DNA from: Rubrivivax sp.
Lineage (GTDB): Bacteria; Pseudomonadota; Gammaproteobacteria; Burkholderiales; Burkholderiaceae_C
Direction: 5' to 3'
Assembly: GCA_027484825.1 (NCBI GenBank)
Contig: JAIXSE010000014.1
Location: forward strand, 1 to 64,000
DNA: 64,000 nucleotides
Shown here: positions 1 through 64,000 of the stretch, piece after piece
Position numbering within the stretch: the first letter of the stretch is position 1
Layout of the letters: the number at the start of each line of letters is the position of its first letter
Notes under the pieces: generated by a model
What the model was told of the DNA's origin: nothing
Databases searched by the model: none
Seen by the model: the letters and a program-made list of their open reading frames with translations, nothing else
Position numbers and translations under genes: made by a program

Positions 1-67
1 CTCAGTTGGATAGAGTACTTGGCTACGAACCAAGGGGTCGTGGGTTCGAATCCTGCCAGCCGCACCA
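1..67 (+). tRNA. tRNA-Arg (ACG), 5' end cut by window edge
   Basis: This is the 3' part of a tRNA gene identical over its visible length to the complete copy 54 bases downstream. The anticodon loop CTACGAA gives anticodon ACG (Arg, CGN codons). The T arm GGGTTCGAATCC and an encoded 3' CCA are visible; the first bases of the acceptor and D arm lie outside the window. Confidence 0.95.
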
Positions 68-121
68 GAAAAACAGCAGACGTTGCTTCCACGACGGTAG
101 CGTCTGACAAAAAGTAGTCGT

Positions 122-198
122 GCGGCTGTAGCTCAGTTGGATAGAGTACTTGGCTACGAACCAAGGGGTCGTGGGTTCGAATCCTGCCAGCCGCACCA
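122..198 (+). tRNA. tRNA-Arg (ACG)
   Basis: Complete 77-nt tRNA. The acceptor stem GCGGCTG pairs with CAGCCGC, the D arm holds AGCTCAGTTGGA, the anticodon loop CTACGAA gives ACG, the T loop is TTCGAAT and CCA is encoded. It is the second of two tandem identical copies, probably read as one transcript that ends at the hairpin just downstream. Confidence 0.98.
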
Positions 199-204
199 AA
201 TCAG

Positions 205-236
205 AAGGCCAGTGCTTCACAGCACTGGCCTTTTTC
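205..236 (+). terminator. Rho-independent terminator of the tRNA-Arg pair
   Basis: A perfect 12-bp stem (AAGGCCAGTGCT with AGCACTGGCCTT) with loop TCAC is followed by a T-rich run. It begins seven bases after the tRNA CCA end. Confidence 0.9.
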
Positions 237-426
237 TTTGCCTGTTCGATGGCGCGGCGGTTTCATGGACCGACTGCCGACTGCCGGCTGCAGGTTGCCA
301 GTTGTCTATCGAACTGGGACGCGTGCCGGGATCACTTGAGTTGTTGCAGGTATCGAGGGTTGGCGCTGGTGGCGCAGCCTTGAAGACGATGCCTGCACTC
401 CTTCCAATTCAAGTGGTCCTCCATTT

Positions 427-1086
427 ATGAACAACTTCAATGTGCATTTCAACCCATGGGCGGGCGGCTCCTTCGGCGCTCCCAACGGGGTGGGACATGG
501 TCCCGGCGCTTCGTTTTTCCAACCTCCCTTCGGATTCGGTTCCGGACTGGCCAATGCCTGGATGAATCACGCCAGTCAGGGCATGAGCAACGGTTGGGGC
601 CCCTGGGGCCAGTCCCGAGGCTGGGGCAGCAACGAGGCTGGCGGCTGGCGCGGTCATGGTGTCAATGGCTTCAGCGGGGCCTTTGCGCCGCGCGAGGGTC
701 GTTGGAATGCCGACAAGGGCAGCTACACCGTCGGCCGCAGCGGCAAGCTGGAAGTCCAGACTGGCCAAGCCGAAGCGGCCTTCAACAACCGCATGCAATA
801 CCGCGTCAATGGCGGCTCGTGGCAGGATCTGGGCAACTCCAAGAATACCGGCGCCAAAACCGTCATCAATGCCCCGCCGGGTTCGGACGTGCAGTTCCGC
901 ATCCAGACGCCGGAAGGCAATACCTTCCGCGCCGGCACCAATCGCAATGTGGACGGGATGGATCATGCGGCGGTCCGTCGCACCGGCCAGGGCTACAGCC
1001 TCGGCTTTGAAGACCTGCGCGGCAGCCGTAATGGGGATTTCAACGATGCCATTCTGAATCTGCGTGATCCAGGGCGAGGCCATTAA
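427..1086 (+). CDS. Gly/Trp-rich protein with DUF4114-like C-terminus
   Basis: A 219-aa protein of unknown function. Residues 1-85 are rich in Gly, Trp, Asn and Ser (repeated NGWGPWG/RGWGS-like turns) with no recognisable signal peptide or membrane segment. The C-terminal half ends in GFEDLRGSRNGDFNDAILNL, which matches the DUF4114 signature (Glu-Asp-Leu followed by Asp/Asn residues that could bind calcium), a domain usually found in secreted or surface proteins. It stands alone between the tRNA pair and greB. No clear Shine-Dalgarno precedes the ATG, so the start is provisional. A surface or matrix role is inference only. Confidence 0.7.
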   Translation: MNNFNVHFNPWAGGSFGAPNGVGHGPGASFFQPPFGFGSGLANAWMNHASQGMSNGWGPWGQSRGWGSNEAGGWRGHGVNGFSGAFAPREGRWNADKGSYTVGRSGKLEVQTGQAEAAFNNRMQYRVNGGSWQDLGNSKNTGAKTVINAPPGSDVQFRIQTPEGNTFRAGTNRNVDGMDHAAVRRTGQGYSLGFEDLRGSRNGDFNDAILNLRDPGRGH

Positions 1087-1152
1087 AACCCTGTGACCCC
1101 ATCCGCCGCTGCGTCGGCTGCCGGAGTGCCGCGATCGCGCCACAATGCGGTC

Positions 1153-1722
1153 ATGAGCAAGGCATTCACCAAGGAAAGTGACGCAGCGGATCCGGACGAC
1201 GACGACAGTCCCTCGCTGCCGGCCATCCCCAAAGGCTCGCGCAACTACATGACGCCGGCCGGTTATGCGCGGCTGCGCAGCGAGTTCATGCAGTTGCTGG
1301 ATGTGGAGCGCCCCAAGATTGTCGAGACCGTCTCCTGGGCGGCCAAGAATGGGGACCGGTCCGAGAATGGCGACTACCTCTACGGGAAGAAGCGGCTGCG
1401 CGAAATCGATCGCCGCCTGCGTTTCCTCACCAAGCGTCTGGACATCGCCGAGGTGGTGGACCCCAGTGCCCACCACGGCAGCGACCAGGTCTTCTTCGGC
1501 GCTACCGTCACCTATGCGGATGGCAAAGGCGTCGAGCGCACCATCACCATCAAGGGCATCGACGAATCGGACAGTCTGGCGGGCGAAGTCAGCTGGGTCT
1601 CGCCGATTGCGCGTACGCTGCTCAAGGCCCGTGAAGGGGACGAGCTTCAGCTGGTGACGCCCGTGGGCGTGGAGACCATCGAGGTGATCGAAGTCTCCTA
1701 CCCGGCGCCCGTCAAGGCTTGA
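1153..1722 (+). CDS. greB: Transcription elongation factor GreB
   Basis: GreB enters the RNA polymerase secondary channel and stimulates cleavage of backtracked RNA, rescuing arrested complexes. The 189-aa product has the GreA/GreB N-terminal coiled coil (YMTPAGYARLRSEF through NGDRSENGDYLYGKKRLREIDRR by function, with the acidic tip residues in the GDRSENGDY loop) and the C-terminal FKBP-like domain (GATVTYADGKG to the end). An acidic DDDDSP stretch near residue 20 is a local addition. ATG 1153 is preferred over the in-frame GTG 1093 because MSKAFTKE is the usual N-terminus. The 3' end overlaps the convergent spoT by 11 bp. Confidence 0.95.
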   Translation: MSKAFTKESDAADPDDDDSPSLPAIPKGSRNYMTPAGYARLRSEFMQLLDVERPKIVETVSWAAKNGDRSENGDYLYGKKRLREIDRRLRFLTKRLDIAEVVDPSAHHGSDQVFFGATVTYADGKGVERTITIKGIDESDSLAGEVSWVSPIARTLLKAREGDELQLVTPVGVETIEVIEVSYPAPVKA

Positions 1723-3976
1723 CGCGCCAGACCCGCATCACTGCATTGGATCGCTTGAGCGTGCGCAGCGTGTCGGCCAGGTGCAGGCGGTCTCGCACCG
1801 CCAGCAGCAGCGTCATCTCGGCGGTTTCGCGCTGAGCGGCATCGTCGCTCATGGCGATGTGGGTGATGTCCGCCTCGGCGCTGCTCACCGCCGTGGCGAT
1901 CTGGGCCAGCACGCCCTTGCCGTTGCGCATCAGCACCCCGACTTCCGCTTCAAAGCTGCGGCTCAGTTCTTCCGCCCAGCCCACCGCAATCCAGTGCTCG
2001 CTGTCCCGCTGGAACAGACGGCGACCCACCGCGCATTCGCCGGTGTGAATGACCAGACCTTCCCCGCGACCCAGGTAGCCCTTGATGTCGTCCCCGGGAA
2101 TGGGGCGGCAGCAGGTGGCCAGCCGCACGGAGGCGCCTTCGCTGCCATCGATCAGCACCTGACCCTGTGACGGTGCATCGTCGGTGGCGAAGCGGCCCAT
2201 GGTCAGCAGCACCGCGTCGGGCCGCTGGCCTTGCTCCGAAAGGGTCCGGGCCAGTTTCTTGGCCACGATGCTCGCAATCTTGCGGCCCAGGCCGATTTCC
2301 ACCAGCAGCTCGTCCACGTGACGGTTGCCGGCCCAGCGGGCCAGGTCCTGCCAGAGGGCGGCAGCTTGGGCGTCTTCCTCGTCCAGGCTGGGCAGGGCCA
2401 GCCCTTCGGCGCGCAGCGCCTGCGCCAGCATCTTGTGGCCCAGTTCGCGGGATTCCTCCTGCTCCAGGTTCTTCAGGAAGTGCCGGATCTTGGAGCGGGC
2501 CCGTCCGGTGCGCACAAAGCTGAGCCAGGCCGGATTGGGCCGGGCCCCGGCGGCGGTCACCACCTCGATCACGTCGCCACTGCGCAGTTCGGTGCGTAGT
2601 GGCACCGCTTCGCCGTTGACCTTGGCGGCCACGCAGTGGTCGCCCACGTCGGAGTGGATCGCGTAGGCGAAGTCCACCGGCGTTGCGCCCTTGGGCAACG
2701 CCATGATCTTGGACTTGGGGGTGAAGACGTAGACCGCGTCGGGGAACAGGTCGATCTTCACGTGCTCCAGGAATTCGGTGGCGTCGCGGGTCTCGTCCTG
2801 GATGTCCAGCAGCGACTGCAGCCAGCGTGAGCCCAGTTGCTGCGCCGCCTTGGCGTCGCCCTTGCTCTTGTAGAGCCAGTGGGCCGCCACCCCCTTCTCG
2901 GCCACCATGTGCATCGCCTCGGTACGCATCTGGAATTCCACCGGGGTGCCCAGCGGGCTGACCAGCGTCGTGTGCAGCGACTGGTAGCCGTTGGGCTTGG
3001 GGATGGCGATGTAGTCCTTGAAGCGGCCGGGCTGCGGCTTGTAGAGCTGGTGCAGCACGCCCAGCGACCAGTAGCACTGGGGCAGGTCCTGCACAATGAC
3101 CCGGAAGCCGAAGATGTCGCTGACCTGGGCAAAGCTCAGGTGCTTTTCGCTCATCTTCTTGTAGATGCTGAAAAGGGTTTTTTCGCGGCCCTGGATCTCC
3201 ACCCGCAGATTGGCTTCCGAGAAAGCTTTCTGCACATCGCGCTCGATGCGGGTGACCAGGTCACGGCGGTGGCCGCGGGCCTTGGTCACGGCCTTGGCCA
3301 GGGCGGCGTGGCGCCAGGGATGGATGTATTGGAAGGACAGTTCCTGCAGTTCCCGGTAGATCTCGTTCAGGCCCAGCCGATGGGCGATGGGGGCGTAGAT
3401 GTCCAGGGTTTCGCGGGCGATGCGGCGGCGCTTGTCGAAGGCCATGTGCTGCATGGTGCGCATGTTGTGCAGTCGGTCGGCCAGCTTGATGAGGATGACG
3501 CGCACATCCCGCGCCATGGCCAGCAGCATCTTGCGAAAACTCTCGGCCTGGGATTCCTCCCGGGTGGAGAACTGCAGCTTGTCCAGTTTGGTCAGGCCGT
3601 CCACCAGCTCGGCGGTGGGGGCCTCAAAGCGTTCGATCAGCTCGGTCTTGGTGACGCCGCAGTCTTCCATGGCGTCATGCATCAGCGCCGCCATGATGGC
3701 CTGCGCATCCAGCCGCCAGTCGGCGCACAGGCCCGCCACGGCGATGGGGTGGGTGATGTAGGGCTCACCACTGGCCCGGAACTGACCCAGATGGGCTTCG
3801 TCAGCGAACTTGTAGGCCTCGCGGATGCGCTTGATGTCGGCCTTGGGCAGGTAGTGCAGCCGGGTCACCAAGGTGTCGAACGACGAAGCCTCGGTCGCAG
3901 GCGCAGGCGTTGCCTTCGGGCCAGCGAGCCCGGTGAGACCAGGAATGTGTGCAGTAGCGAAGGAGCGGAGACCCAT
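1712..3976 (-). CDS. spoT: Bifunctional (p)ppGpp synthetase/hydrolase SpoT
   Basis: This 754-aa RelA/SpoT enzyme makes and degrades the stringent alarmone. The hydrolase HD domain (about residues 50-200) keeps ITHP at 75-77 and the HD pair at 100-101 (MHDAMEDCG). The synthetase domain (about 255-370) has the RFKD motif at 318-321, the RxKD form typical of bifunctional enzymes, followed by PNGYQSLHTT. A TGS domain (about 410-472) and a C-terminal ACT domain (about 680-754) complete the standard long architecture, so both activities are expected. It lies downstream of rpoZ, separated by 143 bp with an intrinsic terminator, so it may also have its own promoter. The start is the first ATG of the frame. 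Confidence 0.96.
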   Translation of the reverse strand: MGLRSFATAHIPGLTGLAGPKATPAPATEASSFDTLVTRLHYLPKADIKRIREAYKFADEAHLGQFRASGEPYITHPIAVAGLCADWRLDAQAIMAALMHDAMEDCGVTKTELIERFEAPTAELVDGLTKLDKLQFSTREESQAESFRKMLLAMARDVRVILIKLADRLHNMRTMQHMAFDKRRRIARETLDIYAPIAHRLGLNEIYRELQELSFQYIHPWRHAALAKAVTKARGHRRDLVTRIERDVQKAFSEANLRVEIQGREKTLFSIYKKMSEKHLSFAQVSDIFGFRVIVQDLPQCYWSLGVLHQLYKPQPGRFKDYIAIPKPNGYQSLHTTLVSPLGTPVEFQMRTEAMHMVAEKGVAAHWLYKSKGDAKAAQQLGSRWLQSLLDIQDETRDATEFLEHVKIDLFPDAVYVFTPKSKIMALPKGATPVDFAYAIHSDVGDHCVAAKVNGEAVPLRTELRSGDVIEVVTAAGARPNPAWLSFVRTGRARSKIRHFLKNLEQEESRELGHKMLAQALRAEGLALPSLDEEDAQAAALWQDLARWAGNRHVDELLVEIGLGRKIASIVAKKLARTLSEQGQRPDAVLLTMGRFATDDAPSQGQVLIDGSEGASVRLATCCRPIPGDDIKGYLGRGEGLVIHTGECAVGRRLFQRDSEHWIAVGWAEELSRSFEAEVGVLMRNGKGVLAQIATAVSSAEADITHIAMSDDAAQRETAEMTLLLAVRDRLHLADTLRTLKRSNAVMRVWRVKP

Positions 3977-4043
3977 GCGCCAAATTTAACCCATGGGATG
4001 CAGGCTTTCCTGCACAGGGCTACTGCAGAGCGCTCCAAAGCGA

Positions 4044-4068
4044 CAAAAGGCGCCCAGAGGGCGCCTTT
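4044..4068 (-). terminator. Rho-independent terminator downstream of rpoZ
   Basis: A perfect 10-bp stem (AAAGGCGCCC with GGGCGCCTTT, 3-nt loop) is followed on the minus strand by TTTT. It lies between the rpoZ stop and the spoT start, so it probably limits rpoZ read-through into spoT. Confidence 0.8.
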
Positions 4069-4119
4069 CGTGGTGGGAGTGGCGTCCGACGGACGCCGCT
4101 CACCAGGGGGCTGTGAGCC

Positions 4120-4323
4120 TTAGACCGGCACGCGGCGCAGCATTTCCACGCCGACGTCGCCGTTGGCGACTTCGCGCAGGGCGGTCACGCCCGGCTTGTT
4201 CTTCGATTCCAGCTTCGGGGCATGGCCCTGGCTGAGCATGCGGGCGCGATAGGTCGCGGCGAGCACCAGCTGGAAGCGGTTGGGGATCTTGGTCAGGCAG
4301 TCTTCAACGGTGATGCGGGCCAT
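4120..4323 (-). CDS. rpoZ: DNA-directed RNA polymerase subunit omega
   Basis: The 67-aa omega subunit helps assemble RNA polymerase and forms part of a ppGpp binding site. It starts [24 protein letters not shown], the family signature by function (MARxTVEDCL, then NRFxLVxxAxxRAR), and has normal length. It sits between gmk upstream and spoT downstream, the usual proteobacterial arrangement. Confidence 0.97.
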
Positions 4324-4409
4324 GCTGATGTCCTGGAGGAAGGTGGAAGAGTGAGCTCAAAACGAGCAAAAAAAGCAAGCGAAAAGCAAGCGAGGGGCTG
4401 GCTTTGGGC

Positions 4410-5033
4410 TCACTCGATGAGGTCGAGAGCCCGGAACACGGCGGAGCGGTTCCGTTGCTGAGTCAGGTATTTTAGCCGTTGTGCCTGCACGATGGCTTTC
4501 AGGTCGAACAAAGCGGTCTCGAAGACGGCGTTGATCACCACAAAATCGAAGTGCCGGGCCTGAGCCACTTCGTGGCTGGCGTTCTCCATGCGCTGGGCGA
4601 TGACCTCGGGTTCGGTGTCGCCGCGGCGGATCAGGCGTTGGCGCAGTTCATCCCAGCTGGGGGGGAGGATGAAGATCAGCACCGCATGCGGGAAGAGCTT
4701 CTTGATCTGCAGCGCGCCCTGGTAGTCGATCTCCAGGACCACGTCTTCACCATTGGAGATGCGCTGCTCGATGGCGGCGCGGGACGTGCCGTAGAGATTG
4801 CCGTGCACCTCGGCCCATTCGAAGAAGTCGCCGCGGGCGACCATGGCGCGGAATTCCTCCGGGCCGACGAACAGATATTCCCGCCCGTGCTGCTCCTGGC
4901 CGCGAGGGGCACGGGAGGTGTGCGAGATCGAGACGGTCAGCTTGGCATCCAGTTCCAGCAGCGCCTTCACCAGACTGGACTTGCCAGCCCCGCTGGGGGC
5001 GGCCACGACGAACAAATTACCGGGGTATTCCAT
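4410..5033 (-). CDS. gmk: Guanylate kinase
   Basis: Gmk phosphorylates GMP to GDP with ATP in guanine nucleotide synthesis. The 207-aa protein has the P-loop APSGAGKSS at residues 12-20, the GMP-binding stretch [17 protein letters not shown], and the lid and C-terminal regions of the family ([28 protein letters not shown]). It precedes rpoZ on the minus strand with an 86-bp gap containing two copies of AAAAGCAAGCG; the two are probably co-transcribed. Confidence 0.97.
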
Positions 5034-5259
5034 GGGGCAATTTTAGCGCCAGGGACTCGCGGCTTTGATGGGCTGGATCGACACGCGCGACGGCTGGACT
5101 GCGACTTTCCTCTCATCGGGGATGGCCACACGGCGTCTTCTGCCGATCTCATGACGACTTACAACAAGTGGCGAGACGCTTGTTTGATTGCAGCGAACGA
5201 CGGGTCATTCATTGGCTGAGATCGACGAGGGAGCAGCCCGGCTACCCCCTCCCGCGCTG

Positions 5260-6177
5260 TCACTCGATGTTCTGCACCTGCTCCCGCAGTTGCTCAATCG
5301 CCACCTTCATTTCCACCGAAATGTTGGTCAGCTCGATCGCCACCGCCTTGGAACCCAAGGTATTGGCTTCACGGTGTAACTCCTGCATCAGGAAGTCGAG
5401 CCGTTTGCCGATGTCGCCGCCCTTTTTCAGCAGGCGTTCCACCTCATCCAGGTGGGAGCGAAGGCGGGTCAATTCCTCGGCAACGTCGATGCGAAGTGCA
5501 TACGCCGCCGCCTCATTCACCGCCCGTTCCTGCAAGGATTGTTCGGACACGGAGGTGGTCGCGCCGGCGGCCGACAAGGCCTCTCTCCAGCGCTCCAGAA
5601 AACGTTCTTGCTGACGCTGCACTGCGGCCGGAATCAGCGGCTCGGCCTGGTCGGCCAACTGACGCAAAGTGGCCACCCGCTGCTTGAGCATCGTGACCAG
5701 TTTCGCCCCCTCGCGCTCACGCGCTTCGAGGAAGCTCTTGAGACACTGCTTTGCGGCTTCCAGCACCTGTTCATCGGCAGGAGCGGGTCCGCCGCTGCCG
5801 CCCTTGCACCACTGCAGCGCCTCTTGCACCGACAGACTTTGCGCCTTCGGGAGCCAGGCTTTGACCTGCTCTTCCAGACGGGCCAGACGGTTGAGTTGCT
5901 CGGGCTGCGGATTGGGCACCGAGCTCTCGGATTCCCGCGGCATGGCGATGCGCAATTCCATCTTTCCGCGCTTGACCTGGCTGGTCACCAGCTCACGCAG
6001 CGCGGGCTCCAGCGCACGCAACTCGTCGGGCATGCGGAAGCTCAAGTCCAGGAATCGCCCGTTCACCGACCGGGCCTCCACGGTGACGCCTGCGGCGACG
6101 GGAGCACTAGGGGTTTCGCCGGAGGTCGTCGGTTGTGCCGTGGCGCTGGCATAACCGGTCATGCTGTAAACTGGCAT
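5260..6177 (-). CDS. yicC: YicC family endoribonuclease-like protein
   Basis: A 305-aa member of the YicC/YloC family, conserved beside gmk across proteobacteria; family members have been described as endoribonucleases. It begins near SMTGYASA, the usual N-terminal signature, and ends in the conserved region with GKRLDFLMQELHREANTLGSKA and the final EQLREQVQNIE. The insert around residues 15-30 (TAQPTTSGETPSAPVAAG) is a little longer than usual. It is divergent from the kinase gene with only 31 bp between starts, so promoters must overlap coding sequence or lie within that gap. Confidence 0.92.
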   Translation of the reverse strand: MPVYSMTGYASATAQPTTSGETPSAPVAAGVTVEARSVNGRFLDLSFRMPDELRALEPALRELVTSQVKRGKMELRIAMPRESESSVPNPQPEQLNRLARLEEQVKAWLPKAQSLSVQEALQWCKGGSGGPAPADEQVLEAAKQCLKSFLEAREREGAKLVTMLKQRVATLRQLADQAEPLIPAAVQRQQERFLERWREALSAAGATTSVSEQSLQERAVNEAAAYALRIDVAEELTRLRSHLDEVERLLKKGGDIGKRLDFLMQELHREANTLGSKAVAIELTNISVEMKVAIEQLREQVQNIE

Positions 6178-6208
6178 CAGCTATCGGTAGAGAAATCGAA
6201 CCGCGATT

Positions 6209-7177
6209 ATGTCAAAGCCGAAACCGGCGCCCCTGCCCGCAGGCACGGTGGTGGGTGGCTATCAGATCATCAAAAAACTGGCTGCGGGTGGTTTCGGCGT
6301 GGTGTACCTCGCCGAAGACCCCGACCATCATTTGGTGGCCCTGAAAGAATACCTTCCATCGTCCCTTGCCGAACGATCCCCCGGAGAACTGACGCCCCGC
6401 GTCAAACCGGAAAAACAGCCCCTGTACAGACTGGGGCTGCGCAGCTTTTTTGAAGAAGGCCGCTCACTCGCGCAAATTTCGCACCCAAGCGTTGTCTCGG
6501 TGCTGAATTTCCTGCGAGAGAACGAGACCGTCTATATGGTCATGAATTACCTGCAGGGCGACACGCTGCAGGATTTCATCGTGACCGCTCGGGATTTGAA
6601 GCGCGACAAGGTCTTCCGGGAATCCACCATCCGGTCTTTGTTCGACGAAATCCTGAAGGGGCTGCGCATCGTGCATCAGCACAAGATGCTGCACCTGGAC
6701 ATCAAGCCGGCCAACATCTTCATCACCAACGACAACAAGGCGGTGCTGCTGGACTTCGGCGCGGCGCGGGAAGTGCTGTCCAAGGAAGGCAACTTCATCC
6801 GTCCGATGTACACCCCGGGCTTTGCCGCGCCGGAGATGTACCGCCGCGACGGGTCGCTCGGCCCCTGGACCGACATCTACGCCATCGGCGCCTGCATCTA
6901 TGCCTGCATGCAGGGCTACCCGCCCAACGATGCGCCGCAGCGTCTGGAAAAGGACCGTCTGGGCCTGAGCCTGTCGCGCCTGCGCAATGTGTATTCGGAC
7001 AACCTGCTGGAAGTGACCGAATGGTGCATGTCGCTGGACCCGCTGACCCGGCCGCAGAGCGTTTTTGCGCTGCAGAAGGAACTGTCGCGGGAGACCGAGC
7101 GTCGCTACACCAAGCTCAGTTTCAGTGAACGCCTGAAGCTGCAGCTCGAGAACCTCAAGACCGGAGCCAAGGCGTGA
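6209..7177 (+). CDS. Hanks-type serine/threonine protein kinase
   Basis: A soluble eukaryotic-like kinase of 322 aa without transmembrane segment or sensor domain. Visible motifs are the glycine loop AAGGFG (25-30), the catalytic-lysine region VALKEY (K46), the catalytic loop HLDIKPANI (D164; HLD replaces the commoner HRD) and DFGAAR (182-187), followed by an APE-like AAPEMY. Its TGA overlaps the GTG of the PP2C gene, so kinase and phosphatase are translationally coupled and probably oppose each other on the same substrates. The pair leads directly into rph, rdgB and hemW. The substrates are unknown. Confidence 0.93.
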   Translation: MSKPKPAPLPAGTVVGGYQIIKKLAAGGFGVVYLAEDPDHHLVALKEYLPSSLAERSPGELTPRVKPEKQPLYRLGLRSFFEEGRSLAQISHPSVVSVLNFLRENETVYMVMNYLQGDTLQDFIVTARDLKRDKVFRESTIRSLFDEILKGLRIVHQHKMLHLDIKPANIFITNDNKAVLLDFGAAREVLSKEGNFIRPMYTPGFAAPEMYRRDGSLGPWTDIYAIGACIYACMQGYPPNDAPQRLEKDRLGLSLSRLRNVYSDNLLEVTEWCMSLDPLTRPQSVFALQKELSRETERRYTKLSFSERLKLQLENLKTGAKA

Positions 7178-8070
7178 GGTTTTCCGTCTATCAGGTCAGC
7201 CGCCGTGGCGGCCGGGAAAAGAATGAGGACCGCATGGGGTATTGCTATACCCGCGAGTCCGGCCTCTTCGCCCTGGCTGACGGCATGGGCGGACACCCCG
7301 ACGGCGAAGTGGCGGCCCATATGGCGCTGCAAAACGTCGCCGCCCTCTATCAACGTGATGCGCAGCCGGTGCTGCCGCATCCCACCCAGTTCCTGGAAAC
7401 CGCCGTGCTGCTGGCGCACCAGCAGCTACTGGCCTATGCCGCCGAGCGCGGCATGAGCGATACGCCGCGCACCACCGTCGTGGTGGCGGTGATGCAGCAG
7501 GGTCAGATCTGGTGGGCCCATTGCGGCGACTCGCGCATGTATCTGGCGCGGGACACCGAACTCATCGCCCGCACCCGGGACCATTCCTACAGCGAGCTGC
7601 AGGAAGCCCTGGGTCGGCATGCCACCGGCGCCGAGCGCTTCAACCGTCACGTGCTCTTCACCTGCCTGGGCAGCCCCGGCAAGCCGATGATCGATGTGAA
7701 CGGCCCCGTGCTGCTGCAAAACGGCGACCGCATGCTGCTGTGCTCCGACGGTCTGTGGAGCTCGGTCAGCGACGCCGACATCCTGCGCCTGCTCAGTGAG
7801 GCCCGCACCGTCGCCGATGCGGTCCCGGAACTGGTGGAACAGGCGCTGCGCCAGGCCGGCGCCCGCAGTGACAACGTCACCGCGCTGGCCGTGGAATGGG
7901 AAGGGGAGGGCGATGCGCCCGACTCCATCTCCACGCAGGACCTGGACGACCAGGGCTTTGCCTCCACCATCCAGGGCGCCGGGCAGGAACAGCTCGACGA
8001 AGCCGAGATCGACAGCGCCGTGCGCGAGATCCAGGACGCCATCCGTCGCGCTGGCAAGAAACCCCGCTGA
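7174..8070 (+). CDS. PP2C-family protein phosphatase
   Basis: A metal-dependent Ser/Thr phosphatase of 298 aa. The metal-site motifs are NEDRMG (17-22), [13 protein letters not shown] (33-45), [15 protein letters not shown] and [11 protein letters not shown]. After the catalytic domain a 45-residue acidic tail ([15 protein letters not shown] onward) looks disordered. The GTG start overlaps the TGA of the upstream kinase, marking a kinase/phosphatase switch. An 11-bp gap separates it from rph, so all are likely on one transcript. Confidence 0.93.
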
Positions 8071-8081
8071 AGGAACATCCC

Positions 8082-8813
8082 ATGACTGCCATTGCCAGCC
8101 GCCCGCAAGGGCGCGCGGCCGACGCCCTGCGCCCGGTTCGCATCACCCGCCACTACACCCGTCACGCCGAAGGGGCCGTGCTCATCGAGTTCGGTGACAC
8201 CAAGGTGCTGTGCACCGCCTCCGTCGAGGAGAAGGTGCCGCCGCACAAGAAGGGCTCGGGCGAGGGCTGGGTGACCGCCGAATACGGCATGCTGCCGCGC
8301 GCCACCCACACCCGCAGCGACCGCGAGGCCGCCCGCGGCAAGCAGACCGGCCGCACGCAGGAGATCCAGCGTCTGATCGGCCGTGCGCTGCGCTCGGTGT
8401 TTGATCTGAAGAAGCTGGGCGAGCGCACCATCCAGCTGGACTGCGACGTGCTGCAGGCTGACGGCGGCACTCGCACAGCCGCCATCACCGGCGCCTATGT
8501 GGCGGCCTATGACGCGGTGAGCTTCCTGCTGTCCCAGGGCAAGATCAGCCAGTCCCCGCTGCTGGATGCCGTGGCCGCCATCTCGGTGGGCATCAAGGAC
8601 GGCCAGGCCCTGCTGGATCTGGAGTATGTGGAAGACTCCACCTGCGACACCGACATGAATGTGGTGATGACCGGCGCCGGTCACTTCGTGGAATTGCAGG
8701 GCACCGCCGAAGGCGTGGCCTTCACCCGCGCCGAAGTGGACGTGCTGTTGAACCTCGCCGAGAAGGGCATCCGCGACCTGCTGGTCGCTCAGCGGCAGGC
8801 CCTGGGTCTTTGA
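8082..8813 (+). CDS. rph: Ribonuclease PH
   Basis: RNase PH trims tRNA 3' ends phosphorolytically. The 243-aa protein carries the family motifs [19 protein letters not shown] by function (substrate-binding arginines), [16 protein letters not shown] and [18 protein letters not shown] 8082 is preceded by AAGGA at good spacing and gives [11 protein letters not shown] with normal length; the frame is open further upstream but that part lacks family resemblance. It is the third gene of the kinase-phosphatase-rph-rdgB-hemW run. Confidence 0.97.
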
Positions 8814-8834
8814 ACGTCTGCGGAGGAGCAAGCG

Positions 8835-9440
8835 ATGAAGTTGGTCCTGGCCTCCAACAATGCCAAGAAGCTCAAGGAATTGCAGGCGCTGTTCCAGCCG
8901 CTCGGGCTGGCACTCGTCACCCAGGGCAGCCTGGGCATTCCTGAAGCCGAAGAGCCGTTCGACACCTTCGTTGAGAACGCGCTGACCAAGGCCCGTCACG
9001 CGGCCCGCGAAAGCGGCTTGCCGGCGCTGGCCGACGATTCGGGCCTGGCGGTCGATGCGCTGGGCGGCGCACCGGGTGTGCTGTCTGCGCGTTATGCCAC
9101 CTTGTTCGGTTTCGAGAAGAGCGACGCGGAGAACAACCGCGTGCTGCTGGACAAGCTCTCCGGCCAGACGGACCGCCGTGCGCGGTTTGTCTGTGCCCTG
9201 GTCGCCGTTCGTTCCGCCACCGACCCGGAACCGCTGATCGCAATGGGCCGCTGGAATGGCGAGATCCTGCAGGCGGCGCGCGGTGAAGCCGGCTTCGGCT
9301 ACGACCCGCTGATGTTCATCCCGTCGCTGGGCCAGAGCGTGGCCGAGCTGAGTGCCGAGCAGAAGAACCGGCTGAGCCATCGGGCCCAGGCCTGCGAAGT
9401 CCTGCTGCGGCAGATGCGCGAGGCCTGGCACCTTGGCTGA
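8835..9440 (+). CDS. rdgB: dITP/XTP pyrophosphatase (RdgB/HAM1)
   Basis: RdgB removes non-canonical purine triphosphates (dITP, XTP) from the nucleotide pool. The 201-aa product starts MKLVLASNNAKKLKEL and contains LADDSGLAVDALGGAPGVLSARYA and GFGYDPLMF, the family signature segments. A strong Shine-Dalgarno GGAGGA precedes the ATG. It is 21 bp after rph and overlaps or abuts hemW. Confidence 0.97.
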   Translation: MKLVLASNNAKKLKELQALFQPLGLALVTQGSLGIPEAEEPFDTFVENALTKARHAARESGLPALADDSGLAVDALGGAPGVLSARYATLFGFEKSDAENNRVLLDKLSGQTDRRARFVCALVAVRSATDPEPLIAMGRWNGEILQAARGEAGFGYDPLMFIPSLGQSVAELSAEQKNRLSHRAQACEVLLRQMREAWHLG

Positions 9441-10635
9441 CATCATCCGCATGATGCGCCCCGGCACGCTGACCCTGTCGGCGCTGCCGCCGCTGTCGCT
9501 GTATGTGCACCTGCCCTGGTGCCTGCGCAAGTGCCCCTATTGCGACTTCAACTCGCATGAGTTCCGCGCCGGCAAGGAGCTGGACGACGAAACGGCTGCC
9601 CGCTACCTCGCCGCGCTGCGAGCCGACCTCGAAGCCTCCCTGCCGCTGGTGTGGGGGCGCCCCGTCATCTCCATCTTCATCGGGGGCGGCACGCCCAGTC
9701 TGTTCAAGCCGTCGCAGATCGCCGAGCTGATCTCGGACCTGCGCGCGCGCTTGCCACTGGAGCCCGGCTGCGAGATCACGATGGAGGCCAATCCCGGCAC
9801 CTTCGAGCGCGAGCGCTTTGCGGGCTTCGCGCAGGCGGGCGTCACCCGCTTGTCCATCGGCGTGCAGAGCTTTGACGACGAGCAACTGGCGGCGCTGGGC
9901 CGTGTGCACAGCAGCGCGCAGGCCCATGCGGCCATCGAGGAAGCGGCCCGGTCCTTTGGCACCTTCAACATCGACCTGATGTATGCGCTGCCCGGCCAGA
10001 CGCTGGAGGCGCTGGGCAAAGACCTGGACCAGGCACTGGCCTACCGGCCGCCGCATCTGTCGGTCTACCACCTGACCATCGAGCCCAACACCCGCTTTGC
10101 CAATCAGCCGCCGGAGCACCTGCCCGACCCGGACCTGGCCAGCGACATGCTGGACCTGATCACCGACCGCACCGCCATTCAGGGGCTGTCGCGCTACGAG
10201 GTGTCGGCCTATGCGCGGGACGGGCACCGTTGTGAGCACAACCTGAACTACTGGCAGTTCGGGGACTACCTGGGCATTGGCGCGGGCGCGCATGGGAAGC
10301 TGTCCTTCGCGCATCGACTGCTGCGGCAGGTGCGCTGGCGCGATCCGGCCACCTACATGGCCAAGGCGCTGGAAGGCCAGGCAGTCTCGAATGAAAACGA
10401 AGTGGCGCGCTCGGAGCTGCCGTTCGAGTTCATGCTCAATGCGCTGCGCCTGAAGGACGGCGTGTCGATGCAGAGCTTCCTGGAGCGCACCGGCTTGCCG
10501 CCGTCCAGCATTGCGCAGGCGATGGCGCAAGGGCGGGCCAAGGGCCTGCTGGATCCGGACCCCGCGGTGATTCGTCCGACGCCGCTGGGCTTCGACTTCC
10601 TGAGCGATCTGCAGGCGCTGTTCCTGGCGGCCTGA
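9433..10635 (+). CDS. hemW: Radical SAM heme chaperone HemW
   Basis: HemW is a radical SAM protein that binds and delivers heme (formerly called oxygen-independent coproporphyrinogen oxidase). The cluster motif CLRKCPYCDF (CxxxCxxC) lies near residue 31, followed by IFIGGGTPSLF, MEANPGTFE, RLSIGVQSF and NIDLMYALPGQT; the C-terminal HemN-like domain is present. TTG 9433 overlaps rdgB by 8 bp; ATG 9451 or 9454 are alternative starts that would leave a short gap. A globin gene lies elsewhere in the window but no direct link is seen. Confidence 0.94.
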   Translation: MADIIRMMRPGTLTLSALPPLSLYVHLPWCLRKCPYCDFNSHEFRAGKELDDETAARYLAALRADLEASLPLVWGRPVISIFIGGGTPSLFKPSQIAELISDLRARLPLEPGCEITMEANPGTFERERFAGFAQAGVTRLSIGVQSFDDEQLAALGRVHSSAQAHAAIEEAARSFGTFNIDLMYALPGQTLEALGKDLDQALAYRPPHLSVYHLTIEPNTRFANQPPEHLPDPDLASDMLDLITDRTAIQGLSRYEVSAYARDGHRCEHNLNYWQFGDYLGIGAGAHGKLSFAHRLLRQVRWRDPATYMAKALEGQAVSNENEVARSELPFEFMLNALRLKDGVSMQSFLERTGLPPSSIAQAMAQGRAKGLLDPDPAVIRPTPLGFDFLSDLQALFLAA

Positions 10636-10661
10636 GGCGGCGCGCCGCTCGCAGTGGGTGC

Positions 10662-11606
10662 TCAGCAGGCGTTCAACCGGCTGAGCCCCTCACGGGCGCT
10701 GTCCAGTGCCGCTCGCGACTGCGCGGTCTGCGCATGCAACCAGTCCACAAACGCGGTCAGCGCGGGGTTGCCCTTCATCGCTGGCGGGTACACCACGTGA
10801 TAGTGATGCGGCTCATGCAGTACCGCCTGCCTCGGCGCCACCCGCACCAGCCGTCCCTCCAGCAAGGCATCCGCCGCCAGCAGTTCGCGGGTCAGGCCGA
10901 TGCCCATGCTTTGCTCGGTGGCCATGAGCAGCAGGCCGGCGTCATTGAACGTGGCCACCGGCGTGACCTGTCGCTTCACCCCGCACAGCGCGAACCAGGC
11001 CGACCACTGATCGGCATCCCCCAGCAGCGGTTGCTCCGCCAAGGCCTCCAGCGGCTGACCGATGAGCTGATGCGCCAGCGCGGGTGACGCCACCGGCATC
11101 AGCGTGGAGTCGAACAGCGGCTCGCTCAACAGACCCGGCCACACGCCGCTGCCCTGCCGCAGCGCCAGATCGAAGCCTTCCCGCTCCAGATCGACCAGCC
11201 GCTGACTGGCATCGATCTCCAGGGCGATCTCGGGGTGGCTGGCCTGAAAGCGGGTCAGCCGGGGCAGCAGCCAGCGTTGGCAGAACGAAGGCAGGGCGGT
11301 GATGCGCAGGCTGCGTTGCTCCAGGCCATGCGCCGCAGTGGCCGCGCGCAGTCCGGCGTCCAGTTCCTGGTAGGCCCGCTCGACGCATTGCAGCAGCGCT
11401 CGGCCCGCCGCGTTCAGGACGACGCGACGCCCCTGGCGGTCGAAAAGCGTGAAGCCCAGTTGCGCTTCAAGGGCGCGGATCTGCTGGCTCACCGCGCTGT
11501 GGGTGAGGCTCAACTGCTCGGCGGCTGCACGCAGGTTCTGCGTCAGGGCTGCCGCGCGGAAGGCGGCGAGGTACTGCAAGGGCAGGCGGGGCAGGCGCAT
11601 GGGCAA
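10662..11606 (-). CDS. LysR-family transcriptional regulator
   Basis: A 314-aa LysR-type regulator. The N-terminal winged helix (about 8-66) reads LPLQYLAAFRAAALTQNLRAAAEQL and SHTAV-type helix SLTHSAVSQQIRALEAQLG, resembling the GcvA-like subgroup; a periplasmic-binding-like effector domain follows (about 95-300). The target genes and effector are unknown. It is divergent from the repeat-protein gene at 11740, which LysR habit makes a possible target, across a 133-bp gap. Confidence 0.92.
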   Translation of the reverse strand: MPMRLPRLPLQYLAAFRAAALTQNLRAAAEQLSLTHSAVSQQIRALEAQLGFTLFDRQGRRVVLNAAGRALLQCVERAYQELDAGLRAATAAHGLEQRSLRITALPSFCQRWLLPRLTRFQASHPEIALEIDASQRLVDLEREGFDLALRQGSGVWPGLLSEPLFDSTLMPVASPALAHQLIGQPLEALAEQPLLGDADQWSAWFALCGVKRQVTPVATFNDAGLLLMATEQSMGIGLTRELLAADALLEGRLVRVAPRQAVLHEPHHYHVVYPPAMKGNPALTAFVDWLHAQTAQSRAALDSAREGLSRLNAC

Positions 11607-11653
11607 TGAATTGCTGGATAGATTGGCTTACCAACGAGGCCAGGATAAAGCGT

Positions 11654-11682
11654 TTGGATTGGTTGGTTTGGCTGCCTAGCAT
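11654..11682 (+). promoter_or_regulatory. Possible sigma70 promoter upstream of the repeat-protein gene
   Basis: TTGGAT and TAGCAT are separated by 17 bp in the AT-richer gap between the LysR gene and the gene starting at 11740. The match to consensus is only fair (3/6 and 4/6). Confidence 0.3.
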
Positions 11683-11739
11683 ACGCCCATGATCCGTCGC
11701 CCACCCCGCTTCGTTCTCTCCAGCTTCAGGAGAACCGCC

Positions 11740-12120
11740 ATGAATGAGCCCGACCTCTCCGCGATGTCCAAGGTCGACATCCCCTGGATTCCAAGTCAAC
11801 TGCTGCTCGCAGTGGGCAGTGTGCTGACATCGCTGCTACTGGCCAGCAGTGCGCTGGCGTTCAGCGATCAAAACGCCCAGTGCCAGGCGCAGTCCCGCGA
11901 CCAGCGGGAGCTGCAGGAGCGCCAGGCGCAGCAGGCACAGCAGGCACAGCAGGCACAGCAGGCACAGCAGGCACAGCATGCACAGCATGCACAGCAGCGT
12001 GTTGCGACAGGGGCCTCACAGAGAGTGGCCGCAAAGAAGGACGCCGCGGTCAAGATGTCGTCGAGCGCCTCCCAGACCTTGACCGTTGCACAGGCCGTGC
12101 CGCCAGGAGCCCTACGTTGA
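11740..12120 (+). CDS. Membrane-anchored or exported protein with Ala-Gln repeat
   Basis: A 126-aa protein of unknown function. Residues about 15-40 (IPSQLLLAVGSVLTSLLLASSALAF) form a hydrophobic signal peptide or anchor in effect, ending in an Ala-rich possible cleavage site. It is followed by a Gln/Ala-rich coiled-coil-like stretch made of AQQ triplets encoded by eight tandem 9-bp units, then a Lys/Ser-rich tail. ATG 11740 has an upstream CAGGAGA Shine-Dalgarno. The stop overlaps the TTG of the next gene, implying coupling. Confidence 0.6.
   Translation: MNEPDLSAMSKVDIPWIPSQLLLAVGSVLTSLLLASSALAFSDQNAQCQAQSRDQRELQERQAQQAQQAQQAQQAQQAQHAQHAQQRVATGASQRVAAKKDAAVKMSSSASQTLTVAQAVPPGALR
11923..11994 (+). 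repeat. 9-bp tandem repeat, 8 units, in coding sequence
   Basis: One CAGGCGCAG, five CAGGCACAG and two CATGCACAG units lie head to tail. The 9-bp period keeps the reading frame, so changes in copy number would alter protein length by three residues rather than switch the gene off. Confidence 0.95.
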
Positions 12121-12539
12121 GCCCCGCCGAGCTCGTGCAGGCGCAGCTCGACGCCTACAACGCCCATGACGTGGAAGCGCTGGTTCGCTGCTACCACCCG
12201 GAGGCAGAGCACTATGCGTATCCGGACCGCCTGTTGGCACAGGGGCACGAGGCGCTACGGACCCGGATGGCCGCGCGGTTTGCGGCCTCCCGGCCACAGG
12301 CCACCCTCTTGAACCGTATCGTGCTTGGCGAGTTGGTGATCGACCATGAGCGCGTCGAGCAGCAGACGCCTGAGGGCCTTGCGGTGGTGGAGCTGGTGGC
12401 GCTCTATGAAGTGGCGTCGGGTCAGCAGGGGGGCGAGAGGGGGAGCGAGCGTGGAAGTGAGAGCCCGCCAGGCGCGGACGCGCCCACCATCCGTCGGGCC
12501 CGGTTCATCTTCGGAGAGACTCGCCCCGTCTCATCATGA
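12117..12539 (+). CDS. NTF2/SnoaL-like domain protein
   Basis: A 140-aa small alpha+beta-barrel protein; the start LSPAELVQAQLDAYNAHDVEALVRCYHPEAEHY is typical of SnoaL-like/NTF2 folds, which include ketosteroid-isomerase-like enzymes and ligand-binding proteins. The TTG start overlaps the preceding TGA and has AGGAG at ideal spacing, which decides this start. A low-complexity Gly/Glu/Ser insert (GGERGSERGSESPPG) occurs near residue 105. The ligand or reaction is unknown. It is convergent with cheB, 51 bp apart. Confidence 0.75.
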   Translation: MSPAELVQAQLDAYNAHDVEALVRCYHPEAEHYAYPDRLLAQGHEALRTRMAARFAASRPQATLLNRIVLGELVIDHERVEQQTPEGLAVVELVALYEVASGQQGGERGSERGSESPPGADAPTIRRARFIFGETRPVSS

Positions 12540-12590
12540 GCCCGAGCTCTCGGACTTGAAGTTTCCAACGGGAAGGGACGTCCCCCCGCT

Positions 12591-13700
12591 TTAAACCCGG
12601 TTCAGCGACATGCCAGCCGTGCTGCGCAGCCGCTCGATCAGGCGCGTGGCAATCTGCTGCAGCGGCAGCACTTCGTCGGCAGCACCGGCGTTGATGGCTT
12701 CGCGCGGCATGCCGAAGACCACGCAGGTGGCCTCGTCCTGCACGAAGTTGTAGGAACCGGCGTCCTTCATGACCTTCATCGCCTTGGCGCCATCGGCCCC
12801 CATGCCAGTGAGCATGATGCCCAGCGCGTTCTGCCCCACCACACGGGCTGCCGACTGGAACAGCACTTCCACCGACGGCTTGTGCCGGTTCACCGGCTCA
12901 CCGTCCTGGACCCGCGCAATGTAGTTGGCACCGGAGCGCTCCACGCTGAAATGCATGCCGCCCGGGGCGATATAGCCGTGACCCGGCAGGATCCGCTCGC
13001 CGTCCTGCGCTTCTTTGACCCGGATCTTGCACAGCCCGTCCAGCCGCGCCGCATAGCTGCGGGTGAATCCCGGCGGCATGTGCTGTGTGATGCAGACCGC
13101 CGGGCAGTCCGCCGGCAGATTGATCAGCACGTCCTTGGTGGCTTCCGTGCCTCCGGTGGAGGCGCCGATGAAGATGATCTTTTCCGTCGACAGTCGGCCC
13201 AGGCTGGCAATGGGCGCGGCCGGGCGTGGCGCAGCCGTGCTGTGCGCTGCAGCCGCGCCGACTGCACCGGCCGTGGGCGCCGGCGGCAGACGCCGGATCT
13301 GCGCCTTGGCGGCGATGCGGATCTTGTCGGTGATGTCATGCGCCAGCGCGCGGATGCCGTCCGCCACACCGATCTTGGGCTTGGCCACAAAATCGATCGC
13401 GCCCAGTTCCAGGGCCTTGAGCGTGACCTCCGCGCCGCGCTCGGTCAGCGTCGAGACCATCACCACCGGCATCGGGCGCAGCCGCATCAGCCGCTGCAGG
13501 AAATCCAGCCCGTCCATCTTGGGCATTTCCACGTCCAGGGTGATCACGTCGGGATTCAGGTTGCGGATCATCTCGCGGGCGGCCAGCGGGTCACTGGCCG
13601 CGCCGATGCACTGCATGTCCGGCTGCCGGTTGATGATCTCGGTCAGGATGCTGCGCACCAATGCGGAATCGTCCACGACGACGACGGTGGTCTTGGCCAT
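12591..13700 (-). CDS. cheB: Chemotaxis response regulator protein-glutamate methylesterase CheB
   Basis: CheB demethylates and deamidates receptor glutamates during adaptation. The receiver domain (1-120) has the acidic pair D10-D11, phospho-acceptor D56 ([10 protein letters not shown]) and K108. A linker rich in Ala/Pro (about 138-165) leads to the methylesterase domain with catalytic S181 (GASTGG), H207 (ITQHMPPGF) and D303 (TGMGADG). It is the last gene of cheR-cheD-cheB; no cheA, cheW or cheY lies in the window, so the pathway's other parts are elsewhere. Confidence 0.97.
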
Positions 13701-13730
13701 TTCTTTTTACTCCTCGATACGGCAGCCGGG

Positions 13731-14402
13731 TCAGAACAGGTCGATCGACCCGCCCGAGCTGGCCACAGGTTGTGCTTTCTGGGCGGCGACCTTGTCCTGC
13801 TGCACCAGTGCATCCGCGTTAGTGGCCGCGAGTCGCTTCACCATGGCCTTGCCGCTGCGCGGCAGGAAGCAGACTTTGCGGGGGTACACATCCATCACGT
13901 CCTTGGACACCACCGGAATCCGTTCCGTCTTCAGGTAGTCCAGCACGAAGTTGGTGTTGCGTTCGCCGACGTTGATGGTGTTCATGCCGGCGATGACGGC
14001 GCCGCCGCCAAAGATCTTGGCCTCCATCCGGCCCTTGCTGGCACCGCGCTTCATCATCTCGTTGATGAGCAGTTCCATCGCGAAGGAGCCGTAGCGGCCT
14101 GAATCCCCCTGGCCTTCGGGCAGCATGAAGTGGTTCATGCCGCCGATCTGGGCATGGCGGTCCCACAGGCAGGCCGCGATGCAGGAGCCCAGGGTGGTCA
14201 TCACCAGCAGGTCTTCGTTGTCCACGAAGTACTCGCCAGGCAGCACCTTCACCGCCGCATTCTTGAAATGCGCGTCGTAGAAGAAGAACGATGCTTCTCC
14301 CTGTTTGCGCGATTGCGTCTTGAGCTGGGCCACTCGTGCCGCACCGGCACTGGCCAGCGCCGTGCTGTTGAGCAGGGCTTGAGAGGCGTTGGGCATGCTC
14401 AT
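13731..14402 (-). CDS. cheD: Chemoreceptor glutamine deamidase CheD
   Basis: CheD deamidates specific glutamines of chemoreceptors. The 223-aa protein has the expected catalytic Cys at 74 (TTLGSCIAACLWD) and His at 91 (GGMNHFMLPEG), plus KIFGGGAVI and NTNFVLDYL. The open frame runs further upstream into cheR, but ATG 14402 (or ATG 14396) is chosen because similarity begins there and it leaves 58 bp after cheR. The C-terminal tail (about 190-223) is Ala/Gln-rich. It is co-transcribed with cheR and cheB. Confidence 0.94.
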   Translation of the reverse strand: MSMPNASQALLNSTALASAGAARVAQLKTQSRKQGEASFFFYDAHFKNAAVKVLPGEYFVDNEDLLVMTTLGSCIAACLWDRHAQIGGMNHFMLPEGQGDSGRYGSFAMELLINEMMKRGASKGRMEAKIFGGGAVIAGMNTINVGERNTNFVLDYLKTERIPVVSKDVMDVYPRKVCFLPRSGKAMVKRLAATNADALVQQDKVAAQKAQPVASSGGSIDLF

Positions 14403-14460
14403 GAGGTCAACAATCCAAAGGGGTTGTACATCGGGATCATCTGCGCAGCAACGTGGCCGG

Positions 14461-15321
14461 TCAGCCGACGCGCTCGTAAATCGTCTTGCCGCGCAGCCGG
14501 AACAGGTCGCGCGACTCGGTGAAATTCTCGGAATGGCCCACAAAGAGCAGTCCACCCGGACGCATGACCCGATGGATGCGCTCCAGTACCTTGCGCTGCG
14601 TCGGGGCGTCAAAATAAATCATGACGTTGCGGCAGAACACGACGTGGAACGGATCCCCCAGGGACCACTGCGCATTCATCAGGTTCAGCGTCCGGAACTC
14701 GATCATGCGCGCCAATTCGGGCTTCACGCGGATCCGACCCTCGTTGGCACCCGTGCCGCGCAGGAAAAATTGCCGCAAGCGCTGAGGAGATAGCCCCCGC
14801 GACTCCGCCGAATACACGCCGCGACGGGCCGTGTTCAGCACATTGGTGTCGATGTCGCTGGAAATGATCTGCACGCCGGAGTTGCTGCCCAGGGACTCCT
14901 GGCAGGTCATGGCGATGGAATAGGGCTCTTCGCCGGTGGACGCGGCGCAGCACCAGATGCGGATCGGTTTGCCGGTCAGCGTCTTGAGGTCATCCGTCAA
15001 CGAGTGGAAATGATGCTCCTCACGGAAGAAGGAGGTGAGGTTGGTGGTCAGGCAATTGACGAATTCCTGCCATTCCTGCTCCCCTTGCGGTCCGCTGATG
15101 CTTTCCAGCCACTCCAGATAACTGGCGAAGGAGCGGTGGCCGGTGTCCCGCAGGCGCCGCGACAGCCGGCTGTAGACCATGGCGTGTTTGCCGTCATGCA
15201 GGCTGATGCCCGCATGCTGGTAGATCAGTTGCCGGACGCGGTCGAAGTCCGCCCGGCTGAAACTGAATTCATGGTCGATCGCCTCAACGGGGGAGGCCGC
15301 AGCCGTGGGTCCAGGGCGCAT
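14461..15321 (-). CDS. cheR: Chemotaxis protein methyltransferase CheR
   Basis: CheR methylates glutamates of chemoreceptors with SAM. The 286-aa protein contains the N-terminal helical domain (FSFSRADFDRVRQLIYQHAGI), the TNLTSFFREEHHF motif, the SAM-binding stretch IWCCAASTGEEPYSIAM and FHVVFCRNVMIYFD, then GLLFVGHSENF near the end. It is the first gene of the cheR-cheD-cheB operon and is divergent from the GGDEF gene. Confidence 0.97.
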   Translation of the reverse strand: MRPGPTAAASPVEAIDHEFSFSRADFDRVRQLIYQHAGISLHDGKHAMVYSRLSRRLRDTGHRSFASYLEWLESISGPQGEQEWQEFVNCLTTNLTSFFREEHHFHSLTDDLKTLTGKPIRIWCCAASTGEEPYSIAMTCQESLGSNSGVQIISSDIDTNVLNTARRGVYSAESRGLSPQRLRQFFLRGTGANEGRIRVKPELARMIEFRTLNLMNAQWSLGDPFHVVFCRNVMIYFDAPTQRKVLERIHRVMRPGGLLFVGHSENFTESRDLFRLRGKTIYERVG

Positions 15322-15427
15322 AGGGCAGAACTTCTTTGATGTTAGGGATGCCGTAGCACCAAGGGGTTAGCGAACTGCCAACCAACCCCGCTATGGTGAA
15401 CGCCATTGTCGGCAATCGCTAGTTTGA

Positions 15428-16264
15428 GTGCTAGAGCGTAAAAGGATGTGTGAAAGAGGTGGGACTCCAGCCTCTTTTTTTGACCCCAAGGGGGGGGATG
15501 GCACTGCTAGACTGCTTCGAAATCTCCCCTCGAGCCGCCGGATCGCCTTGGATCAACCGCCCCGTCTCATCCCAGCGCATGCCTTGCGCCTGGAACTTGC
15601 CCTGCAATTGCTGCAGCAGGCCGGTGCCATGCTTCCGGATGCCGAGCCCTACACCCAGGTGTGGTTGCAAGGCATCGTGGATGCTTTGTGTGATCTATCT
15701 AGCAAGGACGCATTGACCGGGCTGGTCAACCGACGCAGCTTCGAGATGGCCCTGGACCGGGAACTGGACCGGGTGGCCCGCTCGGGCGAGCCGGCCCTGC
15801 TGTTGGTGCTGGACATTGATCACTTCAAGGCGATCAACGACAACCATGGGCATGCGGCCGGCGACCAGGTCATCCGGGCGGTGGCGCGGTCCATCGGTCA
15901 GATGGTGCGGCCGATGGACACGGTGGCGCGGATCGGCGGCGAGGAATTCGCCATCATCCTGCCCAACTGTCCGGCCACCTATGGCGTGACCGTGGCGGAG
16001 CGGATCCGCGAGCGGGTGGAGAGTTTGACGGTGGAGGTTGGCCAGGCGGCGCCGCTGACCACCACCATCAGCATCGGGGGAGCTTTCGCGCCGCAGTGGG
16101 TGAGATCTTCCGCGTTGCTGTGGACGGAGCGGGCCGACCGGCAGCTCTACCGTGCCAAGGCCGAGGGCCGCAACCGGGCCTGTCTGGAGAGCCATATCGA
16201 CTCCCTGGTCACCGCCGAGGAAAAAGGCATGTTGTTCGCCGTAACGCAACAGGATAGTGAATGA
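15428..16264 (+). CDS. GGDEF diguanylate cyclase
   Basis: The C-terminal GGDEF domain (about 90-250) should make c-di-GMP: it has DALTGLVNRRSF, LDIDHFKAINDNHGHAAGD and an intact GGEEF active site at 170-174. An inhibitory I-site RxxD (RPMD, 161-164) sits five residues before it, so product inhibition is expected. The N-terminal ~85 residues are helical with no named sensor domain and no membrane segment. The start is uncertain: GTG 15428 and ATG 15446 lie before an intrinsic-terminator-like hairpin (15453-15481); TTG 15548 and ATG 15629 lie after it. The stop overlaps the start of the FlhG-like gene by 4 bp. Confidence 0.9.
   Translation: MLERKRMCERGGTPASFFDPKGGDGTARLLRNLPSSRRIALDQPPRLIPAHALRLELALQLLQQAGAMLPDAEPYTQVWLQGIVDALCDLSSKDALTGLVNRRSFEMALDRELDRVARSGEPALLLVLDIDHFKAINDNHGHAAGDQVIRAVARSIGQMVRPMDTVARIGGEEFAIILPNCPATYGVTVAERIRERVESLTVEVGQAAPLTTTISIGGAFAPQWVRSSALLWTERADRQLYRAKAEGRNRACLESHIDSLVTAEEKGMLFAVTQQDSE
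15453..15481 (+). terminator. Terminator-like hairpin at the 5' end of the GGDEF gene
   Basis: AAAGAGGTGG pairs with CCA(G)CCTCTTT (10 bp with one bulged G, loop GACT), followed by an uninterrupted T run to 15481. It reads on the plus strand and lies within or just before the GGDEF coding region, so it could be an attenuator or mark a later translation start. Confidence 0.6.
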
Positions 16265-17073
16265 GCATGACAACAGCTCCTGCTGCAAGACCTGCCCGAG
16301 GAGGCGCCCGTACCTTGGCCGTGACCAGCGGCAAGGGCGGCGTGGGCAAAACCTTCGTGTCTGCCAATCTGGCAGCCGCCCTGGCCGCGCGCGGCGAACG
16401 CGTGCTGGTGCTGGACGCCGACCTGGGCCTGGCCAATCTCGATGTGGTGCTGAACCTGCACCCTAAGCTGACCCTGCATGACGTCTTCACCGATCGCTGC
16501 ACCCTGGAACAGGCCATCTTGCCGGCACCCGGTGGCTTCCATGTGCTGCTGGCCGGCTCCGGCATGGTGGAGTATTCCCGCCTGACACCCGATGTGCGGG
16601 ACAAGCTGCTGCACATCCTGGAAGTGGTCAAGCCGCGCTTTGACTGGGTGGTGCTGGACACCGGCGCCGGCATCTCCGATGTGGTGCTGTTTGCCGTCTC
16701 CATGGCCAACGATGTGCTGGTGGTGGCCACGCCCGAGCCCACCTCGCTGACCGATGCCTACGCCACCATCAAGGTGCTGGCGACCCAGCAGAACCGTCGG
16801 CATGTGGGTCTGGTGATCAACCAGGCGAATCGTCCGGGCGAGGGCAAGCTGATCTGTGGTCAGCTCCAGCAGGTGCTGCAGCGTTTTGTCGGCCCCACGC
16901 CGGGCCAGACCTTCAAGCTGGAGCTGCTGTCCGAAGTGAAGAACGACCAGATGGTGCGCCAGGCCGTGCTCAAGCGGCAGCTTCTGCTGGAGCACTATCC
17001 CGGCTCTGACGCCGCCCAGGCCATCCGTGCCCTGGCCACCAAGCTGCTGGAACAGCGGGCCAACCAGCCATGA
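16261..17073 (+). CDS. FlhG/MinD-like P-loop ATPase
   Basis: A 270-aa SIMIBI ATPase of the MinD/ParA group. The deviant Walker A SGKGGVGKT (23-31), LVLDADLGLANLDVVL, FDWVVLDTGAG and PTSLTDAYATIK are all present. In polar flagellates the FlhG branch counts flagella and places them; the LADLGLANLD wording and lack of a partner parB favour FlhG-like over plasmid ParA. It overlaps the GGDEF gene and the globin gene by 4 bp each, so the three proteins are made together. A membrane-targeting C-terminal helix as in MinD is not obvious. Confidence 0.85.
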   Translation: MSMTTAPAARPARGGARTLAVTSGKGGVGKTFVSANLAAALAARGERVLVLDADLGLANLDVVLNLHPKLTLHDVFTDRCTLEQAILPAPGGFHVLLAGSGMVEYSRLTPDVRDKLLHILEVVKPRFDWVVLDTGAGISDVVLFAVSMANDVLVVATPEPTSLTDAYATIKVLATQQNRRHVGLVINQANRPGEGKLICGQLQQVLQRFVGPTPGQTFKLELLSEVKNDQMVRQAVLKRQLLLEHYPGSDAAQAIRALATKLLEQRANQP

Positions 17074-17492
17074 GTGAGAGCAGCCAGGCGACGCCGGCCA
17101 CCCCCTTCGAGTGGGTCGGCGGTGAAGAGGCGGTGCGTCGCCTCGTGGACCGGTTCTATGACCTGATGGACCTGGAGCCGGGCTTTGCCGAACTGCGGTC
17201 GGTGCACCCCACCACCCTGGAAGGCTCGCGAGACAAACTGTTCTGGTTCCTCTGCGGCTGGCTGGGCGGACCTGACTATTTTGTGGAGCGCTTCGGCCAT
17301 CCCCGGCTGCGCGCCCGGCACATGCCGTTTCGGGTCGGTCATGTCGAGCGGGACCAGTGGATGGCCTGCATGACGCAGGCGATGACCGAATGCGGTCTGG
17401 ACCCCACCCTGCGCGAGCGGCTGACCGCAGCCTTCGGCAACACGGCGGATTGGATGGTCAACCAGGCGCCGCCCGTCCGCAAGGTCTTCTGA
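17070..17492 (+). CDS. Group II truncated hemoglobin
   Basis: A 140-aa heme protein of the trHb2 class, which binds O2 or NO. FEWVGGEEAVRRLVDRFYDLM, the proximal-His region RARHMPFRVG and DQWMACMTQAM fit the 2-on-2 globin fold. It is the last gene of the GGDEF/FlhG-like/globin trio with a 4-bp overlap upstream. Functions known in the family are O2/NO chemistry and protection; a signalling role with the cyclase is only a suggestion from context. Confidence 0.93.
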   Translation: MSESSQATPATPFEWVGGEEAVRRLVDRFYDLMDLEPGFAELRSVHPTTLEGSRDKLFWFLCGWLGGPDYFVERFGHPRLRARHMPFRVGHVERDQWMACMTQAMTECGLDPTLRERLTAAFGNTADWMVNQAPPVRKVF

Positions 17493-17535
17493 CGCGTGCA
17501 TTTCTAACATCCCCGGCCTTCGCGTCGGGGGGCGG

Positions 17536-17961
17536 GTGAACACGGGCGTCGCGCCATCGTCTACCGTTGAGCCCATGATGTTCACGCCGTATGACGACGA
17601 TGTGGTCGGCATCGATGCCAATCCCGACCTGCTCCATGTCCGTATCGAGGACGGCCAGCTTTGGCTGTCCGAGGATGCGCGACAGGACATCGAGATTTGT
17701 GCAGGGCAGTGCCCGAACACGTCCAACCCGCGCCTGATGCTGGAGTTCCTGCGCTCCGCCTGCCTGCGGCTGCAACTGGTGGACATGGAGAGCGAGGAAG
17801 CAGAAGGGGCCTTCATGTCCTTCTGCGTGCTCAAGGGGCTGGAACATGCCATCGACACCCACTGGCAAGGCGCTGACGCCGTCGGCGCCTTCCGGCCCGA
17901 GGAGTTGCTGCACGTGTTCACCTCCAGCTTCCATCCGCAGGTCAGCATGACCCTGCATTGA
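17536..17961 (+). CDS. Hypothetical acidic protein
   Basis: A 141-aa protein not recognised. It is acidic (DDDVVGIDANPDLLHV, MESEEAEGAF), lacks signal peptide and membrane segments, and looks like a compact globular domain. GTG 17536 has a G-rich possible ribosome site; ATG 17575 or 17578 (MMFTPYDDD) are equally plausible starts. It follows the globin gene after 43 bp that contain a GC-rich hairpin, so it may or may not belong to the same transcript. Confidence 0.6.
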   Translation: MNTGVAPSSTVEPMMFTPYDDDVVGIDANPDLLHVRIEDGQLWLSEDARQDIEICAGQCPNTSNPRLMLEFLRSACLRLQLVDMESEEAEGAFMSFCVLKGLEHAIDTHWQGADAVGAFRPEELLHVFTSSFHPQVSMTLH

Positions 17962-18037
17962 AGCAGGCTGACCCGCGCGGGCTGCGCGGATCAGCGAGGG
18001 TGGAACGCTCAGTCTGCGACGACCGAGCGCTCCCCAA

Positions 18038-18721
18038 TCAATCCACCCGGAAACCGAAGTCCTGCTGGAAGCGGTGACTGCCGGGGCAGACATAGCGCTG
18101 CCGCAGCGCGGTTTCGATGGCGGCGGTAAAGGCGCGACGAGTGCGGGCATCCATGCCGCCTTGCAAGGCCCGGATCTCCACGGCCACCACGCGGCCTCCC
18201 TGTACCTCGGCCACCGCCCGGAAGACCGCCTCACCGTTCCACTGAACCGCTGGCATCTCCGGCGCACCCATGGCGGTACAGACCAGTCCAGGTGCCACCG
18301 GATCCCGGGTCACAGGACCGGTGGTGCCGCCTGACGTGCCGCTGGTCGTGCCTCCCCCGACAGTCGGCCCCGCATCGCTGGTGCTGATGCTGGTGTTGCC
18401 GGGGACCGTTGGCGTGACCTCGGACGGGACCGCCGGCATCACGGATGGCATCACCGGGATATCGGGCACGTCCACCAGGCGCGGCGCCGGGTCCGAAATC
18501 CGGGGCATGGGAATCGGGTCCACCCGCGTCGCCGGAGGCGGCGGCGTCTTGGCGATGTCCACCTGGACTTGCGTCAGCGGCGGCGGCTTGGGCGCTGCGT
18601 TGCGCCGGAAGCCCTCCACCAGGGCGGCCACCATGGCCACGTGCACCAGCGCCACCAGGATCAAGCCCGCCGTGCGGGTGTGGCCGGGCGCGCCCCAGGG
18701 GCGAACGGTTGCTGAAGGCAT
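18038..18721 (-). CDS. TonB-like energy-transducer family protein
   Basis: A 227-aa inner-membrane protein with one N-terminal transmembrane segment (about 17-37, AGLILVALVHVAMVAALVEGF), a Pro-rich periplasmic linker (KPPPLTQVQVDIAKTPPPPATRVDP), a Gly/Thr/Ser-rich spacer (about 115-140) and a C-terminal domain resembling TonB-C (VFRAVAEVQGGRVVAVEIRALQGGMDARTRRAFTAAIETALRQRYVCPG by region 165-215). No exbB/exbD is adjacent. It might serve the TonB-dependent receptor encoded elsewhere in the window, but that is speculation. Confidence 0.75.
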   Translation of the reverse strand: MPSATVRPWGAPGHTRTAGLILVALVHVAMVAALVEGFRRNAAPKPPPLTQVQVDIAKTPPPPATRVDPIPMPRISDPAPRLVDVPDIPVMPSVMPAVPSEVTPTVPGNTSISTSDAGPTVGGGTTSGTSGGTTGPVTRDPVAPGLVCTAMGAPEMPAVQWNGEAVFRAVAEVQGGRVVAVEIRALQGGMDARTRRAFTAAIETALRQRYVCPGSHRFQQDFGFRVD

Positions 18722-18877
18722 GCGAATCCCTCCCCATCGAAACGATGGATACGTAGTTGAGAATAGATGTCAACAACGCCGGCGTGAGGCCAGACTAGGG
18801 GCAGGGAAAGGGGACGTCAACGGGTTTGCCGCGGCACCACGCATCAAAACAACGGGTGCAAACCCTTGCTGGGCGGA

Positions 18878-19519
18878 TCAGGTGGCGTTGAGCAGCACCA
18901 TGAGGGCGCCGCTGCCGCCGTCGCTGGCGCGGGCCTGGACAAAGGCCAGCACTTCCTGCTTTTGCACCAGCCAGCGACGCACCCGGGCCTTGAGCACCGG
19001 CTCCCGGCCGGGGGAGCCGTTGCCCTTGCCATGCACCACCCGCACGCAGCGCAGGCCGCGACGGGCACTGTCGTGGATGAACAGGCCCAGCGCTTCGCGC
19101 GCCTGGTCGCGACGCAGGCCGTGCAGGTCGATCTGCCCCTGCAGCGCCCAATGGCCGCGACGCAGCTTGCGCACCGATTCCTGGGTGATTTCGGGACGGC
19201 GGAAGGACAGGGTCTCGTCCGTCTCCAGCAGTGAATCCACATCGAAGTCGTCGGACAGCGCCTGCTTCCAGGCCTGCTGCTCATCCAGCATGCGCTGCAC
19301 CGGCTCGGGGGCCGGCCGGTCCGTGGGGAGCAGCACGCGGTTGGCCTGCGGCAGCTTGACCACCGGCCCGACCGTCAGCTCGAAGATGCGGGCTTCCTGC
19401 TCGCGCAGGCGTGCCTGAGCCGCCTCGCGTTCGCGGCGCTCTTCTTCCGCCCGCTGGCGGATTCGCAGTTCTCGGTGCAGCGTCTGCAGGTCTTGCAGGC
19501 TGCGCAGGCGATCGTTCAC
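18878..19519 (-). CDS. Smr domain protein
   Basis: A 213-aa protein with an N-terminal charged coiled coil (about 15-45, [19 protein letters not shown]) and a C-terminal Smr domain with DLHG at 131-134 and HGKGNGS at 163-169. Smr domains are nucleases acting on DNA or stalled-ribosome mRNA. Its ATG overlaps the stop of radC by 4 bp, so both are made from one message. The exact substrate here is unknown. Confidence 0.9.
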
Positions 19520-20223
19520 ATCAAACCCAATTCGGCCATGGAGAGAGCTTGCCCCGCGCCCACCACAAAGTGGTCCAGCACCGACACCTCCACCAGGGCG
19601 AGGGCCTGTTTCATGGTCTGGGTGACCTTGATGTCGGCCTCGGACGGCTGGGCGTGGCCGGAGGGATGGTTATGGGCCAGGATCACCGCGGCCGCCTCCA
19701 GGGCCAGCGCGCGCTTCACCACCTCGCGGGGATACGCAATGGTATGGGATAGGGTACCCCGGAACATGTTGTCCATGCGGATGAGACGGTGACGGACATC
19801 CAGAAACATCACGGCGAAGCACTCGTAGGGCAGGGCGTCGAGATGCAGGCGCAGGTAGGTGCGCACCGCATCGACCGATTCAAACACCGGCTGGTCGGAC
19901 AGGCCCTCCCGCAGGCCTCGTCGGGCCAGTTCCATGACGGCGGCGAGCATGGCCTGCTTGGACGGGCCGACGCCGCGGATCTCGGCCAGCTCCTGCGGCG
20001 ACGCCCGCAGCAGGCCGGCCAGGCCGTTGAACCGGTCCAGCAGTTCCCGGGCCAGGGCCAGCACCGACTGGCCGGGCAGACCGGTGCGCAGCAGCACGGC
20101 CAGCAGCTCGCTGTCGCACAGGGTGTCGGGGCCGCGGGCCAGCAATTTTTCGCGGGGGCGGGCGTCGAGGGGCAGGCTCAGGAAGGTCATCTGAAACGCT
20201 CCGGGGAGTTGGGCAGCGCTCAA
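19516..20223 (-). CDS. radC: RadC family JAMM-fold protein
   Basis: A 235-aa RadC protein: an N-terminal helix-hairpin-helix region ([12 protein letters not shown], 82-93) and a JAB/MPN metalloprotease-like domain with HNHPSG at 184-189 and D197 completing the zinc site. The biochemical role of RadC is unsettled; a DNA-repair function has been disputed. ATG 20190 ([12 protein letters not shown]) is an alternative start that would widen the very short gap to the divergent fkpB-like gene. Confidence 0.92.
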
Positions 20224-20263
20224 GCCTAAAATCCGGCTTCGATTTCCAAAATACCCCTGACTT

Positions 20264-20707
20264 GTGAACCTCGTCCAACCTGGATCGTTCCTGACCCTGC
20301 ATTACCGGCTCACCGGGCCGGATGGCCAGGACGTGATCAACACCTTCAACGACAAGCCTGCCACGCTGTCGCTGGGGACCGGCGAGCTTGCGCCCGCGAT
20401 CGAGGCCCGCCTGATCGGGCTGGCGGAGGGCAGTCGCACGGTGCTGGAACTGGGCCCGGGCGAGGCCTTCGGAGAGCGCAATCCGGAGATGCTGCAGCGG
20501 GTGAAGCTGAGCCTGATGCGCGAACTGGGCGACCCGACCGAGGTCTATCAGGTGGGCGACGTGGTGCAGTTCCCGACCCCCGATGGCCAGGGCCAATATG
20601 CCGGCGTGGTGCGTGAAGTGGGGCCGGACTGGCTGCTGTTCGACTTCAACCACCCGCTGGCCGGCCAGCCGGTGAGCTTTGAAGTGCAACTGATTGGTGT
20701 GTTGTGA
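20264..20707 (+). CDS. FKBP-type peptidyl-prolyl isomerase, SlpA/FkpB-like
   Basis: A 147-aa short-type FKBP with an IF (insert-in-flap) domain, which isomerises prolyl bonds and acts as a chaperone. [15 protein letters not shown], the flap, and the final [21 protein letters not shown] are typical of the SlpA group, which commonly precedes ispH. It starts at GTG 20264 and its stop overlaps the GTG of the ispH frame. Confidence 0.92.
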
Positions 20708-21687
20708 GCGGAGCGGACATGCAGCTGAACAAGGACATCATCCTGGCGGAACCGCGCGGCTTTTGTGCCGGTGTGGACCGTGCCATCGAGATCGTCGAGC
20801 GGGCGCTGAAGAAATTCGGCGCGCCCATCTACGTGCGCCACGAAATCGTGCACAACACCTATGTGGTGAACGACCTCAAGGCCAAGGGCGCCATCTTCAT
20901 CGAAGACCTGGCGGACGTGCCGCCCGGCGCCACCCTGGTGTTCTCCGCCCACGGCGTGAGCCAGGCGGTGCGCCAGGAAGCGGCGCAGCGAGGGTTCCAG
21001 GTGTTTGATGCCACCTGCCCGCTGGTCACCAAGGTGCATGTGGAAGTGGCCAAGCTCAACCGCGAGGGGTATGAGTTCATCATGATCGGCCACAAGGGCC
21101 ACCCCGAGGTGGAAGGCACCATGGGGCAACTGAGCGAAGGCATCTACCTCGTGGAAGAGGCCTCCGACGTGGCCCATGTGCGGGTGAAGGATCCGTCCAA
21201 GCTGGCGGTGGTCACCCAGACGACGCTGAGCGTGGACGACGCGGCGGAAATCCTGGCGGCGGTGAAGCGCCATTTCCCGCAGGTGCGCGAGCCTAAGAAG
21301 CAGGACATCTGCTACGCCACCCAGAACCGCCAGGACGCGGTCAAGGTGCTGGCCCCGCAGGTGGACGTGATGATCGTGGTGGGCAGCCCCACCAGTTCCA
21401 ACAGCAACCGCCTGCGTGAACTGGCCGAGCGGCTGGGCACGCCCGCCTACATGGTCGATGCGGCGGAAGACCTTCAGGCCGAATGGCTGGACGGACGCAG
21501 CCAGGTGGGCCTGACGGCCGGTGCCTCGGCCCCGGACGTGCTGGTGCAGGCGGTGATCGACCGGCTGCGTCAGCTGGGCGCCACCACCGTTCGCAAACTG
21601 CCGGGCGTGGAAGAGCATGTGCGCTTCCCGCTGCCGATGGGCCTGGGCGACAAGTCCATGGCCGAGGTCACCAGCGAACGATCTTGA
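20704..21687 (+). CDS. ispH: 4-hydroxy-3-methylbut-2-enyl diphosphate reductase IspH
   Basis: The last enzyme of the MEP pathway, reducing HMBPP to IPP and DMAPP with a 4Fe-4S cluster. The three cluster cysteines are in [18 protein letters not shown] and [18 protein letters not shown] and the conserved histidines are present. The frame opens at GTG 20704 (overlapping fkpB); ATG 20719 ([14 protein letters not shown]) is the more conventional start. It is co-transcribed with the FKBP gene. Confidence 0.97.
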
Positions 21688-23103
<1,416 letters not shown>

Positions 23104-23403
23104 GTGAGCGGCCTTGGCGTCAGGCTGAGCTGGAGGCTTGGCCGGACGCCTGTCTGCGCGAGTGGCCGGGCAGGGAAACGAGCCGGGGAAGGAGCGCGTT
23201 TGCGGCGAATCGCACGCGCACACCGCGACACTTGTTCGGCGCCTGAAAACGCTGCTACACTCTCGGTCTTTCTCGCAGTCAACCCGCGAGGCGCAAACGG
23301 TTCTTGAGGTTTCTCAGCACCGGATGCGTTGAACCCCGAAGAGGCCGCTGAAGACTTTGCCTAAGCACTGTCGAAGCATCTTCCAAAGGGTGTCACCGAA
23401 TCA
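23104..23403. other. Non-coding gap between serS and tRNA-Ser
   Basis: No supported gene. It holds a good candidate promoter for the tRNA (23232-23261) and a roughly 140-nt tRNA leader. No hairpin with a T run after serS was seen. Confidence 0.6.
23232..23261 (+). promoter_or_regulatory. Candidate promoter of tRNA-Ser
   Basis: TTGTTC and TACACT are separated by 18 bp, about 140 bp before the mature tRNA. Confidence 0.5.
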
Positions 23404-23494
23404 GGGAAGGTGGCAGAGTGGTTGAATGTACCTGACTCGAAATCAGGCGTACGGTAACCCCGTACCGGGGGTTCGAATCCCCCCCTTCCCGCCA
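23404..23494 (+). tRNA. tRNA-Ser (CGA)
   Basis: A 91-nt type II tRNA with the long variable arm (TACGGTAACCCCGTA). The acceptor GGGAAGG pairs with CCTTCCC, the anticodon loop CTCGAAA gives CGA (Ser, UCG codon), the T loop is TTCGAAT and CCA is encoded with discriminator G. Confidence 0.97.
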
Positions 23495-23517
23495 AAACAG
23501 CCTGGAGTGATCCGGGC

Positions 23518-23554
23518 AGCAAAAAGCCAGTCGAGAGACTGGCTTTTTGCTTTT
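23518..23554 (+). terminator. Rho-independent terminator after tRNA-Ser
   Basis: A perfect 15-bp stem (AGCAAAAAGCCAGTC with GACTGGCTTTTTGCT), loop GAGA, followed by T residues. It can also serve the convergent kptA because the arms contain A and T runs. Confidence 0.9.
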
Positions 23555-23586
23555 GGCGTTCTGCTCGAGCGCCACTCAGCGCTTCT

Positions 23587-24144
23587 TCATGCCCCGAGTT
23601 GGATGAACTCCGCAGGCACACTCTCCACCAGCCAGACACCATTGGCCGAGCAGCGGAACTGATGCCCCAGCGTGGCCATTCGCGCTGCGTCAATCTGCAA
23701 CAGTACGGGCGAGCCGTATCGGGCGCCGACTGCCATCGCGGTGGTCGCGTTCTCAGTCAGATGAACATGGTGGCGATTGCGTCGATCTAACCCGGTCGCC
23801 ATGATCGACTTCACAAAACGTGACGCCGTGCCGTGATAGAGCACTGCCGGCGGCGCAACAACAGGCAGATCAAGATCGACGTCGATGGAGTGACCCTGGT
23901 TCGCGCGAATCTGAGTCTGATCGTCATTCAGCGCAAACCGCTTCTTGTCGCTGGTGTCAACGACCTCCTGCAACTGCGCCCGTGAGATGGGCTGACCTGC
24001 CGCTGCCATCTTGGAGAGCAGTTCATCGACGGCGACCCAGCCGGCGGCATCCAACTGCAGTCCGATTTTCTCGGGTTGGTGCCTCAACACCAGGCTCAAG
24101 AATTTGCTGATCGACGTCAGCTTTGCTTGTGTATGCATCTTCAT
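23587..24144 (-). CDS. kptA: RNA 2'-phosphotransferase Tpt1/KptA
   Basis: KptA removes an internal 2'-phosphate from RNA, passing it to NAD+ to give ADP-ribose 1'',2''-cyclic phosphate. All catalytic motifs are visible in the 185-aa protein: LVLRHQP (R21, H22), RANQGHS (R80, H85), YHGT (103-106) and RHHVHLT (124-130). ATG 24144 is chosen because similarity starts at MKMHTQAKLTSISKFLS; the frame stays open far upstream without resemblance. Its base composition looks less GC-rich than its neighbours, it is a lone gene next to tRNA-Ser, and bacteria lack the eukaryotic tRNA-splicing route it serves, so transfer is plausible. Confidence 0.93.
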   Translation of the reverse strand: MKMHTQAKLTSISKFLSLVLRHQPEKIGLQLDAAGWVAVDELLSKMAAAGQPISRAQLQEVVDTSDKKRFALNDDQTQIRANQGHSIDVDLDLPVVAPPAVLYHGTASRFVKSIMATGLDRRNRHHVHLTENATTAMAVGARYGSPVLLQIDAARMATLGHQFRCSANGVWLVESVPAEFIQLGA

Positions 24145-24321
24145 TCTTCTTCTGACGTTGCGAGCTTCCTGAGTGACTCCCGGACTTCCATCCACGCGAA
24201 GCCTAGCAGGTTGAGTCCTCGCCCCCCATCCTTGCCTCCCGCGCCCGTCACCGAAACCCCTTAGACTCCGCCCCACCTCATTCCCGCTTCCCCGGGCGCC
24301 AGCGCCCGTGCTCCGGCTCCC

Positions 24322-24792
24322 ATGCCCACCGCCATCACCGTCTCGCTCGAACCCGCCGCCCAGCCGGACGTCATCGCGCTCATCGAGGCGCTGGACGCCT
24401 ACCAGATCCCGCTGTACCCCGCGGAGAGTCACCACGGCATCGACATGAGCGCGCTCTCCCAGCCCAATGTGCTGTTCGCCGTCGCACGGGACGGGCAGGG
24501 CAGGGCGGTCGCATGTGGCGCCATCGTCGTGGGCCCGGAATACGGAGAGCTCAAGCGCATGTACACGCTCCCCAGCCACCGAGGCCAAGGCATCGCCCGT
24601 GCGCTGCTGGCCCTGCTCGAGTCCGAAGCGCAGTCACACGGTGTTCGCCGCTTCACCCTCGAAACCGGTTACCTCCAGCACGACGCCATCGGGCTGTACG
24701 AGCGCCTGGGCTATCGCCGCTGCGGCCCCTTCGGTGACTACGCCGAAGACCCCAACAGCGTTTTCATGAGCAAACACATCGAGAACGCATGA
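24322..24792 (+). CDS. GNAT family N-acetyltransferase
   Basis: A 156-aa acetyltransferase. The acetyl-CoA site motif A reads ELKRMYTLPSHRGQGIARALLALLE (RGQGIA), with a C-terminal LETGYLQHDAIGLYERLGYRRCGPFGDY segment typical of small-molecule or amino-acid GNATs. The acceptor substrate is unknown. Its stop overlaps the start of the transporter gene by 4 bp. Confidence 0.9.
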   Translation: MPTAITVSLEPAAQPDVIALIEALDAYQIPLYPAESHHGIDMSALSQPNVLFAVARDGQGRAVACGAIVVGPEYGELKRMYTLPSHRGQGIARALLALLESEAQSHGVRRFTLETGYLQHDAIGLYERLGYRRCGPFGDYAEDPNSVFMSKHIENA

Positions 24793-26636
24793 GCGCCCCG
24801 ACTTCCCCGTCCCCCGCCACTACGCCCCTGGCGGTCAAACTGCTGGTCGGCCTGGGCGTCCTGGCCGTGCTGTATCTGGGCCGCGAAGTCCTGGAGCCGA
24901 TCACCCTGGCGGCGATGCTCAGTTTCCTGATGGCCCCGGTGGTCCGCAAACTGCGCAGCCTGGGCTTCAACCAGACCACTGCCGCCATCGGCACGCTGAC
25001 GCTGGCGGGCCTCGTGGTCGCCGGCATCGCGATGGTGCTGGTGATGCAGGTGAGCGCCTTGTCCCGCGAACTCCCGGCCTATGAAGAAAACGTGCGCGCC
25101 AAGATCAGCCGGCTGCGCATGATGACGCTGGACCAGTTGCAGGAAGCGCAAGGCCGGGCGGGTCGCATGATCGGCGATCTGGCGGTGCCGGCGGACGGCG
25201 GCGCGCGCGTGACGGGCAGCAGTGATGCAGACAGCAGCGACCGTTCCATGGGCGCCGGCGACCCCAAGCCCGACACCAGTGCCACGCTCATCCGGCAGTT
25301 TCTGGCCGCCGTGTGGGGCCCGGTCGGCGTGGTGGGCATCGTTGTGCTGGTGTTGATCTTCGCGCTGCTGGAGCAGGACGCCCTGCGAGACCGCCTGATC
25401 CGCCTGGTCGGCGGCCACGATGTGCGCGCAGCCACGGCCGCGTTCAATGACGCCGGTCAGCGCCTGTCGCGGTATTTCGTTTCGCAGTTCCTGGTGAATG
25501 TCGGCGTGGGGCTGGTCATCGGCCTGCTGCTCTACGCCACCCATGTGCCGCACGCCACCATCTGGGCGGTGCTGGCTGGTCTGCTGCGCTTCATTCCGTA
25601 TGTGGGCTTTCCTGCCGCCGCCTTGTGCGCCGGCGTGATGTCCGCCGCGATGTCGCCAGGCTGGGACCTGGTGGTGTCCACGCTGCTGATCTTCCTGTCG
25701 GTGGAAGTCGTGGTGGCGCATGTCATCGAGCCGCAGCTGTACGGGCATGCCACCGGGCTGTCTCCGTTCTCGGTCGTTGTGTCGGCCATCTTCTGGAGCG
25801 CCCTGTGGGGGCCGGTGGGCCTGCTGCTGTCCACCCCGCTGACCTTGTGCCTGGTGGTGGCCGGTCGCCATGTGAAGGCGCTGTCCTTCCTGGATGTGCT
25901 GCTGGGCGACGCCCCGGCGCTGGACCTCTCCCAGCGCTTTTATCAGCGCAGCCTCAGCGGCAATGCCGTGGAGATCCTGGCGGACGCACGCGCCTACCTG
26001 AAGCGGCGCACGCTGGCGCGTTATTGCGACCGGGTGGTGATGCCCGCCATGGAACTGGCACGTCACGACTTTGAGCAAAACCTGATCACCCCCGACCAGC
26101 GTCAGGCGGCTCAGCAGGTCATCGGGCAGGTGTTCGCGTCCCTGACCCGCACGCCGTTGCCCCGCCGTCGCAAGGCCGCCGTGCTCGACGGCGCCGACCT
26201 CGGCATGCGCCTGCGCCAGGAGCGCCTGCAGACGGAAGGGCAATGGCAGGGCGCGCTGGATGTGCCGGCGGGATCGGTGATGCTGTGCATCAGTATGGGC
26301 GGGCGTGGTGCGCATCTGGTGGCGGAAATTCTTCTGCGGGTGCTGCGCGACAGCCGCTTCGATGCCCGGCACGTCACCGCCCTGGAACTGACCGGGGCGC
26401 CGGACGAGGCCAAGCTGGAAGCCATCGGTACCGTGTTTGTCGTGGGAGCCTCGGTGGAGGAGCACGACCCGGAGGAAGCCCGGCTGCTCAATGACTGCCT
26501 GGCGCAACTGCCTGACGCCAAGGTGGTGATGGTGATGCCGTCAGGGCAATCCACGCATGATCCCATCGCCAACGGCCGGGCTCGGCACACCGCCTATTCC
26601 TTCGAGGAAGTGCTGGCGCTGATGCCCAAAGCCTGA
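24789..26636 (+). CDS. AI-2E family transporter with long C-terminal domain
   Basis: A 615-aa membrane protein of the AI-2E/PerM family. Hydrophobic segments lie at about 15-55 and 72-95, then a soluble loop (about 96-170), then a second membrane block (about 180-370) containing the family signatures LLRFIPYVGFP and VEPQLYGHATGLSPFSVVVSAIFWSALWGPVGLLLSTPLT by region. The last ~240 residues are soluble and unusual: they include a basic patch (PLPRRRKAA) and an alpha/beta stretch (GSVMLCISMGGRGAHLVAE). Substrates in the family vary (AI-2, auxin, ions), so none is assigned. The gene is coupled to the upstream GNAT. Confidence 0.87.
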   Translation: MSAPTSPSPATTPLAVKLLVGLGVLAVLYLGREVLEPITLAAMLSFLMAPVVRKLRSLGFNQTTAAIGTLTLAGLVVAGIAMVLVMQVSALSRELPAYEENVRAKISRLRMMTLDQLQEAQGRAGRMIGDLAVPADGGARVTGSSDADSSDRSMGAGDPKPDTSATLIRQFLAAVWGPVGVVGIVVLVLIFALLEQDALRDRLIRLVGGHDVRAATAAFNDAGQRLSRYFVSQFLVNVGVGLVIGLLLYATHVPHATIWAVLAGLLRFIPYVGFPAAALCAGVMSAAMSPGWDLVVSTLLIFLSVEVVVAHVIEPQLYGHATGLSPFSVVVSAIFWSALWGPVGLLLSTPLTLCLVVAGRHVKALSFLDVLLGDAPALDLSQRFYQRSLSGNAVEILADARAYLKRRTLARYCDRVVMPAMELARHDFEQNLITPDQRQAAQQVIGQVFASLTRTPLPRRRKAAVLDGADLGMRLRQERLQTEGQWQGALDVPAGSVMLCISMGGRGAHLVAEILLRVLRDSRFDARHVTALELTGAPDEAKLEAIGTVFVVGASVEEHDPEEARLLNDCLAQLPDAKVVMVMPSGQSTHDPIANGRARHTAYSFEEVLALMPKA

Positions 26637-26784
26637 TCCACCGCTGGCAACCGCGTCGGTCGCTCAGAACCGAGCCGCATGTGCGCAGGATGACCGCAGT
26701 TCGTGTGAATTAGAGCGCGGGCTCGACCCGTCTCAGGGTTCTCCCGGGGGATACTCCCGGCACGTTTTCTGCTTCGTCTACGGG

Positions 26785-27456
26785 ATGAGTGACCTACCCC
26801 TGCACCCCCCCGTCGATGCCGCTGCCACCACCCCGGCATCGGCGACGATGGACGACCTGACCATCCGCTCTCACACCACGTTTGAGGATGCACAGGCCCT
26901 ATTCACCGGCACATTGTTTGTTTCGCTGGCGCTGATCCTGTTTGCCCAGTCAGGCCTGCTGACGGGCGGCACGGCCGGTGCGGCCTTTGTGCTGCACTAC
27001 GCCACCGATGTGAAGCTGGGCCGGCTGTTTTTCCTGATCAACCTGCCGTTCTACTGGTTCGCGTGGACCCGCATGGGCCGCGAGTTCACCGTCAAGACCT
27101 TCCTCTCGATTGCGCTGCTGTCGCTGATGACGGAGTTTTCGCCCCGGCTATTCGCCATTGATCGACTGCATCCGGCGTATGCCGCGGTGCTCGGCGGGCT
27201 GCTGCTGGGGTCCGGCTGCCTGTTCCTGGCGCGTCACCGTGCCAGCCTGGGCGGTGCCACCATCGTGTCGCTGTACCTGCAAAAGGCCAAGGGCTGGCGA
27301 GCCGGCAAGGTTCAGATGGCCATGGATTGCGCCATCGTGCTGCTTGCACTGACGGTGATTTCCCCGGAGCGGGTGGCCTATTCGGTGCTGGCGGCGGTGG
27401 TGATGAATCTGTTCATTGCGGTAAACCACCGGCCAGGGCGCTACGCGGTGTTGTGA
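26785..27456 (+). CDS. YitT family membrane protein
   Basis: A 223-aa integral membrane protein with about five hydrophobic segments after a soluble N-terminal ~35 residues. LTGGTAGAAFVLHYATDVKLGRLFFLINLPFYW and GGLLLGSGCLFLARHRASLGGATIV match the YitT/DUF161 repeat pattern. The function is unknown in the family. ATG 26848 (MDDLTIRSH) is an alternative start. It stands alone, 148 bp after the transporter gene. Confidence 0.85.
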   Translation: MSDLPLHPPVDAAATTPASATMDDLTIRSHTTFEDAQALFTGTLFVSLALILFAQSGLLTGGTAGAAFVLHYATDVKLGRLFFLINLPFYWFAWTRMGREFTVKTFLSIALLSLMTEFSPRLFAIDRLHPAYAAVLGGLLLGSGCLFLARHRASLGGATIVSLYLQKAKGWRAGKVQMAMDCAIVLLALTVISPERVAYSVLAAVVMNLFIAVNHRPGRYAVL

Positions 27457-27631
27457 CTCAAGGCTCGCTCATGTCCGCTCATGTCCGCTCGGGGCCGCGG
27501 CAAGGCCGCAGCGACGGGCTTGAGCAGACTTTGATAAGGGTAAACCCTTGCGTTCGGGTCTCGGGGACCCCAGGAACTGCCAAATCCGTCAACCCGGCGG
27601 AAAAAAAGTGTATCTGTTCCATAAATCGCCC

Positions 27632-27658
27632 TAAAGTCATCCTGGACCTGGCCGAAAA
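27632..27658 (+). promoter_or_regulatory. Candidate FliA (sigma28) promoter
   Basis: TAAA at 27632-27635, then exactly 15 bp, then GCCGAAAA at 27651-27658, against the flagellar consensus TAAA-N15-GCCGATAA (one mismatch). It lies 94 bp before the start codon of the EF-hand gene. Confidence 0.6.
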
Positions 27659-27751
27659 ACCGAACATGCCCTGAAAAGGTAAGGAGGTGGGGAAGTTTCC
27701 CCGCCCGGCATCCGCTGGCCGATTCCGCGGAACCCTTCGTGGAGGCACATC

Positions 27752-28420
27752 ATGATCTCTGCTCTCGCAACCACCGCGACCAGCTCCGCTTCAAGCGCTG
27801 CGCCGCTGCGCAGCCGCGAGCAGGAGTCCGTCAATTCCGTGGACGCTCCCGAGGCGTCTGCGGTCGTCACTCTGTCCGCTGCTGGCGCGTCGCTGGCGGC
27901 GCGTGAGGCGGCGTCTCCGTCCGTCGGCGCGAAGACGTCTGCGCGAACCGGCGCCACTCCCGTGCCGGCGACTCCGGCCGCCGCAGACACCGTTGCCGCC
28001 GTTGCCGCCATTGGCGACGACAATGCGGCCGCTGCAGCGGTGTCCGTCAATGCTGGTGCACAGACCGCTCAAGGGGCGGGGGCTGCCGGCTCGGCTGCCC
28101 CGGACAGCGCGGCCCCAGAAACCCCCACTTTCACCGGACCCGCCCGCGCGGCCGCGCCTGCGGCGAGCAGTGGCTCGGCCGGCGGCGCCAGCAGCAGTTC
28201 GTCGAGCAAGGCGACCGCCACGTCCGATCTGTCCCTGGTGCCCAACCTCATCTACGCGCCTGCAGACAGCAACGAGGACGGCGTGATCTCCGCCGCGGAG
28301 CAAAAAGCCTACGACCTGGAGCAGTTCCCGGAAGGCGTCGAGCGCAAGGCCGCGCCGGTGCCGCCCCGGATCAGCCAGGAATTGCGGGAATACGAGGCCG
28401 TGTCCCGCGGCGGCGACTGA
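27752..28420 (+). CDS. Ala/Ser-rich protein with EF-hand
   Basis: A 222-aa protein of unknown function. Residues 1-160 are low-complexity Ala/Ser/Thr/Pro (with VTLSAAGASLAAREA near 35) and have no classical signal peptide. A single EF-hand loop, DSNEDGVISAAE at about 171-182, has Asp/Asn/Asp/Gly/Ile/Glu at the calcium positions. A strong Shine-Dalgarno GGAGG precedes the ATG. The FliA-type promoter upstream suggests a late flagellar or motility-linked product, perhaps exported by the flagellar system; that is inference. Confidence 0.65.
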   Translation: MISALATTATSSASSAAPLRSREQESVNSVDAPEASAVVTLSAAGASLAAREAASPSVGAKTSARTGATPVPATPAAADTVAAVAAIGDDNAAAAAVSVNAGAQTAQGAGAAGSAAPDSAAPETPTFTGPARAAAPAASSGSAGGASSSSSSKATATSDLSLVPNLIYAPADSNEDGVISAAEQKAYDLEQFPEGVERKAAPVPPRISQELREYEAVSRGGD

Positions 28421-28448
28421 GCCCCTGGCGCTGCCTTCGGAATTACCA

Positions 28449-28477
28449 CCCCCATAGGGGGGCCCACCTCAGGTGGG
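28449..28477. repeat. Two adjacent small hairpins
   Basis: CCCCC-ATA-GGGGG is followed at once by CCCACC-TCA-GGTGGG. CCACC just before the first hairpin could alternatively pair with GGTGG of the second, so the two structures might compete. They lie between the EF-hand gene and the small gene at 28545. Confidence 0.5.
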
Positions 28478-28544
28478 TAGCGAGAGGGTCCCATCACGCG
28501 CACAGTCTCTCCATCGTGGCCATCGGGCCATGCAGGAGACGGAC

Positions 28545-28793
28545 ATGCATTTCGCGGAAGTGGACACAGGCGACTATCGCATCTACGCCGGAGCCATCGA
28601 GCGTCCCCGCCAATTCGGATATGTCGCCGCCGTGGTCGTCATGCGCCAGGGCCGCGCCCCTGAAAAGCGGGAAGCCTACCGGGACGAGAACCTCGCCGGC
28701 GGTTATGGGTGGGCCACCCCCGCCGAAGCGCTGCGCTTTGCCATCAATGCGGGCAAGGAAGCGGTGATGTGCAGCATCGGCATGCGGACCTGA
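28545..28793 (+). CDS. Small conserved-looking hypothetical protein
   Basis: An 82-aa protein not recognised. It reads as a compact alpha/beta domain (DTGDYRIYAGAIERPRQ, then GYVAAVVVMRQG, then TPAEALRFAINAGKEAV), with no signal peptide. ATG 28545 has AGGAG eight bases upstream, which decides the start; ATG 28530 is in frame but lacks a ribosome site. The following 281 bp (28794-29074) hold no supported gene. Confidence 0.6.
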   Translation: MHFAEVDTGDYRIYAGAIERPRQFGYVAAVVVMRQGRAPEKREAYRDENLAGGYGWATPAEALRFAINAGKEAVMCSIGMRT

Positions 28794-29074
28794 ATCGTGG
28801 CAGACGCACGCCACGCCGGGCACCGCCGCACGCTGCTGGCGGTAGGCACCGTCCGGCTGCTGGTGCAGGCGGCCCCCCGCTGCGCCGCGCGGGACCGGCA
28901 GGCCCCACCGGCCCGGGCCACGGTGGATGCCCCCTGGTCGATGCGCGTGCCCCCCACCCGTGATCGTGCGCATGGCGGGGCGTCGGGTGCGGCTCAAGCG
29001 GCCCAGACCGTCTTTCGTCGCGTCACCGGTGTTCCTCCCTTGGAGTCCCCCGGCCCCGCCGCTATCGTGCGGGC

Positions 29075-30172
29075 ATGTCCTTACCGCCGTCCGCGACTCC
29101 TCCCACCAGCTTCCGCGCGCCGGGTCAGCCCTGGCACGGGTTTGTCTCCTACCTGACGCCCCGCCGTCTGGCGCTGGCGCTGGTGCTGGCCACGGTGGCC
29201 GCCGTGGCGCTGAATCCCATCTTCATCATCCCCTTCCCGGTGCTGCTGGGGCGGACCATGTTCGTCGGCATGCTGGCGCTGCTGGCGTTTTCCGCCGCCG
29301 GGCAATGGCCGCGGCGCTTGCCGCGCTGGTGGGCGCGCTGGTTCTTCCAGGTGGTGGTGGTGGCCGCTGCCGTACCGGTGGCGACCCTGGTGGTCTATCT
29401 GGTGGCGGTGGGCGGCGACCTGGCCACCCTGGTGCAGTCCGAAGCCCGGATGCTGGGCTTCATGTGGATTGCCGGCTCGGGCCTGGTCGTGGGTCCCTTG
29501 CTGGCGATGGGGGCGCTGTACCGGCAGCGTGATGCGGAAGCCCGCAACCAGGCGCTCAGCTTCGAGCTGGAGCGCAGCGAGCTGGAGCGCCAGGCGCTGG
29601 ATGCCCGCCTGCGTCTGCTGCAGGCCCAGGTCGAACCCCACTTCCTGTTCAACACCCTGGCCAATGTCCGGGCCCTGGTGGAGACCGGCTCCCCGCAGGC
29701 TGCACCGGTGCTGCGCAGCCTCATTGCCTACCTGCGCGCCGCCATGCCGCGCCTGCAGGGCGAAAGCACCACGCTGGGCGACGAACTCGCACTGGTGCAG
29801 GCCTATCTGGAACTGATGCATCTGCGCATGCCGGACCGGCTGAGCTATGTGGTGGATGTGTCCCCCGCGCTCAGTGGGCTGCGCTTTCCGCCGATGGCGC
29901 TGCTGACCCTGGTGGAGAACGCGGTGCGGCACGGCGTGGACCCCAGCGAGGATGGCGGGCGCATCGAGGTGGGCGGCGAGACAAAGGACGGACGCGTCCA
30001 CCTGTGGGTGAGCGATACCGGCGTGGGGCTGCAACACGAGATGGGCGCGGGCACCGGACTGCGGAATCTGCGAGAGCGGTTGACGCTCTTCTATGGACTC
30101 TCGGCCACTCTGGAACTCACCGAAAATCAGCCGCATGGTCTGCGTGCGGAAGTCAGCTTCCCGCCGCCCTGA
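29075..30172 (+). CDS. LytS/AlgZ-type sensor histidine kinase
   Basis: A 365-aa kinase with four hydrophobic segments (about 32-50, 60-76, 92-112, 126-146), a coiled coil (about 150-182) and a His_kinase domain with phospho-acceptor H189 in QVEPHFLFNTLANV, then the ATPase domain (LVENAVRHGVDP as N box, SDTGVGL, GTGLRNLRERL). It pairs with the LytTR regulator 119 bp downstream. In Pseudomonas the similar AlgZ/AlgR pair controls alginate and twitching; the signal here is unknown. Confidence 0.93.
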   Translation: MSLPPSATPPTSFRAPGQPWHGFVSYLTPRRLALALVLATVAAVALNPIFIIPFPVLLGRTMFVGMLALLAFSAAGQWPRRLPRWWARWFFQVVVVAAAVPVATLVVYLVAVGGDLATLVQSEARMLGFMWIAGSGLVVGPLLAMGALYRQRDAEARNQALSFELERSELERQALDARLRLLQAQVEPHFLFNTLANVRALVETGSPQAAPVLRSLIAYLRAAMPRLQGESTTLGDELALVQAYLELMHLRMPDRLSYVVDVSPALSGLRFPPMALLTLVENAVRHGVDPSEDGGRIEVGGETKDGRVHLWVSDTGVGLQHEMGAGTGLRNLRERLTLFYGLSATLELTENQPHGLRAEVSFPPP

Positions 30173-30291
30173 GCAGGGTGTTGGGTCGCGCCTTTCATCC
30201 GCCCACCGACCGTCCATGGACCGCTCGCCGACCCGACTCGTGACTCGCCCCGTGACTCGCCCATGATCGACGCCGACTCACCGACACCACC

Positions 30292-31158
30292 ATGACCACT
30301 GCTGCTCCGACCGCTCTGATCGCCGACGATGAACCGCTGCTGCGAGACAGCCTGCAACGCAGCCTGGCCGCGGCTTGGCCAGCCCTGACGGTGGTGGCGC
30401 AGGCCCGCAACGGAAGAGAGGCGGTGGAGCTGTTCGAGGCGCATCGCCCGGACATCGTCTTCCTGGATGTCCACATGCCGGGCCTGAACGGCATGGAGGC
30501 CGCCCGCCAGATCGCACGGCAGGCGCATATCGTGTTTGTCACCGCCTATCAGGACTATGCGCTGCAGGCCTTCGAGCGTGGCGCCATCGACTATCTGGTC
30601 AAGCCCATCGATGAAGCCCGTCTGGCGGATACGGTGGAGCGCTTGAAGGGCCGGCTCCAGACCGCTGCACCCGCGCAGGCACCGGTGGCGCTGGAGACGG
30701 TGATCGAAGAGCTGGCACGCCGCATCGCCCGGCCGGTGTCAGCCAACCCCGCCACCCCCGCCAACCCCGCGATCGGTCCGGCCGCCAACCCGCTCGCCAA
30801 TCCAGCCTCACAGGCCCTCGCCTCGGACACCGGTCCGCTGCAATGGATCCGCGCCTCCGTCGGCAGCACCCTCAAGCTGATCCCGGTCGACGACATCCTC
30901 TTCCTGCGCTCGGACGAGAAGTACACCCTGGTGGCCACCGTCGACGGTGAAGCGCTGATCCGCACGCCGATCCGCGAGCTGATCGAGCGACTGGACCCGC
31001 AGCGATTTGTGCAGGTGCACCGCTCGGTGGTGGTGAACCTGCATGCCATCAGCCACGTCACGCGCGGGCCGAACGAGACGGCCGACGTGCACCTGAAGGC
31101 GCGGCCGGAGGTGCTGCCGGTCAGCCGCAGCTACCTGCACCTGTTCCGGCAGATGTGA
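30292..31158 (+). CDS. LytTR-family response regulator (AlgR-like)
   Basis: A 288-aa regulator: receiver domain (about 5-122) with acidic pair D12-D13, phospho-acceptor D59 (FLDVHMPG) and K104 (LVKPID); an Ala/Pro/Asn-rich linker (about 145-180, including near-repeats of PANPA); and a C-terminal LytTR DNA-binding domain (about 183-288, VDDILFLRSDEKYTLV and FVQVHRSVVVNLHAI). It is the partner of the kinase just upstream. Confidence 0.94.
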   Translation: MTTAAPTALIADDEPLLRDSLQRSLAAAWPALTVVAQARNGREAVELFEAHRPDIVFLDVHMPGLNGMEAARQIARQAHIVFVTAYQDYALQAFERGAIDYLVKPIDEARLADTVERLKGRLQTAAPAQAPVALETVIEELARRIARPVSANPATPANPAIGPAANPLANPASQALASDTGPLQWIRASVGSTLKLIPVDDILFLRSDEKYTLVATVDGEALIRTPIRELIERLDPQRFVQVHRSVVVNLHAISHVTRGPNETADVHLKARPEVLPVSRSYLHLFRQM

Positions 31159-31173
31159 GGCCGCCGCTGGCCT

Positions 31174-31209
31174 GCGCCTGAGCCCGCGCCTGAGCCCGCG
31201 CCTGAACTG
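31174..31209 (+). repeat. 12-bp tandem repeat, three units
   Basis: GCGCCTGAGCCC twice and GCGCCTGAACTG once, immediately after the response regulator gene. Confidence 0.85.
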
Positions 31210-31267
31210 GCATTCGCTTGCGCAGCCCGCGCCTCACCGTATGGGCGCCTCGCCTCACGGCATGGGC

Positions 31268-31291
31268 GGCCTCAGCGGCGGCGCTGAGGCC
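31268..31291. other. GC-rich hairpin between convergent genes
   Basis: GGCCTCAGC pairs perfectly with GCTGAGGCC around loop GGCGGC. It lacks a T run but sits between the convergent regulator and aminopeptidase genes and may contribute to termination. Confidence 0.45.
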
Positions 31292-31331
31292 TTCACTGAG
31301 GCCTGCGCGTCAGCAGGCCATCTCCCTCTGA

Positions 31332-33149
31332 TCAGCGGCCCAGCGGCTCCGTCCGCGCCGTCAACCAGGCCAGCGCATCGCCCGTCACCAGCGGCGACAG
31401 ACGGCGGCGCACTTCTGCGTGATAGCGGTTGAGCCAATCCAGCTCTTCATCCGACAGCAGCGCCACCTCGATGCAGCGGGTGTCGATCGGGCAGAGCGTG
31501 AGCGTCTCGAAGGCCAGCATCTCTCCGAACTGGCCGTTCTCCGGCGTCTCATGCTGGACATTCAGCACCAGATTCTCGATGCGCACGCCCCACTGATTCG
31601 GCCGGTACAGACCCGGCTCGATCGAGGTGATCATGCCCGGCTCCATCGCCATGTTGGCATCCGGCACGGCCTTGGAAATGCTCTGCGGCCCTTCATGCAC
31701 ATTCATGAAGTAACCCACGCCGTGCCCGGTGCCATGGCCGTAGTCCAGGCCATGGGCCCACAGCGGCGCACGGGCGATGGCGTCCAGCATCGGGCTCAGC
31801 GTGCCGCGCGGGAACACGGTGCGGGACAGTGCAATGGTGCCCTTGAGCACCAGCGTGTAGTCCCGGCGCTGGGCGCCGGACACCTGGCCGATCGGCCACA
31901 CGCGGGTGATGTCGGTGGTGCCGCCCAGGTACTGGCCGCCCGAGTCGATCAGCAGCAGGCCGTCGCCCTTGATCTCGGAGAACAGCTCCGGCAGGGCGCG
32001 GTAGTGGGGCAGGGCGCCGTTGGCATTGAAGCCGGCGATGGTGGAAAACGACAGGCCCACAAAGCCGGGACGTTTGGCGCGCTCGGCGCTCAGCCGCTCG
32101 TCCACCTTCAGCTCGTCCAGCGCTTCGCCGCGGGCCAGGGCGGCTTCGAACCAGGCGTAGAAGGCGCACATCGCGGCGCCGTCCTGCTCCATGGCTTCGC
32201 GCACAAACTGCGCTTCCGCCGCATTCTTGCGGCTCTTGAGCAGCGTGCTGGGATTGATGGCCTCGATCACCCGCACGGCGGCGGGCAGCGCTTCACGCAG
32301 GCCCAGGGTCACGCGGCGCGGATCGATCAGCACGGTGGCCGAGGCCGGCACCTGCGCCAGCGCCTGCCGCGCGTCCGAATAGGGGCGCACCTGCACGCCG
32401 TCCGCGGACAGGCGCTGGCTCAAGGCCGCGTCAATCTTGCCGGGCTGGACAAACAGCGCCGCGCTGTCCAGCGTCAGCAGGGCATGGCCCACGAACACCG
32501 GGTTGTAGCTGACGTCCGAGCCGCGCAGGTTGAACAGCCAGGCCACATCGTCCACGCTGGAGATGAGATGGTGCGTCGCCCCATGCTTGACCATGGCCGC
32601 ACGCACCTGCGCCAGCTTGTCGGCACGGCTGACGGTGGCATGCGGGGCCGTGTGTTCGTAGACCGCGGCGTCCGGCAGGCCGGGGCGGCCTTCCCAGGTG
32701 CTCTCGAGCAGGTCCAGGTCGGTGTTGATGCGGATCTGGCGCGGCGTCAGCGCCTGACGCAGCAACTGCGCCATGGCCAGGCCCAGCACCTGGCCGTCCA
32801 CCACCAGCGTCTGGCCGGGCTGAAGCACCTCAGCCAGCCAGCCGACATGGTGGGTGGCCGCGCCGGTCGGGATCTTGAACAGCGAAATGCCGCTGCCCTG
32901 CAGTTCACGCTCGGCCTGGGTCCAGTAGCGGCTGTCGGCGAAGAGGACGGCGGCGTCCCGGGTGACGACCAGGGTGCCCATGGAGCCGGTGAAGCCCGAC
33001 AGCCATTCCCGGCCTTGCCAGCGTTCGGGCAGGTATTCCGACAGATGAGGGTCGGCGGAGGGCACCAGGATGGCGTGGGCGTCGGCGTCGCGCAGGGCGT
33101 CCCGCAGGCGGGAGATGCGCAGCTTGATCTGGGAAATGCGGGTGTCCAT
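31332..33149 (-). CDS. M24B aminopeptidase P family protein
   Basis: A 605-aa Xaa-Pro aminopeptidase of the long cytosolic (XPNPEP1-like) type with two creatinase N-domains (about 1-310) and a C-terminal pita-bread metallopeptidase domain. The dinuclear metal ligands are visible: Asp residues in LLIDSGGQYLGGTTDITR, His in GTGHGVGYFMNVHEG, and Glu in TSIEPGLY and VRIENLVL. It removes N-terminal residues preceding proline. It lies 100 bp downstream of kynA on the same strand; a functional link is not evident. Confidence 0.93.
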   Translation of the reverse strand: MDTRISQIKLRISRLRDALRDADAHAILVPSADPHLSEYLPERWQGREWLSGFTGSMGTLVVTRDAAVLFADSRYWTQAERELQGSGISLFKIPTGAATHHVGWLAEVLQPGQTLVVDGQVLGLAMAQLLRQALTPRQIRINTDLDLLESTWEGRPGLPDAAVYEHTAPHATVSRADKLAQVRAAMVKHGATHHLISSVDDVAWLFNLRGSDVSYNPVFVGHALLTLDSAALFVQPGKIDAALSQRLSADGVQVRPYSDARQALAQVPASATVLIDPRRVTLGLREALPAAVRVIEAINPSTLLKSRKNAAEAQFVREAMEQDGAAMCAFYAWFEAALARGEALDELKVDERLSAERAKRPGFVGLSFSTIAGFNANGALPHYRALPELFSEIKGDGLLLIDSGGQYLGGTTDITRVWPIGQVSGAQRRDYTLVLKGTIALSRTVFPRGTLSPMLDAIARAPLWAHGLDYGHGTGHGVGYFMNVHEGPQSISKAVPDANMAMEPGMITSIEPGLYRPNQWGVRIENLVLNVQHETPENGQFGEMLAFETLTLCPIDTRCIEVALLSDEELDWLNRYHAEVRRRLSPLVTGDALAWLTARTEPLGR

Positions 33150-33249
33150 GGGCGGGCCTTGTGAGCTGCATCAACGTGGCCCGATTGTAGGAGTTGGCCC
33201 TGCCCATGACGGTTGGCATGCCGTCACCGGGGGCCGACTTCACTTCTTT

Positions 33250-34134
33250 TCACAATTCCGTGCGCAATGCCCAGAGTTCGGGGAACAGCACCACATCCAG
33301 CATCTTGCGCAGATAGCTCACGCCGCCGGTGCCGCCGGTGCCGCGCTTGAAGCCGATCACCCGCTCCACGGTGGTGACATGGCGGAAACGCCACAGGCGG
33401 AAGGCATCTTCCAGGTCCACCAGTTCTTCGCCCATCTGGTAGAGGTCCCAGTACTGCTTGGGGTCGCGGTAGACCTGCAGCCAGGCGGCCTTGACGCCGT
33501 CGTCCGCTTCGTAGGGGCGGGTGAAGTCGCGCGTGAGGTGGGAGGTGGGCACCGCAATGCCGCGGCGCTGCATCAGGCGCAGGACTTCGTCGTAGAGCGA
33601 CGGCGCCTCATAGGCGGCCTGCACCTCGGCCAGCAGGTCGGGGCGATGTGCGTGCGGCTTGAGCATTGCCGCATTCTTGTTGCCCAGCATGAATTCGATG
33701 CGCCGGTACTGGGCACTCTGGAAGCCGCTGCTGTTCGAGAGATAGGGCCGGATGGCGGAATACTCGGGCGGCGTCATCGTGCCCAGCACGTCCCAGGCGT
33801 GCACCAGCTGCTCCATGATGCGCGAAACGCGCGCCAGCATCTTGAAGGCTTCCGGCAGATGGTCGGCCGCCACTTCGCGCACGGCGCCGTGCAGCTCATG
33901 CAGCATCAGCTTCATCCACAACTCGGAGGTCTGGTGCTGCACGATGAACAGCATCTCGTTGTGGTCCGGCGAGAGCGGATGCTGGGCACTCAGCACCTGG
34001 TCCAGGTGCAGGTAGTCCCCATAGCTCATGTCGCGGGAGAAATCGAGCTGCGCGCCTTCCTCCCGGACGATGCGTTCGGTGGTGCCGGTGTCAGCGCCGG
34101 TGTCAGCAGCCGGGGTGTGATGCGGGCAACTCAT
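33250..34134 (-). CDS. kynA: Tryptophan 2,3-dioxygenase
   Basis: The heme enzyme that opens the indole ring of tryptophan to N-formylkynurenine, the first step of the kynurenine route. The 294-aa protein has [50 protein letters not shown] and [11 protein letters not shown], all family landmarks. ATG 34134 is chosen because it overlaps the kynU stop by 4 bp (ATGA); the in-frame start 39 bp upstream would overlap kynU more. Confidence 0.97.
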
Positions 34135-35429
34135 GTCACGGCCGCCTTCTGGTTGAAGCGGGCTTCGCGCCACTCTTCGCGCGTGAGCACCTGATGCAGA
34201 TGTTCCACCGCATCCCAGGCGTCGGTGAAGCCCACATACAGCGGCGTGAAGCCGAATCGCAGGATGTGCGGCACCTGGTCCAGCCGGTCCGGGTCGCCGG
34301 CCCGATAGTCGCCGATGACGCCGCGCTCGATCAGCGCCTGCACCACCGCATAGCTGGCCCGCTCCAGCGGCGGCTTCAGGGCCAGGCAGACCTGGCTGCC
34401 GCGCCGCGCGTCTTCACGCGGGGACACAACGGTGACGCCCAGGTGTCCGCAGCGCTCCTCGGCGAGCCGGGCAAAGAGCGCCGTCAGCGCCAGCGACTTG
34501 CGGCGCAAGGCCGCCATGCCGCCCATCGGCTCGGCCGCCAGCAGCGTGTCCACGCCGCATTCCAGCGCCGCCATGGAGATGATGGCCGGCGTGCCGCAGA
34601 TGTAGCGGCGGATGCCGGGGGCCGGGCGATAGTCCGGGCTGAACTCGAACGGTGCCGCATGGCCCAGCCAGCCGGAGAGCGGCTGCCAGAAGCGGTCGGC
34701 ATGGCGGGGATGGACCCACACAAAGGCCGGCGCACCCGGGCCGCCGTTGAGGTACTTGTAGCCGCAGCCGATGGCGAAGTCGGCATCGGCGCCGGTCAGG
34801 TCCACCGGCACGGCGCCCGCGGAGTGGCACAGGTCCCAGATGGTGAGTGCCCCGACGTCATGCGCTGCACGCGTCAGCGCCGCCATGTCGTGCCAGGCGC
34901 CGGTGCGGTAGTTCACATCGGTGATCAGCAGCACCGCGAGCGAGCTGTTGAGCTGCGCCGCCAGTTCCTCAGGGCTGTCCACCAGCACCAGCTGCATGCC
35001 GTGCTGCTCGGCCACGCTCTGGCTGATGTAGAGATCGGTCGGGAAGTTGCTGCGCTCGGTGACGATGGTGGTGCGGCCCGGCGACTGGGCCTGGATCATC
35101 CGCACCGCGGCGGTCATCACCTTGTAGATGTTGAGCGAGGTCGAATCGGCCACGACCACTTCGCCCGGGCCTGCACCGATCAGCCGGGCGATCTTGTCGC
35201 CGATGCGGGTGGGCAGGTCGATCCAGCCGGCGGTGTTCCAGCTCTTGATCAGGTCCCGGCCCCATTCCTGCGTCACCACCTCCTGCACGCGGGCCGGTGT
35301 GGCGGCGGGCATAGCGCCCAGGGAATTGCCGTCCAGATAGATGACGCCGGGCGGCAGCAGCATCTGTTGTCGCAGCGAGGCCAAGGGGTCGGCCGCATCC
35401 AGGGCCTGGCAGTCTTGTCGTGTGGTCAT
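34131..35429 (-). CDS. kynU: Kynureninase
   Basis: The PLP enzyme that cleaves kynurenine to anthranilate and alanine. The 432-aa protein contains [11 protein letters not shown], the PLP lysine in [16 protein letters not shown], and [14 protein letters not shown]. It lies between kynB (45-bp gap) and kynA (4-bp overlap), completing tryptophan to anthranilate. Confidence 0.97.
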
Positions 35430-35474
35430 GGGGGTGGCGGGGTCAGGGATGAGGTCAGAGCGGCTGCGGGCGGG

Positions 35475-36104
35475 TCACAGCGCGCGCAGCACGGCACGCA
35501 CCGGTGATGCGCAGGCGCCGGCCAGCTTCAGGGGCAGAGCGATCAGTTCATAGTCCCCTTCGGCCACGTCGTCCAGCACCAGGTTCTCCAGCACGCGGAG
35601 GTCCAGGCGCAGCAGGCGCTGGTGGCTGTCCAGGGTCTTGCTGCTGGCGGGGTCCACCGACGGCGTGTCCAGGCCGATCAGCCGCACGCCCCGGGCCGCC
35701 AGCCATTCCACCGTCTCGGGCGCGTAGGCGGTGAAGTCTGGATTCCAGACGGTGTCCGCCTTCAGGTTGCAGCGCACCAGCACGCGGGGCGGCAGGTCCT
35801 TCTCGGCATGCGCCAGATGCTCGATGCGGATCAGCGATCCGCAGCCGATGGCGTGAATCACGCGGCACGGGCCCAGATAGGGGTCGAGGGCGACCTCGGC
35901 GGCGGAGGGCGCGTCATCGGCGTAATGCAGCGGCGCATCGGCATGCGCGCCCACATGCGGCGACAGCGTCACCGCACTCAGGTTCACCGGGCACTGCGGC
36001 GACAGACGGGCCGTCCAGCGCAGGCTGTACGGTTCATCGCCGGGGAAGATCGGCGAATCCGGTGCAACGACCGGGGAGATGTCCCAAAGGGTCTTGTGGC
36101 TCAT
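35475..36104 (-). CDS. kynB: Kynurenine formamidase
   Basis: A metal-dependent cyclase-family hydrolase that converts N-formylkynurenine to kynurenine. The 209-aa protein has the metal-binding HVGAHADAPLHY (HxGAHxDAPxH), PIFPGDEPY near the N-terminus and GLDTPSVDP. ATG 36104 gives MSHKTLWDISP, the normal start; the frame is open upstream without resemblance. It is the first gene of kynB-kynU-kynA. Confidence 0.96.
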   Translation of the reverse strand: MSHKTLWDISPVVAPDSPIFPGDEPYSLRWTARLSPQCPVNLSAVTLSPHVGAHADAPLHYADDAPSAAEVALDPYLGPCRVIHAIGCGSLIRIEHLAHAEKDLPPRVLVRCNLKADTVWNPDFTAYAPETVEWLAARGVRLIGLDTPSVDPASSKTLDSHQRLLRLDLRVLENLVLDDVAEGDYELIALPLKLAGACASPVRAVLRAL

Positions 36105-36364
36105 GGCGATGTGGGCAAGAGGTCCGGCGGGTTGCAGTTCCCGGCCAACGGCGCGCACCTTATCGTGGGGTCGGGACCCGTGGTGTCGGTTAATTCCAAC
36201 AGGGACTGCAGCGCCCCAACGGCAAACAGGTGCGGACGCACCGGAGTGATCAATTTTGCGAGGGCCCCTGCTGGCAAGGTGGTGACACGATGGCCCCCGC
36301 GTCCGCACTACCATGCAGCATGGCACCCTGTGCAGACGGCGTTCCGCCAGCGAGAGAGACACTC

Positions 36365-37597
36365 ATGAACCCGACATCATCCTCCCCCACGCAAGACCCC
36401 AAGGCCGGCAAGGCCCACAAGGCGCCCAAGGCGCATTTCCATTGGGATGACCCGCTGCTGCTGGAGCAGCAACTCACCGACGACGAACGCGCCGTTCGGG
36501 ACGCGGCCCATGCCTATTGCCAGGACCGGCTGGCCCCGCGCGTGGTGGAAGCCTTCCGCCACGAAAAGACCGACGCCTCCATCTTCCGCGAAATGGGCGA
36601 ACTGGGCCTGCTGGGCGCAACCATTCCGGACACCTACGGCGGCGCGGGTCTGAACTATGTCTGCTATGGGCTGATCGCCCGCGAGGTGGAGCGGGTGGAC
36701 AGCGGCTACCGGTCGATGATGAGCGTGCAGAGCTCGCTGGTCATGGTGCCCATCCATGAATTCGGCAATGAAGCTACGCGCCAGAAATACCTGCCCAAGC
36801 TGGCCAGCGGCGAATGGATCGGCTGCTTCGGGCTGACCGAGCCCAACCATGGTTCGGACCCGGCCTCGATGGTGACGCGGGCCAAGAAGGTGGACGGCGG
36901 TTATTCACTCACCGGCAGCAAGATGTGGATCACCAACAGCCCGATTGCCGACGTGTTCGTGGTGTGGGCCAAGGATGATGAAGGCCAGATCCGTGGCTTC
37001 GTGCTGGAGAAGGGCTGGAAGGGCCTGAGCGCGCCGGCCATTCACGGCAAGGTGGGCCTGCGCGCATCGATCACCGGTGGGATCGTGATGGACGGCGTCT
37101 TCTGCCCGGAAGAGAACGCCTTCCCCGACGTGCGCGGCCTCAAGGGGCCGTTCACCTGCCTCAACAGCGCGCGTTTCGGCATCGCCTGGGGCGCACTGGG
37201 CGCGGCGGAGAGCTGCTGGTTCACCGCCCGTCAATACGTACTGGACCGCCACCAGTTCGGCAAGCCACTCGCGGCCAATCAGCTGGTGCAGAAGAAGCTG
37301 GCGGACATGCAGACCGAGATCACCCTGGGCCTGCAAGGCTGCCTGCGGCTGGGCCGGATGAAGGACGAAGGCACCGCGGCCGTGGAGATCACCTCCATCA
37401 TGAAGCGCAACAGCTGCGGCAAGGCGCTGGACATCGCCCGCACCGCGCGCGACATGCTGGGCGGCAACGGCATCAGCGACGAGTTCGGCGTTGCCCGCCA
37501 CCTGGTCAATCTGGAAGTGGTCAACACCTACGAGGGCACGCACGACATCCATGCGCTGATCCTGGGCCGGGCGCAGACCGGCATCGCCGCCTTCTGA
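36365..37597 (+). CDS. gcdH: Glutaryl-CoA dehydrogenase-type acyl-CoA dehydrogenase
   Basis: A 410-aa flavoprotein that oxidises and decarboxylates glutaryl-CoA to crotonyl-CoA in lysine and aromatic degradation. [52 protein letters not shown] and the catalytic Glu in [20 protein letters not shown] are those of GcdH rather than short-chain enzymes. ATG 36365 gives the expected length. It is divergent from kynB across 260 bp and ends 2 bp from the convergent glk-hexR. Confidence 0.93.
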
Positions 37598-37599
37598 TC

Positions 37600-39510
37600 T
37601 CAGCGGCTATGGGCCGTCAGGTTGGACAGCGGCGTTGCGAGCGCGGTGGCGCCGGTGCCGTGCCGCAGTCCGGCCTGAGGCTCGCGGTGGTCCGATTCCG
37701 GGTCCACCGTCAGCGTGGGCATGTCGATGGCCTGATGCGCCGGGTCGCGCCGCATGGCCACGCCCACCGCCATCATGTCGATCACCAGCAGGTGCAGGAT
37801 GCGGCTGATCATCGGCATGTGGGTGGCGACATCCTCCACATGGTCCACGATCAGCAGCGCATCCGCCTTCTTCGCCAGCGGTGACTGGCTGGCGGTGATG
37901 GCCAGCACCGCTGCGCCGCGCTCCTTCACCGCATCGGCCACTGCAATCAGCTCCGGCACCTTGCCGCTGCCGCTGATCAGCACGGCCACATCGCCGGCGC
38001 GCAGCGTCTGGGCGGCCAGCAGTTGCAGACGCGGCTCCACATAGGCATTGCAGGCCATGCCCAGGCGCAGGAACTTGAACTGCGCATCCTGGGCCACCAC
38101 GCCGTAATGGCCCACCGCGAAGAATTCGATGCGGGCGGCCCCCAGCAGCAGTTCAATGCTGCGGTCGATCATGTCGCGGTTGAGCTGGCTGCGAACCTGC
38201 AGAATGGCCGAGGCGGTATTGCCCAGCACCTTCTCGCCCAGCTCGACCATCGAGTCGTCCTGCGTGACCTGCGTGTGGCTGACCGGCACCGTGCCGGTGA
38301 GGCCCGATGCCAGGCGCAGCTTGAAATCCGACAGGCCTTCACAGCCCAGTGAACGGCAGAACCGGATCACCGTCGGCTGGCTGACATTGGCGGCCTTGGC
38401 GATTTCCGCAATCGGGTCGTTGAGCACCTTGCGGGAATGCGCGAGCACATGGTCCGCCACGCGCTGCTCGGCCGGCGAGAGGTTGTCCCGGGCCCGGCGA
38501 ATCTGGCCCAGGATGGCGGAGGTGCCGCTGCTGCTGCTTTGCAGGCTACGCAACTGGGCTTCCAGAATCGCCGACGTGCCGGTGAAGGTGGCGTGTTCCG
38601 CAGTGATGACGAAGGTGGGAATGCCGGCGACATAGGGGCTGAAGCGGCCCTTGTCCTCGAAGCGCTCCCGAAAGCGCGAGCGATCGAAATACTCACCCAG
38701 CCGCGGCACGATGCCGCCGCCGATGTAGATGCCGCCATGCGCGCCCAGCGTGACGGCCAGGTTGGCGGCCACCGTGCCCATCAGCGTGCAGAACAGCTCC
38801 AGGGTCTCGCCGCAGACCAGGTCGGAGCCTTCCAGGGCGCGTGCGGTGATCTCCGGCGCGCTGAGCGCTTCAGGCGGGCGGCGCAGATACGCCGCCATGG
38901 CGCGATAGATCAGCACCAGTCCCGGCCCGGAGAGCAGCCGCTCAAACGACACATGCTCGAATTCATTCCAGGCAAAGCGCAGCAGAGCAATCTCGCGGTC
39001 GTCGCGCGGGGCGAAGGTGGTGTGGCCGCCTTCCGAGCCGAGCGAGACCCAGCCCTCGCCAGCGGGAATCAGCCCCGACACGCCGAGTCCCGAGCCCGCG
39101 CCCAGCAGCCCCATGACACTGTGCGGACGTGCCTCGCCGCCGCCCACCTGCCGCACTTCAGTCGATCGCAGTCGGGGCAGGGCCATGGCCAGGGCGGTGA
39201 AATCGTTCACCACCACCAGGGTTTCCAGGCCCAGTTGCAGGCGGGTCTCTTCAATCGAGAACGACCAGTGGTAGTTGGTCATCCGCACCAGGTCCCCGTC
39301 CACCGGATTGGCGATGGCCACCGCCGCATGGTCGATCGGCAAGGGCGGCAGCTGGTCCATGTAGGCGCGGACGGCGGCATAAAAGTCCGCATGCTCGTCA
39401 CAGCGCAGCGAAACCACGTGCTCGAACACTCCGGGCGCGGTCTCAAGGGCAAAACGGGCGAAGGTGCTGCCGATGTCGGCCATCAGCCGGGGACTGTCGA
39501 AATCACGCAT
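37600..39510 (-). CDS. Glucokinase fused to HexR-type RpiR regulator
   Basis: A 636-aa two-part protein. The N-terminal ~330 residues are a Glk-family glucokinase (ADIGSTFARFAL as phosphate loop, LVVVNDFTALAMALP, GLLGAGSGLGVSGL, GGHTTFAPRDDRE). The C-terminal half is a HexR-like regulator: RpiR helix-turn-helix (about 350-425; VSQPTVIRFCRSLGCEGLSDFKLRLA) and a SIS sugar-phosphate-binding domain (about 465-600; FFAVGHYGVVAQDAQFKFLRLG, DVAVLISGSGKVPELI). HexR typically senses KDPG and represses glucose catabolic genes. ATG 39510 is preferred; an upstream GTG at 39558 is also in frame. TGTAG-N5-CTACA palindromes lie upstream and at other promoters of the locus. Confidence 0.93.
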   Translation of the reverse strand: MRDFDSPRLMADIGSTFARFALETAPGVFEHVVSLRCDEHADFYAAVRAYMDQLPPLPIDHAAVAIANPVDGDLVRMTNYHWSFSIEETRLQLGLETLVVVNDFTALAMALPRLRSTEVRQVGGGEARPHSVMGLLGAGSGLGVSGLIPAGEGWVSLGSEGGHTTFAPRDDREIALLRFAWNEFEHVSFERLLSGPGLVLIYRAMAAYLRRPPEALSAPEITARALEGSDLVCGETLELFCTLMGTVAANLAVTLGAHGGIYIGGGIVPRLGEYFDRSRFRERFEDKGRFSPYVAGIPTFVITAEHATFTGTSAILEAQLRSLQSSSSGTSAILGQIRRARDNLSPAEQRVADHVLAHSRKVLNDPIAEIAKAANVSQPTVIRFCRSLGCEGLSDFKLRLASGLTGTVPVSHTQVTQDDSMVELGEKVLGNTASAILQVRSQLNRDMIDRSIELLLGAARIEFFAVGHYGVVAQDAQFKFLRLGMACNAYVEPRLQLLAAQTLRAGDVAVLISGSGKVPELIAVADAVKERGAAVLAITASQSPLAKKADALLIVDHVEDVATHMPMISRILHLLVIDMMAVGVAMRRDPAHQAIDMPTLTVDPESDHREPQAGLRHGTGATALATPLSNLTAHSR

Positions 39511-39648
39511 GAAGAAACAGGAACTCACCCGCGCCGGCACCGGCACAGGCCGGCGCACCAGCCGAGGGATGGGCGATTATGGCGTGCGCCCCTGGGGGCC
39601 TCCGAAGGGATTCCCTATCGGGGAACGCATGCCGGCGAGGTGGGGCAC

Positions 39649-39663
39649 TGTAGTGACACTACA
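39649..39663. promoter_or_regulatory. Operator-like palindrome TGTAG-N5-CTACA (HexR-type)
   Basis: TGTAGTGACACTACA is a perfect palindrome, extended by flanking C and G to 17 bp. It lies 139 bp upstream of the glk-hexR start codon. It resembles, from memory, the HexR consensus TGTARTWWWAYTACA. Confidence 0.6.
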
Positions 39664-39810
39664 GCCCCCAGACACAGGAAGCGCCGTGGCGGCTTCGCAG
39701 ACATCCTTTCATGATGGCGTCTGAAACAGGGTTCAAAGCGGGGTCTGGCCACAGTTTAATGAGATCGGGACCAGGGGCGCAGCCACGGGAGAACGCTCTT
39801 GTTGGAGGGC

Positions 39811-39825
39811 TGTAGTTTTGTTACC
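39811..39825. promoter_or_regulatory. Degenerate HexR-type site
   Basis: TGTAGTTTTGTTACC matches 13 of 15 positions of the remembered HexR consensus but only three of five bases of the right half-site used for the other copies. Confidence 0.3.
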
Positions 39826-39976
39826 TTTTTGGCCTGCTCGACTGGCAGCGTCGTCGCTCCACCCTGATGGCGACCCGCTCTGAAGCAGTCGCGGTCGCGC
39901 TGGCCAGCCAGTTGTTGCAATCCGGCGCACCCCCCGATGCGCCCCTGCTGAGCTCCTCCCACCGTCCATTACATGC

Positions 39977-39993
39977 ACTTTCTTGGTGAAAGT
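39977..39993. repeat. Inverted repeat ACTTTC-N5-GAAAGT
   Basis: A 6-bp perfect inverted repeat directly abutting the palindrome at 39994. It may be a second regulator's site. Confidence 0.4.
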
Positions 39994-40008
39994 TGTAGTC
40001 GAGCTACA
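39994..40008. promoter_or_regulatory. Operator-like palindrome TGTAG-N5-CTACA (HexR-type)
   Basis: TGTAGTCGAGCTACA has both half-sites perfect. It lies 258 bp before the receptor start and about 480 bp before glk-hexR. Confidence 0.6.
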
Positions 40009-40265
40009 TCCCTAATCTTCTCGTTCACCGCCGTGGGGGGCTCAAACAACGATAAATCAATCACTTACGGGTGATTTCCGGCGTCTAAAAAGGCAGATTT
40101 TTGGACTGTACGTCGTTCAAGGGTTTGCGCTGACTTGGTTGCGGATCTAGTTTTAGTACAAAATTTCCTCAAGGTTTGTTGGGTTCAGTGTCCCTGCCGC
40201 GGGAAACCAAAGCTGTACGGTGATCAGGCGGGGGCCGACGTCAGACGATAAGAGGAGACAAAGAC

Positions 40266-43055
40266 ATGACCACTTCGCACGCCAAGCGCGAGCATTTCCG
40301 AATTCGCCCCATCGCAGCGGGATGCATGCTGCTGGGGCTTCTGGCCGCCGGTGCCGCCCAAGCGCAACAGGCCCCCGCGGCCGAAGGCGACAAGTCGGCC
40401 GACCGCACGCTGGACACCGTCACGGTGACCGGCATCCGCCGCGGCATTGAAGCGGCCATCTCCGTCAAGAAGAATTCCGACTCGATCGTCGAAGCCATCT
40501 CGGCCGAAGACATCGGCAAGCTGCCGGACGTCTCGATTGCGGAATCCATCGCCCGGCTGCCGGGCCTGTCCGCTCAGCGCGTGGCTGGCCGTGCGCAGGT
40601 CATCAGCGTTCGGGGCCTGTCGCCCGACTTCGCCACCACGCTGCTCAATGGCCGCGAACTGGTGAGCACCGGCGACAACCGCAGCGTCGAATTCGACCAG
40701 TACCCGTCGGAGCTGCTCAGCGGCGTGACCATCTACAAGACGCCCGATGCCGGCCTGGTGGGCCAGGGCCTGTCCGGCACCATCGACATGCTGACGGTGC
40801 GTCCGCTGGACTTCAGCAACCGCGTCGTGTCCCTCAATGCTCGCGGCAGCCGCAACTCGCTGGGCAAGGCGGCTGGCGAAAGCGCCACCGGCAACCGCTT
40901 CAGCGCCAGCTACATCGACCAGTTTGCCAACCGGACCATCGGCGTCTCCATCGGCTTTGCCCATCAGGAGACGCCGCAGCAGGAAAACCAGGTCGGCCTG
41001 TACGAACCCTGGGAAGCCACCAACCGCAGCGACCTGGCGGCGGGCACCTTCAACACCGGCGGCATCAAGGCGCTGCGCCGCACCGGCCGCACCGAGCGCA
41101 ATGGCGTGATGGCCTCGGTGGAATTCCGTCCGTCCAAGAACTGGACCAGCGTGGTCGATGGCTTCTGGACCAAGTCCAAGCAGGAAGACACCGCCAACCA
41201 GTACGAGATGAGCCTGACGTGGAATGGCAATGGCAACTGCGCCCCGGCCACGCCTTGCACGACCTGGAGCAATCCGACCGTCAACAGCAACAACACGCTG
41301 ACCAGCGGCACCTTGTCCTATGCCTATCCGCTGATCCGCGGCATCTACAACAAGCGCGACGACAAGATCATCGCCGGCGGCTGGAACAACAAGCTCAAGT
41401 TCGACAACGGCGCCTCGCTGATGGCCGACCTGAACTACTCCAAGGCCACCCGTGACGAGCTGAGCCTGGAGAACAACACCCAGCTCAGCCGCGCCGTGGC
41501 CGTGCCGTACGACACCGTGCAACTGGCCTATCGCACCGGCAATTTCTCGCAGATCGTCCCGACGCTGGACTACTCCGATCCGACCAAGCTGTTCCTGACC
41601 AACACCATCTACGGCTCGGGCTACGGCAAGGTGCCCAGCGTCAAGGACGAGCTGACCGGCTTCAAGCTGGTGGGCAACCTGCCGGCCCCGACCGCGCTGG
41701 ACGGATGGTTCTCCGACTTCGACATCGGCTTCAACTACGCCGACCGTTCGAAGAAGAAGCGCCAGCCGGAAGGCGGCACCACCCTCAAGGGAGCGGACAC
41801 CGCCATTGCCAGCGATCTCCAATACAGCCCGGTGGATCTCGGCTTTGCAGGTCTGGGCATGATTCCCGCGTGGAACGTGCCGGGCGCCATTGCCCGCTAC
41901 ATGGACTTCAACCCCACCGACAACCAGCCGTGGCTGGTCTACAAGGCCTGGGACGTGTCCGAGAAGACCACCACCGTCTTCTTCAAGGGCAACATCGACT
42001 CCACCACCTTCGGCCTGCCGATGCGCGGCAACATCGGCCTGCAGATGGTCAATGTGAAGCAGGAATCCTCGTCCTTCTACTGGGACGGCACCAGCGGCGG
42101 CCGCAAGCCGACGTCGTCTGGCAAGACGGTCACCGACTTCCTGCCGGCGCTGAACCTGGCCTGGTCGCTGGGCAACGAGCAGACGCTGCGCCTGGGTCTG
42201 GCCAAGCAGATGGCCCGCCCGAAGGTGGATCAGCTGCGCTCGTCGCTGGACTTCGGCGTGGACAACGCCACCGGCAAGCCCGGCGCCAGCGGCGGCAACT
42301 CCAAGCTGGATCCGTGGCGTGCGAATGCGCTGGACCTGTCCTATGAGAAGTACTTCGGCTCCAAGGCCTATGTGTCGGCGGCCGGCTACTACAAGGACCT
42401 GCGCAGCTACATCTACACCCAGTCCAACGGCCAGTACGACTTCTCGCAATTCCTGACGGGCTACACCCCGCCGAGCACCTGCGGCAATGGCACCCAGCAA
42501 TGCCCGCCGGTGGTCCCGACCGGCACCTACACCGCCCCCTACAACGGCAAGGGCGGCAAGCTGCAGGGCGTGGAGCTGACCGCATCGCTGCCGCTGAATC
42601 TGTTGAGCAGCTCGCTCAACGGCTTCGGCATCATCGCCAGCGCCAGCTTCAACCACAGCAACATCCAGGTGAAGGATCCGGAAAGCGCCAGCAGCGTGGG
42701 CAATGGCTTCATCACCTTGCCGGGGCTGTCCAAGCAGGTCTACAACCTGACGGCCTACTACGAGCGTGACGGCTTCGAGTTCCGCATCAGCCAGCGTCGT
42801 CGCTCCGACTTCATCGGCGAGATCGGCAACTTCAACGGGGCGCGCACGCTGCGCTACGTGGTGGGTGAGAGCGTGGTGGACGCGCAGATCGGCTACACCT
42901 TCAATGAAGGGCCGCTCAAGGGCTTGGGCCTGCTGGCCCAGGTCAACAACCTGACCGACGAAGCCTATCGCACCTACGCCGGCAGCAAGGACCGCCCGCT
43001 GGAATACATCAAGTGGGGCCGCACCTACCTGCTGGGCGCCAACTACAAGTTCTGA
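40266..43055 (+). CDS. TonB-dependent receptor (oligosaccharide-type)
   Basis: A 929-aa outer-membrane active transporter. A signal peptide (1-33, ending AGAAQA) is followed by a TonB-box-like DTVTVTGIRRGIE, a plug domain (about 60-180, with LPDVSIAESIARLPGLSAQR and VISVRGLSPDF) and a 22-strand barrel ending in Phe (LLGANYKF). The sequence is of the TonB-Xanth-Caul subfamily, which often imports complex carbohydrates. Position between glk-hexR and the mal/glg operons suggests maltodextrin uptake. It ends at a strong terminator, so it is probably monocistronic. Confidence 0.92.
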   Translation: MTTSHAKREHFRIRPIAAGCMLLGLLAAGAAQAQQAPAAEGDKSADRTLDTVTVTGIRRGIEAAISVKKNSDSIVEAISAEDIGKLPDVSIAESIARLPGLSAQRVAGRAQVISVRGLSPDFATTLLNGRELVSTGDNRSVEFDQYPSELLSGVTIYKTPDAGLVGQGLSGTIDMLTVRPLDFSNRVVSLNARGSRNSLGKAAGESATGNRFSASYIDQFANRTIGVSIGFAHQETPQQENQVGLYEPWEATNRSDLAAGTFNTGGIKALRRTGRTERNGVMASVEFRPSKNWTSVVDGFWTKSKQEDTANQYEMSLTWNGNGNCAPATPCTTWSNPTVNSNNTLTSGTLSYAYPLIRGIYNKRDDKIIAGGWNNKLKFDNGASLMADLNYSKATRDELSLENNTQLSRAVAVPYDTVQLAYRTGNFSQIVPTLDYSDPTKLFLTNTIYGSGYGKVPSVKDELTGFKLVGNLPAPTALDGWFSDFDIGFNYADRSKKKRQPEGGTTLKGADTAIASDLQYSPVDLGFAGLGMIPAWNVPGAIARYMDFNPTDNQPWLVYKAWDVSEKTTTVFFKGNIDSTTFGLPMRGNIGLQMVNVKQESSSFYWDGTSGGRKPTSSGKTVTDFLPALNLAWSLGNEQTLRLGLAKQMARPKVDQLRSSLDFGVDNATGKPGASGGNSKLDPWRANALDLSYEKYFGSKAYVSAAGYYKDLRSYIYTQSNGQYDFSQFLTGYTPPSTCGNGTQQCPPVVPTGTYTAPYNGKGGKLQGVELTASLPLNLLSSSLNGFGIIASASFNHSNIQVKDPESASSVGNGFITLPGLSKQVYNLTAYYERDGFEFRISQRRRSDFIGEIGNFNGARTLRYVVGESVVDAQIGYTFNEGPLKGLGLLAQVNNLTDEAYRTYAGSKDRPLEYIKWGRTYLLGANYKF

Positions 43056-43102
43056 GCGGTGCCGGGGGTCCGCGCCTCCCGGCGCGGGCAAGCACCATCA
43101 AC

Positions 43103-43137
43103 AGCCTCGGGCCGAAGGGTCCGAGGCTTTTTTTTTT
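43103..43137 (+). terminator. Rho-independent terminator after the TonB receptor
   Basis: AGCCTCGGGCC pairs with GGTCCGAGGCT (one G-T pair) and is followed by ten T residues. Confidence 0.93.
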
Positions 43138-43288
43138 CGCCTTTGAAAGCGATTGTTCGTGCAGTGGCATCCCGTGGCTGGGAGATGGCCTTAAGACGGC
43201 GTGGTCAGGAAACAGAAGGACACCGGTGGTTGCGGCTCCCGGACGTTTCCTGCCTAGACTCACAGCCCATCGAACAAGGAGGCCGAGG

Positions 43289-45472
43289 ATGGCGCGAAGC
43301 TCAAGAATGGATCAACCGGGGGTCCCGTCACGGTTGGGGCAGGCCATGCTGCTGACGGTGGCCTGTCTGCTGGCCACGGCACTGTCGGTGCATGAGGCGC
43401 AGGCCGCCACGCTGCGCGCAGTGGCCAACAACAATTACGTCAGCGCCACGGCCACCGGCACCTCTTTCCTGACGGCCACTGCGACCGTCGCCAGCACCTG
43501 GGAGCAGTTCCAGGTCGTCAACAATGCCAATGGCACGATTTCGCTGAAGGCCACGATCAGCGGCAACTATGTGGCGGCGGATACCGGCCTGTCGGCGCCG
43601 GACACCAGCAAGCTGATTGCCAACCGCGGCAGCATTGCCGGCTGGGAGCAGTTCACCGTGGTGCCGCAGTCCAATGGGACCGTGGCCTTGCGGTCCATGG
43701 CCAATGGCCTGTATGTCTCGGCCGACCTGAACCTGGGCGGCGTGCTGGTGGCCAACCGCAGCTCGGTGGCCGCGTGGGAGCAGTTCGTCATCAGCGACCT
43801 GCCCTCGCCAGCCACGCCACCGGACTTCGGTCCCAATGTGCGCGTGGTCAATCCGAACACGCCCAATCTGCAGGGCCTGATCAACGACATCTACAACGCC
43901 CAGCAGCCCAATCACTTCGGCAATCGTCGTGACGCCATCCTGCTGACGCCCGGCATCTACAACAACCTTCGCATTCCCGTTGGTTTCTACACCCAGGTGC
44001 TGGGTCTGGGCAGCCATCCGGATCAGGTGCAGGTGATTGGCGACCTGCGCTCCAATGCCTATCTGGACGGCGACAACGCCACCCAGAACTTCTGGCGCGG
44101 GGCCGAGAACTTCTCGGTCACGCCCACGCTCGGCATCGGCAACAACACCATGCAATGGGCGGTGTCCCAGGCCATTCCGTTCCGCCGCATGCATGTGCGC
44201 GGCAACATCAAGCTGAATCAGAACAGTGGCTGGTCCAGCGGCGGCTGGTTCTCGGACGTGCTGGTGGACGGGCAGGTCAATTCCGGTAGCCAGCAGCAAT
44301 GGATCTCCCGCAACAGCCAGTGGGGTAGCTGGGTCGGGTCCAACTGGAACATGGTGTTTGTGGGCGTGCCCACGGCACCGGCCGGTGAGTTCCCGACGGC
44401 GGGGCAGCGCTATACGAAGATTGCGCAGACGCCGGTGATCCGTGAGAAGCCGTATCTCTTCATTGACAGCGACGGCAGCTACGCCGTGCGGGTGCCCTCG
44501 CTGCGCACCAACACCAGCGGCATCTCGTGGGCCAATGGCGGCATCACGGCGGGACGCACCCTGCCGATCAGCCAGTTCTACATCGCCAAGCCAAGCGATT
44601 CGGCCGCGACGCTCAATGCGCAGCTCGCCAGCGGCAAGCACCTGCTGTTCACGCCCGGCGTGTACGTGCTGACGCAGACGCTGCGGGTGAACAATCCCAA
44701 TACGGTGGTGCTGGGCATCGGCTTCCCGACGCTGCGCTCGGACAATGGCCAGCCGCTGATCCAGACGGCGGACGTGGATGGCTTGACGCTGTCGGGTCTG
44801 TTCCTGGATGCAGGTGCGGTGGAATCCGGGGTGCTGGTCGAGATCGGCCCCAATGGAGCGGCGGCCAATCACGCGGCCAATCCGATCGCTCTGCATGACC
44901 TCTTCTTCCGCGTGGGCGGTGCTGCCGCCGGGCGGGTGAAGATTGCGCTGAGCGTCAACAGCAACAACACCATCGTGGACCACACCTGGATCTGGCGTGC
45001 GGATCATGGCGCCGGTGTGGGCTGGGCCAGCAATCCGTCGGAGAACGGCCTGTGGGTGAATGGCAATGACGTCACCATGTATGGCCTGTTCGTGGAGCAC
45101 TTCCAGAAGCATCAGGTGGTGTGGAACGGCAATGGCGGACGGGTCTACTTCTATCAGTCCGAGATCCCCTACGACCCGCCCAGCCAGTCCGCCTGGAACA
45201 GCCCGACGGGCCGTGGCTATGCCGCCTACAAGGTGGCCGACTGGGTGAGCAGCCATGAGGCCTGGGGCCTGGGTGTCTACAGCGTGTTCACTAACGGCAA
45301 TATCTGGCTGGACCGCGCCATCGAAACGCCGGTGACGGGCAACGTGCGCTTCCACAACATGATCTCGGTGTGCCTGGGCAACAACGGCGGCATCGTGCAT
45401 GTGATCAACAACACCGGCGCGCAGACGGGCTGCAATGCCTCCTACACGCCGACCGTCACCAACTTTCCCTGA
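43289..45472 (+). CDS. Secreted beta-trefoil plus beta-helix protein
   Basis: A 727-aa exported protein. A signal peptide (about 1-40: basic start, AMLLTVACLLATALS, then EAQAA) precedes three fascin-like trefoil repeats (about 41-170; each with NNYVSA/GNYVAA/GLYVSA and WEQF), a fold that binds sugars or other ligands. The rest (about 180-727) is Asn/Gly-rich and looks like a right-handed parallel beta-helix of the pectate-lyase/GH55-like kind (RDAILLTPGIYNNLRIP, GVYVLTQTLRVNNPNTVVLGIGFPTL by region). AAGGAGG upstream supports ATG 43289. No catalytic residues can be named; a polysaccharide-active role is inferred from fold and context. Confidence 0.75.
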   Translation: MARSSRMDQPGVPSRLGQAMLLTVACLLATALSVHEAQAATLRAVANNNYVSATATGTSFLTATATVASTWEQFQVVNNANGTISLKATISGNYVAADTGLSAPDTSKLIANRGSIAGWEQFTVVPQSNGTVALRSMANGLYVSADLNLGGVLVANRSSVAAWEQFVISDLPSPATPPDFGPNVRVVNPNTPNLQGLINDIYNAQQPNHFGNRRDAILLTPGIYNNLRIPVGFYTQVLGLGSHPDQVQVIGDLRSNAYLDGDNATQNFWRGAENFSVTPTLGIGNNTMQWAVSQAIPFRRMHVRGNIKLNQNSGWSSGGWFSDVLVDGQVNSGSQQQWISRNSQWGSWVGSNWNMVFVGVPTAPAGEFPTAGQRYTKIAQTPVIREKPYLFIDSDGSYAVRVPSLRTNTSGISWANGGITAGRTLPISQFYIAKPSDSAATLNAQLASGKHLLFTPGVYVLTQTLRVNNPNTVVLGIGFPTLRSDNGQPLIQTADVDGLTLSGLFLDAGAVESGVLVEIGPNGAAANHAANPIALHDLFFRVGGAAAGRVKIALSVNSNNTIVDHTWIWRADHGAGVGWASNPSENGLWVNGNDVTMYGLFVEHFQKHQVVWNGNGGRVYFYQSEIPYDPPSQSAWNSPTGRGYAAYKVADWVSSHEAWGLGVYSVFTNGNIWLDRAIETPVTGNVRFHNMISVCLGNNGGIVHVINNTGAQTGCNASYTPTVTNFP

Positions 45473-45581
45473 CGCGTCAAAGCGCCGCATCCGTCGGCGC
45501 TGATGGTCTCGCGCTGCATTCGGCGCTAAATGCGTCGCTGCACTCAGCGTTCAATGTGAGGCCGGGACCCGCGTGACGACT

Positions 45582-45614
45582 GCAAGAACCGCCGCGAGGC
45601 GGTTTTTGCTTTTG
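45582..45614 (+). terminator. Rho-independent terminator after the beta-helix gene
   Basis: GCAAGAACCGCC pairs with GGCGGTTTTTGC (one G-T pair), loop GCGA, followed by TTTT. Confidence 0.85.
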
Positions 45615-45667
45615 AGGCATCAGTGTGACGTTCGGGCGCGCCGGCAGCGGCCGCCGAGCGGGCGACG

Positions 45668-46396
45668 TCAGCCCAGCGCGTCAAGCCTCACACTCAACTG
45701 ACGGTATTGGCGGCGCAGCCAGCCCTGCGCCTCGGCTGTTGCCAGCAGCGTGTTGACCGTCTGCCGGGACAGATGCGCACTGCGCGCCACATCCAGCTGG
45801 GTGGCCGTCACTGTCCGCCAGGCCGGATCGGCGCTCGTGGTGCCGCGTTCACGCACCAACTGGCGCAAGGCCATTCGCAGACGCTGCTGCGCAGAGTCGT
45901 GACGGGCCGCGCCCAGCAATCCCAGGTTGCCCTCGAAACGGCGAGCGAATTCCAGCATCAACGCCCGGGCAAAAACCGGGCAGTCGTCCATCAACAGACG
46001 ATAGGCCGGTTCGGTGATCAGCCAGACACGACTCTCCAGCAGGGCAGCGGCTTCATAGCGCGCAGGCCGCTGCGTGACAAAGGCCGATAAGCCGAACAGC
46101 CGCGGGTACCGCATGCGTTCCAAGGTCGAGGTGTCACCGCCTTCGGAGATGAACCGCGCCTCGATCTCTCCATCGGCCACCAGATAGAAGGCCTGCGGGA
46201 TCTGACCTTCGACAAACAGCACCTGACCGATGGCCAAGGCTCTGCATGGCACCAGAGCGTGAAGTCGATGCAGGAGCGCTGCCGGGATTTCCACTGGGGG
46301 CAGGGCGGCTTGAAGCGATGTCTGCAGATCCGGGCTAAGCCCCGGTGCGGTGGCGGACGATGAGCTGGAAGGAGCGGAGCGGCTGCGGCTGGGCAT
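45668..46396 (-). CDS. Crp/Fnr-family transcriptional regulator
   Basis: A 242-aa regulator: cyclic-nucleotide-binding-like domain (about 30-145; ALAIGQVLFVEGQIPQAFYLVADGEIEARF) and a C-terminal winged helix (about 165-235; TATQLDVARSAHLSRQTVNTLLATAEAQGWL). There is no Fnr-type cysteine cluster. ATG 46396 is preferred; an upstream frame extension to 46516 would run into the divergent neighbour. The regulator is divergent from the DUF2332 gene across about 85 bp. Its role in this locus is unknown. Confidence 0.88.
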   Translation of the reverse strand: MPSRSRSAPSSSSSATAPGLSPDLQTSLQAALPPVEIPAALLHRLHALVPCRALAIGQVLFVEGQIPQAFYLVADGEIEARFISEGGDTSTLERMRYPRLFGLSAFVTQRPARYEAAALLESRVWLITEPAYRLLMDDCPVFARALMLEFARRFEGNLGLLGAARHDSAQQRLRMALRQLVRERGTTSADPAWRTVTATQLDVARSAHLSRQTVNTLLATAEAQGWLRRQYRQLSVRLDALG

Positions 46397-46481
46397 GCGA
46401 CATTGTCGGGTAGCCGACCATTGCAGCGCCGGCTGCGCGGTCCAATCACTCCCAATCAGGAGCTTTTGAGGCGGATGCGAG

Positions 46482-47618
46482 ATGACCATCGACGACCCCA
46501 CCGTGCTGAACCGCATGTCCCGGCGTTTCCGGAATTTCTCCGAGCAGGACGGGCAGGACGACCCCCTCTACGCGGCGCTCGCCCGTCACATCGCGGACGA
46601 ACCGCAGCTGTGTGGCCTGCTCGCCGAAGCGCCGCCAGGCCAGCAGTTGCCGGTGCTGCTGCTGGCTGCGCTGCATGACGTCATCCTCGACGACACGGCG
46701 GCGCGCACCCCGCTGCACGACTATTACCCGACGGTCGGTGGCCATCGCCAACCGGATGACGCCCTGCCGCACGCACTGCGGACCTTCGTGGCGATGCATC
46801 GCAGCCGCCTGCTGCAGACGCTGCGCACCCGTGCCACCCAGACCAATGAGATTGGCCGCTGCGGCGTGCTGCGCGTGGCGCTGCAGGCCTTGATGGAGCG
46901 CTTGAACCTGGGCCGTCCGGCACCCCATCCCATTGCGCTGTTTGATTTTGGTTGCAGCGCTGGCTTGAACCTCCTCGTTCAGGACTACGGCTACGACGAC
47001 GGCTGGGATCTCCAGCCTGCTGGGGAGGCGAGCGCCCCCTTGATTCGCGGACGCTGGCGCCGGCCCCCGCCTGCATCATTGCAAGGGCCCCGCCGATGGC
47101 AGGTGTGCGACGCGATAGGGGTGGACCCGGCGCCCGTCGACGTGACGGATGCGCTGGCCACCCGCTGGCTGCGGGCCTGTGTCTGGCCGCATGACGAGGA
47201 ACGGGGAGGGCGTCTGCGACAAGCGCTGGCATTGGCGGCTGCGCGGCCACAACGCCTGGTCGCGGCCGATGACGGATTGCAGGTGCTCGACCGGTGGCTG
47301 GCCCGTCTGCCGGACGGGGTGCAGCCGGTCATGGTGAACACCTGGGTGCTGGCCTATCTCGACGCGCAGCAGCGCGCGCATCTGAATCAGACGCTGGCTG
47401 GATGGATCGGTGCACGCGGCCTGGCCTGGATCAGCGGGGAGGCCGGCAAGTTCTCCCCTGTGGCCACCTTGCCGCCCACGGGCGGCCCCGAGCCCGCGGA
47501 CACCACCACGCTGTGGACCCTCCAGTGGCGCGACGCCGACCGCGTCCTGACCGAAGCCTTGGCCTGGTCACACGCGCACGGAAAATGGATGGACTGGCTG
47601 CCGAACGACCCCCTATAA
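46482..47618 (+). CDS. DUF2332 family protein
   Basis: A 378-aa protein of the DUF2332 family, function unknown. PHPIALFDFGCSAGLNLLVQDYGYDD at about 146-171 (by region) resembles a nucleotide-binding loop of SAM-dependent enzymes, and the C-terminal VMVNTWVLAYLDAQQRAHL is a family landmark. No membrane segment. It is divergent from the Crp/Fnr gene and ends just before the AT-rich hipBA promoter region. Confidence 0.8.
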   Translation: MTIDDPTVLNRMSRRFRNFSEQDGQDDPLYAALARHIADEPQLCGLLAEAPPGQQLPVLLLAALHDVILDDTAARTPLHDYYPTVGGHRQPDDALPHALRTFVAMHRSRLLQTLRTRATQTNEIGRCGVLRVALQALMERLNLGRPAPHPIALFDFGCSAGLNLLVQDYGYDDGWDLQPAGEASAPLIRGRWRRPPPASLQGPRRWQVCDAIGVDPAPVDVTDALATRWLRACVWPHDEERGGRLRQALALAAARPQRLVAADDGLQVLDRWLARLPDGVQPVMVNTWVLAYLDAQQRAHLNQTLAGWIGARGLAWISGEAGKFSPVATLPPTGGPEPADTTTLWTLQWRDADRVLTEALAWSHAHGKWMDWLPNDPL

Positions 47619-47641
47619 AAACCCATGAAACAGCGGTTTCA

Positions 47642-47657
47642 CCAACATATATATTGG
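47642..47657. promoter_or_regulatory. Candidate HipB-type operator 1
   Basis: CCAACATATATATTGG, a 16-bp palindrome with one mismatch to CCAAC-N6-GTTGG, located 85 bp before the antitoxin-like start. Confidence 0.55.
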
Positions 47658-47696
47658 TTTTTCTGGATCGTTCCCGTGCTTCGGATCTCCAAAAAA

Positions 47697-47712
47697 CCAA
47701 CATATAAGTTGG
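47697..47712. promoter_or_regulatory. Candidate HipB-type operator 2
   Basis: CCAACATATAAGTTGG, perfect in both 5-bp half-sites, 55 bp centre to centre from operator 1. TTGGAC at its right edge and TAATGT at 47730 could form the promoter it covers (spacing 15 bp, short). Confidence 0.55.
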
Positions 47713-47741
47713 ACAAAACCGCTCTGTGGTAATGTTTATGG

Positions 47742-48128
47742 ATGCCAAAACGCTCCCCTGCCGTTGACCTGATGCCTGCCGAGGCCTCCGCCCACCTGCG
47801 CCTGCTGGGGGAGAACCTGGCCATCGCCCGCAAGCGGCGCAGGGAGACCCTCGGCACCTGGGCCTCCCGCATCGGGGTGTCGGAGCCCACGCTGTCCCGC
47901 ATGGAACGCGGGGACCCGACGGTCTCGATGGCGGTCTACGCCACCGCGCTCTGGATGATGGGGCGCAGCCGAGCCCTGGCCGATGCCGCTGATCCGCAAC
48001 TGGACCTGGGCGCGCTGGAGAGCGATGTGCGCGCGGCGCAGGCGCGGTCCATCCGTCGCCAACGCAAGGCGGTGCCCACGGCAGCGGCGCCGGCTCGCTC
48101 GGCGACGCCTCGAAGGAGCGCCCGATGA
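47742..48128 (+). CDS. XRE-family HTH protein, HipB-like antitoxin
   Basis: A 128-aa protein with a helix-turn-helix at about 20-75 (LGENLAIARKRRRETLGTWASRIGVSEPTLSRMERGDPTVSM by region) and a basic, Ala/Arg-rich C-terminal tail. Such proteins bind palindromic operators upstream of hipBA and neutralise HipA. The stop overlaps the hipA ATG by 4 bp. ATG 47772 is an alternative start; a promoter at 47709-47735 would leave almost no leader for ATG 47742. Confidence 0.85.
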   Translation: MPKRSPAVDLMPAEASAHLRLLGENLAIARKRRRETLGTWASRIGVSEPTLSRMERGDPTVSMAVYATALWMMGRSRALADAADPQLDLGALESDVRAAQARSIRRQRKAVPTAAAPARSATPRRSAR

Positions 48129-49375
48129 GCGGCGCCATCCCCGCAGACCTTCCGGAGTCGCTGTCCCTGTGGTGGCTGGGCGATCCTGAACGGCCCAGGC
48201 GGATCGGCGAGCTGGCCATGGCACGGGCGCAGCGCGGGGTGTCGCTGCGGTATGACGATGCCTGGCTGGCCACCGGCTTCCCGCTCAGCGAAGACCTCCC
48301 CCTGATCGATGCGACGTTCATGCCGCGCGACAAGGAAACCGCAGCAGGCGCTGTGGACGACGCGCGGCCGGACCGCTGGGGGGAACGGGTCATCCGCTTC
48401 CTGGACCGACCGCCTCGGCTGAGCGTGCTGGACTTCCTCTACTACGCGGGGGATGAGCGCTTCGGTGCCCTGGGCGTGTCGTTATCGGCCACCCGCTACC
48501 TCCCTCGCATCATCGGACCGCTGCCCAGCCTGCCGGACGTCCCGGCCATCGAGACCCTGGTGCAGCACATCCTGGCCGGTGCGCCGGTAGAGGAGTCGCA
48601 GCGTCGATTGGTGGCGCCGGGCGTGACCTTCGGCGGGGCGCGTCCCAAAGCGCTGATTCACATCAACGGTGAGCAGTGGGTGGTGAAGTTCTCCGAGCCG
48701 GGCGAGGACTTCAACATGCCCTTGGTGGAACACGCCACGCTGACGCTGTGCCAGCAGGCGGAGATCGAGGTCGCGCAGTCCAAGGCCCTGGCGCTGCCAC
48801 AAGGCGGGCACGCGGTAGCGGTGAAACGATTCGACCGTGCCGGTGGGCAGCGCCTGCATGCCTTGTCGGCCAATGTGGCGCTGAAGGCCGCCGGTGCGGA
48901 GCTGGGATATCCGGAACTGGCCCAGCTGCTGCGCAGGCGCGGGGAGACCAAGGACCAGCACGCACGCCGTCAGATGCGGGAGTTGTTCCGCCGCATGGTG
49001 TTCAACATCCTGATCGACAACACCGACGACCACGAAAAGAACCACGTGCTGCTGCAGGGCCCGGCGGGGGCGCTGCGGCTGTCGCCTGCCTTTGATGTAC
49101 TGCCTTCCGGTCAGGCACTGGGCTATCAGCAGATGCGAGTGGGTCAGGCGGGCCATGACGCGACGCTCGACAATGCCCTGTCGGAAGCCGCGCAGTTCGG
49201 CCTGGATGCCAAACAGGCGCGTCAGGAGACGGCCCGGGTCGCGACGGTGGTGTCGGGGTGGAAGCAGCACTTCGCATCACTGGGCGTCACCGCCCGGAAC
49301 ATCGAACTCCTGTCCGCACAGATTGATCGCCCCGCGCTGGCTTCCCAGCGTGAGGCCGCAATGAAGTCGCGATGA
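48125..49375 (+). CDS. HipA-type serine/threonine kinase toxin
   Basis: A 416-aa HipA-family kinase. E. coli HipA halts growth by phosphorylating glutamyl-tRNA synthetase. The ATP-site Gly-rich loop GVTFGGARPKALI (166-178), the phosphate-anchoring VVKF (186-189), the catalytic loop NTDDHEKN (299-306, D301) and the metal-binding SPAFDVLP (D324) are intact, so the kinase should be active. It is coupled to the HipB-like gene. The pair interrupts an otherwise carbohydrate-focused region and may be a later insertion. Confidence 0.9.
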   Translation: MSGAIPADLPESLSLWWLGDPERPRRIGELAMARAQRGVSLRYDDAWLATGFPLSEDLPLIDATFMPRDKETAAGAVDDARPDRWGERVIRFLDRPPRLSVLDFLYYAGDERFGALGVSLSATRYLPRIIGPLPSLPDVPAIETLVQHILAGAPVEESQRRLVAPGVTFGGARPKALIHINGEQWVVKFSEPGEDFNMPLVEHATLTLCQQAEIEVAQSKALALPQGGHAVAVKRFDRAGGQRLHALSANVALKAAGAELGYPELAQLLRRRGETKDQHARRQMRELFRRMVFNILIDNTDDHEKNHVLLQGPAGALRLSPAFDVLPSGQALGYQQMRVGQAGHDATLDNALSEAAQFGLDAKQARQETARVATVVSGWKQHFASLGVTARNIELLSAQIDRPALASQREAAMKSR

Positions 49376-49430
49376 AGTCGCGATGAGAGCCAGCGCGAAG
49401 GCCGCCGCGAAGGCTGCCGTGAAGGCCGGC
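49361..49430 (+). repeat. Short tandem repeats at the end of hipA
   Basis: An 11-bp unit ATGAAGTCGCG occurs twice (49361-49382), spanning the hipA stop, followed by three 12-bp units GCGAAGGCCGCC, GCGAAGGCTGCC and GTGAAGGCCGGC (49395-49430). An 18-codon frame (49383-49439) reads Ala/Lys-rich; I do not call it a gene. Confidence 0.7.
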
Positions 49431-49469
49431 CGCGCCTGACGCACATAGCGCGTCGACGCTGGCTCGCGG

Positions 49470-52016
49470 TCAGCGACCCTGCACGTCCTGCCGGATCCAG
49501 GCCTGACCCGACAACGCAGGGACACGCAGCGTCACGCGACCGTTGTCAGGGACGCGGACTTCCTCCCCCGCCATCGGCATCAGCCTCAGCCTCAGCCCAC
49601 GCAATGAGGGCGGCAGTTCCAGCGCCACAGTCTTGGCCTCATCCGCATTGTTCAGGGCCACCAGCGCCGCCTGCCCGCCATCCCTGCGCAGCAGCACGAT
49701 GAGATGCTCATCCAGCAGCAGCGGCGCCTCCAGGCTGCCGCGCCGCAGCACCGGCCATTGCTGCCGCATCGCCACCAACTGCGCCACCTGCGCGCGGAGC
49801 CCCTCGTCCGGATGTCCGCCCAGGTCCGGCCAGGGATAGGGCGCGCGGTTGTAGGGATCGTCGCCGCCGGTCACGCCGACTTCATCGCCGTAGTAGATCG
49901 TCGGAGCCCCGGGCCAGGTCATCTGGAACCAGATCGCCAGCAGCAGCCGACGCTTGGCCAGCGCCATCGCCTCCGGATTCGCGCCCTCTTCACCGCCGAG
50001 GTGATGCAGCGCGCGGGGCTGATCATGCGTCGACAACAGGTTCATCGAGGCCGACAGGGCCTGCGCCGGATACGCCTCCCGCAACAGCTCCAGGTTCTGA
50101 TAGAGCCGGTCCGCGCGACCACCGGCGGCATAGTCCAGCACCGTGTTGCGGAAGATGTAGTTCATCGTCCCGTCGAAGCTGTCGCCCAGGAAGAATTTGC
50201 TGGCATCGAACCAGGTCTCGGCGATGGTCAGCGCGCCGGGCCGGTGGCCCTTGACCGCGCGCCGCCAGCCGCGCCAGAAGTCGTCCGGCACATACGGCGC
50301 CACATCCATGCGCCATCCGGCCGCGCCCTGGTCCAGCCAGAACTTCGTCACCGAATCGGGTGCCTCGAAGGCGAAGCGGCGGAAGTCCTTGCTGGCCTTG
50401 TTGAGCTCCGGCAGGTCCTTCACATCCATCCAGCCCTTGAACTGGCGGTCCGCATCGGTCTGGGTCGTGTCGAAGCTGAACCAGCCGGCATACGGGGAGG
50501 CTGTATTGATGCGACCACCATCAAACGCGCCGCCCGGCGGATAGTTGCCGAAGCGATTGAAGTAGGGCGAGTCGGCGCCGACATGGTTCAGTGACGTGTC
50601 CGGAATCACGCGGATGCCGCGCCGGGCCGCCTCGACCGTGAGCCGCTTGAAATCTGCATTGGTGCCGAAGGCCGGGTCAATGCGCTTGTAGTCGGCCGTG
50701 TCGTACTTGTGGTTGCTGGCGGCCTTGAACAGCGGCGTCAGGTACAGCGCATTGGCGCCCAGCGCGCGGATGTCGTCCAGCTTGTCGATCAGCCCGGCCA
50801 GGTCACCGCCGTAGAAGTCGTTGTTGTAGACCGCATCGGAGCCGTCGCCGCTGCCCGGCTTGTAGGGGCGGTCCATCCAGTTCGTGTGGAACTCGATGTC
50901 GTGGTCCTGGTAGCGATCGCGACCGGGCTGGGGATCGTTGGTCCGGTCCCCGTTGCGGAAGCGCTCGGGAAAGACGTAGTAGTAGACGGCATCGCGGGCC
51001 CAGTCGGGCACGGTGAAGTCGGGCGCGTGGACGGTCTGCCGATAGCGGCGGATGCGCCGCTTCTCGGTCGGCAGTTCGTCGATCAGGCCCACCCCCATCG
51101 ACCCCTTTTCGCGGGTCCAGTAGATGCTGTCCTTGTTGTTGCCGTAGACGTAGCGCCGGCCGTCGATCGTGATGACGAAGTAGTAGCCATACACCGCCGG
51201 AGCGCCGAAGCGGTGTCGCACCGTCCAGCGCTCACGTCCCTGCGCATCGGGCGCGCCGGGCATGCGGTGCAGCGGCGCGCGGGCCTGCTCGGTGTAGTCG
51301 AGCACGTCCTGATGGCCCTCCAGCCGGCGCTTCTCCACCACCAGCTCCATCCGCGTCACCCCGGGCAGGGCCGTCACTTCGAACTCGACCCAGCTGCCCG
51401 ACGGCAGGGCGCCGAAGGGTCGTTTGAAGGCGGTGCTGCGGGAATCAAAGCGCACACTCAGTGCGACCGGGTCGGTCACGGCGCTTGCATTGGGATCGGG
51501 CGCGGGATAGGCGGAGCAGGCCGCCGGAGCGGGCGGGCAGGGGAGGAGGGTCAGGGACGGCTTCCCCTGTGTCCATCGCAGCTCCAGGCGGTGCAGACCG
51601 CCTTCAAAACGCTGCTGCACGGCGGCACCCTTGAGCGTCATGGCGCGCGGGTCACCGCCGAAGTCCGCGTCGGGGGACCAGTCTTCGTCCCCGATCTTGA
51701 AGGACTGCTCACCCTTGAGCGAGGTGATGAGCTCATGATGGTCGCAGGCCCAATACAGGCGCTGGGCATCCGGCGCGGACCAGTTGTTCAGCGTGCCGCG
51801 CAGATAGAGGTCGCGGCCGGAGAGTGGGGGTGGCGTGCAGGACGCAGCCTGCGCAGATGCAGATGCCGGTGCCGGTGCCGGTGCTGATGCGGCCCCCGGC
51901 GCTGACGCTAACGGTGATGTCAGCGTCGGTGCTGGCGCCGTCAAGGTCGCCGTCGCCGCATGGCCCCACCCGGCACAGAGCATCGCAAGCCCGCAAAGCC
52001 ACGGCGCCCGCTCCAT
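49470..52016 (-). CDS. Exported GH13 alpha-amylase/neopullulanase-like enzyme
   Basis: An 848-aa GH13 enzyme expected to cut alpha-1,4 links in maltodextrins or pullulan. A signal peptide (1-20, WLCGLAMLCAGWGHA) is followed by an Ala/Pro/Ser-rich linker, a carbohydrate-binding-like module (LYLRGTLNNWSAPDAQRL), a second beta module (about 180-310) and the catalytic barrel. GH13 regions are visible: DTSLNHVG, GWRMDVAPY (nucleophile Asp), IAETW (acid Glu) and STHDQPR. ATG 52016 lies 11 bp after malG and gives a proper signal peptide. It is the last gene of malK-E-F-G-amy. Confidence 0.92.
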   Translation of the reverse strand: MERAPWLCGLAMLCAGWGHAATATLTAPAPTLTSPLASAPGAASAPAPAPASASAQAASCTPPPLSGRDLYLRGTLNNWSAPDAQRLYWACDHHELITSLKGEQSFKIGDEDWSPDADFGGDPRAMTLKGAAVQQRFEGGLHRLELRWTQGKPSLTLLPCPPAPAACSAYPAPDPNASAVTDPVALSVRFDSRSTAFKRPFGALPSGSWVEFEVTALPGVTRMELVVEKRRLEGHQDVLDYTEQARAPLHRMPGAPDAQGRERWTVRHRFGAPAVYGYYFVITIDGRRYVYGNNKDSIYWTREKGSMGVGLIDELPTEKRRIRRYRQTVHAPDFTVPDWARDAVYYYVFPERFRNGDRTNDPQPGRDRYQDHDIEFHTNWMDRPYKPGSGDGSDAVYNNDFYGGDLAGLIDKLDDIRALGANALYLTPLFKAASNHKYDTADYKRIDPAFGTNADFKRLTVEAARRGIRVIPDTSLNHVGADSPYFNRFGNYPPGGAFDGGRINTASPYAGWFSFDTTQTDADRQFKGWMDVKDLPELNKASKDFRRFAFEAPDSVTKFWLDQGAAGWRMDVAPYVPDDFWRGWRRAVKGHRPGALTIAETWFDASKFFLGDSFDGTMNYIFRNTVLDYAAGGRADRLYQNLELLREAYPAQALSASMNLLSTHDQPRALHHLGGEEGANPEAMALAKRRLLLAIWFQMTWPGAPTIYYGDEVGVTGGDDPYNRAPYPWPDLGGHPDEGLRAQVAQLVAMRQQWPVLRRGSLEAPLLLDEHLIVLLRRDGGQAALVALNNADEAKTVALELPPSLRGLRLRLMPMAGEEVRVPDNGRVTLRVPALSGQAWIRQDVQGR

Positions 52017-52027
52017 CCGGCGCGCCC

Positions 52028-52918
<891 letters not shown>

Positions 52919-52934
52919 CAGTGGGCTCCCTTGC

Positions 52935-54587
52935 TCATGATTGTTTCCTCATCAGCCGCAGGTTGAGCAGCGACATCGCCGCCACCAGGAAGAAGATCAG
53001 CGTCGAGATGGCTGCGGCCAATCCGAAGTCCGAGCCGGAATCGCGGAAGGCGATGCGGTAGGTGTAGCTCACCAGGATGTCGGTCTGGCCGGCGGGAATC
53101 TTGCTGGACAGATAGTCCGGTCGCCCGTCCGTCAGCAAGGCGATCACGACGAAGTTGTTGAAGTTGAAGGCAAAGGCCGCCACCAGCAGGGGCGACAGCG
53201 GCTTGATGATCAGCGGCGCGGTGATCTTGAAGAAATTGGTCAGCGGCCCCGCGCCGGCAATGGCCGAGGCTTCATACAGGTCGGCCGGAATGGCCTTGAG
53301 CAGGCCGGCCGCCAGAATCATGATGTAGGGATAACCCAGCCACACGTTGACGATCAGCAGCATGGTCTTGGCCAGCAACGGGTCGGCAAACCAGGCGGGT
53401 TTCACGCCGAACAGCGCATCCAAAATGGCGTTGATCTCGCCGAAGTTCTGGTTGAACAGCCCCTTGAACACCAGGATGCTGATGAAGCCCGGCACCGCAT
53501 AAGGCAGGAACAGCAGCGTGCGGTAGGTGCCGCGGAATCGCAGGTCTTCCCAGTTCAACAGCACCGCCAGCATCATGCCGATGGCGGTGGCAAACACCAC
53601 GGTGAGCAGCGAGAACACCACCGTCCAGGTGAAGATGGAGAGGAAGGGGCCGCGGAAGTCCGCGTCCAGCACCATGCGGGCGTAGTTCTGCCAGCCCACC
53701 ATCACCTTGTAGCCGGGCTGCAGATGTTCCCCCGCCTGGTTCTCGTAATAGCCGGTGCGGCCGTTGGGCGCAAAGCGCTGACCATCCACTGTGCGGATCA
53801 GGCTGCCGTCCGCCTGCTCCTGGAAGTGGCGGCGGATGGGACCGAACTCGCGCAGGCCGAGGTAGTGCAGGGTGTCGGCTTCGGCGGACTCGCCCGGCAG
53901 ATGCAGGCGCAGTTGCGACAAGGCGTTGCGGTGCTGCACCAGGTCCCGCAGTGACAGTGCCGGTCCCAGGTCACCGTCGGCCGCCTGGGCGGCCGGCAGC
54001 AGCGTGACGTCCACCGGCTTGTCGCCCCGCAGCGCCAGCGGCGGCGTCACCCATTCCAGCGCGCCGGTGTCCGGGTGCCGCAGCACCAGGCGGAAGTCGC
54101 GGCCCTGCGCATGCACCGCGTAGTCCCGCACCCGGTCCGCCACTGCTTCATGCTGGTCCAGCAGATAGTCGCGCACCCGCTCCTGGCTCAGCAGGTGGGC
54201 TGAGGAATAGTTGGTGAAGCCGATCTGCGTCGTGTAGAGCAGCGGAAAGGCGATGAACACCAGCATGCCGGTGACGCCGGGGAAGAGATACCGCCAGGCA
54301 AAGCCGTTCTGGTTCAGGTAGATGCCAAACCCGGCGCCAAAGAGGGCCAGTGTGCCCAGTGCCCACCAGGTCTGCCCGCCGGCATACAGGGTGTAGACCA
54401 GATACAGCGCGGCCAGGGCCACCGCCACCACCACCGGCCAGTAGAGCCATCCGCCCACTCGCGCGAGCAGGCTGGGCGGCTGCACGCTGTAGGCATGGGC
54501 CAGCGGCGAGTCCGTCAGCGAGGCGCGCGGACCGGTGTCCAGGGGCGACGCCGGCAGCGGCGTCGGGGGAGCAGTGGTGGCATTCAT
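52935..54587 (-). CDS. malF: Maltose/maltodextrin ABC transporter permease MalF
   Basis: A 550-aa permease of MalF type: two-three N-terminal membrane segments, a large periplasmic P2 loop (about 135-310) as in E. coli MalF, then the core with the EAA loop ([25 protein letters not shown] by region about 430-455). The P2 loop normally touches MalE, which fits a dedicated maltodextrin system. ATG overlaps the malE stop by 4 bp. Confidence 0.95.
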
Positions 54588-55834
54588 GGCTTGAGCAGCA
54601 TGCGGCCCGAAGCACCGTCCAGCGCGTCCTTGGGGCTTTGCAGTCCGTTGGTGATGGCTTCCAGGGCCGCATCCATCGCGGTCCAGAAGCGTCCCACTTC
54701 AGGGATGTTGGGAATGGGGGCGCCCACCCGGGCGTTTTCCATCGTGGCCCGGATCAGCGGATTGACCGACAGCTCGGCATAGAAGGCCTTGTTGGCCGGC
54801 ACGCCGATCGGCACATCGGCATCCAGCACCTTCAGCGACTCGGGGCGCATCAGATGCCATTCGATAAACTCACGGGCCAGGTCCTTGTGCCGCGACGGGG
54901 CGGCGATCATGCAGCCCAGCACGCCCACGAAGGAGCGCGACGGTTGGCCCGGCACGGCCGAGGGAATCGGTGCCACGCCGAAGTCGATGCCCGCCTTGCG
55001 GGCGTTGTCCCAGGCCCAGGGGCCGGAGATCATCATGGCGATCTCCCCCCGCGCAAAGCCGGACTCCATCTCCGCATAACGCGCGCCCTTGGGCATGACA
55101 CCGTCCTTGATCAGGCGGTCCAGCACCTGTGCGCCGGCCAGGGCGCCGTCATTGTTGACCTGCACAAGCGCCGGGTCGAAGTCCCCCTGCGCATTGCGGC
55201 CGAAGATCACACCGCCGGCGCCGGCCAGAATCGGCCAGCTGAAAAAGCTCTTGTTGTAGTCCCACAGAATGGCGCTTTTGCCGCGCGCCTTGAGCGTGCG
55301 GTCCAGCGCCACCACCTGCTCGAAGGTGGCCGGCGGCTGCTTCACCAGTGCCTTGTTGTAGATCAGCCCGCTGGCTTCGATGGCGATCGGGTAGCCCCAG
55401 AAGCGGCCCTTGTAGCGGAAGGCCTCCCAGGTGGTCGGCTCCAGCTCCTCATAGAGCTGGCGGCGCGGCTGCACCGGGGTGATCAGGCCCGCCTTGGCCC
55501 ATTCGCCGACGCGGTCATGCGGCCAGCAGAAGATGTCGGGGCCCTTGCCGGCGCCGGTGGCTTGCTGGAACTTGTCCGGCGCATCGACCGGATGCTCCAC
55601 CACGACCTTCACGCCGGAGGCCTGCTCGAAGGCATTGCCCACCTTCTGGAGGCCGTTGTAGGCCTTGTCGCCGTTGATCCAGACCAGCAGCCGGGGAGTG
55701 GTGTCGGCGTGGGCCATCGAGGGCGTGCCCATCATGCCCAGCAATGCCGCCATCGGCAGCAGCAAAGCCGTGGCCCGGGCGCCGCGCCAGCGACCCGCTC
55801 TCATACGACTTGCCCTCATGCGATCCGCCCTCAT
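54584..55834 (-). CDS. malE: Maltose/maltodextrin-binding protein MalE
   Basis: A 416-aa periplasmic solute-binding protein. A signal peptide (ALLLPMAALLGMMGTPSMAHA) follows a basic N-terminus; LLVWINGDKAYNGLQKVGNAFE and FSWPILAGAGGVIF resemble MalE. The 5' end is odd: three 15-bp units each start with an in-frame ATG (55834, 55819, 55804), reading MRADR-MRASR-MRAGR. ATG 55834 overlaps the malK stop (ATGA) and is taken as the start, but any of the three could serve. Confidence 0.93.
   Translation of the reverse strand: MRADRMRASRMRAGRWRGARATALLLPMAALLGMMGTPSMAHADTTPRLLVWINGDKAYNGLQKVGNAFEQASGVKVVVEHPVDAPDKFQQATGAGKGPDIFCWPHDRVGEWAKAGLITPVQPRRQLYEELEPTTWEAFRYKGRFWGYPIAIEASGLIYNKALVKQPPATFEQVVALDRTLKARGKSAILWDYNKSFFSWPILAGAGGVIFGRNAQGDFDPALVQVNNDGALAGAQVLDRLIKDGVMPKGARYAEMESGFARGEIAMMISGPWAWDNARKAGIDFGVAPIPSAVPGQPSRSFVGVLGCMIAAPSRHKDLAREFIEWHLMRPESLKVLDADVPIGVPANKAFYAELSVNPLIRATMENARVGAPIPNIPEVGRFWTAMDAALEAITNGLQSPKDALDGASGRMLLKP
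55790..55834 (-). repeat. Triplicated 15-bp start region of malE
   Basis: ATGAGGGCGGATCGC, ATGAGGGCAAGTCGT and ATGAGAGCGGGTCGC lie in tandem and in frame; each carries an ATG. Confidence 0.9.
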
Positions 55835-56931
55835 GCCGGCACTCCGAGGCGCCGAAAGGCCAGGCCTTGGGCATCGAACAGATAACAGGCGTCCGGCGGC
55901 AGGCACAGGCTGAGTGCGTCTCCCGAGCGCACCCGGGTGCGACCGTCAAACTCGCAGGTCAGCGCCTCTTCCATGCCGGGGTAGTCGCAATAGGCATGGG
56001 TGGTGCCGCCCAGCGATTCCACAAAGGTCACGCGGGTCTGCAGCAGGTTGCTGTCGCCGCCCACCTGGAAATGCTCCGGCCGGATGCCGAGGGTGACCTT
56101 GTCGCCCACACGGGCCCGCGCGGCCTCGACCTGCGCCCGGATCAGGGCGCCGCCCGCCAGCTTCGCCACGGCGTGCGCCTCGGAGGCTTCCACCACCTCC
56201 GCCGCCATGAAGTTCATCCGCGGACTGCCGATGAAACCGGCCACAAACAGATTGTCCGGATGCTCGTAGAGCTCGATGGGCGTGCCCACCTGCTCGATCC
56301 GGCCGGCCGACAGCACGACGATCCGGTCCGCCAGCGTCATGGCCTCGACCTGGTCATGGGTCACATAGACCATGGTGGTCTTGAGGTCCTCATGCAGCTT
56401 GGCAAACTCATAACGCATGCGCACCCGCAGGGCGGCGTCGAGATTGGACAGCGGTTCGTCGAAGAGGAAGACTTCGGGCTTGCGCACGATGGCGCGGCCG
56501 ATGGCCACCCGCTGGCGCTGACCGCCGGAGAGGTCCTTGGGCTTGCGGTCCAGCAGATGCTCGATGTGCAGGATGCGGGCGGCATAGCGCACGGCACGGT
56601 CGATCTCGTCCTTGGGCACCTTGGCCAGCTTGAGCCCGAACGCCATGTTCTCGTAGAGATTCATGTGCGGGTAGAGGGCGTAGCTCTGGAAGACCATGGC
56701 AATGCCGCGCTCGGCCGGCGGCACCTCATTGACCAGACGCCCGCCGATGCGCATCTCCCCACCGGTGATGTCTTCCAGACCTGCGATGGTGCGCAGCAGG
56801 GTGGACTTGCCGCAGCCCGACGGGCCCACGAACACCATGAATTCGCCGTCCCGGATTTCCAGGTCGATGCCATGCAGGATCTTGGTCTCGCCATAGGCCT
56901 TGACCACGGCTTGCAGCTTCACGTCCGCCAC
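55831..56931 (-). CDS. malK: Maltodextrin ABC transporter ATPase MalK (UgpC-type)
   Basis: A 366-aa ABC ATPase. Walker A GPSGCGKST (36-44), Q loop (FQSYALYPH), signature LSGGQ (134-138), Walker B VFLFDEP (154-160) and H loop are intact; a C-terminal regulatory OB-fold region (about 240-366, LGIRPEHFQVGG) follows as in MalK/UgpC. It is the first gene of malK-malE-malF-malG-amylase, with a good promoter about 110 bp upstream. Confidence 0.95.
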   Translation of the reverse strand: MADVKLQAVVKAYGETKILHGIDLEIRDGEFMVFVGPSGCGKSTLLRTIAGLEDITGGEMRIGGRLVNEVPPAERGIAMVFQSYALYPHMNLYENMAFGLKLAKVPKDEIDRAVRYAARILHIEHLLDRKPKDLSGGQRQRVAIGRAIVRKPEVFLFDEPLSNLDAALRVRMRYEFAKLHEDLKTTMVYVTHDQVEAMTLADRIVVLSAGRIEQVGTPIELYEHPDNLFVAGFIGSPRMNFMAAEVVEASEAHAVAKLAGGALIRAQVEAARARVGDKVTLGIRPEHFQVGGDSNLLQTRVTFVESLGGTTHAYCDYPGMEEALTCEFDGRTRVRSGDALSLCLPPDACYLFDAQGLAFRRLGVPA

Positions 56932-57041
56932 TTGATACCTCCGCAGCGGCCCGCGTGGGCGGGAGGCTGCCTGTCTCGCTCGTTTAGATATGGATGTGAC
57001 GGCACGGCAGGACGGTCAGGCACCCTCCTGTGGCTGTCATT

Positions 57042-57056
57042 TGTAGAGAATATACA
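57042..57056. promoter_or_regulatory. Degenerate HexR-type site over the malK -10
   Basis: TGTAGAGAATATACA has nine of ten half-site bases right (ATACA in place of CTACA) but departs from the remembered consensus at three inner positions. It covers the malK -10 hexamer. Confidence 0.4.
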
Positions 57057-57077
57057 TGGCGCACTGCAGCGTCACAA
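57049..57077 (-). promoter_or_regulatory. Sigma70 promoter of the malK operon
   Basis: On the minus strand TTGTGA (57077-57072) and TATATT (57054-57049) are 17 bp apart, a close match to consensus, about 118 bp before the malK ATG. Confidence 0.65.
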
Positions 57078-57151
57078 CGCGGTAAACCGCATGTGTTCGC
57101 AGTCGAATCCATATGAATCAATCACTTGCCGAAGTGTTCGGGATAACCCGA

Positions 57152-57166
57152 TGTAGTCAAACTACA
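57152..57166. promoter_or_regulatory. Operator-like palindrome TGTAG-N5-CTACA (HexR-type)
   Basis: TGTAGTCAAACTACA has both half-sites perfect and matches the remembered HexR consensus closely. It lies 86 bp before the glgP start; a further ACTACAG follows at 57170. Confidence 0.65.
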
Positions 57167-57251
57167 GAAAACTACAGGCGCTTGGTGGATACTTCAGCCG
57201 TCTACCGCACTGTAGAGGTCGCGCGCTGCCGGCCCCATCGCTGAACACCCT

Positions 57252-59756
57252 ATGACTGCCGCCTCCCGTGCCCTGTCCACCTTTCCCACCGGTGATGCCA
57301 TGACGACTCCCACCGCCTCTTCCGACCTGAGCGTCGCTTTTCAACTGGCGCTGCAGCGCGAGCTGCATGTGGGCGGCGAATCTGCCAGCCCGCAAGCCCT
57401 GCTGCGCGCTGCGGCGCATGCCTGCCGCGAGCTGCTGGCCCAGCGCTGGGCGGACACGCAGGCCGAAGATGCGCGTCGCGGCCTGAAGGCCTCGGTGCGA
57501 CGGGTGCATTACCTGTCGATGGAATTCCTGATGGGCCGGGCCCTGGGCAATGCCCTGGCGGCGCTGGGTCTGGAGGACACGGTGCGCGGGGCCTTCAGCG
57601 CCGAGGGCCACACCCTGCCGGACGTGCTGGAACGTGAGCCCGATGCGGCGCTGGGCAATGGCGGCCTGGGCCGTCTGGCGGCCTGCTTCCTGGACTCCTT
57701 CGCGGAGCTGGGCCTGCCGTCCTTCGGCTACGGTCTGCGCTATCAATACGGCATGTTCGCGCAGGGCATCCAGAACGGCCGTCAGGTCGAAGCACCGGAT
57801 GACTGGATGGCGCAGGGCAACCCCTGGGAAGTAATGCGGCCCGAGTTGCGTTACCTGGTCGGCTTCGGCGGCCATGTGGAAGTGGATGCCGGCGGCGCCC
57901 GACGCTGGGTGCCGGCGGACCATCTGGTCGCTCAGGCCTACGACTTCATCGTGCCGGCCCACCACACCCAGCGCGTCTCCACGCTGCGCCAGTGGCATGC
58001 GCAGGCGGAAGCGCCGATCGACTTCGCCGCCTTCTGCCGCGGCGACCATCACGCCGCCGCCGCACACCGTGTTGCGGCGGACGCCCTCAACTGGGTGCTG
58101 TACCCGGACGACAGCACCGAAGCCGGGCGCCTGCTGCGGCTCAAGCAGGAAGCCTTCCTGGTCAGTGCCTCGCTGCAGGACCTGATCGCCCGTCACCTGC
58201 AGGAATTCGGCACGCTCGAGCAACTGGGCCGCGCCAATGCCATCCACCTGAACGACACCCATCCGGCGCTGGCGCCGGCGGAGCTCATGCGTCTGCTGCT
58301 GGATGAACACGGCATGTCCTGGGACCAGGCCTGGGCCATCACCCGGCAGGCCGTCAGCTACACCAACCACACCCTGATGCCGGAGGCGCTGGAGACCTGG
58401 CCGGTGCGCCTCTTCGAGGCCTTGCTGCCGCGCCATCTGGAAATCATCTATGAGATCAACCACCGATTCCTGGAGCAGGTGAAGCAGCAGTATCCCGGTG
58501 ACGGGGAGCTGGTGCGCCGGGTCTCGCTCATCGACGAAGGCGGCCACCAGGGCAACTGGGGCGGCGAGCGTCGGGTGCGTATGGCCTCGCTGGCGATCGT
58601 CGCTTCGCATCGCGTCAATGGCGTGGCGGCACTGCATTCGGAGCTGATGGTGCAGACCATCTTTGCCGACTATGCACGCCTGTTCCCCGAGCGCTTCCAC
58701 AACGTCACCAACGGCGTGACGCCGCGTCGCTGGCTGCAGCAGGCCAACCCCGGCCTGTCGGCCCTGCTGGACCGCAACATCGGCATCGGCTGGCGTCAGC
58801 GGCTGGACGAACTGGGCCGTCTCACGCCGCTGGCGGCCGACCCCGCGCTGGGGGAGTCGCTCATGGCCGTCAAGCGCGAGAACAAGCAGCGCCTGGCCGA
58901 CCGCATCCGTCGCGACCTGGGTGTGGCGGTGGCGGTGGACAGCCTGTTTGATGTGCAGATCAAGCGCATCCACGAATACAAGCGGCAGTTGCTGAATGTG
59001 CTGCATGTGATTGCGCGCTACCAGGCCATCATCGCCAACCCGACGGCCGACTGGGTGCCGCGCACGGTCATCATCTCGGGCAAGGCGGCCTCGGCCTATG
59101 TGATGGCCAAGTCCATCATTCAGCTGGCGCATGACGTGGGCCGGGTGATCAACAGCGACCCGCGCGTGGGCGACCGCCTCAAGCTGGTGTTTTTGCCCAA
59201 CTACGGCGTGAGCCTGGCTGAGCTGATCATTCCGGCGGCCGATCTGTCCGAGCAGATCTCCACCGCCGGCACCGAAGCCTCGGGCACCGGCAACATGAAA
59301 TTCGCCCTGAACGGCGCGCTGACCATTGGCACCTGGGACGGCGCCAATATCGAGATGGCCGAGTCCTTCGGCGAAGAGCACATGTTCACCTTCGGCCTGC
59401 GGACCGAGGCAGTCGAAGCGCTCAAGCAGGTGGGCTACGAGCCGCGCCACTATGTGGAGCAGAACCCGCAGCTGCGGGCGGTGATCGAGGCCATCTCGCG
59501 CGGCGATTTCTCGCAAGGCGATTCCGGCCGTTATCGCGCGCTGGTCGACAAGCTGCTGAACCAGGACATCTACCTGCTGATGGCCGACTTCGCCGACTAT
59601 GTGAAGGCGCAGGAGCGGGTGGACGCGCTGTTCCGCGATCCGGTGGCCTGGGCGCGCTGCGTGCTGCTGAACATGGCGGGCATGGGGCTGTTCTCGTCGG
59701 ACCGTACGATCGAGGAATACGTGGACCGGGTCTGGTCCGCCAAGAGTCTGGGCTGA
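57252..59756 (+). CDS. glgP: Glycogen/maltodextrin phosphorylase
   Basis: An 834-aa PLP-dependent GT35 phosphorylase that releases glucose-1-phosphate from alpha-1,4-glucans. The PLP lysine lies in EASGTGNMKFALNGALTIG; YLSMEFLMGRAL, NGGLGRLAACFLDS and VNDTHP-type HLNDTHPALAP are family landmarks. Genes for glycogen synthesis (glgA, glgC) are absent nearby, so a catabolic maltodextrin role is likely. ATG 57300 (MTTPTASS) is an alternative start. First gene of glgP-glgB-glgX. Confidence 0.95.
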   Translation: MTAASRALSTFPTGDAMTTPTASSDLSVAFQLALQRELHVGGESASPQALLRAAAHACRELLAQRWADTQAEDARRGLKASVRRVHYLSMEFLMGRALGNALAALGLEDTVRGAFSAEGHTLPDVLEREPDAALGNGGLGRLAACFLDSFAELGLPSFGYGLRYQYGMFAQGIQNGRQVEAPDDWMAQGNPWEVMRPELRYLVGFGGHVEVDAGGARRWVPADHLVAQAYDFIVPAHHTQRVSTLRQWHAQAEAPIDFAAFCRGDHHAAAAHRVAADALNWVLYPDDSTEAGRLLRLKQEAFLVSASLQDLIARHLQEFGTLEQLGRANAIHLNDTHPALAPAELMRLLLDEHGMSWDQAWAITRQAVSYTNHTLMPEALETWPVRLFEALLPRHLEIIYEINHRFLEQVKQQYPGDGELVRRVSLIDEGGHQGNWGGERRVRMASLAIVASHRVNGVAALHSELMVQTIFADYARLFPERFHNVTNGVTPRRWLQQANPGLSALLDRNIGIGWRQRLDELGRLTPLAADPALGESLMAVKRENKQRLADRIRRDLGVAVAVDSLFDVQIKRIHEYKRQLLNVLHVIARYQAIIANPTADWVPRTVIISGKAASAYVMAKSIIQLAHDVGRVINSDPRVGDRLKLVFLPNYGVSLAELIIPAADLSEQISTAGTEASGTGNMKFALNGALTIGTWDGANIEMAESFGEEHMFTFGLRTEAVEALKQVGYEPRHYVEQNPQLRAVIEAISRGDFSQGDSGRYRALVDKLLNQDIYLLMADFADYVKAQERVDALFRDPVAWARCVLLNMAGMGLFSSDRTIEEYVDRVWSAKSLG

Positions 59757-59804
59757 GCCCGTCGTTTGCTCTGGGTGTGATCCCTGGGAAGTTGTCCGTC
59801 CACC

Positions 59805-61862
59805 ATGTCCGCTGTTGATGCGCCGCTGATGGATCTGCTGCCGGAAGAGGACCTGCGCCTGCTGGCGGCAGGAGAGCATCTGCGGCCCTGGTTGTGGCTG
59901 GGCGCGCATCCGCTGCAGTGGCAGGGGGTGGACGGCGTGCGCTTTGCCGTCTGGGCCCCGGCGGCGCAGCAGGTCAGCGTGGTGGGCAGCTTCAATGACT
60001 GGGACCCGCAGCGGCATCCAATGCGGCTGCGTCCGCAGGCCGGCATCTGGGAAGTGTTCGTGCCGCAGGCCGCAGTTGGGGATTTCTACAAGTTCGCGGT
60101 GACCGATGCGCAGGGCCAGCCGCTGCCGCTCAAGGCCGATCCCTACGCCTTCCGCGGCGAGCTGCGTCCCAGCAATGCCAGCATCGTGGCCGGCCTGCCG
60201 CCGCCGACGGCGCTGCCACCGGACCGGGCCGCGGCCAACCGGCGTGAGGCGCCGCTGTCCATCTACGAGCTGCATCCCACGTCCTGGCGCCGCGATGGCG
60301 AGGGCTTTCCGGACTGGGACCTGCTGGCCCGTGAACTGCCACCCTATGCCGCCGCGCTGGGTTTCACCCATGTGGAGCTGCTGCCGGTCACTGAATATCC
60401 GTTCGATCCGTCCTGGGGCTACCAGACCCTGGGGCTGCACGCGCCCACCGCCAGGCTGGGGCCGCCGGAAGGTCTGCAGCGTTTCGTCCAGGCCTGCCAT
60501 GCCGCCGGGCTGGGCGTACTGCTGGACTTCGTGCCAGCCCACTTTCCGGAAGATCCGCACGGCCTGGCCCGCTTCGACGGCAACGCCCTGTACGAATATG
60601 CCGACGACCGGGAAGGCTGGCACCACGACTGGCACACACGCATCTACGACTTCGGCAAGCCGCAGGTGCGGCAATTCCTCTGCGGTGCCGCGCTCTTCTG
60701 GGCGGAGCGTCACGGCGTGGACGGCCTGCGGGTGGATGCGGTGGCCTCTATGCTCTACCGCGACTATTCCCGCCCACCCGGGGAATGGATCCCCAATGTG
60801 CATGGGGGACGCGAGAACCTGGAAGCGGTGGCCCTGCTGCGCCACATGAATGAGGTGCTGGGCCGGGAAGCGCCTGGCTTCATCACGATTGCCGAGGAGT
60901 CGACCGCCTTCCCGCTGGTGTCCGCGCCGACCTCGTCAGGCGGCTTGGGCTTTCACTACAAGTGGAACCTGGGCTGGATGAACGACACACTGCACTACAT
61001 GCGGGAGCTGCCGCTGTTCCGCCAATGGCATCACGACAAGATCACCTTCGGCCTGGTGTATGCCTTCAATGAGAACTTCGTGCTGCCGCTCTCCCACGAC
61101 GAAGTGGTGCATGCCAAGGGCTCGCTGATCAGCAAGATGCCGGCGGACGACCGGCCGGTTAAGGACATGCCCGCGCCAGTGCAGGCGCGGCCGGACCACT
61201 GGACGTCGCCCGGGGACTGGCAGCGCTTCGCCGGGGTGCGCGCGTACTACGGCTTCATGTGGGGCCACCCCGGCAAGAAGCTGCTGTTCATGGGCCAGGA
61301 GTTCGCGCAGACGCAGGAGTGGGACTTTGAATCGGCGCTGCCCTGGGCGCTGCTGGAGCATCCGGCGCATGCCGGCGTGCAGCGGCTGGTGGGGGCGCTC
61401 AATGCGCTGTACCGCCACTGGCCGGCCCTGCATCGGCAGGAAGCGGAACCCGCGGGCTTTGAGTGGCTGCAGGATCAGGACCGGGAGCAGTCGGTGTTCG
61501 GTTTTGTCCGGCGCTGTGCTGGGGCGGGCGAGGGTGATGGCGATGGCCAGGGCCAGGGTGCGGGGCCAGTGGTGGTGGTCAGCAATTTCACGCCCGTGGC
61601 ACGGGAAGACTATCGACTGCCGTTGCCACCGTCCCTGCAGCGAGCAGCGGCCGATAGTGCTGCGACTCCCGTCGGCACTGCTGCTGCCGTGACCTCCCTG
61701 GGCGATTGGCGCGTGCTGCTGGACACCGATGCCGAGTGCTTCGACGGGACCGGCTGGCTGTCCGCCCGACCCGCGCCCCGGGTGGAGGACGGCGCCCTGG
61801 TGCTGCAATTGCCGCCGATGTCCACGCTGTTTCTCGCGCACGCCGCTCCCGACCTTCGATGA
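59805..61862 (+). CDS. glgB: 1,4-alpha-glucan branching enzyme
   Basis: A 685-aa GH13 branching enzyme that forms alpha-1,6 links. It lacks the N1 module of long GlgB and begins near the CBM48 module (VRFAVWAPAAQQVSVVGSFNDWD). Catalytic regions: DFVPAHFP, GLRVDAVASMLYRDY (nucleophile Asp), TIAEESTAFP (acid Glu) and PLSHDEVVH. A Gly/Asp/Gln-rich insert (GAGEGDGDGQGQGAG) sits near the C-terminal beta domain. It is 48 bp after glgP and overlaps glgX by 4 bp. Confidence 0.95.
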   Translation: MSAVDAPLMDLLPEEDLRLLAAGEHLRPWLWLGAHPLQWQGVDGVRFAVWAPAAQQVSVVGSFNDWDPQRHPMRLRPQAGIWEVFVPQAAVGDFYKFAVTDAQGQPLPLKADPYAFRGELRPSNASIVAGLPPPTALPPDRAAANRREAPLSIYELHPTSWRRDGEGFPDWDLLARELPPYAAALGFTHVELLPVTEYPFDPSWGYQTLGLHAPTARLGPPEGLQRFVQACHAAGLGVLLDFVPAHFPEDPHGLARFDGNALYEYADDREGWHHDWHTRIYDFGKPQVRQFLCGAALFWAERHGVDGLRVDAVASMLYRDYSRPPGEWIPNVHGGRENLEAVALLRHMNEVLGREAPGFITIAEESTAFPLVSAPTSSGGLGFHYKWNLGWMNDTLHYMRELPLFRQWHHDKITFGLVYAFNENFVLPLSHDEVVHAKGSLISKMPADDRPVKDMPAPVQARPDHWTSPGDWQRFAGVRAYYGFMWGHPGKKLLFMGQEFAQTQEWDFESALPWALLEHPAHAGVQRLVGALNALYRHWPALHRQEAEPAGFEWLQDQDREQSVFGFVRRCAGAGEGDGDGQGQGAGPVVVVSNFTPVAREDYRLPLPPSLQRAAADSAATPVGTAAAVTSLGDWRVLLDTDAECFDGTGWLSARPAPRVEDGALVLQLPPMSTLFLAHAAPDLR

Positions 61863-63994
61863 CGATGATGGCCAAGACCCTTCCCCTCCAGCCCGGACGG
61901 CATGAGCCGCTGGGCGCTCATGTCCGTGATGGCGGCGTGAACTTCGCCGTCTTCTCCGCTCATGCCTGGCGGGTGGAAGTCTGCCTCTATGACGACGCCG
62001 GCCAGCGCGAGCTGGCCCGCTATCCGCTGCACGGTCCGGTGGACGGCCTTTGGTGCGGCTTTCTGCCCGGCGCGAAGGCGGGGCTGGTCTACGGCTTGCG
62101 CGCCCATGGTCCGCATGCGCCGCTGGAGGGGCACCGCTTCAATGCCAGCAAGCTGCTGCTGGACCCCTATGCCCGCGAGATCGTCGGCCAGTTCAGCTGG
62201 CAGCCGGAACATCACGGCTATCCGCTGGGTCATCCCGACGGGCCCTTGATGCTGGATGCGCGGGACAACGGGCCCATCGCGCTCAAGGCCCGTGTCGCCC
62301 CGCCGCGATCCGCCTGGCCCGAGGGGCCGCTTGACCCACGGGCCGATGCGCCTCGCCACCCGCCGGCAACGGTGGTGCTGTACGAAGTGCATGTGAAGGG
62401 CTTTTCCATGCGCCATCCGGACATTCCGCCAGCGCTGCGCGGCAGCTATGCGGCCCTGGCGCATCCGGCCGCGATTGCCCACTTCAAGCGCCTGGGCGTG
62501 ACCACGCTGTCGCTGCTGCCGGTGCAATACACCATCGATGAACCGCATCTGGCGCATACGGGTCTGCGCAACTACTGGGGCTACAACACCCTGGGTTTTT
62601 TCTGTCCCGACCCGCGTCTGGCCAGCGAGGCCGTGCGGCACGACCCGACCGCCGTGGCGCAGGAATTCCGCGCCATGGTGCAGGCGCTGCATGCGGCCGG
62701 CCTGGAGGTGGTGCTGGACGTGGTCTACAACCACACGCCCGAAGGCAATGAATGGGGGCCCACGCTGTCCCTGCGCGGCCTGGACCAGAAAAGCTACTAC
62801 CGCCTGCAGGCGGACGACCCGTCGAAGCTGGAGAACCTCACCGCCTGCGGCAACACCGTGCGGGTGCAGCATCCGCGCGTGACGCAGTTGGTGCTGGACT
62901 CGCTGCGCTACTGGGTGGCGGAGATGGGCGTGGACGGCTTCCGCTTCGACCTCGCGCCGGTGCTGGGCCGCACCGACTGCGGCCACGATCCGCAGGCGGC
63001 GTTCTACACCGCGCTGCGGCAGGACCCGCTGCTGGCGCAGGTGCACCTGATTGCCGAACCCTGGGATGCGGGGCCGCAGGGCTATCAGCTCGGCCAGTTC
63101 CCGGGCCGCTTCATGGAATGGAACGACAAGTTCCGCGATGGCGTGCGCGGCTATTGGCTGGGTCGCGGTCCGGACGGCGTGCCGGTGGACCGGGGCGCGC
63201 TGGCGCGTCGCTTCACCGCGTCGAGTGATGTGTTCCAGCAAGGGCAGCGCTCGCCGCTGGCGTCGATCAATTTTCTGGCGGTGCACGACGGCTACACCCT
63301 GGCCGATCTGGTGAGCTACTCCCGCAAGCACAACGAGGCCAACGGCGAAGACAACCGCGACGGCCGCGACGGAGAGCTCTGCCACAACTTCGGTGCCGAG
63401 GGCCCGACGGACGATCCGCAGATCCGCGAGACCCGTCGCCGTGTGCAGCGCGCGCTGCTGGCCACGCTGCTGCTGTCGCAGGGCACGCCCATGCTTTATG
63501 CGGGCGACGAGATCGGCAACAGCCAGGGCGGCAACAACAACGCCTATTGCCAGGACAACGAGATCGGCTGGCTGGACTGGGAAAAGGCGGACCTGCCGCT
63601 GGCGGCCTTTGTCGGCGAGGTGCTGCGCTGCCGCCGTGAACATCCGCTGCTGCGCCACGGACGCTGGTTCAGCAGCGTCGGTGACGACGCGGTGAGCCTG
63701 CGCTGGTTCCATCCCACTGGGCGCGACATGCGCCAGGAAGACTGGCATGACGGCGGCCAGCAGACCCTGGCCGTGCGTCTGAGCGACGGCACGGAAGACC
63801 TGCTGCTGCTCTTCAATCCGTCCGCGTGTGACCATGGCTTCCAGTTGCCGCCTCCCACCATGGGCCGCAGCCGCCAGGCCTGGACCTTGCGGATCGACAG
63901 CAGCGGAGTGACGCCGCAGGGCCGTGTCGAGTCGCTGGCCTTGTCCGTCCCGGCCCGCTCGCTGCTGCTGATGACGGCCGCAGCACCCGCATGA
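61859..63994 (+). CDS. glgX: Glycogen debranching enzyme GlgX
   Basis: A 711-aa isoamylase-type GH13 enzyme that removes alpha-1,6 branches from phosphorylase limit dextrins. CBM48-like start (GVNFAVFSAHAWRVEVCLYDD), NYWGYNTLGFFCPDPR, VVYNHTPEGNEWGP, the nucleophile in GVDGFRFDLAP, the acid in IAEPWDAG and FLAVHDGYTLADLVSY are as in GlgX. ATG 61859 overlaps the glgB stop (ATGA); the frame opens further upstream inside glgB without resemblance. It ends six bases before the window edge. Confidence 0.95.
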   Translation: MTMMAKTLPLQPGRHEPLGAHVRDGGVNFAVFSAHAWRVEVCLYDDAGQRELARYPLHGPVDGLWCGFLPGAKAGLVYGLRAHGPHAPLEGHRFNASKLLLDPYAREIVGQFSWQPEHHGYPLGHPDGPLMLDARDNGPIALKARVAPPRSAWPEGPLDPRADAPRHPPATVVLYEVHVKGFSMRHPDIPPALRGSYAALAHPAAIAHFKRLGVTTLSLLPVQYTIDEPHLAHTGLRNYWGYNTLGFFCPDPRLASEAVRHDPTAVAQEFRAMVQALHAAGLEVVLDVVYNHTPEGNEWGPTLSLRGLDQKSYYRLQADDPSKLENLTACGNTVRVQHPRVTQLVLDSLRYWVAEMGVDGFRFDLAPVLGRTDCGHDPQAAFYTALRQDPLLAQVHLIAEPWDAGPQGYQLGQFPGRFMEWNDKFRDGVRGYWLGRGPDGVPVDRGALARRFTASSDVFQQGQRSPLASINFLAVHDGYTLADLVSYSRKHNEANGEDNRDGRDGELCHNFGAEGPTDDPQIRETRRRVQRALLATLLLSQGTPMLYAGDEIGNSQGGNNNAYCQDNEIGWLDWEKADLPLAAFVGEVLRCRREHPLLRHGRWFSSVGDDAVSLRWFHPTGRDMRQEDWHDGGQQTLAVRLSDGTEDLLLLFNPSACDHGFQLPPPTMGRSRQAWTLRIDSSGVTPQGRVESLALSVPARSLLLMTAAAPA

Positions 63995-64000
63995 CGGCGG

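What the first reader, a model, noticed from the sequence alone, without database searches (positions are those of the whole stretch)
39649..57166. A TGTAG-N5-CTACA operator set marks the carbohydrate locus and may be the site of its Glk-HexR fusion
Three copies with both half-sites perfect (39649, 39994, 57152) and two degenerate copies (39811, 57042) fall only in the two large non-coding gaps flanking glk-hexR, the TonB receptor, malK and glgP; I noticed none in gaps elsewhere in the window. The form resembles the HexR consensus as I remember it from gammaproteobacteria. This would put maltodextrin uptake and glycogen enzymes under a glucokinase-fused HexR, wider than the usual Entner-Doudoroff regulon.
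Basis: partly seen in the sequence, partly recalled or inferred. Interest (0 to 1): 0.7.

Follow-up and report, generated by a model that had tools for sequence, protein, structure and literature searches.

The report
Glucokinase-fused repressor's starch-uptake operator set
A short mirror-image DNA site, conserved mainly in bacteria that carry a glucokinase-fused regulator, marks this bacterium's starch and glycogen genes, while its central sugar-pathway genes carry a sister site beside a separate, related regulator.

Summary
TGTAG-N5-CTACA occurs three times in the window, always between genes, and once more in the 5.66 Mb genome, before a tonB-like gene with exbB and exbD. The sites are conserved: 73 of 80 related glk-hexR loci have TGTAR-N5-YTACA (at most one mismatch) near the fusion start, reversed control 3 of 80. 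In 299 family genomes, two or more perfect sites occur in 37 of 49 with a close fusion, 3 of 19 with a distant one, 11 of 231 without. Half-sites and spacing match the footprinted 15-bp site of Pseudomonas RccR, a HexR-type RpiR protein. The likeliest binder is the fusion. Two corrections. First, this is not a widened Entner-Doudoroff regulon: zwf and edd carry a different conserved operator (TGTAAY-N3-GTTACC) and a stand-alone HexR follows zwf; the fusion's set is alpha-glucan uptake and breakdown. Second, KDPG is probably not its ligand: six of RccR's nine KDPG contacts are kept in 0 of 80 fusions. Against strict coupling: fusion-less G007 keeps the tonB site, and three of the lost residues were needed for DNA binding in RccR. 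No binding was tested.

The parts
37600..39558 (-). glk-hexR fusion: glucokinase domain, then RpiR-type HTH and SIS domains
   Evidence: Pfam Glucokinase 352.7 bits, HTH_6 70.6, SIS 55.1; start codon not verified
39649..39663 (.). perfect operator TGTAGTGACACTACA, glk-hexR side
   Evidence: island against G003, one spacer base differs
39811..39825. degenerate operator TGTAGTTTTGTTACC; its reverse complement GGTAACAAAACTACA resembles GGTAGCAAAACTACA, seen in 5 of the 24 loci printed
39994..40008 (.). perfect operator TGTAGTCGAGCTACA, TonB-receptor side
40146..40160 (.). weak operator-like site (2 mismatches), unchanged between G000 and G003 within a longer conserved block
40266..43055 (+). TonB-dependent receptor (TIGR01782, TonB-Xanth-Caul), proposed alpha-glucan importer
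   Evidence: substrate inferred
49470..52142 (-). alpha-amylase-family enzyme of the mal operon (frame start uncertain)
52028..52918 (-). malG-like permease
   Evidence: BPD_transp_1; named by position after malF
52935..54587 (-). malF permease
54584..55906 (-). malE binding protein
55831..56931 (-). malK ATPase
   Evidence: 505.8 bits, below that model's cut-off of 568
57042..57056 (.). operator TGTAGAGAATATACA (1 mismatch) overlapping a predicted malK -10 box (-35 starting 57077, -10 ending 57049, minus strand)
   Evidence: identical in 12 of 12 Roseateles with a glgP hit; promoter scan, consensus match only
57152..57166 (.). perfect operator TGTAGTCAAACTACA between malK and glgP
57252..59756 (+). 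glgP alpha-glucan phosphorylase
59805..61862 (+). glgB branching enzyme
61706..63994 (+). glgX-like enzyme with CBM_48 and alpha-amylase domains (start uncertain); a 4-alpha-glucanotransferase follows just outside the window

Best explanation
The sites are the operators of the glucokinase-HexR fusion, one of two HexR-type RpiR paralogues in this Roseateles genome. A dimer of its HTH (recognition helix VSQPTVIRF) binds TGTAG-N5-CTACA and most probably represses: the site at 57042 covers the predicted -10 box of malK. The set covers its own gene, the TonB receptor, malK-malEFG-amylase, glgP-glgB-glgX, pullulanase and a tonB-like/exbB/exbD cluster, that is, import of alpha-glucans across both membranes and their breakdown to glucose and glucose-1-phosphate. 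The stand-alone HexR (helix VSKPTVVRF, KDPG pocket intact) keeps zwf and edd through TGTAAY-N3-GTTACC. The fusion has lost most KDPG contacts, so release from DNA is more likely triggered through the fused glucokinase domain (glucose or its phosphorylation state) or by another ligand of the altered SIS pocket. Shown: sites, conservation, co-occurrence, pocket and helix differences. Inferred: binding, repression, operon extent, ligand.
For: Sites near the fusion: 73 of 80 loci versus 3 of 80 for the reversed control. Exact TGTAR-N5-YTACA hits in those loci: 105 G-type on both sides, 18 mixed, 0 A-type. Co-occurrence in 299 genomes: two or more sites in 37 of 49 close, 3 of 19 distant, 11 of 231 without fusion; Fisher p 6e-26 close versus none, genomes not independent. 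Unlinked target: the tonB-like gene's site has at most one mismatch in 13 of 14 fusion-bearing Roseateles; in fusion-less G011 it has 4 of 10 half-site changes against 8.7% flank divergence from G000. Same pentamer half-sites and spacing as the RccR 15-bp site proved by SPR and footprint (PMC5489143 passages). Two HexR-like RpiR proteins in the genome at E 0.001. Helix VSQPTVIRF in 80 of 80 fusions, VSKPTVVRF in 21 of 21 stand-alones fetched. Pullulanase site with one mismatch in this genome and in 5 of 5 Roseateles where the gene was found, out of 11 stretches; two perfect sites between an amylase and a pullulanase gene in Undibacterium L068.
Against: No binding or expression data. G007, a Roseateles without the fusion, keeps TGTAGCCGTTCTACG at the tonB position. 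Outside Roseateles 5 of 26 genomes scanned have a G-type tonB site within one mismatch (all 5 among the 23 with a fusion); 3 have an A-type site there, one of them (G114) without a fusion; 12 further stretches have no G-type site. So A- and G-type sites may replace each other and one protein may bind both. Distant fusions mostly lack the site. Four close fusions have no perfect site. In RccR, alanine at S139, H148 or H164 abolished DNA binding (PMC10810197 passages), and all three are replaced in 80 of 80 fusions, so the fusion must compensate if it binds DNA. The cut between close and distant fusions was set after seeing the gap (63% versus 58%).
Confidence: 0.78

Rival explanations
1. The stand-alone HexR binds both operator classes; the fusion is mainly an enzyme, and sites persist because the starch genes persist.
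For: The two helices are close; A-type and G-type sites swap at the tonB position; G007 keeps a G-type tonB site without the fusion; G007 and G011 lack glgP too, so linked sites go with their genes; residues needed for DNA binding in RccR are replaced in the fusions.
Against: G011 has the stand-alone HexR and intact zwf and edd sites, yet its unlinked tonB site has decayed; the 231 genomes without the fusion show few sites; the fusion gene itself carries the site in most of the 80 loci.
Confidence: 0.14
2. An unrelated regulator of the starch genes (for example a LacI-type MalR or the Crp-like protein at 45668-46516) owns the palindrome and controls glk-hexR as a target.
For: Regulators of maltose genes are often LacI-type (recalled).
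Against: Half-sites and spacing match a proved RpiR-family site; the Crp-like gene was found within the held flanks (up to 10 kb) of only 1 of 80 related loci; no LacI family among the proteins scanned, which are not every frame of the region.
Confidence: 0.05
3. The fusion binds these sites and is a classical KDPG-responsive HexR.
For: R152 and S183 are kept in 80 of 80 and S185 in 49 of 80; a different ligand geometry is possible.
Against: S139, H148, H164, S188, K270 and R277 are kept in 0 of 80 (the last two depend on the alignment: two of 13 fusions align an R at 277). In RccR, R152A, K270A and R277A had undetectable and S183A, S185A, S188A weakened KDPG binding (PMC10810197 passages). 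Unfused neighbours L034 and L038 keep the pocket.
Confidence: 0.12

Closest known systems
RccR of Pseudomonas (RpiR family; PMC5489143 and PMC10810197, passages)
   Same: 15-bp site with TGTAGT/ACTACA half-sites; HTH plus SIS domains; best solved relative of the fusion's regulator half (8ju9 E 1.5e-58, 8k3b E 1.7e-58)
   Different: RccR targets include aceE and glyoxylate-shunt genes and it binds KDPG; the fusion has glucokinase in front, starch-type targets and a changed pocket; no 28-bp sites of RccR type in the window
HexR of Gammaproteobacteria
   Same: Domains, palindrome type, site at its own gene, link with glk
   Different: HexR controls zwf, edd, eda and more (PMC5343134 passages); here a stand-alone paralogue stands at zwf, and zwf and edd carry an A-type operator
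Bifunctional glucokinase/RpiR regulator NF010701 (PRK14101)
   Same: Same domain order, aligned over residues 20-612
   Different: 772 bits against a cut-off of 920; no regulon for it in the papers listed
ROK-family sugar-kinase-like repressors (Mlc, NagC; recalled)
   Same: Would share the idea of a kinase-type domain as sugar sensor
   Different: Different families: here an E. coli-type Glk is fused to an RpiR protein

Membership tests
HexR | RpiR HTH_6 plus SIS architecture | tested here: met
HexR | NCBIfam HexR model NF008451 above its cut-off of 296 | tested here: not met
   fusion 226.8, stand-alone 255.9 bits; neither passes, so the cut-off does not discriminate here
HexR | Operators at zwf and edd | tested here: not met
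   those promoters carry the A-type class, with no G-type site within one mismatch in the stretches scanned
HexR | KDPG-binding pocket | tested here: not met
   2 or 3 of 9 contacts kept in each of 80 fusions, by alignment to RccR
RccR | 15-bp TGTAGT/ACTACA operator | tested here: met
   pentamers and spacing identical; the sixth base is T in 41 and C in 58 of 105 sites
RccR | Targets aceE, aceA, glcB, pckA | not tested
   the four perfect sites of the genome lie elsewhere; degenerate or 28-bp sites were not searched genome-wide for them
RccR | KDPG-dependent DNA binding | not testable with these tools
   sequence prediction is against it
Glk-RpiR bifunctional protein NF010701 | Glucokinase domain followed by RpiR regulator in one chain | tested here: met
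Glk-RpiR bifunctional protein NF010701 | Curated cut-off of 920 bits | tested here: not met
   772 bits
Glk-RpiR bifunctional protein NF010701 | Glucokinase activity | not testable with these tools
   NDFTAL in 80 of 85 rows and EGGH in 81 of 85, the rest largely mis-extracted or not fusions; motif roles recalled

The most novel reading that the evidence does not exclude
Fusion to glucokinase moved the sensor: after glk and hexR, neighbours in some relatives, became one chain, the SIS domain lost its KDPG site and the glucokinase domain became the sensor, so a metabolic enzyme directly gates a repressor of starch uptake, while a HexR paralogue kept the Entner-Doudoroff genes through an operator that differs mainly at one base per half-site.
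Probability: 0.3. Interest if true: 0.8.

Novelty: new variant of a known kind. Interest (0 to 1): 0.62.

Why it matters
Two paralogous repressors with closely similar operators appear to split central sugar metabolism from polymer uptake. That gives a natural system for how operator specificity diverges, and a testable case of an enzyme domain taking over as sensor of a transcription factor. It also proposes a function for an annotated bifunctional protein for which the papers found here describe no regulon. The site predicts starch and glycogen regulons across Roseateles and its relatives.

Tried and rejected
Chance: rejected. A transposon repeat as the source: not supported for this locus; the spacers of the four perfect sites all differ, unlike the repeated copies in G174 and G307. 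A remnant of a second glucokinase in the window gap: by a loose criterion a second glk lies near the fusion in 77 of 80 loci, 65 divergent and 12 on the same strand, but no convincing remnant was found in the window gap (best tblastn E 0.02). A known small RNA at the tonB-like gene: no Rfam match at gathering scores. De novo palindromes upstream of 19 distant fusions and G182: only GC-rich words. My first tonB scan and alignment used minus-strand loci unturned; they are void and replaced. In one search one genome (G106) was scanned at a wrong offset because of a contig end; rescanned, no site. A pullulanase search across the genus failed on my wrong frame and was replaced by fetched stretches; 6 of those 11 gave no pullulanase hit. 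Motif counts contained mis-framed rows and were replaced; still holds a few. The tonB-like protein has no Pfam match at 1e-4; the name rests on its look and on exbB and exbD behind it. Structure prediction was not run.
Full report
Observation. The pattern TGTAG-N5-CTACA has exactly three matches in the window, at 39649, 39994 and 57152, and none in 100 shuffles. With up to two mismatches there are 24 matches against a mean of 7; 57042 has one mismatch and 39811 two. In the whole assembly (5,663,909 bases, 36 contigs) there are four perfect copies; the fourth, C32:241695, lies between the end of another TonB receptor and a tonB-like gene followed by exbB and exbD (the tonB-like protein itself has no Pfam match). 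The reversed control has 11 copies, so the bare genome count is unremarkable; place and conservation carry the case.

Genes. 37603-39558 on the minus strand is glucokinase followed by HTH_6 and SIS. 40266 is a TonB receptor of the TIGR01782 type. malK, malE, malF, a second permease and an alpha-amylase run leftward from 56931; glgP, glgB and a glgX-like gene run rightward from 57252; a 4-alpha-glucanotransferase, a cyclomaltodextrinase and a pullulanase follow outside the window. The nearest named relative found is Roseateles depolymerans.

Conservation. 80 loci encoding the fusion, in Roseateles, Pelomonas, Ideonella, Undibacterium and others, were fetched (the best 80 of 137). TGTAR-N5-YTACA occurs 123 times in them, its reverse 4 times; within -500 to +30 of the fusion start it occurs in 55 of 80 against 0 of 80. 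Allowing one mismatch within -700 to +60 it is 73 of 80 against 3 of 80. Of the 123 exact hits 105 are G-type on both sides, 18 mixed, none A-type on both. In the glk-hexR/TonB gap the two perfect sites stand as islands against G003 (one spacer base differs at 39649), and the weak sites 39811 and 40146 lie in longer conserved blocks. The malK/glgP gap holds TGTAGAGAATATACA and TGTAGT(C/G)AAACTACA 110 bases apart in 12 of 12 Roseateles with a glgP hit; 4 of the 16 have none, two of them (G006, G010) with the fusion. The left site covers a predicted malK -10 box (a consensus match only).

Targets elsewhere. The tonB-like gene has the site in 13 of 14 fusion-bearing Roseateles with at most one mismatch; the fourteenth, at a contig break, has two. 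The pullulanase promoter has TGTAGTTTTGCTAC(C/T), one mismatch, in this genome and in 5 of 5 Roseateles where the gene was found in the fetched stretch, out of 11 stretches. In Undibacterium (L068) two perfect sites lie between an amylase and a pullulanase gene.

Which protein. The genome holds two HexR-like RpiR proteins at E 0.001: the fusion and a stand-alone one directly behind zwf. In P. fluorescens, RccR binds TGTAGTAAAACTACA, shown by SPR and footprinting (PMC5489143, passages), so the site is of this family's kind. In 299 genomes of the family, two or more perfect sites occur in 37 of 49 with a fusion at least 63% identical, in 3 of 19 with a fusion at 43-58%, and in 11 of 231 without (counts copied by hand, genomes not independent). 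Because the sites near the fusion are lost with the locus, the unlinked tonB site is the better test: in G011, which lacks fusion and glgP, it reads TGCGGTTTGGCTGCG, 4 of 10 half-site bases changed against 31 of 356 flank bases (p 0.002 to 0.015 depending on the reference and test). Against this, G007, also without a fusion, keeps TGTAGCCGTTCTACG. Outside Roseateles, of 26 genomes scanned (23 with a fusion), 5 have a G-type tonB site within one mismatch, all with a fusion, and 3 an A-type site, one of these without the fusion; 12 further stretches gave no G-type site and one A-type near-site.

Division of labour. The zwf promoter carries GGTAACTTCGTTACA or, in two genomes, GGTAACTCCGTTACA in 14 of 14 Roseateles examined (2 of the 16 were not fetched), and the edd promoter TGTAATATGGTTACC in 16 of 16, including G007 and G011. 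None has a G-type site within one mismatch in the stretches scanned. The recognition helix reads VSQPTVIRF in 80 of 80 fusions and VSKPTVVRF in 21 of 21 stand-alone proteins fetched.

Ligand. The closest solved structure to the regulator half is RccR; 8K3B is its KDPG complex, with contacts S139, H148, R152, H164, S183, S185, S188, K270 and R277 (PMC10810197, passages). In the 80 fusions S139, H148, H164, S188, K270 and R277 are kept in 0 of 80, R152 and S183 in 80 of 80, S185 in 49 of 80; that is 3 of 9 kept in 49 and 2 of 9 in 31. The C-terminal pair depends on the alignment: in the smaller one, 2 of 13 fusions align an R at 277. The stand-alone protein of this genome keeps 9 of 9; the other 20 keep the 7 that the fetched stretch covers, with T for S188 in three. 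Unfused, neighbouring glk and hexR (L034, L038) keep the pocket though they share the fusion's helix; a distant fusion (L032) has 4 of 9. This argues that pocket loss went with fusion. It rests on alignment, not on binding data. A result that cuts the other way: in RccR, alanine at S139, H148 or H164 abolished DNA binding, so the fusions, which lack all three, must hold their DNA-binding form in another way, or do not bind. I lowered the main confidence from 0.80 to 0.78 for this. The glucokinase motifs are largely kept, so that domain could act as enzyme, sensor or both.

Mechanism proposed. Without sugar the fusion sits on its operators and represses import and breakdown of alpha-glucans. 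When maltodextrins enter and are cut, glucose reaches the glucokinase domain, which releases the repressor; its product feeds the Entner-Doudoroff pathway, whose KDPG then releases the stand-alone HexR from zwf and edd. Binding, repression and ligand are inferred.

Literature. No paper held joins HexR with Roseateles or uses 'glk-hexR'; the listings (15 of 30 shown), seen as titles and abstract starts, show nothing on this regulon. PMC5343134 (passages) gives the usual HexR regulon. Leyn et al. 2011, the main comparative HexR paper (recalled as such), is not held, so its betaproteobacterial regulons were not seen, and RegPrecise was not consulted; part of this set may be listed there.

Noticed in passing
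L034 and L038 (G056, G048): glk and a HexR-type gene stand side by side, unfused, with the fusion's recognition helix and an intact KDPG pocket: a likely pre-fusion arrangement.
   Followed up: partly
loci, beside the fusion: By a loose criterion 77 of 80 loci have a second glucokinase near the fusion, 65 divergent and 12 on the same strand; it is missing from R. depolymerans (L046) and from the window gap.
   Followed up: partly
window 37603-39558, residues 27-35: The glucokinase phosphate loop reads DIGSTFAR here and DIGGT(Y/F)AR in most fusions, where the E. coli-type Glk chain has DVGGTNAR.
   Followed up: no
G000:C14:8555-8569 (L198): TGTAATCTCCTTACA, the fifth TGTAR-N5-YTACA of the genome, recurs in at least 8 other Roseateles in the capped listing; its role is unknown.
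   Followed up: no
G174, G307: Identical perfect copies of the pattern (TGTAGCAGAGCTACA four times; TGTAGCGCTGCTACA three times) in fusion-less genomes look like repeats rather than operators.
   Followed up: no
window 45668-46516: Crp-like regulator gene beside the locus; within the held flanks it was found in only one of the 80 loci, L046.
   Followed up: no
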